Source: Fusicatenibacter saccharivorans (GTDB lineage: Bacteria > Bacillota > Clostridia > Lachnospirales > Lachnospiraceae). Taken from it: 35,580 nt of DNA. The notes beneath the pieces were generated by a model. It made no database searches and was not told where the DNA came from. It worked only from the letters and a program-made list of their open reading frames with translations. The stretch's first letter is position 1, and each line of letters opens with the position of its first letter. The position numbers and the translations under genes are program-made. The stretch spans positions 116,633 through 152,212 of the forward strand of contig NZ_JADNOP010000009.1 of assembly GCF_015557635.1 (NCBI RefSeq), in the 5' to 3' direction. Positions 1 through 35,580 of this stretch are shown in pieces.

Positions 1-1289
1 AACGTCATTGATAATTCCCAACAGATGCTGTGATGAAATATCTATTTTATCTGCATACTCTATAACTTTTGCTTTATTACCTGCATCATGTCTGATCAAA
101 GATGTGATACCAATGATTGCATTCATAGGAGTACGAATATCATGTGACATATTAGACAGGAAATCCGTTTTCGCCTTATTTGCATTTTCAGCTGTCTGTA
201 AAGCCTCTGTTGCAACGTTCTTTGCCTTTTTCAGTTTTTGATTGACTACTTCCATTTCCTTCATTGTTTGCAAATGAAGTTCATTATTTCTTTTTTCATA
301 TTCTGCTCTTTGATCTGCAAGACTAAGTCTGGAAATACTGTAGAATAATCCGGCAAAAAGTAAAAGTATAAAACCTGCCATGAGTATTGTTGTAAACAAC
401 ACCGTTTTCTGGTAATCCATCAGCACATTGTCCACAACTCCCTTGGCCACAATGCACACCAAAATGGTGTTGTTGCTTTCTATCGGGCAATACCCCAGAT
501 AATAGGGGTTCTGTTTTCTCAAAAGTGCAACTCCGGATTCCCTGTTATCAAACTTCTTTTTGAACAAATCAGCCTCTTCTTCTGTAATAGCCTGTTCCCC
601 TTTTAAATGTTTTAACAAAGAATAATTACGCAGGTATTTATCTCCACTCTGGTTCGTATACGTAATATTTCCGTCATGATCCAGCATGAACAAATATGCT
701 TTTCCATGATAACCTTTCAATTTTAACATGGAATCCAGTTTCGAATGATCATACACAGTTCCAATTGCCGTATAAGTTTCTCCATTGATCGTGTATTCCT
801 GACATGGAATCGCAACCAGATAACCGTCTTTTTTCTTCTGATCATAATCAAGACGCACCAGTTTTCCAATATTGTATCCGTTCTTTAAGTCCAGCAGAAG
901 TTTACTTGGCATATCAATCCGCATTTTTGTTCCACCTGCTGATATTGCCTGACCATTTTCCTGAAGGAATATAAGAGTACTTTCCGATTCTTTTTCCCAT
1001 GCTTCAAAGAAATTTTTGTTCGTATCCGTTTCAAGAGACAGTTCCCTCTCATGAAGTAAGAATTCCTCAACCAACTGCAGCTGGCTGTAGTATCCACTCA
1101 CCTGAAGATCATAGGTCTGCTGTATCTGTTCAACAACAGCTCCCATACTGCTTTTTCCATTTTCGCTGATATACTTATTAGACTTACTTATAAGATACTT
1201 GATACAAACTAAGCTTAAAAGAATCATAAGTAGTATAAGCAACAGCCTTGTTATTTTTTTCTTTTATTTACCGCTTGTTCTATCTCCAC
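1..1289 (-). CDS. Membrane sensor histidine kinase, N-terminal part (runs off the left edge; probable frameshift near its start)
   Basis: The minus strand encodes a hydrophobic N-terminal anchor, a long extracellular sensor region, a second membrane segment (about 355-415 of the plus coordinates), a coiled coil and the start of a HisKA dimerisation domain. The phospho-acceptor H-box reads M-S-H-D-I-R-T-P-M-N-A at about 122-155. The catalytic ATPase domain lies outside the window. A GTG start two bases after the upstream stop gives 12 codons and then hits a stop, because the A tract (1254-1260 on plus as T) has seven bases. One more A would join it to the kinase frame. In-frame alternatives are TTG at 1242 or ATG at 1227, both without a good ribosome site. 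It is co-transcribed with the solute-binding lipoprotein, which suggests that protein feeds it ligand information. The kinase call is firm; the start is not. Confidence 0.85.
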
Positions 1290-1291
1290 TT

Positions 1292-3136
1292 TTACTGTTC
1301 AACCTCTATATAGTCTTCCGGTGCTGACGGCTGCTGTCCTTTTGACATTGCTTCGGTCCATGCACTTGATAATGTTGTATCTTTAAGCTGCTCAATCTCA
1401 CATTTCGGATTTATTTTTTTCAAAACGGACATTGTGGTGTCTGTAAGAAGAATCGAGTATTCCTTTTCTTTGTCTATTTTCTTATCATTAACTGTTAAGT
1501 CCTTTAACGAAAATCCACTTTTCTCTTGACTGACGATCATTTTCATACCAGATGCAATTGGTAATTCGTATTCATTGGTTACATAAAAATTCTCATCAGC
1601 TTCGGCGAGATAATTTTCCACGAGTTCACAAACCTGTTTACCATTTATTTTTGCAAAATATAATGTTGTATCTGAACTCTTCGCTGTCATCATGCCAACC
1701 CGGCTATTGGTGCATTCTCCTTTGTACATAGAAGAAGTAAAATAATAATATGGTGCCAGAGCCAGCTGTGCATCATTTTCTTCTCTGATCGTAGTTAAAA
1801 TGGAAGATGCTGCATCACGGCCATTTCTATCGTTCAGTGAAATGGAATATTCATTTTCAAAATTCATCATTGCTTTTTCTTCTGGATCTTTACGATTCAT
1901 TACACTGCGAAAAGTATCATAAGCCTGTGTTTCATCCATTTCCCCTGACAGTAATCCGTGAACAGCCTCAAGACTTGCATCAAATGATTTTTGGGCGGAA
2001 TATCGGATATAAACAGCATTATGATTAATTTCCTCTTCCAGTCCAGGCACATCCTGCATCATGGTTGGAACATCTGTATTCAATGAAATAACACCGCTTC
2101 CATCCGCAATCAGCTTTTGCCCCTCTTCTGAAATCATACAATCCAGCACATCCAGCGCAGTATCCAGTTTCTCCCGGTCTTTTTCCAGGTTTTTGTTAAA
2201 TGCAATGTTTAAGGACGGAGTCATGTACACATAGGATTCATCCGATGTCTGTGAAAAGTAAGGAATACGGGTCAGCTCCGCATCCATCTGTTTCTGCAGC
2301 TGCTGCATAACCGTCGGATGTCCATGAAACATTGCTGATTTTCCCTCGACAAACATCTGGATTCCTGTATCGACGTCAATATTGATATCTTCTTTACCAA
2401 AGTGCGAGTCCTTAAGAAACTGACTGGTTTCTGAAAAAATACGTTTCCATAATGTATCATCAAACTTCACTTCATCCGCTGCAGTCTCTGCACCGTTTCG
2501 CCATTCAATACCATCCAGGCTTGTAAACTCACCGATTGCCGCCGCCTGGATGATTTCATTATTAGACCAGTCTTCCCCAAGATCCATGGAATACGGTTTT
2601 ATGCCATTATCATAAAACTGCTGACAGGCCTGTACATATTCCTCATAATTTTCTGGAATCTTTACGCCATACTGATCAAACAGTGTTTTGTTGGCAATGA
2701 TCGTCTGCGGAATACCACAGATTGGCAGCCACTGGATTTCATCCTCCTCATTCTTATAATATTGCACCGCATAAGAATAATACTTGGAAACAACATCATA
2801 AGAAGCAAAATCCATAAGATAAGGCTGTAAGTCCTGTGCATCTGTTCCAGAAAATCGACGTACTGTTATAATATCCGGTAATTCATCATGTTCTTTAAAA
2901 TAACTGTATAAATCAGTATCATTGTTACCTATAATAAATTCAATATCCTGATCTGGAAACTGTTCATGGATATAGGGCGCAATATTTTTCATCAAACGAT
3001 TTTCCCACAGATAAACGGTAAGATGATCATCGTTTTTAGATACTTCTTTCTTTGACTGTCCACATCCAGACAAGACAGCAGTTGCTACAAGTACACCTGA
3101 CACCACTGCTATCAGACAACGTTTTGCCTTATTCAT
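1292..3136 (-). CDS. Extracellular solute-binding lipoprotein (ABC family 1) with a 5'-nucleotidase C-terminal-like domain
   Basis: 614 residues from the ATG at 3136, preceded by a GAGGAAAGTGAG-type ribosome site; an upstream extension to 3229 would run through the leader terminator and is rejected. Residues 1-25 are a lipoprotein signal ending in the lipobox L-S-G-C, so the protein should be anchored on the outer face of the membrane. Residues about 30-420 resemble family 1 sugar-type binding proteins. The last ~130 residues look like the C-terminal substrate domain of 5'-nucleotidases (a Y-E-L-P-I-A-S-G-M-K motif), without the metallophosphatase domain. No ABC permease is adjacent. The next gene is a sensor kinase, so it more likely works as a sensing partner than as a transporter subunit. 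The binding-protein call is firm; the C-terminal assignment is moderate. Confidence 0.85.
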   Translation of the reverse strand: MNKAKRCLIAVVSGVLVATAVLSGCGQSKKEVSKNDDHLTVYLWENRLMKNIAPYIHEQFPDQDIEFIIGNNDTDLYSYFKEHDELPDIITVRRFSGTDAQDLQPYLMDFASYDVVSKYYSYAVQYYKNEEDEIQWLPICGIPQTIIANKTLFDQYGVKIPENYEEYVQACQQFYDNGIKPYSMDLGEDWSNNEIIQAAAIGEFTSLDGIEWRNGAETAADEVKFDDTLWKRIFSETSQFLKDSHFGKEDINIDVDTGIQMFVEGKSAMFHGHPTVMQQLQKQMDAELTRIPYFSQTSDESYVYMTPSLNIAFNKNLEKDREKLDTALDVLDCMISEEGQKLIADGSGVISLNTDVPTMMQDVPGLEEEINHNAVYIRYSAQKSFDASLEAVHGLLSGEMDETQAYDTFRSVMNRKDPEEKAMMNFENEYSISLNDRNGRDAASSILTTIREENDAQLALAPYYYFTSSMYKGECTNSRVGMMTAKSSDTTLYFAKINGKQVCELVENYLAEADENFYVTNEYELPIASGMKMIVSQEKSGFSLKDLTVNDKKIDKEKEYSILLTDTTMSVLKKINPKCEIEQLKDTTLSSAWTEAMSKGQQPSAPEDYIEVEQ

Positions 3137-3200
3137 ACTCTCACTTTCCTCATTCTTTCCTGATAAAATCATTATTGTTACGTCTGTGAAATAACACCGT

Positions 3201-3227
3201 AAAAAAGCACCGTCAGACAGACAGTGC
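3201..3227 (-). terminator. Intrinsic terminator of the riboswitch leader
   Basis: On the minus strand an 8-bp stem (GCACTGTC with GACGGTGC, one G-T pair) with a 5-nt loop is followed by six T. It lies between the c-di-GMP riboswitch and the lipoprotein start, where a transcription-control terminator is expected. Confidence 0.85.
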
Positions 3228-3237
3228 ACCTCATTTT

Positions 3238-3305
3238 ATGCAACTGGCTGCCATTTTAAAGGCCCTGTAGCTTTGCGTCCCAGACTTTCATCTGGTTTGC
3301 CAATT
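3238..3305 (-). promoter_or_regulatory. Cyclic di-GMP-I (GEMM-I) riboswitch
   Basis: The minus strand carries the diagnostic aptamer features in order: GGCAAACC, a P2 stem closed by a GAAA tetraloop, GGGACGCAAAGC after it, then GGGCC and the 3' GGCAGCCAG. These match the known GEMM-I consensus, including the conserved ligand-pocket G and the tetraloop-receptor layout. It sits 30 nt downstream of a strong promoter and directly ahead of an intrinsic terminator, so c-di-GMP should decide read-through into the lipoprotein and kinase genes. Whether the ligand turns expression on or off cannot be settled by eye. Confidence 0.92.
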
Positions 3306-3345
3306 TCCTTATTATAGCTTTAATCTTATGCAAAAAACTGATTTT

Positions 3346-3374
3346 ATTATACTTTAGTGTTCTACTATACGCAA
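3346..3374 (-). promoter_or_regulatory. Sigma-A-type promoter of the riboswitch operon
   Basis: TTGCGT and TATAAT on the minus strand with 17-bp spacing. Transcription would start about 7 nt downstream, some 35 nt before the riboswitch. Confidence 0.8.
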
Positions 3375-3404
3375 GAAAAAGATTAACATTTTAACGTTCA
3401 AAAG

Positions 3405-3444
3405 CAAAAAAAAGAACAGCCGATACATATACCCGAACTGTTCT
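3405..3444 (-). terminator. Intrinsic terminator after the xre remnant
   Basis: A 7-bp stem (AGAACAG with CTGTTCT) is followed by a run of T on the minus strand, starting 2 nt after the stop codon of the XRE fragment. Confidence 0.8.
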
Positions 3445-3445
3445 C

Positions 3446-3652
3446 CTACTTCCGAAGTCCACGCAGCATTGACATTACTGTTTCCTGCTCATTTGTACTC
3501 AGATCGTTCCATATCCCTAGAACTTCTTTCTGTTTTTCTGTCAGATTCTCTGAATTATCTTCCTGAAAAAACTGCGCTAATGTCACGCCCAAAGCTGCAC
3601 ATATTTTTTCAAGTGTGATCAGTGACGGCAGGTTTTCCTGCTCTGGTTCATA
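3446..3652 (-). pseudogene. XRE-family regulator, 3' remnant cut by ICE insertion
   Basis: The minus frame gives about 69 codons ending in TAG, with the typical end of an XRE helix-turn-helix domain (L-P-S-L-I-T-L-E-K-I-C-A-A-L-G-V-T-L) and a short C-terminal tail. An in-frame stop lies just upstream, and the recognition helix and start are missing. The break lies next to the recombinase gene of the adjacent element, so the simplest reading is integration inside this regulator gene. The other half would lie at the far end of the element, outside the window. Confidence 0.75.
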
Positions 3653-3703
3653 TGATTAGCGCCTATTAGGAAAACACACTGTCAAAGGGGTTTGTAGCGG
3701 GGG
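3653..3703. other. Element end and probable attachment site
   Basis: Fifty bases between the broken XRE frame and the recombinase stop. They should contain the recombination crossover and the element end. No second copy of the core is visible in the window, so the exact crossover dinucleotide cannot be named. Confidence 0.45.
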
Positions 3704-5386
3704 TTAGCCCGCTACTGCGGTATCTTCCGTAGTGTTAATTTCAATGTACTCTGCAATCTTGCGGAGCTCGTCAGCAAATTTGAATTTCACGCTGATATTG
3801 CCGTTTTCATAGACCTTGATATAGTCCACAAGCTCAACCAAGATTTCCCGATTGAGGGCTTCAATGTTTTGATACTTCATAAAGGCTACCAGTGCAGGAT
3901 GCTCGTTGTCCACACCGTTTGCCAGTTCTGCGCGTTTAGCGTTCAGCCGGGTAAGCACCGCGGAAATATCAGAAGTCTGCCGTTCATAGTCAGCCTTCAT
4001 ATCCCGGTATTCCTGCTGGGTGATTTCACCGTCTTTCCAGTCCTGATAAAGAGATTGCTTGTAGCGTGTTATCTTTGTCAGTTCCCGCTCTTTTGCAGCT
4101 ATCAGATCGTCCAGTCGGTAAGACTGGCTTTTTTTGATTGGAGCGGAATTGATCTGCGTGACGATTTCCGAGTAGGAAACAGCCAAATGTACCTGATGCT
4201 GTACGGCGAACAGAACAGCAGCCTCCAGCCGTTCATGCTTGATTGAGTGCATGGTGCAGGCTGTCCGGGAACGGTTCTTGTAGGTTGAGCAAGAATAATA
4301 TACATTGTTGTTCTTGCTAACGCATCGGGTAATGGCCCGCCCGCAATCGGCACATTTCAGAAAGCCGCTGAATAAATGTACCTCACGGCCTTTCGGGGAA
4401 GTACGGGTATCACGCTGTAAGAGAGCCTGTACCTTATCGAAAGTTTCATAGTCGATAATGGCCTCATGTGTTCCAGCCACTTCCACCCATTCCTCGCGGG
4501 GAACAGCTTCAATCTGGTGTACCTTGTAGCTTTTCACCCGGCTCCGGCCTTGGGCTAAGTCCCCGGTGTAGGTCGGATTGGTAAGAATGGAGTGGATCAT
4601 GCGGGCTCCCCACATAGGATCGTCATACCCTCTTGTCGAAACAGGCAAGCCCTTTTGTACCTTGTAAGCCGAGGGGCTAGGTACGCCGTGCTCGTTCAGG
4701 TACAACGCGATAGCACGTTTTGATGACCCTTGAATAAGCATTGTGAAAATGAGTTTGACATTTTCAGCAGCATCGGGATCAACAATCAGCCTGTGCTTGT
4801 CCTTTGGGTGCTTTACATAGCCGTAAGGAGCAAATGCTCCGATATACTGGCCGTTGCGCCGTTTGTAATCAAATACCTGCCGGATCTTTTTGGAAGTCTG
4901 ATAGCAGTAATTATCGTTCATCACGTTTGTAATGGGAACGATGATATTTGAAACGCTGTCGGGGTTCTTGTAGCTGTCCACATTCTCAGCAAGGCTGATA
5001 AAGCGAACACCCATTTGAACAAACAGGTTGTCGATCAAACTTCCGGCATCGCTATAATTTCGTGCGAAGCGGGACAGGTCTTTTACTATAACGCAGTTGA
5101 TTTTACCACTCATGACATCCGCCAAGAGCCGTTGAAAATCTTCACGGTTAGCGTCCGTTCCAGTATGTCCGTCATCTACATATTCCGTGACACTTTCAAA
5201 CTCGTCAATGTTGCGTCGGTAAAAATCGTTCAGTAGGTCACGCTGGTTTTTTACGCTGTTGCTATCGTCTTTTCCTTTTTTCAAATCTTCCTTTGAAAGC
5301 CGGATATAGATGCCCAGCCGCCAGCGGCGAATTGTGTAAGAGGGAGAGAAACTCTGCTGATACCCTCTGTTTTTTGCTCGTGCCAT
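3704..5386 (-). CDS. Large serine recombinase (ICE integrase/excisionase)
   Basis: 560 residues. The resolvase catalytic domain spans about 24-165, with the nucleophile serine in Y-I-R-L-S-K-E-D and the D-L-S-R-F-A-R-N motif. A recombinase domain follows (about 180-290). A zinc ribbon with paired cysteines (C-A-D-C-G-R and later C-S-T-Y) lies near 345-385, then a coiled coil near 420-470. This is the standard layout of large serine integrases, which join attP and attB by double-strand exchange. The ATG at 5386 follows a GGAGGAA ribosome site. Its stop lies about 50 bp from the element end, the usual position for an integrase. No recombination directionality factor was recognised nearby. Confidence 0.93.
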   Translation of the reverse strand: MARAKNRGYQQSFSPSYTIRRWRLGIYIRLSKEDLKKGKDDSNSVKNQRDLLNDFYRRNIDEFESVTEYVDDGHTGTDANREDFQRLLADVMSGKINCVIVKDLSRFARNYSDAGSLIDNLFVQMGVRFISLAENVDSYKNPDSVSNIIVPITNVMNDNYCYQTSKKIRQVFDYKRRNGQYIGAFAPYGYVKHPKDKHRLIVDPDAAENVKLIFTMLIQGSSKRAIALYLNEHGVPSPSAYKVQKGLPVSTRGYDDPMWGARMIHSILTNPTYTGDLAQGRSRVKSYKVHQIEAVPREEWVEVAGTHEAIIDYETFDKVQALLQRDTRTSPKGREVHLFSGFLKCADCGRAITRCVSKNNNVYYSCSTYKNRSRTACTMHSIKHERLEAAVLFAVQHQVHLAVSYSEIVTQINSAPIKKSQSYRLDDLIAAKERELTKITRYKQSLYQDWKDGEITQQEYRDMKADYERQTSDISAVLTRLNAKRAELANGVDNEHPALVAFMKYQNIEALNREILVELVDYIKVYENGNISVKFKFADELRKIAEYIEINTTEDTAVAG

Positions 5387-5457
5387 TGTTCCTCCTTCCC
5401 TATCACATTACACTTATATTATAACTCTGTCCGGGGAGGACAACAAGGATGCCTCCG

Positions 5458-5480
5458 CTTCGGGACACTTTGTCTCGAAG
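5458..5480. repeat. ICE palindrome copy 1
   Basis: Ten-base arms around a CTT centre, with one G-T type mismatch (cttcGggaca / tgtcTcgaag). It lies between the recombinase start and the DUF6870 terminator. Confidence 0.8.
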
Positions 5481-5515
5481 AAGCAAAGCGAGCTGTAACC
5501 GAAGTTACAGCCCGC
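5478..5515 (-). terminator. Intrinsic terminator overlapping the DUF6870 stop codon
   Basis: A 12-bp stem with a TTCG tetraloop (one G-T pair), followed on the minus strand by TTTGCTTCTT. The stem includes the TAA of the DUF6870 gene. It should separate that gene from the recombinase. Confidence 0.75.
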
Positions 5516-5771
5516 TTCTTTGCCGCAGCAGGAAATCCGTCAGCTTATCTTGGAGAGATGGCCCGCTTTCAGCAAATTCAATTTTCACGCCAACACCACC
5601 GATGCAAAAGCAGTATGGATTTTTGACAGTCTGCAAAAATCGAGAGATGCGCTCCTTTCTGGAAAGCGCATTGTCAAAGGTCATACCGCTCACATCAGGC
5701 AGGGACTCGGCAGCCACCGCGCCAATGTCAACGCTTCTCATTTGTTCAAGTTCCTGTGTAGTTAATTTCAC
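5505..5771 (-). CDS. DUF6870-like small ICE protein
   Basis: 88 residues from a GTG start at 5771, chosen because GGAGG lies 6 nt upstream; a longer frame to 5957 has no ribosome site and runs through a hairpin and a palindrome copy. The sequence is compact and soluble, with L-T-T-Q-E-L-E-Q-M-R-S-V-D-I at the start and K-N-P-Y-C-F-C-I-G in the middle, a pattern I associate with DUF6870 proteins found beside conjugation genes. No catalytic residues are evident. Its place between the sigma-like regulator and the recombinase suggests a role in element maintenance or excision control, but that is inference. Confidence 0.65.
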   Translation of the reverse strand: MKLTTQELEQMRSVDIGAVAAESLPDVSGMTFDNALSRKERISRFLQTVKNPYCFCIGGVGVKIEFAESGPSLQDKLTDFLLRQRSGL

Positions 5772-5827
5772 GGTAAACCTCCTTCGCAGATTGATAGAAC
5801 GTCTCCCGCTGTTTGGTGGGGAAACGC

Positions 5828-5860
5828 AACAGGCCAGCACCACCGGGATGCTGGCCTGTT
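5828..5860. repeat. Perfect 12-bp inverted repeat upstream of DUF6870
   Basis: Arms AACAGGCCAGCA and TGCTGGCCTGTT with a 9-nt loop. There is no T run on either side, so it is not a standard terminator. It could be a leader structure or a protein site. Confidence 0.7.
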
Positions 5861-5871
5861 GCCTTACTCCA

Positions 5872-5894
5872 CCTTGGGACACTTTGTCTCGAGG
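5872..5894. repeat. ICE palindrome copy 2
   Basis: Divergent copy with CTT centre; both changes relative to symmetry are G-T type, so a plus-strand RNA hairpin would stay fully paired. Confidence 0.7.
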
Positions 5895-5917
5895 CTTATT
5901 ATAGCTTTTGAATATTA

Positions 5918-5982
5918 GAGAGCGCCGCACATATTTACTTGGCCTGTCCAAAGACAATCGTTATTTTCTGTGCGGCGCTCTC
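5918..5982. repeat. Perfect 14-bp inverted repeat with a 37-nt loop
   Basis: Arms GAGAGCGCCGCACA and TGTGCGGCGCTCTC match at all 14 positions. It sits in a region without a convincing gene, 11 nt from the stem-loop and palindrome cluster. It could be a structured RNA, a recombination-related site or the ends of a tiny insertion. Confidence 0.7.
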
Positions 5983-6240
5983 CAAGCAAGTGAAGTGACA
6001 AGCCCGGAGGAACAGGCAGCCAGTCTGTTCATTGCCGGATCGTGGCCTTGGGATGGCCGAGCCCATTTACGATGTTGGTGTTGTTCGCTCAATCTCTTTT
6101 TGGAAATGTCACCGCGCACCCACCGTCTGGCTCCCCGAACTTACTCAGGGTTGCCGTTATTCCCTTGCGTTAGGAAGAAAACCTCCTCTCATAAACCGAG
6201 ACATTTTTTCATCAATTCCAAGTGGGTTAAGATGAAAAAA
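5983..6240. other. Non-coding stretch between the hairpin cluster and the sigma-like gene
   Basis: No reading frame on either strand has both a ribosome site and a plausible protein. A good AGGAGG on the minus strand near 6190 is followed only by a very short frame without a canonical start. A lost excisionase-type gene is possible but not shown. Confidence 0.4.
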
Positions 6241-6651
6241 TCAAAAAGTTTTTTTCATGCGTTCAAGGCCACGCTTGACCGACTGGCGAATAGACTCCTC
6301 ATGTACGCCCTCGGCCTCGGCAATTTCCTTAATCGACTTGCCAAGAATGATATGTGCGTCAATTCTGCGGCCCTGGATCTCCGGCAGAGAATTGAGAGCG
6401 TTCCACAGACGAAGAAAGGTTTCCATCCGTTCAAGGAGCTCCTGCGGGGTCGGCTCATGCAGGCAAGCGGAATACTCAATCCCGTCATCGCAGTCCAGAG
6501 AATACTGCGCCTTGTGCCGGGAGAGCCGCCGCTGGTAGGCCATTTCATAACGGGCATCGGCCTTGAATACCTCGGCCACCTCGTCAGAAACTTCGATAAG
6601 CTGATCCTGCGTGTACCAATAATAAAAATCTTTCAAATTGATAGTAGTCAT
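6241..6651 (-). CDS. Sigma-70 region 4-like DNA-binding regulator
   Basis: 136 residues from the ATG at 6651, which has GGAGG 8 nt upstream; the extension to 6789 is discarded. The last ~45 residues form a sigma region 4-type helix-turn-helix (G-K-S-I-K-E-I-A-E-A-E-G-V-H-E-E-S-I-R). The first ~90 residues are acidic and helical with no region 2 motif. Such sigma-like proteins are common in Gram-positive ICEs next to the integrase, where they regulate excision or transfer genes. Here it stands alone, with a palindrome copy and a tiny upstream frame in its leader. Confidence 0.7.
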   Translation of the reverse strand: MTTINLKDFYYWYTQDQLIEVSDEVAEVFKADARYEMAYQRRLSRHKAQYSLDCDDGIEYSACLHEPTPQELLERMETFLRLWNALNSLPEIQGRRIDAHIILGKSIKEIAEAEGVHEESIRQSVKRGLERMKKTF

Positions 6652-6725
6652 CGTAAAATCCTCCATTTCAGTTTGTTCGGGGTTGGTCGGAAACGAAATG
6701 GAGTAACGGCGGAGAACGGCACCGC

Positions 6726-6750
6726 ACCTCGGGACACTTTGTCTCGAAGT
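6726..6750. repeat. ICE palindrome copy 3
   Basis: Eleven-base arms around CTT with two unmatched positions, lying 75 nt upstream of the sigma-like gene start. Confidence 0.7.
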
Positions 6751-6864
6751 CTGGAAAGCAAAATGCGCCTGCGCGACACAAGGCCGCACAAGCGCACGAA
6801 AATATATTATCGGTTATGTACTGTTTAATTTCACATTCAAAGCCGGACTGCTCCGATGGAGGGG

Positions 6865-6921
6865 CTACGCTTTTTTTAACTGGTGGAGCTCGTGGGAATT
6901 ATGGAATATGAAAATGGACAT
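6865..6921 (-). CDS. Possible 18-residue peptide upstream of the sigma-like gene
   Basis: ATG at 6921 preceded by AGGAGG with ideal spacing; the frame gives M-S-I-F-I-F-H-N-S-H-E-L-H-Q-L-K-K-A and then TAG. It is preceded by an 8-bp inverted repeat (GGACATGG with CCATGTCC) that overlaps the start codon. The strong ribosome site is the main support. It may be a leader peptide for the sigma-like gene, or the start of a gene cut short when the cargo was gained. I do not recognise the peptide. Confidence 0.4.
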   Translation of the reverse strand: MSIFIFHNSHELHQLKKA

Positions 6922-6991
6922 GGTGATACCTCCTGGGAACCGCCATGTCCTCATAAAGAGGGACTTTAACACACCCTCCATTTTTTATTTT

Positions 6992-7022
6992 GAAAAAGAA
7001 AACAGCGGCTCTATTGAACCGC
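6992..7022 (-). terminator. Intrinsic terminator of the cargo operon
   Basis: Minus strand: 7-bp stem GCGGTTC with GAGCCGC (one G-T pair), AATA loop, then TGTTTTCTTTTT. It lies about 100 nt after the GNAT stop codon and closes the 7125-10620 operon. Confidence 0.75.
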
Positions 7023-7056
7023 CACCAAGAAAACTAAATTGAACGTGAAAATTTTC

Positions 7057-7094
7057 TGCCCAGCAGCGGTTTTTTTCTTTCCTGCCGCTGGGCA
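7057..7094. repeat. Inverted repeat after the cargo operon
   Basis: Arms TGCCCAGC(AGC)GG and CCGCTGGGCA with a T-rich loop on the plus strand. There is no T run after the stem, so it is a pause or processing structure rather than a clear terminator. Confidence 0.5.
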
Positions 7095-7124
7095 GTAAAA
7101 TCACTTTATATCAAAGTTCTGCGA

Positions 7125-7685
7125 TCATTTATTACCTAATTCCGTGGAACAGGCCATTAAAAAATAGTTATTTTGGTTAAATTGAAATTTTCCGACTTGT
7201 GTCATAGAAACCTTCCTTGTATGTGCGGCATAAGAGCGGGGATTGATCTGGTTAATAAAAGTAGCCATTATAGGATAACGCTCTTTCATGCTGGATAAAG
7301 ACGCATAAAATACTCGCTCAAATAATCCAGACCCGCGAACGGATTTATCAAGACAAACCGGCCCATACTGATAAGAATTTTTTGCAGTAAGCGTTTTTCC
7401 GTTAAAAGAAAAATTTGGTAGTTGTTCTATCATATAGACAAAGAACGGCCATTCCGCCCAAAACTCCCATGATGCGGCCATAGCAAAAGCAAGAATTTTC
7501 TCATTTTCCTTGGCAATCGTAACGCCATTCTCTTTTGTAATAAGTGTCACAAGCTGTTTTTCCGTCATGTTGGTGGTAACAAAGCCATCTGTTTTATCCG
7601 AAACATGACTGACATGATTTGCTTTCAGTAAATCAAGAACCCCCTGAACATCCTCTAAAGTTGCCTGTTGAATCAACATATTCAT
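7125..7685 (-). CDS. GNAT-type N-acetyltransferase, last gene of the cargo operon
   Basis: 186 residues. The N-terminal half begins like a GNAT fold (I-Q-Q-A-T-L-E-D-V-Q-G-V-L-D-L-L), and a C-terminal K-S-V-R-G-S-G-L-F-E-R-V-F region looks like the acetyl-CoA loop, although the usual R/Q-x-x-G-x-G/A is only loosely kept. Members of the fold move an acetyl group from acetyl-CoA to an amine. Its ATG overlaps the racemase stop by 4 bases (ATGA), which points to translational coupling and a shared pathway. It may acetylate a product of the decarboxylase, but the substrate cannot be read from the sequence. Confidence 0.7.
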   Translation of the reverse strand: MNMLIQQATLEDVQGVLDLLKANHVSHVSDKTDGFVTTNMTEKQLVTLITKENGVTIAKENEKILAFAMAASWEFWAEWPFFVYMIEQLPNFSFNGKTLTAKNSYQYGPVCLDKSVRGSGLFERVFYASLSSMKERYPIMATFINQINPRSYAAHTRKVSMTQVGKFQFNQNNYFLMACSTELGNK

Positions 7686-8377
7686 TCCTCCAAAATTGTT
7701 TTTATAAGTGCTTGTATATGAAGTTGCATGGTATCCAGACTCGGTATGGATAAATTTCTTCCCTCAAAAATAAGCGGTAATTCTGTACAACCTAAAATAA
7801 CAGCATCAATATTTTGTATCTTTGACATTTCCTCTACAATTTCTACAAAATGGCTGGCAGTTTCTTCTTTGACGATACCTAATTCTAATTCATTTAAAAT
7901 ATGGTCAGCAATATAGTCCCGCTCTGCCTGTTCAGGTATTTTTATTTCAATTCCCGCCTCCTCAAAAGGTATTTTAAAATAGTTACCTTCCATAGTTGCG
8001 GCTGTTCCAAGCAATCCTATCTTTTTCAGTCCTTGCCGTTTTGCTTCAGCACAGGCCGTTTCAACAATGCTTACAAGCGGAATAGGCGATTGTTTTTGCA
8101 ATTCGTTGAAAACTATGTGTCCAGTATTGCAAGCTAACGCTCCAACCTCCGCTCCTGCCGCCGCAAGATTTTGGATGCCTTTCAGTAAATATTTTGTCAG
8201 TCCTTCCCGGTCCTTTTGAGAACTCATACGGATTACTTCAAAAGAGCTAAGACTTTCAATTACTAATGGCGGGAAAAAAGGTTTGTTCAGTTTTTTCTGA
8301 ACACCATAGATAATTCCACGATAATAAGGAATCGTAGATTCCGGGCCAACGCCGCCGATCAATCCTAATTTTTTCAT
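7682..8377 (-). CDS. Aspartate/glutamate racemase family protein
   Basis: 231 residues, the normal length of the family. The N-terminus K-K-L-G-L-I-G-G-V-G-P-E-S-T is characteristic, and both catalytic cysteines are present: C83 in A-C-N-T-G-H and C197 in I-L-G-C-T-E-L-P-L. These enzymes abstract and return a proton at the alpha carbon of an acidic amino acid or related compound without PLP. The ATG overlaps the decarboxylase stop by 4 bases, and the GNAT start overlaps its own stop. G in place of the common A in the first motif hints at a non-standard substrate. The family call is firm; the substrate is unknown. Confidence 0.85.
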   Translation of the reverse strand: MKKLGLIGGVGPESTIPYYRGIIYGVQKKLNKPFFPPLVIESLSSFEVIRMSSQKDREGLTKYLLKGIQNLAAAGAEVGALACNTGHIVFNELQKQSPIPLVSIVETACAEAKRQGLKKIGLLGTAATMEGNYFKIPFEEAGIEIKIPEQAERDYIADHILNELELGIVKEETASHFVEIVEEMSKIQNIDAVILGCTELPLIFEGRNLSIPSLDTMQLHIQALIKTILEE

Positions 8378-9786
8378 GAAAACACCTCCTCATAAGCAGC
8401 TTTAAACACCGCTACGCTTATATCAATATCATTCTTTGTTGTCATATGCGAACAAACGCTTATTCGGATTATATTTTTTCCTTTCCACTGACTTCCGCTA
8501 CACCAGCAAATACCGCTGTTTTGAACAATGCGTAAAATTTGAGCTGTCTGTTCCTCTGTCTCACAGGCAATCATAAATTGATTAAAAACAGGGGGATTTA
8601 CCAACGTATAGCCCACTTTTTTAAGCTGTTCTGCAAAATACTCTGTATGGCCGCAAAGAGTGTCAACAAGGTTTTCCACTCCGCTTGAACCCAAGGTTTT
8701 CAATACAGCCCATAGAGGAATTGCCCTTGCCCTGCGGGACATTTCTGTTGTATAAAGCATACCGTCCCGCTGTGTTCCATACGCAATATATGAGCCATTT
8801 GCCTGCAATGCAGATACAAGAGCATTTCTGTGACGGCATAGCACAATTCCACAATCATATCCGGCATTTAAGGTTTTGTGTGCGTCCACAGACCATGAAT
8901 CGGCTTTTTCGATTCCTTTTGTAAGGACACGATATTTTTTAGAAGCTGCGGCCCAAAGGCCAAAAGCACCATCAATATGTACCCACGCGCCAGCCGCTCT
9001 TGCCATATCGCATAATTTATCAATCGGGTCAAAACTTCCGCCATTCACATTCCCGGCTTGCAAAATGAGTAGTGTATTCTTATCAAGTTTGGGAACAGTT
9101 TCAATTTTAATTCGCCCTAATTCATCTGTCGCAAGCATTTCAATTTCGTCTGTACCAAATCCCAAAACAGAAAGAGCCGCTTTTACGGAGGAATGAGCCT
9201 CTTCACTGATTAAAACATGAAGCGGTGGAGCATTTCGGAATCCCTTTTCTGAAATACTGTAACCTTGCCTGTTTAATAATTCATTTCGTGCGGCGGCTAA
9301 TGCACAGATAATCGCATTGGATGATCCAGTTACTAATCCCATGGCAGTTTGTGGTTCCAGCCTCAGAAGCTGTACAATCCAAAGCTCGCATATCATTTCC
9401 AGCTTGGATGTCACAGGTGACATTACATACAAAGCGCTGTTTTGATTCCACGTATCCGCAAGCCATTCAGCCGCATGAGCTACCGGAAACAGGCCGCCGT
9501 TTACAAATCCGAAAAATCTCCCTCCGATCTCGGCAGTTGTAGCTGGAGAACCTATTTCATGTAATTGTTTTATAACAGCAAAGGCATCTACTCCATCAAA
9601 AGGAAGCTCCTCGTCGAATACATTTAATTCTTGTATTGCCTTTTCATCTGGAAACGGGGGCTTTTGATAAATTGTATTGATATAATCAAAAGCATATTGA
9701 GACACTTGCTCTAACAGACCGCCATACTGTTTATCACATTGCAATACAGGCAGCGTATGCCCTTTTATAGTTTCTTTTCTCATCAT
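8374..9786 (-). CDS. PLP-dependent group II decarboxylase
   Basis: 470 residues with the fold type I decarboxylase landmarks: G-S-S-N-A near 154, E-A-H-S-S near 196-200 (the His that stacks on PLP), H-I-D-G-A with D272, and the Schiff-base lysine K304 in S-V-D-A-H-K-T-L-N. The family includes aromatic amino acid, glutamate and diaminobutyrate decarboxylases; specificity cannot be assigned by eye. Two adjacent ATGs exist at the start, with a GGAGG 11-14 nt upstream. It follows phzF by 21 nt and overlaps the racemase start, so all four enzymes are one transcript. A role making an amine from a modified or D-configured amino acid is plausible but unproven. Confidence 0.88.
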   Translation of the reverse strand: MMRKETIKGHTLPVLQCDKQYGGLLEQVSQYAFDYINTIYQKPPFPDEKAIQELNVFDEELPFDGVDAFAVIKQLHEIGSPATTAEIGGRFFGFVNGGLFPVAHAAEWLADTWNQNSALYVMSPVTSKLEMICELWIVQLLRLEPQTAMGLVTGSSNAIICALAAARNELLNRQGYSISEKGFRNAPPLHVLISEEAHSSVKAALSVLGFGTDEIEMLATDELGRIKIETVPKLDKNTLLILQAGNVNGGSFDPIDKLCDMARAAGAWVHIDGAFGLWAAASKKYRVLTKGIEKADSWSVDAHKTLNAGYDCGIVLCRHRNALVSALQANGSYIAYGTQRDGMLYTTEMSRRARAIPLWAVLKTLGSSGVENLVDTLCGHTEYFAEQLKKVGYTLVNPPVFNQFMIACETEEQTAQILRIVQNSGICWCSGSQWKGKNIIRISVCSHMTTKNDIDISVAVFKAAYEEVFS

Positions 9787-9807
9787 ACCTAATTACGCCT
9801 CCTGCTG

Positions 9808-10620
9808 TTAATTGGAAGCCTCTTCTGGTAAATAGATGTCCGCCTGCGAGTAGAGAGCAGCTTTTCCAGCCAGTATGACCCGTTCTTTTTCCAAACGGCA
9901 ATAGAGAACGCCGCCGCGTGGGGATGCCTGATAAGCAACCAGATTATTCTTCAATAGCTTCTTTGCCCAGTACGGAATAATATGACAATGTCCAGAGCCG
10001 CAAACCGGATCCTCGGCAACATTCAGTTTAGGAGCAAAAGAACGGGAAATGCAATCATACGCTTCCCCATCTGTCCTTGCAGTTACCTGAAGAAGCAGTC
10101 CTTCTAACCCTTTTACTTTTTCCAAATCAGGTGCAAGACTTTTTATTATAGACGTGTTCTCAAATACGCAAAGTAAATCACGTCCTATATAGGCCTCTTT
10201 AGGGGCTATACCAATAGCATCTGTCATTTCTTTCGTTACAGGAATTTGTTTCAAATCGTAAGCAGGAAAATCCATTTCATATAGATTGCCGCGCCGGACA
10301 ACCGTCAATTTGCCGCTCATAGTAGAAAAAGCAACGCTTTCTTTTCCTTGCTCGTAATAATTCATAAGCACATAAGCACAAGCTAACGTTGCATGACCGC
10401 ATAAGTCTATCTCTCCGCCAGGAGTAAACCAGCGCAAGTCATAGTTTTCTCCGTTTTTAACAGTAAACGCCGTTTCAGAAAGATTGTTTTCTTTCGTAAT
10501 GCTCTGCATTAAATTATCAGGGAGCCATTGATCGAGAACACAGATGGCTGCTGGATTGCCCTTGAACACGGTATCTGTAAAAGCGTCCACGATATATTGT
10601 TTCAATACTGTACCACTCAT
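9808..10620 (-). CDS. PhzF-family isomerase/epimerase
   Basis: 270 residues, typical family length. The N-terminal motif D-A-F-T-D-T-V-F-K-G-N-P-A-A, the catalytic glutamate E49 in N-N-L-S-E-T-A-F, the L-C-G-H-A-T-L-A motif at 73-80 and a late G-S-G-H-C-H motif are all present. The fold resembles diaminopimelate epimerase. PhzF itself isomerises dihydro-hydroxyanthranilate in phenazine synthesis, but most relatives are uncharacterised, and no other phenazine gene is here. It is the first gene of the operon, with AGGAGG upstream of its ATG, and diverges from a LysR regulator. Confidence 0.88.
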   Translation of the reverse strand: MSGTVLKQYIVDAFTDTVFKGNPAAICVLDQWLPDNLMQSITKENNLSETAFTVKNGENYDLRWFTPGGEIDLCGHATLACAYVLMNYYEQGKESVAFSTMSGKLTVVRRGNLYEMDFPAYDLKQIPVTKEMTDAIGIAPKEAYIGRDLLCVFENTSIIKSLAPDLEKVKGLEGLLLQVTARTDGEAYDCISRSFAPKLNVAEDPVCGSGHCHIIPYWAKKLLKNNLVAYQASPRGGVLYCRLEKERVILAGKAALYSQADIYLPEEASN

Positions 10621-10656
10621 ATTTACTTAACCTCCTGCTTGTGTTTTTGACAGTTT

Positions 10657-10668
10657 TAGTATATACTA
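10657..10668. promoter_or_regulatory. Candidate LysR operator between phzF and lysR
   Basis: TAGTATATACTA is a perfect 12-bp palindrome in the 109-bp divergent intergenic region. LysR proteins usually bind such dyads (T-N11-A type) in exactly this place. It also contains a TATACT that could be a -10 box for the phzF operon. Confidence 0.5.
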
Positions 10669-10729
10669 CGCACAAGAATAAGTAAAATAAATAATTATAA
10701 ACAAAACATGCAGAAAGGTTATTTGAATA

Positions 10730-11602
10730 ATGCACAGATATATTGCTTTAAAAAAAATTGTTGAACTCGGAAGCTTTACAAAAGCTGCTGATGTTTTGGG
10801 ATATACACAGCCAGCTATGAGCCAAATGATTACATCTCTCGAAAAGGAACTTTCTATCAAGCTTTTGTATCGTTCCAGATATGGTATTCGTTTGACTATT
10901 GAGGGTGAACGACTATTTCCCGCTATTCAAAATACAATTTCACAATATCAATCCATGCAGGAAATCGCAAAAGAAATCCGTGGGTTAGATTCCGGTACGA
11001 TTCGGATTGGAACGCTGTCCAGCATTTCCTGCCACTGGCTCCCGCAGCTTATTCAAGCATTTCAGGAGAAATATCCAAATGTAGAATTTATCCTACATCA
11101 AGGAGACAATAACAGTATTCCTGAATGGATACGAACAAGCGAAATAGACTTCGGATTTGTCAATCTTGATGTGCTGTTAAGCGCCAGTGAAACAAGGTTT
11201 ATCAAAGAGGGGGAATATCGTGCGGTTCTCCCACTATGCCATCCGCTGGCAAATGCACCGTATGTTACATTAGAGGATCTTGCCAAAGACCCTTTTTTAG
11301 TAATTGAGGAGGGCAGTCTTAGCAAACCTTTAGAAGCGTTTCGACAGGCAGGATTAGAACCAAGCGTGCGTTTGCGCGTTCATGATGATTACTCAATTCT
11401 TTCTATGGTCGAAACGGGTATAGGAGTTAGTATTTTGCCGGAATTGGTACTGAGAAAAACAAATTACAAGGTTGCAATTCGTCCTCTCCATCCGGTTGTT
11501 ACACGAAAAATAGGATTAGTTGCAAAGGGGAATAATGAGTTGCCGATTGCAAGCAAATATTTTATAGATTTTTTGTTTGCGCATATAGATGAATTACCAT
11601 AG
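10730..11602 (+). CDS. LysR-family transcriptional regulator of the cargo operon
   Basis: 290 residues, full family length. A winged helix-turn-helix at 1-60 (S-F-T-K-A-A-D-V-L-G-Y-T-Q-P-A-M-S-Q) is followed by the periplasmic-binding-like effector domain from about 90 (G-T-I-R-I-G-T-L-S-S-I). It is transcribed away from phzF, the classic arrangement in which a LysR protein represses itself and activates the divergent operon in response to a pathway metabolite. It has a weak GAAAGG ribosome site. No terminator was seen after it. Confidence 0.92.
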   Translation: MHRYIALKKIVELGSFTKAADVLGYTQPAMSQMITSLEKELSIKLLYRSRYGIRLTIEGERLFPAIQNTISQYQSMQEIAKEIRGLDSGTIRIGTLSSISCHWLPQLIQAFQEKYPNVEFILHQGDNNSIPEWIRTSEIDFGFVNLDVLLSASETRFIKEGEYRAVLPLCHPLANAPYVTLEDLAKDPFLVIEEGSLSKPLEAFRQAGLEPSVRLRVHDDYSILSMVETGIGVSILPELVLRKTNYKVAIRPLHPVVTRKIGLVAKGNNELPIASKYFIDFLFAHIDELP

Positions 11603-11667
11603 CTTAAAATATGAAATTAAATAGTCAGTAGTATGAAAATTAAAGTCGTTCAAATACTAATACCTGA

Positions 11668-11683
11668 AATGTAAAATTACATT
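11668..11683. promoter_or_regulatory. Candidate operator of the XRE regulator
   Basis: AATGTAA and TTACATT arms separated by AA, 10 nt before the ATG of the XRE gene. A short dyad at this spot fits autoregulation. Confidence 0.4.
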
Positions 11684-11693
11684 GGGTGATGTT

Positions 11694-12053
11694 ATGAAGA
11701 TAGAACGAGATGAACGGCGGTTTGATTTTCACGATATAGGAAAAGCGATTAAGGATACGAGGAAAGCCAGCGGGATGACGCAGGAACAACTGGCCTTTAT
11801 TGTTGATCGGGCTCCCCGTACCATCATGTATAATGAGAATGACGGCCAGCACCCCAGCCTCAATACTTTTTACCAGATGGTCACAATGTTTGATATATCG
11901 GTAGATCAATACTTTTATCCGTCCAAAAACAGGGGGAGTGAGTGCAGAAAGCGGATTGATGCGATGCTGAACTCGTTGGACGAAAAGGAATTAAAAATTG
12001 TGGAGGCCACCATCCAAGCGATGAGAGCCGCCAAGGAAACGGAGGATGCGTAA
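11694..12053 (+). CDS. XRE-family transcriptional regulator
   Basis: 119 residues from the ATG at 11694, which has GGTGAT just upstream; a TTG start 12 nt earlier lacks a ribosome site. An XRE helix-turn-helix covers about 15-70 (I-K-D-T-R-K-A-S-G-M-T-Q-E-Q-L-A-F), and the tail has a short helical segment. It is the only ICE-core gene on the plus strand, facing the relaxase across the candidate oriT. Such regulators often control excision and transfer genes. Its own promoter region carries a small dyad. Confidence 0.85.
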   Translation: MKIERDERRFDFHDIGKAIKDTRKASGMTQEQLAFIVDRAPRTIMYNENDGQHPSLNTFYQMVTMFDISVDQYFYPSKNRGSECRKRIDAMLNSLDEKELKIVEATIQAMRAAKETEDA

Positions 12054-12077
12054 GAAAAGCGTAACCTCCGTTTTTTT
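12040..12077 (+). terminator. Intrinsic terminator of the XRE gene
   Basis: A CGGAGG/CCTCCG-based stem overlapping the stop codon is followed by seven T on the plus strand. Confidence 0.75.
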
Positions 12078-12117
12078 GCGCCATGTTGCGGGTTGCGCGT
12101 TTTGGCAAGCAATTCGG

Positions 12118-12186
12118 GTGTGGCCACACTCCGAAATTTTTGCAGGGCGCAGGGCCCGCAAAAATGCTTGTTGGGGAGCTCCCCAA
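12118..12186. other. Candidate origin of transfer (oriT)
   Basis: Three inverted repeats lie in 69 bp between the XRE gene and the relaxase: the perfect palindrome GTGTGGCCACAC (12118-12129), ATTTTTGC/GCAAAAAT arms around a GC-rich loop (12136-12165) and the perfect palindrome TTGGGGAGCTCCCCAA (12171-12186). No gene covers them. Dense dyads beside a relaxase gene are typical of oriT regions. The nick site is not identified. Confidence 0.5.
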
Positions 12187-12195
12187 ACCCGCTGT

Positions 12196-12220
12196 ACTTC
12201 GGGACAAATTGTCCCAAAGT
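12196..12220. repeat. ICE palindrome copy 4
   Basis: Eleven-base arms around an AAT centre with one G-T-type mismatch (on the minus strand). It lies next to the candidate oriT and 35 nt past the relaxase stop. Confidence 0.8.
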
Positions 12221-12254
12221 CCCGGTGCGCTGCACCGTAGTCTGCGGCCCGTCA

Positions 12255-13682
12255 CTATCGTTCCTGGGCCTTATTTTCACGCTCGTCTGTTATGCCGAGC
12301 AGATGATCAATGTTCGCTTTTATTGCCACGGCCTCCCGCATTTGCCGCTGGGCCTCCCGGTATTCTGCATAAAGCTCTTTTTTCTGTCCTGCCAGCTCAC
12401 GGCGGGATTTTTTTAGTGCTTCAATCTTAGGGAGCTTTGCGCCGTTCAGTATGGTGTTCATGGTATCTTTTGCCGCCCGGTAAGTGGCAAGCTCTGCTTC
12501 ATGCTGGGCCAGATACTTTTTGCTGTACCGCGCAGCCTTGTACCCATCGAATACCGGGCGGGTCTTGGCATAGTCCACCGTGGCAGCCATCAGCTCCGAG
12601 GTTTTGGAAAGAGCCTCCTCCGTTGTGCGGAGCTCGTCAGACAGCTTGTGAAAGTGATCCACCGCAGCCTCGGTGCTGGCCGTCAGCGCCGCATAGTCTG
12701 TCAGATGATGCTCCTGCAAATACTGGAGTGCAGCCGCCATCTGCTTTAAGTTGTAGACCTTGGCCCATCGTTCATAGGCCGGGCCCTTGCCCTGGGCCAT
12801 ACGCTCTTGAATGTCGATGATGAGATTAACTCGCCGTGGCGGAACCGTGGGCTCCTCTGGCAGCTCAGGGAGTGGACGTTTCCCGGCAATTACTGCCTTG
12901 ATGTCCTCCGGGTCAAATCCGGCTCCCAGTGTAGAAGCCCGGAGCCGAGTCGGTTTTTCCTGCCCGGGCGCAAGGAATGAGATGACACCGCCGCGTCCTT
13001 GTTTCACCGAAAAGCCGGACTCCTCCATGAGACGAAGAAAGTCGGCAAAGTCTGTGGGCTTTTTCTCCAAAGCCGCGAGAATAGCCAGCCGTACCCGCTG
13101 CTTGGCAGAGGGTGGCTTTTCTCCGATCCACTGTCCATAGTGAAGAAAACGGCCCTTGCTGTGCTGGCACGGATTTTGGATAACAGACAATTCATGTTCG
13201 ATGCACACGCGGTCAGAGAGCCGCCGCAGGGCAAAGGACGAACCAATGAAATTATGAAATTTCCGGGAGCGGTCAAAGGCCGTTGCATTGAAATAAATGT
13301 GATTGTGGATATGGGCCTTGTCGGTATGCGTACAGACAAAGAACTGATACTTTCCCTTTGTCCATCGCATTGCCGTTTCATAACCGATACGGTTTGCTTC
13401 TTCCGCCGTAACCTCCCCGGGCAGGAACGCCTGCCGGATTTGAAAGAACAGGGCCCCGCGAGATACGGCTCGGCCTGTCTCTGCAAGGTATTGACTTTTT
13501 ACCAGAAGAAACTCGGCGGGGGCCGTGCTCGGGTCGCAGAGATAGGAAGATACGGCTCCCAGCTTTTCCGGGTTCAGGCCATAGGTGAAACGATCCTCCA
13601 TCGTTTGAATTGCACTTTTTCCCGCCGCTGTTTTATAAGGGCGGATGTAGGTGGTCGTCGTAGAAATCCCTCCTTCCGGCAA
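12255..13682 (-). CDS. Conjugative relaxase (MobA/VirD2-like)
   Basis: Up to 475 residues. The relaxase domain fills the first ~250, with the metal-binding histidines in H-T-D-K-A-H-I-H-N-H-I-Y and several conserved tyrosines near the N-terminus (Y-G-L-N-P-E-K). The C-terminal half is charged and helical. The protein would nick oriT and lead the strand into the secretion channel. The start is odd: the frame opens with TTG at 13682, which has no ribosome site, while a perfect AAGGAGG sits 7 nt before an ACG codon at 13661, where an ATG would be expected. MobC lies upstream, but a terminator and a palindrome copy separate the two genes. Confidence 0.88.
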   Translation of the reverse strand: MPEGGISTTTTYIRPYKTAAGKSAIQTMEDRFTYGLNPEKLGAVSSYLCDPSTAPAEFLLVKSQYLAETGRAVSRGALFFQIRQAFLPGEVTAEEANRIGYETAMRWTKGKYQFFVCTHTDKAHIHNHIYFNATAFDRSRKFHNFIGSSFALRRLSDRVCIEHELSVIQNPCQHSKGRFLHYGQWIGEKPPSAKQRVRLAILAALEKKPTDFADFLRLMEESGFSVKQGRGGVISFLAPGQEKPTRLRASTLGAGFDPEDIKAVIAGKRPLPELPEEPTVPPRRVNLIIDIQERMAQGKGPAYERWAKVYNLKQMAAALQYLQEHHLTDYAALTASTEAAVDHFHKLSDELRTTEEALSKTSELMAATVDYAKTRPVFDGYKAARYSKKYLAQHEAELATYRAAKDTMNTILNGAKLPKIEALKKSRRELAGQKKELYAEYREAQRQMREAVAIKANIDHLLGITDERENKAQER

Positions 13683-13693
13683 ACAGTATTTTT

Positions 13694-13718
13694 ACTTTGG
13701 GACACTTTGTCCCGAAGT
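13694..13718. repeat. ICE palindrome copy 5
   Basis: Eleven-base arms around CTT with one G-T-type mismatch, directly upstream of the relaxase gene. Confidence 0.8.
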
Positions 13719-13721
13719 AGG

Positions 13722-13754
13722 AAAAACCGGGGAGCGGTATCAACCACTCCCCGG
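13722..13754 (-). terminator. Intrinsic terminator between mobC and the relaxase gene
   Basis: Arms CCGGGGAG and CTCCCCGG with extra inner pairs, followed by five T on the minus strand. It should lower read-through from mobC into the relaxase gene. Confidence 0.75.
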
Positions 13755-13759
13755 ACGGG

Positions 13760-14107
13760 TCAGAGCTCTACCAGCGCGGAGAGCTGTTTCAAGAGATCAG
13801 ACAGCGGCCCCCACAAAGCGGCATAGTCCCGCTGCAAGGCCGCGAGTTCTTCGGGATAAATTGCGCCGTAGGTGTTGGCCTGAATTGCCACTTGGTTCAG
13901 ATTGTTGGAGCATCGCCGCTGGAGCGAAACCAGCTCGCGAACCGGCGAAAGGTCAACATGAAGCACATACCCACTCAGGGCCATTTTCCGCATATAGGCT
14001 CCCATGTTACGGATGCCAGCCTCCGCCATACGTTCTTGAATCAGGGCCTGCTCCGCCTCCGACACCATCACATGAAGATGGATCGGACGGCGGCGTTTCT
14101 TTGTCAT
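13760..14107 (-). CDS. mobC: MobC relaxosome accessory protein
   Basis: 115 residues. The N-terminal R-R-R-P-I-H-L-H-V-M-V-S-E-A-E is a ribbon-helix-helix-like DNA-binding start, followed by the family pattern R-N-M-G-A-Y-M-R-K-M-A-L-S-G-Y. The second half holds the N-N-L-N-Q-V-A-x-x-A-N-T segment seen in MobC proteins. It would help the relaxase open oriT. Its ATG overlaps the stop of the small gene upstream (ATGA), so the two are translationally coupled. Confidence 0.88.
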   Translation of the reverse strand: MTKKRRRPIHLHVMVSEAEQALIQERMAEAGIRNMGAYMRKMALSGYVLHVDLSPVRELVSLQRRCSNNLNQVAIQANTYGAIYPEELAALQRDYAALWGPLSDLLKQLSALVEL

Positions 14108-14268
14108 CGCTCCTCACGCTCCCGGCTGCGGCAGGCGCGGGGCGGCTCCTTTACCTTATCCAGCGGCTTTCCCTGTTCGTCTGCCGGAACGGGGCGCGGC
14201 AAATGAAATTCACGGTGCAGGCGCAGCGCCTCCAGTACAGACAAATCCTGTTCACGTTTCTTTTCCAT
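14104..14268 (-). CDS. Small charged protein coupled to mobC
   Basis: 54 residues from an ATG with GGAGG 7 nt upstream. It is rich in Arg, Lys and Glu, with a proline-rich middle, and its TGA overlaps the mobC ATG. The tight coupling and good ribosome site are the evidence that it is real. No domain recognised. It may be a relaxosome or regulatory partner of MobC. Confidence 0.6.
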   Translation of the reverse strand: MEKKREQDLSVLEALRLHREFHLPRPVPADEQGKPLDKVKEPPRACRSREREER

Positions 14269-14280
14269 ATACGCACCTCC

Positions 14281-14865
14281 TTATCTATCGCCACGGTCAG
14301 GCTGCCTGCGCTGGGGAGCCGGAGCCTCCGAGCCGCGATCTGCCTCCGCCAACTTTGCCGCGTTTTTCATCTGCTCGACAATCGGACGGGGCCTGTCGGG
14401 ATTATCAGGCGCAGGACGCAGCTCATAGTCGGATGCCTGTTTTTCTGTCAGGGGGCGGGTATAGGTAAGATAACCCCAAGCCAGGAACGAGCCATTTTCC
14501 ACCGGGACGCGCTGATCGTAATTGAAAATTTCATCCGGCTTGTTATAGGGCGGCTTCGGGAATGTCCCGATGTCCACAGGCCGCTGGGTCGAATAATACT
14601 TGTAAAGACCGGGAGCCTCGGTCTGCCTGATCCCCACGTTATAAATACGCTGATAGTCCTGCACCCGGTCTGTGAAATCCTGTTCCATCGCGGTGCGGTC
14701 ATTTCCATAGTGACCCCATTCATACTGCCGCTGGCCGTCCTTGTCATCATAGCAGGCCCATGTGACATAGCGGGATGGCGCGGTGGGATGTTCGCCCAAT
14801 GCAAATCCTCGTCCATTTTCCAGCATGACCGCCTTCAAAATGGCATAGCCTTGATTTTTGTCCAT
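14281..14865 (-). CDS. Conserved ICE protein of unknown function
   Basis: 194 residues with GGGAGG upstream of the ATG. The start (M-D-K-N-Q-G-Y-A-I-L-K-A-V-M-L-E-N) and the aromatic-rich W-A-C-Y-D-D-K-D-G-Q-R-Q-Y-E-W-G-H-Y block make a folded ~150-residue domain, followed by an Arg/Pro/Ala-rich tail. No membrane segment, signal or catalytic motif is visible. It lies 13 nt after the 15838 gene and upstream of mobC, inside the transfer operon. I cannot assign a function; an accessory role in DNA processing is only suggested by position. Confidence 0.6.
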   Translation of the reverse strand: MDKNQGYAILKAVMLENGRGFALGEHPTAPSRYVTWACYDDKDGQRQYEWGHYGNDRTAMEQDFTDRVQDYQRIYNVGIRQTEAPGLYKYYSTQRPVDIGTFPKPPYNKPDEIFNYDQRVPVENGSFLAWGYLTYTRPLTEKQASDYELRPAPDNPDRPRPIVEQMKNAAKLAEADRGSEAPAPQRRQPDRGDR

Positions 14866-14878
14866 AGTACACCTCCCA

Positions 14879-15838
14879 TTATCGAGACATTTCTTTGTTT
14901 CCTCTTTTCACAAACGGCTGGAGCTGATAGGGGCTTGTACCGTCCTCGGGCCGCAGAAAGTCTATCCGAGCTGCAGCACGGATGGCGTTCTGGTTGAGCT
15001 GCCGCTGCCATGCCCCTTGGCTGGGAGCCCACTTAAAGCCGTTGTTTTTCAGTTCCTGTCGCTGATCGGCATCGGGCTTTTCCTCGAAAATAAGCTGCAA
15101 ACGGTTTTCAGCCTCGTTGATTTTTGCCTCGCCTCCGGGGAATGTCCAGCCAGCAAACTCGGAGCGGCTGCTCAGTTCCTCAATGCGCTGGCGCACACGG
15201 CGGATGTTGGCGTTGTTGTTGGAAAGCAGATAGGCGGGGTACGGCTTGCTTTTATCCAAGTGCCATGACTGCGTCATATCTGCTTTGAGCTTTTCTGCCT
15301 GCTCCGGCGTAAGCTCCGGGCAGCCGTCCAGCGTTTTGTGTTTCCGAAAATACGCATTGACCGCCTTCATGGTGGCCTGCTGGAACTCCAGCCCCTCCAG
15401 CTTTTTTGTCAGCTTTTCCACGGCCAGATCATCGTCTGCGCTGATCCCGCCCATACCAACAGAGCGGATTTTATCAAGCAGCTTTGAAATCTCCGCATAC
15501 TCTCCATAGTTGCGATCCCGGGCGGCGTTCTGCTTGTGCTTTTTTGCCACAGGGAAATTACCGCCCCCGGAGATCAGAATAGAGGGCACCCGGGCATCAA
15601 TCACATTGCGTTCATTCAGATTTTCCGCAAGTTTCCGGGCATAGCGATCCACCAGCGCGTCAATCTTATCATGGTACATGGGATCGACACGGGCTTTCTG
15701 GCGTTCCGCCGCTGCATACGCTTCATCGACCATTGCCCGGTAGCCCGCCGTAGCGGAGCCCGGCTGATAGTCGGAAAAGCTGTTCATATCTTTTGCCCGC
15801 TTTGCGGCTTCTTCATTGATCGGATAATATTTCGGCAT
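14879..15838 (-). CDS. ICE DNA-processing accessory protein, function unknown
   Basis: 319 residues from the ATG at 15838, which has AGGAGG at ideal spacing; the longer frame to 15919 would translate through a palindrome copy and is rejected. It is helical and charged, with a C-terminal motif N-G-F-K-W-A-P-S-Q-G-A-W-Q-R-Q-L of the kind found at the end of large polyvalent or DUF3560-like proteins of mobile elements. The middle carries a Gly-rich I-S-G-G-G-N-F patch. No enzyme motif is evident. Related proteins sit in conjugation and anti-restriction loci, but its role here is unproven. Confidence 0.65.
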   Translation of the reverse strand: MPKYYPINEEAAKRAKDMNSFSDYQPGSATAGYRAMVDEAYAAAERQKARVDPMYHDKIDALVDRYARKLAENLNERNVIDARVPSILISGGGNFPVAKKHKQNAARDRNYGEYAEISKLLDKIRSVGMGGISADDDLAVEKLTKKLEGLEFQQATMKAVNAYFRKHKTLDGCPELTPEQAEKLKADMTQSWHLDKSKPYPAYLLSNNNANIRRVRQRIEELSSRSEFAGWTFPGGEAKINEAENRLQLIFEEKPDADQRQELKNNGFKWAPSQGAWQRQLNQNAIRAAARIDFLRPEDGTSPYQLQPFVKRGNKEMSR

Positions 15839-15864
15839 AGTACCTCCTTCCACAAAAGCCGGAA

Positions 15865-15887
15865 CTTTGGGACAAATTGTCCCAAAG
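15865..15887. repeat. ICE palindrome copy 6 (perfect)
   Basis: CTTTGGGACA and TGTCCCAAAG around AAT, with all ten pairs matching. It lies 27 nt upstream of the 15838 gene start. Confidence 0.85.
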
Positions 15888-16017
15888 CCCCGGCAGCTAA
15901 AATGTTGACAGCATCTCACGGAAACAGGGCCGGACGTAGAAACATACGCCTCCCGCAGAAAAGGGCCTTAAAAAGCCTTGTCATAAGCGGGTTTAGGCTG
16001 GCCTAATTGTCAACACA

Positions 16018-16371
16018 TCAGCCCCGTTTTTTTCGCATATATTCCCGCTGCTGTCTGCGGTGTGCCGCCTTTGCACAGGCCGCCGAACAATAGGTTTGCC
16101 GTCCATCAGGAGCCACGGCTCTGCCGCATACCGGGCAAGCCTTGAAATCCGGCCTTGGCCCTTCTGTCAGCAGCGCAGCCTCCAGCGCCGGATCAAGGGG
16201 CAGAACTGCCTCGCGGAAGTAGCGGCAATAAGCCCCCGTCCAGCATTTTCCAAACATATAGCACTCGCAATCCAGCGGCAGGCAGCCGCAGTCCCGGTCA
16301 TAGTTGGCACACCATTTTGATACCAGCCTGCGGATTGCCGCTTTTTCTGTCCGGGTCAGTTCTCGGCCCAC
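16018..16371 (-). CDS. Cysteine-rich VLP protein
   Basis: 117 residues from a GTG at 16371, chosen because GGGAGGTGAT lies just upstream; the frame extending to 16494 overlaps another gene. L-T-R-T-E-K-A-A-I-R-R-L-V is followed by a cysteine cluster (C-A-N-Y-D-R-D-C-G-C-L-P-L-D-C-E-C) and a second C-P-V-C...Y-C-S-A-A-C zinc-knuckle-like group, ending in a basic tail. This is the pattern of the Cys-rich VLP family found in conjugative elements. It probably binds metal. Its role in transfer is unknown. Confidence 0.8.
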   Translation of the reverse strand: MGRELTRTEKAAIRRLVSKWCANYDRDCGCLPLDCECYMFGKCWTGAYCRYFREAVLPLDPALEAALLTEGPRPDFKACPVCGRAVAPDGRQTYCSAACAKAAHRRQQREYMRKKRG

Positions 16372-16375
16372 AGCA

Positions 16376-16519
16376 TCACCTCCCGTTGCCCGGTGGTTTG
16401 AGCTGCTCCCGGTAGCAGAACACGCAGCCAATCCCGCGCCAGTAAGGGCAGCCGTCACAACGGGAGCCCTTCGGCGGCAGGCTGGGCGGCACACCCTTAA
16501 AGTAGCTTTTTTCTTTCAT
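16376..16519 (-). CDS. Small cysteine-rich ICE protein
   Basis: 47 residues with GAGGG before the ATG. A C-D-G-C-P-Y-W...G-C-V-F-C motif in the centre gives four cysteines spaced like a zinc finger. The TGA is 4 nt before the GTG of the Cys-rich VLP gene, so the two small metal-binding-type proteins are probably co-translated. Function unknown. Confidence 0.65.
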   Translation of the reverse strand: MKEKSYFKGVPPSLPPKGSRCDGCPYWRGIGCVFCYREQLKPPGNGR

Positions 16520-16548
16520 AAATCCCTCATAGGGGTTGTTGGTAAATC

Positions 16549-16837
16549 TCATTCATTATCCTCGCTTTCGGTATCGTCCTCGTCCCAAGGCGGCCCATCG
16601 TCCTCGGAATCGTCATAATCAGCCAGTTCCTCACTGTAATCCTCTTCGGGTACAGTTTCCATCCTCCGAAAAGCCCTCGCCCGGGGTAATGGTAGGCGCT
16701 GGCTCCGAGGGCGGAGTTTCTTCCACAACAGGCGGTTCCTCATTTCCACTGTCCGAATAGGCGTAGGCTGGGATCGCAAAGCCGCATAAAAGAACGGCGG
16801 AGCAAAGCCCCGCCGCCAACATACGAAAGTGTTTCAT
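16549..16837 (-). pseudogene. DUF4366 surface protein with internal deletion and frameshift
   Basis: The start encodes a clear signal peptide (M-K-H-F-R-M-L-A-A-G-L-C-S-A-V-L-L-C-G-F) and a Pro/Glu/Thr-rich stretch ending P-G-E-G-F-S-E-D-G-N, as DUF4366 proteins begin. The frame then closes. In the next frame the acidic tail of the same family (D-Y-D-D-S-E-D-D-G-P-P-W-D-E-D-D) runs to a stop at 16549. The central domain and the membrane anchor are missing. A GAGGAT repeat on both sides of the join could have mediated the deletion. In intact ICEs this gene sits at the same place, next to DUF4315 and the NlpC/P60 gene. Confidence 0.7.
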
Positions 16838-16839
16838 AT

Positions 16840-17094
16840 TCAGTTTTCCTCCTTCTTTTCTTCTTCGGACTTCGGGACACTTTGTCCCAAAGTGCCACCG
16901 TCCTTCAGCTTTTCAAACAGCAGCGGGAGCTCCGTAAGGGAGATGCTCATACCGCGCACAATGTCCACGATCTCGCTGTTTTCTGCCTCCAGCTTTTTCT
17001 GCTCCAGCTCCTTGAGCCGGGCCTGCTGTTCACTGATTTTAGCCTTGACCTTATCAATTTCGGCCTGAATTTTCATGCTTTTGGTAGTTGCCAT
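16840..17094 (-). CDS. DUF4315 family protein
   Basis: 84 residues from the ATG at 17094, which has AGGAGG 7 nt upstream. A long coiled coil (residues about 5-45, K-I-Q-A-E-I-D-K-V-K-A-K-I-S-E-Q-Q) is followed by the V-R-G-M-S-I-S-L-T-E-L-P segment characteristic of DUF4315. The C-terminus T-L-G-Q-S-V-P-K-S-E is encoded by a palindrome copy, so the tail has been replaced or extended by the repeat. It lies between NlpC/P60 and DUF4366, its usual setting in these ICEs. Function unknown. Confidence 0.82.
   Translation of the reverse strand: MATTKSMKIQAEIDKVKAKISEQQARLKELEQKKLEAENSEIVDIVRGMSISLTELPLLFEKLKDGGTLGQSVPKSEEEKKEEN
16869..16893. repeat. ICE palindrome copy 7 (inside DUF4315)
   Basis: Eleven-base arms around CTT with one G-T-type mismatch. 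In the minus frame it encodes T-L-G-Q-S-V-P-K. Confidence 0.85.
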
Positions 17095-17108
17095 TTCAAA
17101 ACCTCCTA

Positions 17109-18827
17109 TCACGGTAAACGCCCATAGGCGTAAAAATGAGATTGCCAGTAGCTTGTATTCAAATTTGCGTAGCCGATGGGATCTCCGCAATGCAGCATTT
17201 TTCCGTCACCGACATAAATCCCGCAATGACTCACGCCCGGCGCGTCATAGGTGCCTTTGAAGAACACCAGATCACCGGGTTTTGGAGAACTGGTCGGCGT
17301 ACAGATGTTATAGAGCCCCTGGGCTCCCAGCCTGCCCACATTCCAGCCGGAGTGATTGATGACCCACGAAACGTACCCCGAGCAATCAAAGGAAGTGGCA
17401 GGAGAACTGCCGCCCCACACATAGGGATAGCCGATATATTTCTGTGCTTCGGCAAGCATCGCGGCAAAGGTTTCATCGTCCAGATATTCTCCGGGCACTT
17501 CGTAATCACCGGGTTTCCCGGTAATATACTTGTTCACATAGGGAGAATCCGGGAACAGATCAGGGCGGTTCCCCAGCGTTGCCATATAGATGGCATATCG
17601 GGAAAGCTGATCCTCGCCCATAACGTACACAGGTACATGGGACAAATCAAAGTTTTCCAACGTGACCGTACAGATGTAATAATCGTAAGGCACCTGATAG
17701 GTGTCCGTATGGGAGTTGCCGTCCTCGTCCGTCCATGTGTCGGTTTCCGTGCGATACCGGGTTTCCACCACCACATCCTCGGTCAAAATGTACTGGCGGT
17801 CAAAGAGCATTTGCAGCGTTCCCTGTACCTCGCCTATTGTCCATTGTCCCTCATGGAGCGCACACAAAAGAGAAAGAAGCACATAGGGATCATGTTCGAT
17901 TTCGTCCAGATCGAAGTGGTATTCGTCATAGTCATGGGTGCTTTCATAGGTGTCCAGATAATGCTGTAAATCATCTTCCAGCGCACAATAGGCGGCTTCG
18001 GCGGCCAGCATATCACGATCCTCGCAAGGATAGGTGCTGGCTCCTAATGCACCGGCCCCGGCGTTCCCCAGCATAAGCATGGTAGAGGAACAGGACTGCA
18101 TAGCAAACAGGAGTAACACACAGAGCACCGCAATCACAGCACCTGCGGGATGACTTTTGACAAATTCCACTGCCCGGGCAGTCAGGCGTTCTGTGGCTGT
18201 GGCAGTTTTCCCAGCCGCAGCCGCGCTCTGCTTTGCAGCCTCCTTTGCCTGCTTGCGGTATTGCCTGCGGAGCCGTTGCTTCTTCCAGTAGCGGGTAAGG
18301 GCATTTTTCGTCAGCTCCGGGTGCTCCTGTGCGGCGGTGTGAAAATGGTAGTCCGCCGTGTACTTGGTATAGCGGGCCTCGGCCTTGCGTACCACTTTTG
18401 CCGGATGTTCCCGGACTTTACGGCGCACAAAGCGAGAGCCATGCCGTAGCGCGGTTTCTCCCACAAGCTCAGAACGGTGTGCGCCTTCCGTGCCGACATT
18501 TTCCTGTTCCGCTTCAAAAATCTTGCCATGCACGAAGCTGTGAACGGAACCGCTGGCAACACGGCCTATGCGTTTTACCGGGCCGGGCTTTTTCGGAGGC
18601 TTTTGCTTTGCCAGCTTCTCCCGGGCCTGTTCCAGTTTTTCGCCTTGGGACTCCATGTGGAGCTTTGCCGCCGCAGCCTGTTCCTGCTGGCTCTTTTTGC
18701 GGAACTTGGACTTCGGGACACTTTGTCCCGAAGTGTCGGAAGCCTCCGGCCCGGGCTGTTCCCCGTCAGGGGCGTGGGCGGTCTGCGACCAAGCCTCCTC
18801 CTTGGTCTTATTCGTTTTTCGTTTCAT
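17109..18827 (-). CDS. NlpC/P60 cell-wall hydrolase of the conjugation apparatus
   Basis: 572 residues. An N-terminal basic, helical cytoplasmic region of ~220 residues, whose start contains a palindrome-encoded S-G-Q-S-V-P-K, is followed by one membrane helix (about 228-248). An extracellular domain and a C-terminal NlpC/P60 peptidase follow, with C482 in F-D-C-S-G-Y, H534 in S-H-C-G-I-Y-V-G and H546 as the third catalytic residue. It would cut peptidoglycan locally so the transfer channel can cross the wall. Its start overlaps the end of virB4 by 20 nt, and the GAGGAT inside virB4 serves as ribosome site. Confidence 0.9.
   Translation of the reverse strand: MKRKTNKTKEEAWSQTAHAPDGEQPGPEASDTSGQSVPKSKFRKKSQQEQAAAAKLHMESQGEKLEQAREKLAKQKPPKKPGPVKRIGRVASGSVHSFVHGKIFEAEQENVGTEGAHRSELVGETALRHGSRFVRRKVREHPAKVVRKAEARYTKYTADYHFHTAAQEHPELTKNALTRYWKKQRLRRQYRKQAKEAAKQSAAAAGKTATATERLTARAVEFVKSHPAGAVIAVLCVLLLFAMQSCSSTMLMLGNAGAGALGASTYPCEDRDMLAAEAAYCALEDDLQHYLDTYESTHDYDEYHFDLDEIEHDPYVLLSLLCALHEGQWTIGEVQGTLQMLFDRQYILTEDVVVETRYRTETDTWTDEDGNSHTDTYQVPYDYYICTVTLENFDLSHVPVYVMGEDQLSRYAIYMATLGNRPDLFPDSPYVNKYITGKPGDYEVPGEYLDDETFAAMLAEAQKYIGYPYVWGGSSPATSFDCSGYVSWVINHSGWNVGRLGAQGLYNICTPTSSPKPGDLVFFKGTYDAPGVSHCGIYVGDGKMLHCGDPIGYANLNTSYWQSHFYAYGRLP
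18710..18734. repeat. ICE palindrome copy 8 (perfect, inside the hydrolase gene)
   Basis: ACTTCGGGACA and TGTCCCGAAGT around CTT with all 11 pairs matching. It encodes S-G-Q-S-V-P-K-S near the N-terminus of the NlpC/P60 protein. Confidence 0.9.
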
Positions 18828-21168
18828 TCTTCATATCCTCCGGGCGGGTAGTCAGCAGGTCATAGATTTCTCCGCGAGGGAACCGATCCACAAACGGGAT
18901 GGTTACATTTCCATAGAACAACAGCCCCTCGCCGGAATTGCTGTGTGTGATATAGGAAAGCTGGTGCTCGGAAATGCCGAGCTGTTTTGCCAGAATGGTA
19001 CGGTCACTCTGCGCCTGCGAAAGCAGGATCATAAAATCCGTGTTGTCCAGAATGTTCTCGATTTCCCGGCTGTCCAAAAGGTCTTTGACGTTCTGCGTCA
19101 AAGCAGACGGCACACATCCTTTTTTACGCAGCATCTTCCAGACTGCCACAAAGTAGCTGGCCGTCAGCGGATCGCGGAGCAGAATGTGAAACTCGTCAAA
19201 ATAGCACCAAGTCGCTGCGCCCTCGTGGAAGTTCTGATCCACCGCCTGCGAAACAAACTCGTTTGTGATGTGCATTGCAATCTTTCTAAGGTTTTCGCCC
19301 ATGTTTTTCAGAACGATGCACACCACACGGCTGTCCGTCTTGACGTTGGTAGGATGGTTAAAGAGATTGAGGGAGCCTGTGCAATAAAGCTCTAAGGCAG
19401 TTGCCACGCGCCGGGCCTCGGGCTCCGGCTGGCGTAAAAGCTCCTCATACAAATCCTGCAACAGCGGTGTTTTTGCGGTTTCCAATCCAAGCGCCTGCTC
19501 CCGGTACACCAAACGCACACAGCGGTCAATGACCGTCTTTTCAATGGGCTGCAAGCCTTCCTTGCCGCCGACCACCAGCTCGCACAGGGACAAAAGAAAA
19601 TCCGCCTTCATGGAAAGTGGGCTTTCTCCGGCAGCCATATTGAGCTCCACATCCATCGGATTGAGGTGGTGCGGGCTGTCCGGGGCAATCTCGATCACCT
19701 GGCCGCCCAGCCTTCGCACCAGCGGAGCGTATTCGCCCATCGGGTCAACCACGATGATCCGATCCTGCGGGATGGTGAGAAACACATTCAAGAGCTCGCG
19801 CTTTGCGGCAAAGCTCTTGCCGGAGCCCGTAGAGCCCAAATACATCCCGTTTGCCGATTTCAGCTTTTTGCGGTCAGCCATGATGACATTGTGAGAAAGT
19901 GCGTTCATGCCATAGTAGAGGGCCTGCCCAGCCATGCGGAGCTCCCTTGTCATAAAAGGAATAAAGATGGCTGTGGAGCTGGTGGTCATACCGCGCTGGA
20001 TTTCTACCTCGTTGTAACCAAGGGCCAACGAGGAAACAAAGCCCTGTTCCTGTTGCCAGTCCAGACGGCGCAGAGCGCAGTTGTATTTCTGCGCGATACC
20101 GCCCACGGTAAACACATCGTTTTCCAGCCGCTGGCGGTTAGGAGCAAGGTTTACCACCGTAAAGGTCAGCAAAAACATTCGCTCATTGCGGGATTGCAAA
20201 TCAGCCAGAAGCTCTGCTGCGTCCTTGCTGAATGTAATCAGGTCAGGGGGAAGAATATCCGGGTCATAGCCGGAGCGCACAGCCTTTCTCTGTTCCTCCA
20301 CTTTCATTTTTCCGATGTCCGAGATTTTCCCCTTGATGGTCTTGATTGCCTTGAGCTGATCCACGGTCTGAATGTGCATGGTCACGGTCATTTCCGCATC
20401 CAGCTCCAAGATTTCCGCCAGCAACTTATCCGAAAGCTCCGATGCCATAATCTGCAAGTAGGACACCGCGCCCCAATACTGGCCGATACGGAATGTGCGG
20501 GACTGGCGGAAGTCGAGACTGTCCGGGGCAATAAAGTCTTTTGTGCCGAGCCCGGTCTGCGGGATGTCTTTCCACGAAAAGCGGAACGCCTCGCGGCTCC
20601 CCGGATGCATCTGGCTATGAAGCAGCGCAAGGCGGGCCCGCCCGTCCATAGGCTCCGAGGGAACGCCCAACCGCTTAAAGTTTCCCATGACATCAGCCTC
20701 CACACGCTCCAGACGGGGCCGTGCCTCCGCAATCCCCTCGGCGGGTATGCCAAAGGTGATGTATTTTGAGCGTTCAATGCCGTTATTGCTTTTGGCAATC
20801 TGATTTTTCAGCATCCCGGTAAACTCACCCCGGACGCTGTTATAGTTGTCATCCGCTTTCGGGATATTGACCTGATAGCGGCTGCGGGAATGTGAACGAC
20901 GGTTGATAAAGGAAAGCTGGAACGGCAGCGAACTGTCAAAGTAGTTGAGAAATGAGCTCCATCCGCTGAATATGGCAGTCTGATCCTCGGTGGATGCCAC
21001 GGAGTAATTGATGTCCTCATATTCCACGGTTTTTGTATAGAGCCCGCCCGGGAGCTTGCACACACCGTCCGGGTGCATGGACAGATACGGGATTGTCTGC
21101 TGAGCAGACAGGGTCGCCCGGCCTTTACCCTTGGCGGCGGCTCCGTTTTTCTTCTTTGTGTTTTTCAA
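18808..21168 (-). CDS. virB4: VirB4-type conjugation ATPase
   Basis: 786 residues. The Walker A motif G-S-T-G-S-G-K-S lies at about 445-452 and Walker B in W-C-Y-F-D-E-F-H at about 654-661, with the VirB4 N-terminal domain before them and a complete C-terminal lobe. It is the cytoplasmic motor that powers assembly of and substrate passage through the type IV channel. The gene overlaps prgI by 44 nt at its start and the hydrolase gene by 20 nt at its end. The frame is intact. Confidence 0.94.
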   Translation of the reverse strand: MKNTKKKNGAAAKGKGRATLSAQQTIPYLSMHPDGVCKLPGGLYTKTVEYEDINYSVASTEDQTAIFSGWSSFLNYFDSSLPFQLSFINRRSHSRSRYQVNIPKADDNYNSVRGEFTGMLKNQIAKSNNGIERSKYITFGIPAEGIAEARPRLERVEADVMGNFKRLGVPSEPMDGRARLALLHSQMHPGSREAFRFSWKDIPQTGLGTKDFIAPDSLDFRQSRTFRIGQYWGAVSYLQIMASELSDKLLAEILELDAEMTVTMHIQTVDQLKAIKTIKGKISDIGKMKVEEQRKAVRSGYDPDILPPDLITFSKDAAELLADLQSRNERMFLLTFTVVNLAPNRQRLENDVFTVGGIAQKYNCALRRLDWQQEQGFVSSLALGYNEVEIQRGMTTSSTAIFIPFMTRELRMAGQALYYGMNALSHNVIMADRKKLKSANGMYLGSTGSGKSFAAKRELLNVFLTIPQDRIIVVDPMGEYAPLVRRLGGQVIEIAPDSPHHLNPMDVELNMAAGESPLSMKADFLLSLCELVVGGKEGLQPIEKTVIDRCVRLVYREQALGLETAKTPLLQDLYEELLRQPEPEARRVATALELYCTGSLNLFNHPTNVKTDSRVVCIVLKNMGENLRKIAMHITNEFVSQAVDQNFHEGAATWCYFDEFHILLRDPLTASYFVAVWKMLRKKGCVPSALTQNVKDLLDSREIENILDNTDFMILLSQAQSDRTILAKQLGISEHQLSYITHSNSGEGLLFYGNVTIPFVDRFPRGEIYDLLTTRPEDMKNETKNE

Positions 21169-21514
21169 TCACATCCTCCTTTCCAGCACCCGGCCCGGCA
21201 AAGGGCGCATAAATGTTTTCGGTTCGGTAGGCCCTGATCCCCGGCCTTAGAAACTTGGCCCGGATGATGTTTCGCACAACCTTTTCAAAGGGCAAGCCGT
21301 CCTTTTCATACATCGCCAGCAGGAACGCCGGGAGCATAATTCCCAGCATGAGAAACATCGCCCCGGTATTGCCGAGGGTGCCACGGGTCAGCAGATAGGC
21401 CGGAATCTCCACTGCGCCCGCGCTGCCGAAGCAGACAAGCTGGCGTTTGGTGAGGTTGAAAGCCATCTTTGTTTTGATTTTGGATAAATCGTTTGGTACG
21501 TTTACATAGGGCAT
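21125..21514 (-). CDS. prgI: PrgI family membrane protein
   Basis: 129 residues. The start M-P-Y-V-N-V-P-N-D-L-S-K-I-K is typical of PrgI. Two membrane helices follow (about 30-48 and 52-70), then a basic cytoplasmic tail. PrgI is a VirB3-like inner-channel component and always sits beside VirB4 in Gram-positive systems. The start lies 4 nt after the stop of the methyltransferase gene; the end overlaps virB4. Confidence 0.9.
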   Translation of the reverse strand: MPYVNVPNDLSKIKTKMAFNLTKRQLVCFGSAGAVEIPAYLLTRGTLGNTGAMFLMLGIMLPAFLLAMYEKDGLPFEKVVRNIIRAKFLRPGIRAYRTENIYAPFAGPGAGKEDVIEKHKEEKRSRRQG

Positions 21515-21517
21515 AGA

Positions 21518-22090
21518 TCACACTCCTTTCTGCACTTCGGGACAATGTGTCCCAAAGTCCGGGATGGTTGGTGTTACTTCATTTCCCCATACAGCCCAGC
21601 CGGGCGGGGTCTGCCTGGCAAAGAGCTCCACGCGGGGCAGATCGCCCATCAGGGAAATGATTTTGGCGCGGGCCTCGTCCGGCTTTTTGCTATGGGCTTC
21701 AATCGGGGAAATGATGAATTGATGAATGTTGGCAGCCTGCCGCTTTGGATGTCCCTTGGTTGCCAGCAGGCAGATTTCTGCATTGCCCCTTGTCCAGAAG
21801 CCAAGGCCGTAAAACCAGCTATCCGCCTTCTTGTTCTTTTTCAGCCAGACGAAAGCAACGCTTTTGTAGGTGAAGCCCCAAGCCTCGATCAGCCGGAGCG
21901 CCTCCGGGAGCTGCGGGAAAGTGGCCCATAAAAAGAGTGCGCTGTCCGGGGCTGCAAGATCAGCCACAGGCAACGCACATAACTCCTCAATGCTCATAGT
22001 GGGATAATGGTTTTCCGCCGCGCCCTGTACTTTCTTAGCCGAGTAGCGCCAAGGGGGATCGGCGTAAATGATAGAATACTGCTGGATAAT
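21518..22090 (-). CDS. MT-A70 family adenine methyltransferase with a non-canonical start
   Basis: 190 residues if read from ATT at 22090. The catalytic D-P-P-W motif falls at residues 11-14, upstream of the first ATG (21997), so translation must begin before that ATG. The only place with a ribosome site (AAAGGAG) is the stop of the upstream gene, where the sequence is TAATT; a TAATG overlap is the expected ancestral form. The rest of the domain is complete (P-D-S-A-L-F-L-W-A-T and W-T-R-G-N-A-E). The C-terminus comes from a palindrome copy (F-G-T-H-C-P-E-V). It would methylate adenine, possibly protecting incoming element DNA from restriction. Confidence 0.8.
   Translation of the reverse strand: MIQQYSIIYADPPWRYSAKKVQGAAENHYPTMSIEELCALPVADLAAPDSALFLWATFPQLPEALRLIEAWGFTYKSVAFVWLKKNKKADSWFYGLGFWTRGNAEICLLATKGHPKRQAANIHQFIISPIEAHSKKPDEARAKIISLMGDLPRVELFARQTPPGWAVWGNEVTPTIPDFGTHCPEVQKGV
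21534..21558. repeat. ICE palindrome copy 9 (end of the MT-A70 gene)
   Basis: Eleven-base arms around ATG with one G-T-type mismatch. It encodes F-G-T-H-C-P-E-V, a different reading frame from copies 7, 8 and 10. Confidence 0.85.
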
Positions 22091-22869
22091 TACACTCCTT
22101 TCTCGCCAGAACTTTTTACTGCCTGCGCCGCACGAATACGCTCACTGGCTGCGGCATAAAAGGCCGGGGCCGTTTCAAAGCATACAAAGCGACGTTCTGT
22201 GTTGATAGCTGCAATCGCGGTTGTGCCGGAGCCCGCGCAAATGTCCGCGACCAATTCGCCGGGGCGGGTATAGGTGCGGATCAGATACTCACAAAGCTCC
22301 ACGGGCTTCTGTGTGGGATGGATGCCGCCGGACACCGTAGGCACAAAAAGCACATTTCCGGGATAGCGGCGGCCATCATTGGACTCTGAGCCCTGCCGTT
22401 CAAATTTCCCATAGTTAGAGCTTGTACCGCTTCGGGAATGAACACGGGTATATGGCTTGCCGTAAGTAAACTGTGGATTGTAGACCGGGGACTTTTGGTA
22501 AAACACCAAGATGTTCTCGGACTTCTTCAGTGGAGCCCGGTTTGCATTGAGAAAGCCCGTTCCGCGCTCTTTGTACCAAATCCACTCATAGCGGAGCATG
22601 GCGAGGTTGGATGCGCCCAGCACCTTGTCAAAGGGGCACTGTGCGAAAAACAGCACTGCGCCATTCGGCTTGACCGCCCATTTCACCGCCTCCCACAGCT
22701 CCGGGAGCGGCAGGGGCACATCCCAATAATTCCGGGTTGTGCCGTAAGGCGGATCAGCCAACAGCATATCCACGCTATGTTTGGGCAGGGAGCGCAGGCC
22801 CTCAATGCCATCCATGAGAAACAAGCCCTCCTTCGGGACACTTTGTCCCAAAGTGCGGCTATCGGTCAT
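22090..22869 (-). CDS. DNA (N4/N6) methyltransferase, beta-type motif order
   Basis: 259 residues from the ATG at 22869, which has AAAGGAGG 6 nt upstream. The catalytic D-P-P-Y is at 39-42, and the AdoMet-binding D-I-C-A-G-S-G-T-T is at about 209-217, i.e. catalytic motif first, as in beta-group amino methyltransferases. No target-recognition specificity can be read and no restriction gene is next to it, so it looks like an orphan or anti-restriction enzyme. Because the SpoVG-like gene upstream is frameshifted, that gene's frame now runs straight into this one. A palindrome copy encodes residues 5-13 (R-T-L-G-Q-S-V-P-K). Confidence 0.9.
   Translation of the reverse strand: MTDSRTLGQSVPKEGLFLMDGIEGLRSLPKHSVDMLLADPPYGTTRNYWDVPLPLPELWEAVKWAVKPNGAVLFFAQCPFDKVLGASNLAMLRYEWIWYKERGTGFLNANRAPLKKSENILVFYQKSPVYNPQFTYGKPYTRVHSRSGTSSNYGKFERQGSESNDGRRYPGNVLFVPTVSGGIHPTQKPVELCEYLIRTYTRPGELVADICAGSGTTAIAAINTERRFVCFETAPAFYAAASERIRAAQAVKSSGEKGV
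22831..22853. repeat. ICE palindrome copy 10 (start of the methyltransferase gene)
   Basis: Ten to eleven-base arms around CTT with one G-T-type mismatch, in frame as T-L-G-Q-S-V-P-K. Confidence 0.85.
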
Positions 22870-23589
22870 TACGGGCCTCCTTTGCCTTGGCAGGCGCAGG
22901 CCGGGCAGCGTTTTCTTTTCCCGCTTGCTTTGCAGCCTCGGCCATCTGCTCCTTGATCGGGGCAGGCCGTACCGCCTGGGCCCGTGCAACAAGCTGTTCC
23001 ACCGCCGCATGATACGCCTCCACACCAGCCCATTGATCCGTTCCTGTGTGGCGCGGTCAGGAATCCGAACCGTAGTCCGGTATCCCGTCCGGCTGGCAGG
23101 ATCAGGTTTAGAGGGAGCGCCGAGGAAAATCCCGTTTTTCCCGTCCACAACCTTAAAATCGTCGATGACCACACCTCCAAAATTGACGCTGGCGAAGCCG
23201 ATCAGTTTTCCCTGCGGCTCAATCGGACGGACAGATACCGTGATCGGAACAACCGCCTCCTGCAAGACAGCATCTGTCCGCATTTTTACTGCCTCATCAA
23301 TGCTAACGCCCTTGACTTCTGCAAGCTCCGCAATGGGAGCATCAAACAGCCAGCGCCGTTCCTCCGCAGCAATCTGCTCCGGGGTCAGCAATACATCGTC
23401 CTTCTTACTCAGATAAAATTCCTCCTTTTCGCTTGCCGGAGCAGGCTGGGCGGGGTCGTCCATCAACTCTTTTCTTTGCAGGACGGCCTCTGTTTCCGCC
23501 ATAAAGCGGTAAGCGTCTGCCTCAGTAAACTCCTCCGGCGTTTTTCCATTCCATAAGCGCGTTCCGTCTGCCCCGTATCTTCTCGGCAT
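22859..23589 (-). pseudogene. SpoVG-domain protein, frameshifted
   Basis: The ATG at 23589 follows AGGAGG. Residues about 115-188 form a SpoVG domain (V-R-P-I-E-P-Q-G-K-L-I-G-F-A-S-V-N-F and K-N-G-I-F-L-G-A-P-S-K), a small nucleic-acid-binding fold often found in ICEs. Near 23023 the frame breaks: the natural continuation V-E-A-Y-H-A-A-V-E-Q-L-V-A-R-A lies in another frame and ends at a TAG at 22859. One missing base explains this. As sequenced, the protein loses its Ala/Lys-rich tail and reads through into the methyltransferase, giving a possible 499-residue fusion. It could also be a sequencing error. Confidence 0.75.
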
Positions 23590-23604
23590 AAGCACCACCT
23601 CCTG

Positions 23605-24471
23605 TTAATGAGCGCCAAAGATACGCTGGGCAATGCTCCCGGTCTTAAAGAGCATGAAGCAAAGCAGAACCGTGTAGCCCACAGTTCCCCAAATCGCCCC
23701 AATGGGATCGCCGCCTGTTGCGATGCCTTGAATGAGCACCGCGTAAATTGCAACACATACAAGGATCAGCAGCCCTTGAAAGCCAACGGCAAACAGGGAC
23801 TTGATATAGTTCTGCCCGGTGCCGCCAAGCTCCCGGTTGGAAAGCGTGGCAACGGGGATAGGGGCCAGACTGGTCAGCAGATAGATTTCCAGCATCCTGC
23901 CATACACCAAAACGAAAATGATAATTCCCATCGCCTTCATCGTAAATCCAATGAGCGCAGACTGCAGCCACAGCCCCAAAAGCGGCCCCAAGTCCATCGC
24001 CTCCAGCGAGGTTTCCAGTTCAGCAAGCATATCCGCCGAAACATCGGTAGAGCCTTGAATGAGCCCGCCTGCCTGCGCGATGACGCTCTGCGAGACATCG
24101 AACACGGCCATAACGATATTGAATGTGTTTGACAGGATCAGTATTGCACAGGCTGTTTTGAACATCCATTTATAGAGGTTTGCAACGTCAACCTCGTGCA
24201 TATTGTTCTTTTCCAAAAGCATCTGTATGAGCTCATAAGTGGCAACAAAGGTCAGCACCATTCCGGCAATCGGCAGGATCACCGTTTCGGAAAGCTGTCG
24301 GATCAGGGAGAAAACCCCGGCGTGCCACGCTGCCGGGGTAGTCCCTACCTGTGCCGCAATCTCTCCGACTTGGGTATTGACAGTATCAAAAAGACCTTCG
24401 AGGTTCCCCATGATCCCGCCAATCAGAAGCTCTTTGAGCCAGTTTGTGAGCCAGTCGGTGAGAAAATCCAT
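23605..24471 (-). CDS. VirB6/TrbL-like polytopic conjugation protein
   Basis: 288 residues with about six membrane helices (around 60-85, 107-128, 168-200, 207-222, 232-256 and 262-280) and an N-terminal amphipathic segment. The gene order (after maff2 and before the SpoVG, methyltransferase, prgI and virB4 genes) is that of the CD1112/VirB6-like channel protein of Tn1549-like elements. It would form part of the inner-membrane pore. The ATG follows AAGGTAGG. The frame is intact. Confidence 0.85.
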   Translation of the reverse strand: MDFLTDWLTNWLKELLIGGIMGNLEGLFDTVNTQVGEIAAQVGTTPAAWHAGVFSLIRQLSETVILPIAGMVLTFVATYELIQMLLEKNNMHEVDVANLYKWMFKTACAILILSNTFNIVMAVFDVSQSVIAQAGGLIQGSTDVSADMLAELETSLEAMDLGPLLGLWLQSALIGFTMKAMGIIIFVLVYGRMLEIYLLTSLAPIPVATLSNRELGGTGQNYIKSLFAVGFQGLLILVCVAIYAVLIQGIATGGDPIGAIWGTVGYTVLLCFMLFKTGSIAQRIFGAH

Positions 24472-24482
24472 AAGCGCCTACC

Positions 24483-24568
24483 TTAAAACAGGCCAGACAG
24501 CAGAGGGATCAGTGTGGTGCCAATGACGATGATGCCGCCGCCCGCCATGAGCTGTTTTATGTCTTTTA
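24483..24568 (-). pseudogene. Maff2 family protein, 3' remnant
   Basis: The last ~25 codons read K-Q-L-M-A-G-G-G-I-I-V-I-G-T-T-L-I-P-L-L and end in TAA, the C-terminal helix of Maff2 proteins that precede the VirB6-like gene in this ICE group. The N-terminal helix is absent, because unrelated AT-rich sequence and a second recombinase gene begin at the break. The gene was therefore cut by insertion of another element. Confidence 0.8.
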
Positions 24569-24635
24569 TGAGAAAATATTTGCTCGAAATGAGCCTTGAA
24601 AAGATTAAAATAGATTAAATTTTGATAGATTTTTC
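24569..24635. other. Junction between the ICE and the second element
   Basis: AT-rich 67 bp between the maff2 break and the recombinase stop. It should contain one attachment half-site of the second element. The partner half-site is not visible in the window. Confidence 0.5.
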
Positions 24636-26333
24636 TTATTTATGGGAGCCGGAACCTCTTTCGATGGTTCCAAGCTCCGGTATTGGTTTTAAGTTGAAAT
24701 GAATTTCCATTGTGACCGTTTCAGGAGTACGGCAGTAATTTTCTGTTCCGTCTTTCTCCTGCGGTTCTGAGATAACGATTTTACTGATCAGCCGGTTCAG
24801 AAGATTGGCATCCAGTTCTTTGATGTCCGCATACTCGCTAATATCGTCAATCCACTGCTGGGACTGTGCATCCAGTTTTTCTTCCGTATTCAGCACACTC
24901 TCATTCTGGAAAAGTTCCTTTTTGATATCTGTCTGCTCCTTCTGTGTCTTCTCCAGCATCTTATCAAAAACAGATTCTGTAATCTTGTCATTGATAAGGT
25001 CATCATACAGTTTTGCAATCAGCCGGTCTAACGTTTCCAGGCGGTCTTTCTGCTTTGATACCAGCTTCTCCAGACTTTCCCTGTGTCCCTGTGTATCTTC
25101 CTCGCATAACTCCTTTACCCGGTTTTCCAGTTCTGTTCCGTCTCCGGTAACTGCTTTTGCACATTCCTGGATTCTGGTAAGGACTGCATCATACAGGTCA
25201 TCAGCGTCCACCCGGTGCTGGGTACAATGTGCTTTCCCCTTATGGATATAAGTGGAACAGGTATAAACTTCATGCTGGTCTTTGGTGTGCGTCTTCTTCA
25301 ACGTCAACGCACCGCCACACTCTGCACAGCGGAGTAATCCGGCAAACATGCTGTATTCTCCCTGTTCTGTCTGGCGTTTCCTGCCTTTCATCTTTGCCTG
25401 TACCAGATCAAATACATCCTGCGGAATGATTGCTTCGTGGGTATCCCTGACTGTGATCCAGTCCTCCGGAGCTTTATCTCCCTGATTGCCAATCTTGAAA
25501 CGGTAGTACCTTTTCTGGGAAGCCATGTCACCACAGTAAACGGGATTCATCAGCAGGGATTTCAGATAGGATTCATCCCATACATATTTCCCATTTTCCG
25601 GGTCTTTCTTTTCCCATTTTGTGTAATAGGTGCGGAGTCCCCGTTTCCGGTGCCACCATGACGGGCAGGGAATCTGCTGGCGTTCCAGTTCTCTGGATAT
25701 AAAGTTAATCCCATGACCGTCCACCGCCCACTGGAAAATTTTCCGGACAATCGGTGCTGTCTCGTCGTCAATCAGGAGATGTCCCTTTTCCTCCGGGTCT
25801 TTCTGATATCCCAGTGGTGGAACAACACCTGTAAACTTTCCCTTGGTTGCCTGCAGGTGATAGGACGCATGGACTTTCTTGGAAATATCTCTGGAATACA
25901 TCTCGTTCAGCACGTTCTTAAATGGGGCAATCTCATTGTCTCCGGCAAAGGTATCCACATTATCATATAATGCGATATACCTTACTCCATGCTTTGGGAA
26001 AAACTCCTCCATCAGAAATCCTGTCTGTACATGGTTTCGTCCCAGTCGGCTCTGGTCTTTGGTAATTACAAGATTCACCAGTCCTTTTTCACAGGCTTTG
26101 AGAAGTCTCTGCAAATCAGGTCGGTCTGTGTTCAATCCTGTATAACCATCGTCCTGAAACACATCCACCACCTGCCAGCCCTGTGACTGACAGTAATTCA
26201 CCAGTATGTCTCTCTGGTTGGAGATGCTGGCACTCTCTCCGGTCAATTCGTCATCTTTGGAAAGTCGGCAGTATACACCAACTCTCCAGGTTGCATTTCT
26301 TTCTATATTGTTACTCATATATCTGTTGTTCAT
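24636..26333 (-). CDS. Large serine recombinase of the second element
   Basis: 565 residues from an ATG with GGAGG 7 nt upstream. The catalytic domain has the nucleophile in Y-C-R-L-S-K-D-D (near residue 25) and the motif D-Q-S-R-L-G-R-N. A recombinase domain follows (about 165-290), then a zinc ribbon C-A-E-C-G...C-S-T near 345-375 and a coiled coil near 410-470. It is clearly different from the recombinase at 3704-5386 and is placed next to the maff2 break, so it probably catalysed this insertion. Confidence 0.93.
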   Translation of the reverse strand: MNNRYMSNNIERNATWRVGVYCRLSKDDELTGESASISNQRDILVNYCQSQGWQVVDVFQDDGYTGLNTDRPDLQRLLKACEKGLVNLVITKDQSRLGRNHVQTGFLMEEFFPKHGVRYIALYDNVDTFAGDNEIAPFKNVLNEMYSRDISKKVHASYHLQATKGKFTGVVPPLGYQKDPEEKGHLLIDDETAPIVRKIFQWAVDGHGINFISRELERQQIPCPSWWHRKRGLRTYYTKWEKKDPENGKYVWDESYLKSLLMNPVYCGDMASQKRYYRFKIGNQGDKAPEDWITVRDTHEAIIPQDVFDLVQAKMKGRKRQTEQGEYSMFAGLLRCAECGGALTLKKTHTKDQHEVYTCSTYIHKGKAHCTQHRVDADDLYDAVLTRIQECAKAVTGDGTELENRVKELCEEDTQGHRESLEKLVSKQKDRLETLDRLIAKLYDDLINDKITESVFDKMLEKTQKEQTDIKKELFQNESVLNTEEKLDAQSQQWIDDISEYADIKELDANLLNRLISKIVISEPQEKDGTENYCRTPETVTMEIHFNLKPIPELGTIERGSGSHK

Positions 26334-26359
26334 CTGATACCTCCGTTACTTTGCACATC

Positions 26360-26542
26360 CTACGCAGATTTCAGATTACTGAACTCATAATCATTATACT
26401 GCTTATCTTTCATTATTGCAAGTTTATCTTTTGTTTTCGTGTCACGTATTTTCTGTGCGATCACCTCTGCAAACACTTCTTTTGCGTCCTGATCACCGTC
26501 AAAATATACTCTGATGTTGATAATTTTCTTCTTCACTGCCAT
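26360..26542 (-). CDS. Small conserved protein beside the recombinase
   Basis: 60 residues, basic then acidic, with GGAGG 7 nt before the ATG. M-A-V-K-K-K-I-I-N-I-R-V-Y-F-D-G-D-Q-D-A-K looks like one beta strand and a helix, possibly a small DNA-binding or directionality-type protein. I do not recognise the family. Position 5' of the recombinase gene in the same direction fits an accessory recombination factor, but that is inference. Confidence 0.6.
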   Translation of the reverse strand: MAVKKKIINIRVYFDGDQDAKEVFAEVIAQKIRDTKTKDKLAIMKDKQYNDYEFSNLKSA

Positions 26543-26563
26543 TGTAAAACCTCCATTTTTTGC

Positions 26564-26602
26564 AAAAAAAGAGCAGCTAATCCATTTTTACAGATTAACT
26601 GC
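26564..26602 (-). terminator. Intrinsic terminator upstream of the 26542 gene
   Basis: Minus strand: 10-bp stem GCAGTTAATC with GATTAGCTGC (one G-T pair), then TC and seven T. It stops transcripts coming from the toxin side and insulates the recombinase pair. Confidence 0.8.
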
Positions 26603-26637
26603 CCAGACTGTTGGTTACATATATTAAAATTTTTGTA

Positions 26638-26688
26638 TTAACATTTCAGAAATTGGGGATATAATAAAGACAGGGATAAATCCCTGTC
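26638..26688 (+). promoter_or_regulatory. Plus-strand promoter with an operator-like palindrome at its start point
   Basis: TTAACA and TATAAT with 16-bp spacing, followed at once by the near-perfect dyad GACAGGGAT-AA-ATCCCTGTC (26669-26688). The transcript would run into the antisense RNA region; no open frame of useful length follows. Confidence 0.5.
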
Positions 26689-26716
26689 AGATGAACTGCA
26701 TATTTTAATTTTCCCA

Positions 26717-26745
26717 TTGAAAACAAGAGGAATGTGTGGTACATT
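26717..26745 (+). promoter_or_regulatory. Promoter of the antisense antitoxin RNA
   Basis: TTGAAA and TACATT with 17-bp spacing and an extended TGG before the -10 box. The predicted start is near 26752. Confidence 0.6.
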
Positions 26746-26751
26746 TGTTAT

Positions 26752-26850
26752 AGGAAAAGCACCCACTCCAAAGTGGATGCCGCCTGAGTTGACTAAATGG
26801 TCTTACGACCACCGCCTATCCTGTTGGCAGACAGGATAGGCATTTTTATT
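26752..26850 (+). ncRNA. Putative antisense RNA antitoxin of a type I system
   Basis: About 100 nt running toward and just into the 3' end of the toxin gene. It ends in a 10-bp perfect stem GCCTATCCTG/CAGGATAGGC followed by ATTTTTATTT, a strong plus-strand terminator. It has a good promoter and no open frame. A convergent RNA that overlaps the end of a small hydrophobic toxin gene is the known layout of TxpA/RatA- and Fst-type systems. Confidence 0.6.
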
Positions 26851-26962
26851 TCCTCTTGTTCTTCCGATCAAGAAAGGCAATAATCGCAATTAACAGGCTA
26901 CCAAAAGCGATCAGTAAACTGAGTACGCCTAAGAATATTGAGATAATCTCATAAGCTGTCAT
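26846..26962 (-). CDS. Putative holin-like type I toxin
   Basis: 38 residues: M-T-A-Y-E-I-I-S at the start, one hydrophobic helix (about 6-31) and a charged tail D-R-K-N-K-R-K. This is the pattern of the small membrane peptides annotated as putative holin-like toxins. The ATG has a strong AAAGGAGG upstream, and its promoter lies about 110 nt away, leaving a long structured leader. If made in excess it should depolarise the membrane. Its job here would be to stabilise the element. The ORF is firm; the toxin role is by family resemblance. Confidence 0.7.
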   Translation of the reverse strand: MTAYEIISIFLGVLSLLIAFGSLLIAIIAFLDRKNKRK

Positions 26963-27077
26963 ATCACGCACCTCCTTTCTTTCATCTCAGAACCCCGAAA
27001 GGCTCCGGTCTGTAAATATCAGGAGGCAGCCACACCCTGTCACAGGTGCTTCCCCGTAACATTGCTGTTACCGGATA

Positions 27078-27106
27078 ATCATACCATTATATCCGCCATA
27101 TTACAA
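27078..27106 (-). promoter_or_regulatory. Promoter of the toxin gene
   Basis: TTGTAA and TATGAT on the minus strand with 17-bp spacing. The predicted transcript has a leader of about 108 nt with a CCGTAAC/GTTACCGG-type hairpin at its 5' end (27057-27075). Confidence 0.6.
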
Positions 27107-27181
27107 TTCATTTTTGTTCCAGATTCACAGCAATCCTTATTCTGTATGGATACCTGCTATTTCCGTTTGATTGCCTTGCAC

Positions 27182-27246
27182 CGGCAGACGGCAGACGGCA
27201 GATAGGGTATCTATAAAGCCTGCCGTTCACTCCAAAATTCTGCCGT
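27182..27246. repeat. CGGCAGA direct repeats with facing CTGCCGT copies
   Basis: Three tandem CGGCAGA units (27182-27202) are followed by two CTGCCGT units (27220-27226 and 27240-27246) that point the other way. They flank the end of the replication gene. They could form a hairpin or act as iteron-like sites. Confidence 0.55.
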
Positions 27247-29143
27247 CACCCATTCTCCCTTGTTTTTTTAATCGAATGGTATTTTCCTGCTTTTCATTCA
27301 TCCGATAATCCAGTTCTTCTTTCATCCGGCTTCTGGCTTCTCGCATGGTTCTCTGGGAGATTCCCTGTGCTTTTGCCTTTTCATCCAGTTCCCGGATTGT
27401 GACTGCATTTCCGTCTGCAAGCAGTTCATAGATCAGTTTCGTTCCCCGTTGCAGTTTTGTTTCTGTCGGCTTTCCTTCCTTTCCGTCCAGAAGATCATCT
27501 GCGGAAATCTCATAAGCTCCCACCCAGCGGAATCCTTCTTCATCTCCAAGTTTAAATGCCATCGTCTCACCTGGAGGTGCAAGAGAACTTTTCTCATGGA
27601 TCAGTACTCTTGTTGTCGGGTCTTTCTTTACTTTCCCGATAAAAAGCAGGCTTCTCACCGCCGCCATGATATCAATAGAACCAAGTCCCCGGTAAGTACT
27701 CTGTGTCCCTGAAGATTTATTCAGATGTCCGATCAGCACAATCGCACAACCGGTCTTTTCAGCGATCATTCCCAGTTTCCGGAATACCGGACGGACTTCA
27801 TTTGCCCGGTTCATATCCACATCGGCACCGATAAAAGCCTGTACCGGATCAATGATTAAAAGTCTGACCTGATTCTGACGGATTGCTTTTTCAATACGGT
27901 CATCGGATAACGTCAATGCTTCCTCTGTATCATCAATGACCATCACCCGACTCAGGTCTGCTCCTGCTTCCACCAGCCTCGGCTTAATCGTATCTCCCAT
28001 ACCGTCTTCTGCAGTCTGATAGATCACATTAAAAGGTTCAATCTCTTCCATGTTCGGGAAAGTCTTACGGTTCGTGCAGGCTGCGGTCAGCATCATGGCA
28101 AAATAAGTTTTTCCCTCTCCTGGATTGCCCTGAATAATCGTCAGTTTTCCAAATGGCAGATAGGGAAACCACAGCCATTCTACACTGGTCTGTTCAATGT
28201 CTTCATAACACAACATCGGCACCAGTTCTTCCTTCTCCGGTACTTTCATTGTAACTGTTTCAATGATTGATTTCTTCCTGTCTGCATTTTTATCACAGAG
28301 GATTTCATTCCAGTCCTTTCGGGACGGTTTCAGACGGATGACACTGTATCCGTCCGGGATTTCTATTGCCAATTTCTCACTGGCTTCATTCCCTGCATGG
28401 TCATTATCCAGGCACAGGAAAACCGAAGTAATCTGAGGGCGTTCAGAAAGAAAAGCCATCAGTGCCGCACTGGAAATGCCACCCAGACTCAGGTAGCTCC
28501 GCTTTTTCCAGTCTTTGGGAAATAATTGGATAAAAGAAAGCAGATCAATGGCTGCTTCAAACACAAACAACTGATTATCCGTCCCTCTGTGACAGAATCC
28601 GTAAGATTTATCAGATTCAGCCACATCTCCCCGGTATTTTGTTTCACCAGTTCCCCTGCAATGGGCATATCTTGGAATACCGTCTGCATCTCTGCCAACA
28701 AACACCACATTATGGTGCTTCTTTTCTTCATAAATATCCCCACTGCCGATCCATTCCTCCACCATATTCTTTTCAATCCCTCTGTTTTCTGTCAGATATC
28801 TGATGATTCTATCATTATTTTCCTCTTTCTCTGGTAATCGGAAGTCAGGGGACGGGGCGGGGCAGGTACTGTTCCTGCCTTCGCCTTCCTCCCCGGTTAG
28901 CATCTTGACAGCTTCCGGAAATGTGGCATTGTAAAATTCCATCACAAAATCCACCGGATAGCCACCCCTCCCCTGACTGTGCCTGTACCACCGGTTTCCG
29001 GATACCGTTACACTGTCATGCTTTTTCCAACGGTATTCCTTTCCGCTTTTCCCTAGTTGTTCTCCCTGTGCGCTCAGAAAAGAAACAAGATCTGTCTGAT
29101 TTGCTCTTATAATTTGTTCTTCTGTATACTGCATTTTGCTCAT
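27227..29143 (-). CDS. Replication protein: DUF3991/TOPRIM primase-like domain fused to a RepA-type AAA ATPase
   Basis: 638 residues. An N-terminal zinc-poor primase-like domain (about 1-90, with W-Y-R-H-S-Q-G-R-G-G) is followed by a TOPRIM region with F-E-A-A-I-D at 195-200 and L-D-N-D-H-A-G-N-E at 245-253. A RecA/RepA ATPase then starts at about 310, with Walker A G-N-P-G-E-G-K-T at 339-346 and I-I-D-P-V-Q-A as Walker B. The end looks like a winged helix. The combination primes and unwinds DNA for element replication. ATGs at 29143 and 29134 are both possible; the second is better spaced from AAAGG. Confidence 0.85.
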   Translation of the reverse strand: MSKMQYTEEQIIRANQTDLVSFLSAQGEQLGKSGKEYRWKKHDSVTVSGNRWYRHSQGRGGYPVDFVMEFYNATFPEAVKMLTGEEGEGRNSTCPAPSPDFRLPEKEENNDRIIRYLTENRGIEKNMVEEWIGSGDIYEEKKHHNVVFVGRDADGIPRYAHCRGTGETKYRGDVAESDKSYGFCHRGTDNQLFVFEAAIDLLSFIQLFPKDWKKRSYLSLGGISSAALMAFLSERPQITSVFLCLDNDHAGNEASEKLAIEIPDGYSVIRLKPSRKDWNEILCDKNADRKKSIIETVTMKVPEKEELVPMLCYEDIEQTSVEWLWFPYLPFGKLTIIQGNPGEGKTYFAMMLTAACTNRKTFPNMEEIEPFNVIYQTAEDGMGDTIKPRLVEAGADLSRVMVIDDTEEALTLSDDRIEKAIRQNQVRLLIIDPVQAFIGADVDMNRANEVRPVFRKLGMIAEKTGCAIVLIGHLNKSSGTQSTYRGLGSIDIMAAVRSLLFIGKVKKDPTTRVLIHEKSSLAPPGETMAFKLGDEEGFRWVGAYEISADDLLDGKEGKPTETKLQRGTKLIYELLADGNAVTIRELDEKAKAQGISQRTMREARSRMKEELDYRMNEKQENTIRLKKQGRMGDGRILE

Positions 29144-29172
29144 CCTTTCCCGTCTGTCCTGCTGACAGACTG

Positions 29173-30900
29173 TTATAAACTCATGTCATAGTTTCGCTTT
29201 TTCTTCACTGCCTGTTGTTTTGCATCACGCTCTGCACACTCTTTCTTTTTTTCATCCAGTTTTCTCAGAAGAGAGGTCTTCTTTTCTGGATTCTGCTCCG
29301 ACTGGTTCAACGGCTGTTGCTCTGCTTTCCCGTTTTCTTCAAGAATCTCTTTCGCCTGAACTGTGTAAAATGTCGGGAACTTCACCTGCTTCTCCCTTTT
29401 TTCTTCTGAACGCCCGGAAGTATCTGCTTCTGCCATTTCCCGGTCACGTCTGGCAATATCCGCACAGCTCTGTACCTTTTTCACAAAAGTTAGTTCCTCC
29501 TGGTACGGCTGATTATCTGCTTTCAGCTCTTCGATCCCCGCCTGAAGTTCTTCTTTCTCCCGTTTCCATCTGGCAGTTGGCACTTTTCCATTTTTATCCA
29601 GATGTTGTTTCAGTTCCCGTTCACATTTGCGGTAATAATTGATTTCTTTTTTATGCTGCTGATAATATCTCTCCCGTCTTTTCTGAAAATAGAAATGGTT
29701 ATACTCATCAATCAATGGCTGATTTGTTTTTATTACCTCTGCCATCTTTTCCAGATTCTCAAGTTCCTTTAACTGTTTCCGCTTTTCAGAAATTTCTTTT
29801 TTACTGACAGAAACAACACCGTTCAGTTCCTCAATCCGTTCCTGCAAGTCATCCATCGTTTCTATCTGATGTGTCTGAAGATAACTGATGGATTTTGCAA
29901 ACTCCTGTAAATTGGAGAGATTCTTACCTCTCTGTTTCATCTCCGCATAAAAATTGGGAAGTGGTGGTCTGCCCTGTGTCTTTTTATCATAATAATCCTG
30001 CAGGCTTTCCAGCAGTGTCGGGTTCTGCCTGCGATCCAGCTCTGCTTTCATTTCCTCATAAGCTGTCTTCATCCACTGAATGGATTCTTTCAGAGAAATA
30101 AACATCTGGTTAAACTGCCGGATTGCCCGGTTCAATTCTCCGATCACCGTTTTGATTCCCTTTTTCTCCATTGCCCGGACTTCATATCCCTCATGGATGG
30201 TCGGGATCAGGTCAATCCCCTGTTCTTTGTAGGAACGGTGGTCGATTCTGGATGCCATGTGGCACTCCCTGAATTTCCCATTTACTTTCTCTGTCCATGC
30301 CCGCCGCCATTCTTTTAAAAGCTCCGGATCATTCCATCCGGTAGTAGAAACAGCATTGAACATATCTTTTCCTTTGGCATCCTTCACCCGGTTTCCATCC
30401 TCATCAAGAATATATTCCCTTCTCTGCTTATTGCCCCAGATTCCTTCCTCTGTAAAAGGACGGATTGGGACAAGCACATGGAAATGGGGATTATCCGGTT
30501 CTTCTTCATTTTCCGCTTTTCCCTCATGGACTGCCAGATCCACGATCATGCCACGTGCCACAAACTGCTCCTGGCAGAACTCTTTTGCCAGTCTGATATT
30601 TTCCTCAAGTGTCAATTCATTCTGCAGTGCAATGTCAAACGAATAGGCAAGCTGTGCCTTGTTGTTCCGTTCCACATGCTCCACCTCGTTCCAGAGTGTT
30701 TCCCTGTCAGTCAGACGCTCTGGCACATACTCCGGTGTCAGGATTTCTGTAAATATCACACCTGACTTGCTCGTATAATCGTGTATCTTGTTGTAATAAC
30801 TGTCAAAAATCCTCTGCCCGGAAATATAGGCTGCGGAAGCGACCACCATCTGCCCTTTCCCTCTGGATACATTCCTTACTGAAAAATGATACAGTGCCAT
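29173..30900 (-). CDS. MobA/MobL-family (MOBQ) relaxase
   Basis: 575 residues. The N-terminal domain starts with A-L-Y-H-F-S-V-R-N-V-S-R-G-K-G, has the conserved S-A-A-Y-I-S-G motif, and the metal-binding histidines in N-P-H-F-H-V-L-V-P-I-R-P at 137-148. The C-terminal 300 residues form long charged coiled coils. It would nick the oriT of the second element and pilot it through a helper channel. Its ATG overlaps the DUF3847 stop (TAATG), so both are co-translated. No channel genes accompany it. Confidence 0.92.
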   Translation of the reverse strand: MALYHFSVRNVSRGKGQMVVASAAYISGQRIFDSYYNKIHDYTSKSGVIFTEILTPEYVPERLTDRETLWNEVEHVERNNKAQLAYSFDIALQNELTLEENIRLAKEFCQEQFVARGMIVDLAVHEGKAENEEEPDNPHFHVLVPIRPFTEEGIWGNKQRREYILDEDGNRVKDAKGKDMFNAVSTTGWNDPELLKEWRRAWTEKVNGKFRECHMASRIDHRSYKEQGIDLIPTIHEGYEVRAMEKKGIKTVIGELNRAIRQFNQMFISLKESIQWMKTAYEEMKAELDRRQNPTLLESLQDYYDKKTQGRPPLPNFYAEMKQRGKNLSNLQEFAKSISYLQTHQIETMDDLQERIEELNGVVSVSKKEISEKRKQLKELENLEKMAEVIKTNQPLIDEYNHFYFQKRRERYYQQHKKEINYYRKCERELKQHLDKNGKVPTARWKREKEELQAGIEELKADNQPYQEELTFVKKVQSCADIARRDREMAEADTSGRSEEKREKQVKFPTFYTVQAKEILEENGKAEQQPLNQSEQNPEKKTSLLRKLDEKKKECAERDAKQQAVKKKRNYDMSL

Positions 30901-31265
30901 TAACTGTCATCTCCCTTCTCTGTCTTTTTTACTGCTTCTGCAATCTGCTGTTGATCTTTGTGTAAGGCGGCTATATGAGCCTGCCGCACAATACTCTTGT
31001 TGTAACTGCTGTTCTGCAGTTGATTCATCATGTCCTGGACGTCTTCCTGTTCCAGATCTCTGGACAGCGGAAATACTTTCTCAAACTCTGCCCCTTTGAC
31101 AATCAGCCGGTGGGAACGTTCCCTGCGTTCTACCAGCTTCTTCCGCTGCTCCAGAATGTTTTTGTGGTGAATTGCTGCCTCCAGTTCCTGTCTGCTCTTT
31201 TCCATGTTGGCCTTCAGTTCCTCCAATGACATGGATTCATACTTTGGATTTTTTGCTCTGCTCAT
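30900..31265 (-). CDS. DUF3847 family mobilization accessory protein
   Basis: 121 residues from the ATG at 31265 with AAGGAG upstream; the longer frame to 31457 runs through a terminator and is rejected. The protein is a charged coiled coil (L-E-E-L-K-A-N-M-E-K-S-R-Q-E-L-E-A) followed by the R-R-E-R-S-H-R-L-I-V-K-G-A-E segment typical of DUF3847. Members sit directly before MobA/MobL relaxases, as here, and probably act in the relaxosome. Confidence 0.8.
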   Translation of the reverse strand: MSRAKNPKYESMSLEELKANMEKSRQELEAAIHHKNILEQRKKLVERRERSHRLIVKGAEFEKVFPLSRDLEQEDVQDMMNQLQNSSYNKSIVRQAHIAALHKDQQQIAEAVKKTEKGDDS

Positions 31266-31336
31266 TTTCTTGTACTCCTTCTTTTTTCTGTAAACAAAAA
31301 GAACCGGCTTATTCATGAATGCCGATTCCTGGGTAT

Positions 31337-31382
31337 AAAAAACTGAGGTCGTTGTCCTGTGATTAGGAAATGCTGACCTCAG
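31337..31382 (-). terminator. Intrinsic terminator/attenuator before the mobilization genes
   Basis: Minus strand: 8-bp outer stem CTGAGGTC/GACCTCAG with an inner TCCT/AGGA pair, then six T. It ends transcription from the DUF3990 module or attenuates entry into DUF3847 and the relaxase gene. Confidence 0.75.
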
Positions 31383-31465
31383 CGTTTTTGAAATATTTAA
31401 TTGTTGCTCCTTGGAATGAAAGTCTTTGTCACCATTGTCGTATAAATTTAAACTCACATCCCATA

Positions 31466-31696
31466 TCAGGATTTCTTTAATTCTTCCATATACAGTTCAG
31501 CTATATATGCCGGACCAGTGCACCACAGCTTTGTCTTCTCATCATACAGTGCTTTTCCTGTCTTTGAACACAAAAAATCTGTCAATACCTCGTTTCTGTC
31601 CTTGCCTGTCTCTTCTGCGATTTCATCTGTCACCATAGTGATCAGAAGGTCGATTGTATAATTCATTTTTTCCTTTGGAATTGTTACTTCAGCCAT
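31466..31696 (-). CDS. Small protein of the DUF3990 module (possible antitoxin)
   Basis: 76 residues, overlapping the DUF3990 gene end by 13 nt. Helical and acidic, with I-D-L-L-I-T-M-V-T-D-E-I-A-E-E-T-G-K and a C-terminal aromatic motif. I do not recognise the family with certainty, though its layout resembles DUF3791. The tight overlap suggests it is made in fixed ratio with the DUF3990 protein and may bind it. Confidence 0.6.
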   Translation of the reverse strand: MAEVTIPKEKMNYTIDLLITMVTDEIAEETGKDRNEVLTDFLCSKTGKALYDEKTKLWCTGPAYIAELYMEELKKS

Positions 31697-32250
31697 ATCT
31701 TCTCACCTTTCACAAATTTCAGACACTCAATAGCTGCCTCAGTTTTAAAGCAGTATTGATCTTTCAATTTATTCGGCAGCAACTGTCTGATACAGAAATC
31801 GTCTGCTACTTTATCACCTGCAGTCCCAAAAGCACCCGCAAGATAAGCGGTAAGAGTAGCGTTTGTTGCATCATCCGCAATCTTTCCTGCAATGATATCA
31901 TATTTTGCCATTTCACGTTCAACCTCAATAAACATTTTTTTCTTTCGGTGAGCGGCGATACAATGTAACCAGTCCACATCTGCATTTTCAAAAATATGCG
32001 TTTCAAGATTTTCTGAAAGTTTGAATTCAAAAGTTGAAATATATCCAAACTTCTGCCCCTCTTCAATTGTTCCGGTTGCGATGGCTTTGGCTATTGAGGT
32101 TCTCAGAAAACTTTCTTCCTGTTCCTTTGATGTGGTTAAATAAAATCCCTGTCCAAAATCTTTTCTCTTTGCACATTTGGCAAGATCTGGCTCTTTTACT
32201 TCACAATAACTTCCATGATAGAGAACAAATCCATCTTTTAACTCAAGCAC
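31684..32250 (-). CDS. DUF3990 protein, ADP-ribosyltransferase-fold candidate toxin
   Basis: 188 residues. The start F-V-L-Y-H-G-S-Y-C-E-V is the family motif (first strand with His-Gly), followed by D-F-G-Q-G-F-Y-L-T-T (aromatic NAD-binding stretch) and a late K-D-Q-Y-C-F-K-T-E motif. DUF3990 belongs to the ADP-ribosyltransferase-like group. It may modify a host or phage target with ADP-ribose, or serve as an effector. It sits between two small genes that overlap it by 8 and 13 nt. The family call is good; activity and target are unknown. Confidence 0.75.
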   Translation of the reverse strand: MLELKDGFVLYHGSYCEVKEPDLAKCAKRKDFGQGFYLTTSKEQEESFLRTSIAKAIATGTIEEGQKFGYISTFEFKLSENLETHIFENADVDWLHCIAAHRKKKMFIEVEREMAKYDIIAGKIADDATNATLTAYLAGAFGTAGDKVADDFCIRQLLPNKLKDQYCFKTEAAIECLKFVKGEKIWLK

Positions 32251-32467
32251 TAATCTCTATCCCCTTTCTTTGCAAAAATTCAGTAATATCTTCAAGCACA
32301 GCTTCATCGCCTTCACAATGAAAAATCCCATAGCATTTTTCTATATATCCAAGAACATCGGCTTCTTTAAACAAGTGGATAATCTGTTCAACAGGTAAAT
32401 GCCACTCTTCTGAAGCAAGCCGGATTAGTCTTGTTTGCATAAAAGTAATCTCTGTTTTCTCACTCAT
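32243..32467 (-). CDS. DUF3791 family protein
   Basis: 74 residues, ATG after GAGGAGG. The pattern (Q-T-R-L-I-R-L-A, then D-V-L-G-Y-I-E-K-C-Y-G-I-F-H, then I-T-E-F-L-Q-R-K-G-I) matches DUF3791. Such genes are often found directly before DUF3990 genes, as here, with an 8-nt overlap. The likely role is regulator or antitoxin of the DUF3990 protein. Confidence 0.75.
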   Translation of the reverse strand: MSEKTEITFMQTRLIRLASEEWHLPVEQIIHLFKEADVLGYIEKCYGIFHCEGDEAVLEDITEFLQRKGIEISA

Positions 32468-32513
32468 TATGAATCCTCCTCATTTTCTTAGTCAGTAAAA
32501 CCGGAATTGTTGA

Positions 32514-32785
32514 TTACCAAGGCATATTTCCAAATCGACTAATAAAAGTTACTGTTAGTCCGGTTTTATCAATCATTGCAAGTTTTACGATTGCGCCTGT
32601 ACTGTTTGCTTTCCTCCGTCGACATTCAAATCTGTTGCCGTGGCACCTGGATCAGCGCAGTTCACCTCTTATGTCTTGGAGTCCTTTTGCATACTTCCAA
32701 AAGAACCCAGTCCGCTTGAAACATTTACGATAATAGTTTTATTTTTTCTCTCATTGTCATACAATGCACCTACTTCCCCAGAATT
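32514..32785 (-). pseudogene. Short-chain dehydrogenase (SDR) remnant
   Basis: Minus-strand frames give I-I-V-N-V-S-S-G-L-G-S (the SDR N-V-S-S strand), then a stop, then A-D-P-G-A-T-A-T-D-L-N, and in another frame A-I-V-K-L-A-M-I-D-K-T-G and the typical ending R-F-G-N-M-P-W. The pieces are in the right order, but the catalytic Y-x-x-x-K section and the whole N-terminal half are missing. It begins right at the end of the 32790 gene. Confidence 0.65.
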
Positions 32786-32789
32786 TATT

Positions 32790-34301
32790 TTACCACGTAT
32801 TCTTCTGTTCGTCTGTCACCTGCATCGTATCTGCATTTACCAGATAAAAATCTACCAATTCGGTCTCGTAATTGCCATCCGGATATACTTTTTCTAACAC
32901 CAGTTCTTCGCAGGAATTACCATCTGCATCTGTCTTGGAACCATTATCGTACAGACAGTATCTCACATTTACCGTATTACCGTTCTTTGTTTCCTGCGTT
33001 TCGCTGACGACAGCATAGACTTCTCCCTTTGCATTCGCCGTGTAACTGAACGCCATATTTTGAAGTGTATTCTGCTCCTGAAGGTAATTATAAACTGCCA
33101 GCATTGCATTTTGAATTGTCAGACCATCATGCTGCCCTTCTGTCTCGTAATCTTCTATGGTATTTCCACTCTGAATATCCTCTGAATCTGTTGAATTCTC
33201 TGTATCCAAATCCGGTAATTCTGTAGTATCCTCTTCTTGATTATCTTCTTCATCTATTGTATCCGAAGACCACCACAGACCATCCATACTCTGCATAACA
33301 AATGGATTATTGGTTCTGTATCTCCGTTCACCACCATAATCTTCCTGCACAGTTATATACGTATATTTGCTGTCACAACCAGTCACCGTTTCTGTTCCAT
33401 CCATTCCGAACACTACACTCAGACCACTCATTCCAATAATCAAAAGTGCAAATATCGCAGCAGCTCCATAGACAATTATCAATGCCACTTTGTTTTTACC
33501 GAATTGTATGGATAATGCCTGGCAATTGTGTCTGTATAAACTCACGATCCCCCAGATCAAAAGAACCGCCAGACTGATTGTAATAACAGTAATCGATATT
33601 TCTGCGAAACGATATCTCACTTCATATCCCATATCACGTTTTATACCATACCACAATCCATAGAAGAAGGTACTATACGCAAGAACCAAAGTAATGATAC
33701 TGATCCGTATCGGATGCTCTTTTTTATCCGGCACTGCCTTCTTCAGTGCCTCTGCCATCTGCGCTGCCGCTCTCTGCTCTATCCACATAGCAAGCTCTGC
33801 TTTTGACGGATATGTGCATTTAGTATCCGGAATCCCTGCGTAACACATCTGGCTCTCTTGAATCCCTGTCGCATCTCCTGCTGCCATTGCTGTAACCACT
33901 TTCAGGTAATAATACAACTTCAACTGTGCTGGATTGAATTTATCTATACGAATATCTGCCAGCTCCTGTGCAGCCCGTTCATAATTGTTAAGGAGTACAC
34001 TCATCCGTGCCATAACCAAAAGCATCTGATTCGCTACAGCAGGGTAACGGTGATATTGCTTCTCATATAAATACCGTGCATACTCATGTCGTTCTTCCGG
34101 TGTTAACCGATAGGACTTCTTTCTATTCTGTGCCAGCATCGCAATTCGCAGACCATAAGCCAATTCCAAAATTGCAATCAGCTGGCAGATAAATGCACCA
34201 AATCCCCAGATATCCGTTGTATACCGCACATAGGTCACCAACACAATGCCTAGCATTGCCGGAATCACGATCAACCATTTTGTCCAACCTGATCTTCTCA
34301 T
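32790..34301 (-). CDS. Unknown multi-pass membrane protein with an extracellular tail
   Basis: 503 residues. Two membrane helices at about 9-25 and 32-55, a cytoplasmic helical region to about 190 that looks TPR-like (L-L-N-N-Y-E-R-A-A-Q-E-L-A-D-I-R), three more helices (about 200-218, 232-255, 272-296), then an outside part with a very acidic linker (D-E-E-D-N-Q-E-E-D-T-T-E) and a small C-terminal domain. I recognise no family. No partner is obvious: the neighbours are an SDR remnant and, 112 bp upstream, a DUF6440 gene. Confidence 0.75.
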   Translation of the reverse strand: MRRSGWTKWLIVIPAMLGIVLVTYVRYTTDIWGFGAFICQLIAILELAYGLRIAMLAQNRKKSYRLTPEERHEYARYLYEKQYHRYPAVANQMLLVMARMSVLLNNYERAAQELADIRIDKFNPAQLKLYYYLKVVTAMAAGDATGIQESQMCYAGIPDTKCTYPSKAELAMWIEQRAAAQMAEALKKAVPDKKEHPIRISIITLVLAYSTFFYGLWYGIKRDMGYEVRYRFAEISITVITISLAVLLIWGIVSLYRHNCQALSIQFGKNKVALIIVYGAAAIFALLIIGMSGLSVVFGMDGTETVTGCDSKYTYITVQEDYGGERRYRTNNPFVMQSMDGLWWSSDTIDEEDNQEEDTTELPDLDTENSTDSEDIQSGNTIEDYETEGQHDGLTIQNAMLAVYNYLQEQNTLQNMAFSYTANAKGEVYAVVSETQETKNGNTVNVRYCLYDNGSKTDADGNSCEELVLEKVYPDGNYETELVDFYLVNADTMQVTDEQKNTW

Positions 34302-34413
34302 AAAAATCTCCTGAATTGTTTTTCTGAATATAGTATATTACCGCACACACCAATCGACCATATACATATTGTGACGATGCTGTTACTTACCATAACAGTT
34401 GCTGTTTCTAAGG

Positions 34414-34596
34414 TCATCTATTTATAGCCTGAGAAATAACTGGTTTCCCATCTCTGTCCAACAATGGAGTCAGTCCACCTGAATACCCACATGCATGATA
34501 TAAATAATTCACACCAGTTTCCTTATCCACCCATATCTCAGTAGTAGTTAATGCTCCCTGAGAATATATTTTTTCAAATCTCTCTTCTTTCGCCAT
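34414..34596 (-). CDS. DUF6440 family protein
   Basis: 60 residues from the ATG at 34596 with GGGAGG upstream. E-I-W-V-D-K-E-T-G-V-N-Y-L-Y and G-G-L-T-P-L-L-D-R-D-G-K-P-V are the DUF6440 signature, a small beta-rich domain. Function unknown. Confidence 0.75.
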   Translation of the reverse strand: MAKEERFEKIYSQGALTTTEIWVDKETGVNYLYHACGYSGGLTPLLDRDGKPVISQAINR

Positions 34597-34629
34597 TTTC
34601 AATTTCCTCCCATAATCAATTTTTCGGTT

Positions 34630-34944
34630 TTATAAAAAATGTTTCTCTGTTACTTTCTCGATTGTATCATGACATACAGTTCCATCTTCGGCAATCGTCG
34701 ATTTTCTGATAAATCTCGAATGATGCTTTAATACTCCATAAGCATACCAGTCATGGTTGCAAAATACTTTGCAGAACTCTGCATAGCCATGTTCCTTACA
34801 GGTATCGAAATACAGACACCTGCTGATTTCATAAGTAAATCCACTATCATCATCCTGCAAAATTTCTGTCTCCCAACATACCTTTTTTTCGCCCTCCAGA
34901 TCATCTACCAGAGACTGTCTCACAATCTTATAGCCATTCGGCAA
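34630..34944 (-). CDS. L-2-amino-thiazoline-4-carboxylate hydrolase-like protein, C-terminal part
   Basis: 104 residues from a TTG. F-T-Y-E-I-S-R-C-L-Y-F-D-T-C-K-E-H-G and C-N-H-D-W...R-K-S-T-I-A-E-D-G resemble the C-terminal half of ATC hydrolases (family usually ~200 residues). The N-terminal half is missing. A short ATG frame just upstream (near 34953) is in another phase, which suggests truncation or frameshift. These proteins open a thiazoline ring to give carbamoyl-cysteine, but this copy may be inactive. Confidence 0.45.
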   Translation of the reverse strand: MPNGYKIVRQSLVDDLEGEKKVCWETEILQDDDSGFTYEISRCLYFDTCKEHGYAEFCKVFCNHDWYAYGVLKHHSRFIRKSTIAEDGTVCHDTIEKVTEKHFL

Positions 34945-35038
34945 TAAATCGACATGCTTTTTTCTCTTTTTCCGTTACCATATTTTCTCCCAACTTGCAC
35001 ACTAAGTCATAATTTTCCAAACACTAAAACTTGAATTT

Positions 35039-35464
35039 CTATTTCTGCTGCCATGCCATTACATAGTCTTTTTCTCCAGTAGCTTCATCCAAACCGCTAT
35101 ACTGAATCTCAAATCCTTCTCTTTGATAAAAGGATATTGCCCGTGTATTTTTTTGATATACATTTAAGATTAATTTGTTTCTTTTTCCCTTTACATAGTT
35201 TAGCAAAATTTTACCTATACCTTGAGATTGCATTTCGGCAGAAACAAAAATACCTTCAATGTATTCGTTACTTAACCCTATAAAACCCTGTATTTCCTGT
35301 TTATCCTCGTAAACATAGACAGTTGCCTGTAATAGAAGTTCTTTTACTAACTCAAAATTACTTTTCCAATATTGAGCAGAGATAAAATAATGTGTCTTTA
35401 TATTTGTATCTAACCATATTTCTGCAACTTTATTTATATCCACTTTCCGTAATTCTCTAATCAT
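35039..35464 (-). CDS. GNAT family N-acetyltransferase
   Basis: 141 residues from the ATG at 35464 with GAGGAG upstream. M-I-R-E-L-R-K-V-D-I-N-K opens the fold, the acetyl-CoA loop reads M-Q-S-Q-G-I-G-K-I-L-L-N, and the C-terminal N-V-Y-Q-K-N-T-R-A-I-S-F-Y-Q-R-E-G-F is the classic motif B end. Length and motifs are complete. Substrate unknown. The group II intron ends about 42 nt upstream. Confidence 0.88.
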   Translation of the reverse strand: MIRELRKVDINKVAEIWLDTNIKTHYFISAQYWKSNFELVKELLLQATVYVYEDKQEIQGFIGLSNEYIEGIFVSAEMQSQGIGKILLNYVKGKRNKLILNVYQKNTRAISFYQREGFEIQYSGLDEATGEKDYVMAWQQK

Positions 35465-35505
35465 AACGGTGATGCTCCTCAAACTCCGATTTTCTCAATT
35501 TTTCA

Positions 35506-35580
35506 GTCGAGTAGACTAAGACCTCTCAATCTTAGCCCCTCACAGATCCGTACGTGCGGCTTTCCCGCATACGGCTCCTC
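35506..35580 (-). mobile_element. Group II intron, 3' end (domains V and VI)
   Basis: Minus strand 35577-35545 folds as domain V: GAGCCGTATGC... paired with ...GCACGTACGGATC, with the AGC triad and a GAAA-like loop. Then a domain VI stem CTAAGA/TCTTAG carries the branch-point region and the end is about CTACTCGAC. The rest of the intron and its reverse transcriptase lie beyond the right edge. The exact 3' splice site (35506) is an estimate. Confidence 0.8.

Follow-up and report, generated by a model that had tools for sequence, protein, structure and literature searches.

The ten palindromes scattered through the ICE in the 35,580-nucleotide stretch analysed here (the window) are quite probably parS/OB-like DNA sites of a ParB protein that the ICE itself encodes, with a KorB-like use as the likeliest one. 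Covariation between ParB residues and palindrome bases makes ParB very probably their reader. A likely reader is thereby named for an ICE-wide site array in widespread gut conjugative elements, together with a candidate for global control.

Palindromes in the window and in related ICEs

All ten copies of the original prediction proved real, and their positions had been given correctly to within 1 base (Table 1). At ≤3 mismatches the 25-bp plan matched nine copies, with 0 matches in 100 shuffles, and the core GGGACA-N3-TGTCCC at ≤2 mismatches recovered 10/10, a count that 0/100 shuffles reached (mean 1.06, largest 4). The central triplets are as first described: CTT in seven copies, AAT in two and ATG in one.

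Table 1 Palindromes and associated features of the ICE
Feature	Coordinates	Form and strand	Context	Evidence
Site 1	5457..5481	GAGACA-type, minus	Between serine recombinase gene (3704-5386) and end of small ORF 5505-5957	25-bp plan match
Site 2	5871..5895	GAGACA-type, minus	TATAAT hexamer on same strand, 4 nt before site	Core match, sequence inspected
Site 3	6726..6750	GAGACA-type, minus	Upstream of sigma-factor-like ORF (start ~6651; label by eye)	25-bp plan match
Site 4	12196..12220		~35 bp past relaxase stop	25-bp plan match; junction kept in 53/53 loci
Site 5	13694..13718		Between mobC/nikA-like gene and relaxase start	25-bp plan match; junction kept in 44/54 loci
Site 6	15864..15888		~25 bp ahead of ATG of ORF ending at 14879	25-bp plan match
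Site 7	16869..16893		Within DUF4315 gene 3′ end, ahead of next gene	25-bp plan match; junction kept in 47/51 loci
Site 8	18710..18734		Within NlpC/P60 gene 5′ end	25-bp plan match; kept in 53/66 loci
Site 9	21534..21558		MT-A70 gene 3′ end, directly before prgI	25-bp plan match; before prgI in 64/71 loci
Site 10	22830..22854		N6_N4 methylase gene 5′ end	25-bp plan match
ICE transfer genes, relaxase to maff2-like remnant	12255..24566	Minus	Contain sites 5-10	
parB	Contig C9, same genome, L006 11319-12767	Minus	Outside window	

Exact cores number seven in the whole genome, every one inside the window. The 19-mer at ≤1 mismatch occurs at 14 sites, ten in the window, three on contig C9 and one on contig C17, and its reversed control at none; the 15-mer at ≤2 mismatches was uninformative at this scale (127 versus 103 for the reversed control). 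The motif is thus not spread at equal density over the host chromosome, and the claim that it is specific to the element survives. All copies in the window fall between 5.4 and 23 kb, as predicted, but the right-hand limit is partly accidental, because a maff2-like gene is cut at ~24.57 kb and contig C9 holds what remains of the ICE. Beside the cut gene is an IME-like stretch that has its own recombinase (24636-26333); the portion on contig C9 extends from parB into the 5′ region of virD4 and contains the three further copies.

Multi-copy palindromes were present in 75 of 80 loci with a related VirB4, mostly at identical gene junctions, and the exact pattern occurs 10-13 times in each of five ICE regions. 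The ICE lineage of the window is without ParA; its ParB is lengthened and its sites number about 10-14. Three main sequence classes of sites were distinguished; copies within one element share a class, with single exceptions. The symmetry of class A sites falls short of expectation, and the GAGACA form occurs in one fixed orientation. In other Tn1549-like ICE regions, a first de novo search found no recurrent palindrome; a single copy inside parB was missed because at least four copies were required.

A survey of two orders (35 and 21 genomes) yielded no new long ParBs. Among 398 genomes of the phylum there were three, one being that of the window genome itself; another (L214) combines a class A site with R328, and for the third (L213) the narrow pattern used detected no site. 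Plasmid records contained one long ParB, 95% identical, and phage records no ParB match covering 80% of the query. Scanning viral contigs with a perfect 23-mer returned one contig.

The ICE ParB and a residue/base code

The ICE ParB scored 62 bits against TIGR00180 (cut-off 58.45) and matched solved structures of Spo0J and ParB, in agreement with a ParB N-terminal Srx-like domain. Foldseek matches of its model have the ParB fold and include KorB structures. Residues G253, R255 and R256 are invariant across 23 aligned ParBs, and we take them to be the G-x-R-R nucleotide-binding motif of GERR type. The HTH helices in the model span residues 322-336 and 341-350.

Residue 328 is Arg if pair 6 is G and Leu if pair 6 is T. 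Arg was found in 22/22 class A, 4/4 class C and the sole class D ParB, and Leu in 8/8 class B ParBs, where the class of a long ParB is that of its element's consensus site (in a few elements, L030 and L087, one copy belongs to another class). The rule holds for 8/8 further long ParBs. Class B forms two clades on a ParB tree built without the HTH columns (AU p 5e-5) and on the VirB4 tree too (9.5e-5); the 328 switch arose twice. Two independent switches, each involving ~10 sites and one protein residue, are a natural record of a change in regulator-target specificity. The placement of residue 328 on known ParB-DNA contacts is uncertain by ~2 residues.

Shorter relatives of this ParB, which belong to mobile elements and often occur with ParA, have one palindrome inside parB, adjoining the codons of the DNA-reading helices. 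Over 60 ParB/site pairs, base 6 follows residue 328, base 5 residue 330 and base 4 residue 342. The counts are R:G18 T2, K:T12, E:C9, L:T6 and Q:A3 for 328/bp6, two R328 ParBs thus having T, and N:C19 A1, R:G15, K:G10, D:C6 and S:C3 for 342/bp4; for 330/bp5 they are R:G12, with D, S and V ambiguous. Tree-controlled pairs upheld 328R with bp6G (10 independent pairs, p 0.004), 328E with bp6C (7 independent pairs, p 0.016), 342R/K with bp4G (10 independent pairs, p 0.002), 342N/D/S with bp4C (p 0.002) and 330R with bp5G (p 0.016). Three mismatched controls showed no association in the same test, and 328Q/bp6A, 346/bp2 and 369/bp1 did not reach p 0.05. The suggestion that an element-encoded protein binds the palindromes is supported by this covariation, and the likely protein is the ICE's own ParB. 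With sites embedded in parB, dozens of natural ParB/site pairs make a DNA recognition code readable and testable.

The evidence tilts moderately towards a wider picture. A Firmicutes mobile-element ParB radiation would carry its own centromere in parB, beside the HTH codons, so that site and reader form an exchangeable ~100-bp cassette with a near one-residue-per-base code (328-bp6, 330-bp5 and 342-bp4, with 346-bp2 and 369-bp1 suggested). One ICE lineage, with no ParA, a lengthened ParB and a site at most gene junctions, would have converted partition machinery into a clamp-loading array that spans the element, nearly all copies being rewritten in concert with each change of ParB specificity.

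Alternative readings of the palindromes

Three readings dispense with ParB. RNA hairpins for processing, stability or attenuation would fit palindromic sites placed between the genes of long operons, and the original prediction had noted covariation that keeps the stem at its fifth pair (pair 7 from the centre). This observation was right only in part, the mixed forms being equally common: in transcription orientation, 105 of 313 distinct class A sites have T..G and 105 have C..A. At pair 5, A..C occurs 60 times versus G..T twice, opposite to RNA wobble. G-U is thus not preferred over A-C on the transcribed strand; an Rfam search returned nothing matching at the palindrome sites, and the ParB residue/base code also speaks against hairpins, a highly improbable reading that we rejected. 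A small REP-like mobile repeat spreading within the element would explain why one element holds many near-identical copies. However, the same gene junctions are occupied in different elements rather than variable insertion sites, the class changes in concert, and 0 copies lie in the cargo genes (6.8-12.1 kb) and the IME of the window; this idea, too, was discarded and is scarcely credible. Another element protein (XRE, Cys_rich_VLP, methylase or MobC) is very unlikely to read the palindrome. Cys_rich_VLP is encoded in six motif-bearing ICE regions and absent from seven regions without multi-copy sites, but just 2/30 other Cys_rich_VLP loci (L162-L191) have the palindrome, and it was rejected as the reader. 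XRE and relaxase were rejected likewise: they and Cys_rich_VLP have 0 class-specific columns in a test that left out 4 of 24 queried families, the N6_N4 methylase among them. In MobC, Q22L tracks class B, yet it is common to class C rows. The ParB code, including its tree-controlled tests, weighs against all these readers.

Two further readings keep ParB as the binding protein. By analogy with IncC plasmids, the sites might be a dispersed centromere that stabilizes the excised or replicating ICE. The short relatives do resemble ParABS, with a ParA-like motif beside 34 of the 43 short ParBs that have enough upstream sequence, and 14 scattered parS-like repeats are described for the IncC plasmid R55 in the accessible part of PMC10954446. 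The long-ParB lineage, however, is without ParA: 0/33 testable long ParBs have an upstream ParA motif of their own, the single match being that of a neighbouring ICE, and none lies inside five ICE regions. Nor do 35 long ParBs show a ParA-binding-like motif within their first 60 residues, and a centromere is a possible but clearly less favoured function. ParB might instead act like VirB and BisD and activate or antisilence transfer genes; ParB-like activators have been described, ICEclc having one (portions consulted of PMC7423338 and PMC12704722), but the sites are distributed across the element instead of being confined to one promoter or a few, and we consider this analogy unlikely to apply.

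Comparison with known systems and a proposed mechanism

KorB/OB of plasmid RK2 likewise pairs a ParB-family protein with several operators in different parts of a mobile element; KorB is a clamp that represses distant genes, acting over >1 kb (PMC11790492, in part), and a title cited there gives 12 OB sites on RK2. It differs in site sequence and in acting with KorA, and its repression was shown experimentally (same excerpt), whereas that by the ICE ParB would be analogous. In the IncC system, the accessible part of PMC10954446 describes the scattered repeats of the plasmid and two mimics on the IME SGI1, a ParA, and ParB binding by EMSA with three probes; the ICE has 10-14 sites, its lineage has no ParA and ParB binding is deduced. 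Single class A sites on IME-like elements suggest that these hitch-hike on the ParB of an ICE, much as SGI1 exploits IncC plasmids. The half-site TGGGACC of F plasmid SopB/sopC resembles TYGGGACA of class A, but sopC has twelve even-centred 16-bp sites in one tandem cluster and works with SopA (PMC8357417, in part). As in chromosomal ParB-parS and Noc-NBS, site choice depends on few HTH residues and guanine is read by Arg; the residues and bases are others, and crystal structures and assays there (excerpts of PMC7383237) stand against natural covariation here. BisD of ICEclc is also an ICE-encoded ParB-domain protein, used for regulation, but its ICE is proteobacterial, it works with BisC, and the available portion of PMC7423338 describes no element-wide site array. 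A search of open-access full texts turned up no paper that describes ParB sites scattered over these ICEs or the residue/base code.

parB lies at the far end of the ICE backbone, and its product would dock on the palindromes, each subunit of a dimer reading one 11-bp half. Judging from the ParB family, it would close as a CTP-dependent clamp and slide over neighbouring DNA, and such loading and sliding are rather likely. Loading sites recur on average every 1.3-3 kb and occupy most gene junctions, so that the backbone could be covered by clamps. In a KorB-like role they would hold down transfer-gene expression in the integrated state; silencing of this kind, proposed by analogy, has about an even chance of being correct. 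XRE and sigma-like genes are candidates for a KorA-like partner.

The intergenic placement also led us to consider phage L5-like stoperators, which are asymmetric, in contrast to the palindromic sites here. Overlap of GAGACA-type sites with promoters was not borne out (mean score 6.42 versus 6.81 for the control, 72 sites). Although such sites overall show no promoter enrichment, window site 2 is preceded by TATAAT.

Palindromes of a divided ICE

All ten palindromes that the original prediction had placed in this ICE were recovered where it located them. Nine fit the 25-bp plan at ≤3 mismatches, a level at which shuffled sequence gave 0 matches, and the tenth fits in its core. Exact cores occur seven times in the 3.6-Mb genome, all seven within the window. 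Three more copies lie on C9, another contig of the same genome, adjoining parB, ardA, pcfB and the 5′ part of virD4. This stretch is the other half of the ICE. The window half runs from the relaxase to a maff2-like remnant (residues 48–74) and the C9 half from parB to virD4 up to residue 318–325; the genome showed no remaining half of virD4 with comparable identity. The names ardA, pcfB, virD4, maff2, DUF4406, DUF4366 and sigma-like are our presumed assignments. Pfam matched the relaxase, MobC/NikA, DarA_C, Cys_rich_VLP, DUF4315, NlpC/P60, PrgI, TraG-like ATPase (VirB4), MT-A70, N6_N4 methylase, TrbL_2 and recombinase. On C9, virD4 is cut next to another stretch bearing a recombinase.

Locations of features in the window and in loci fetched for comparison
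Feature	Location	Strand	Remarks
Tenth palindrome copy	window 5871-5895
Further copies on C9	L006 9958, 11297, 12323
Solute-binding-like ORF	window 1292-3229
c-di-GMP-I riboswitch	window 3236-3311	minus	directly 5′ of this ORF
Cargo	window 7125-11602		racemase, PLP-dependent decarboxylase, PhzF-like and LysR genes; without palindrome
IME-like set	window 24566-32250		follows the cut maff2-like gene; serine recombinase, primase-helicase, MobA/MobL relaxase, DUF3847, DUF3990
Group II intron match	window 35506-35579	minus	contig end
Clostridium sp. MD294 element	L070 / G429 C1 2755743-2757022		parB broken across several frames, sites kept
C. cadaveris IME-like element	L144 8107-9831		a single perfect class A palindrome, situated in an operon leader; acetyltransferase-like and XRE genes close by
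Related palindrome, three copies	L261 12329, 13124, 13990		viral contig, distant partial ParB; CTTTTGGAC-TTTTT-GTCCAGAAG

Conserved placement of DNA sites

In 80 GTDB loci, the best 80 of 115 chosen by VirB4 similarity and not by motif, class A sites occurred in 64 at ≤1 mismatch (537 sites versus 0 for the reversed pattern). Eleven of the remaining 16 carry a palindrome of the same plan, either class B (TCTGGACA-N3-TGTCCAGA) or class C (TCGGGCCA-N3-TGGCCCGA). The palindrome was absent from five of the 80, namely L071–L073, which are contigs of 3.9–4.7 kb, and L102 and L103, whose VirB4 is 59–60% identical. Class is uniform within an element, with single exceptions: one B-type copy in L030 and one A-type copy in L087, which is otherwise class B and counts among the 64 through that match. 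The sites hold their positions across elements. Their mean spacing is 1.3–3.0 kb. For 36 of the 44 rows listed, the spacing is more regular than chance would give (P<0.05); the 44 are related and include five elements twice.

Junctions holding a site; 3–6% is expected from site density unless given
Junction	Loci	Expected
3′ of relaxase stop	53/53
3′ of ardA stop	29/29
3′ of parB stop	25/26
3′ of virD4 stop	22/31
5′ of prgI	64/71
5′ of gene following DUF4315	47/51
5′ of relaxase	44/54
MT-A70 end	59/65
First 300 nt of NlpC gene	53/66	12%
≤400 nt 5′ of trbL	only 25/61	16%

A palindrome could also act as an RNA stem, in which G-U should be commoner than A-C. We read 313 distinct class A sites in transcription orientation. 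Pair 7 from the centre was T..G in 105, C..A in 105, T..A in 54, C..G in 48 and other in 1; at pair 5, A..C outnumbered G..T by 60 to 2. The RNA stem was therefore rejected and the sites are DNA elements. Rfam gave no match at the palindromes. Among the class A sites of L025–L104, mixed pairs at pair 7 are in excess (210/313, about half expected), and the GAGACA form has a fixed orientation (60 to 2) and lies mostly at the element's two ends.

ParB as the proposed reader

The element protein is a ParB by profile, solved relatives and structure model (mean pLDDT 66; residues 1–185 mostly <50). AT-hook-like [RK]GR[PK] motifs occur in the N-terminal extension of 31 of 35 long ParBs, the lengthened form of this lineage. 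We screened 24 element protein families, 20 of them testable, for residues that the two class B lineages share and class A seldom has. With 26 tracking columns, spread over 11 families, the screen by itself does not establish which protein is the reader. Two columns show no variation across all class A and C rows and change in B. One is R328L of ParB, which lies in the HTH domain; the other is V554I of VirB4, a conservative change. In MobC, another DNA-binding protein, Q22L tracks class B, and L also occurs in the class C rows and in one row of class A. In the enlarged ParB set, residue 328 is L in 8/8 class B and R in the other classes (22/22 class A, 4/4 class C and the sole class D ParB, L203, site CCGGGCCA); some labels rest on 2–4 sites within the fetched stretch, and L115 and two contig-end ParBs (L195, L209) were left out as unclear in class.

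Class B forms two clades on a ParB tree built without columns 318–352 (AU p 5e-5) and on a VirB4 tree of all B, C and site-less rows plus 27 class A rows (AU p 9.5e-5). Hence ParB changed and about ten sites were rewritten together on two occasions. This is a small number of contrasts, and a sign test for R328L/class B alone cannot reach significance. Of 29 viral-contig loci, 20 were examined; all eight long ParBs there had the class that residues 328/330 predict (4 A, 3 B, 1 C; one on a single site), and the other 12 loci showed no multi-copy A/B/C set.

Short ParBs, from other Tn1549-like ICEs, plasmid-like contigs and viral contigs, often carry such a palindrome within their own gene. At a loose threshold, 67 of 81 distinct frames contain a gap-3 palindrome (codon-shuffled controls 91/405), and 32 have perfect 11-bp arms (controls 0/405). 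The commonest form is ACTT-N5-CA-N3-TG-N5-AAGT. The site is single in 11/11 regions of 10.9–57.5 kb having one at ≤1 mismatch. It ends 1–4 codons 5′ of the residue-328 codon in 50 of the 53 short rows used below; columns that the palindrome itself encodes were left out, as these covary with the site too.

We aligned 54 short and 35 long ParBs, after dropping 27 of the 81 frames for lack of an acceptable site (>2 mismatches, or outer bases not A[AC][TC]), and counted 60 distinct rows, of which 53 are short and 7 long.

Residues and site bases, 60 rows
Residue/base	Bits	Counts
328/bp6	1.50	R:G18 T2, K:T12, E:C9, L:T6, Q:A3, T:T3 G1
342/bp4	1.36	N:C19 A1, R:G15, K:G10, D:C6, S:C3, P and T:T4
330/bp5	0.98	R:G12, A:C7 G1, N:G3; ambiguous D:T8 C4 G1 A1, S:T7 C2 G1
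369/bp1	0.81
346/bp2	0.44
342/bp3	1.11
341/bp4	1.02

The last two signals mean that neighbouring contacts are not cleanly separable. Arg–Gua, Gln–Ade and Glu–Cyt are textbook residue–base pairs. Raw counts are inflated by related elements, and tree-controlled tests are more trustworthy. On an 89-row tree built without the palindrome-encoded columns, 328R/bp6G, 328E/bp6C, 342/bp4 and 330R/bp5G are each supported by independent pairs; 328Q/bp6A (3 pairs), 369R/bp1C (p 0.06) and 346R/bp2C (p 0.13) did not reach 0.05, and three mismatched controls showed no association. All of this is inference from sequence. In the portion of the source available, Caulobacter ParB Q162 and R173 contact parS (PMC7383237). 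Hand mapping equates them with residues 330 and 341; a profile alignment instead places 328 at 162, an uncertainty of about two residues.

Putative function and possible hitch-hiking elements

A ParA-like motif lies 5′ of 34 of the 43 short ParBs with ≥1 kb upstream (38 others had less). None was found upstream of 32 of 35 long ParBs, two more having too little sequence; the sole match is the ParA fragment of another ICE hosting the Faecalibacterium I4-1-79 element. The I4-1-79 ICE is nested between this ParA fragment and a short parB (L133, L134; G438 C1). The long ParB is thus an orphan with 10–14 sites. Partition without its own ParA is possible, as is activation in the manner of VirB or BisD. 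The closest working model would be KorB, a ParB that, in the passages on it available, is loaded at OB, moves along DNA as a CTP clamp and with KorA helps repress promoters up to >1 kb away; a partner and repression are putative here.

Of 392 genomes of the order, 15 contain the exact class A 19-mer once. We inspected the surroundings in a few of these 15 and also in C. cadaveris, Christensenella P2438 and G034, which has two copies; there an IME-like operon carries the site in its leader, often with an XRE gene close by. The 18–20 kb surrounding L111, L144 and L145, three such loci, yielded no ParB relative. The resident ICE is class B in C. cadaveris and class C in Christensenella, so these IME-like elements would need a different ICE as partner. 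SGI1 behaves likewise with IncC, in the part of the source available.
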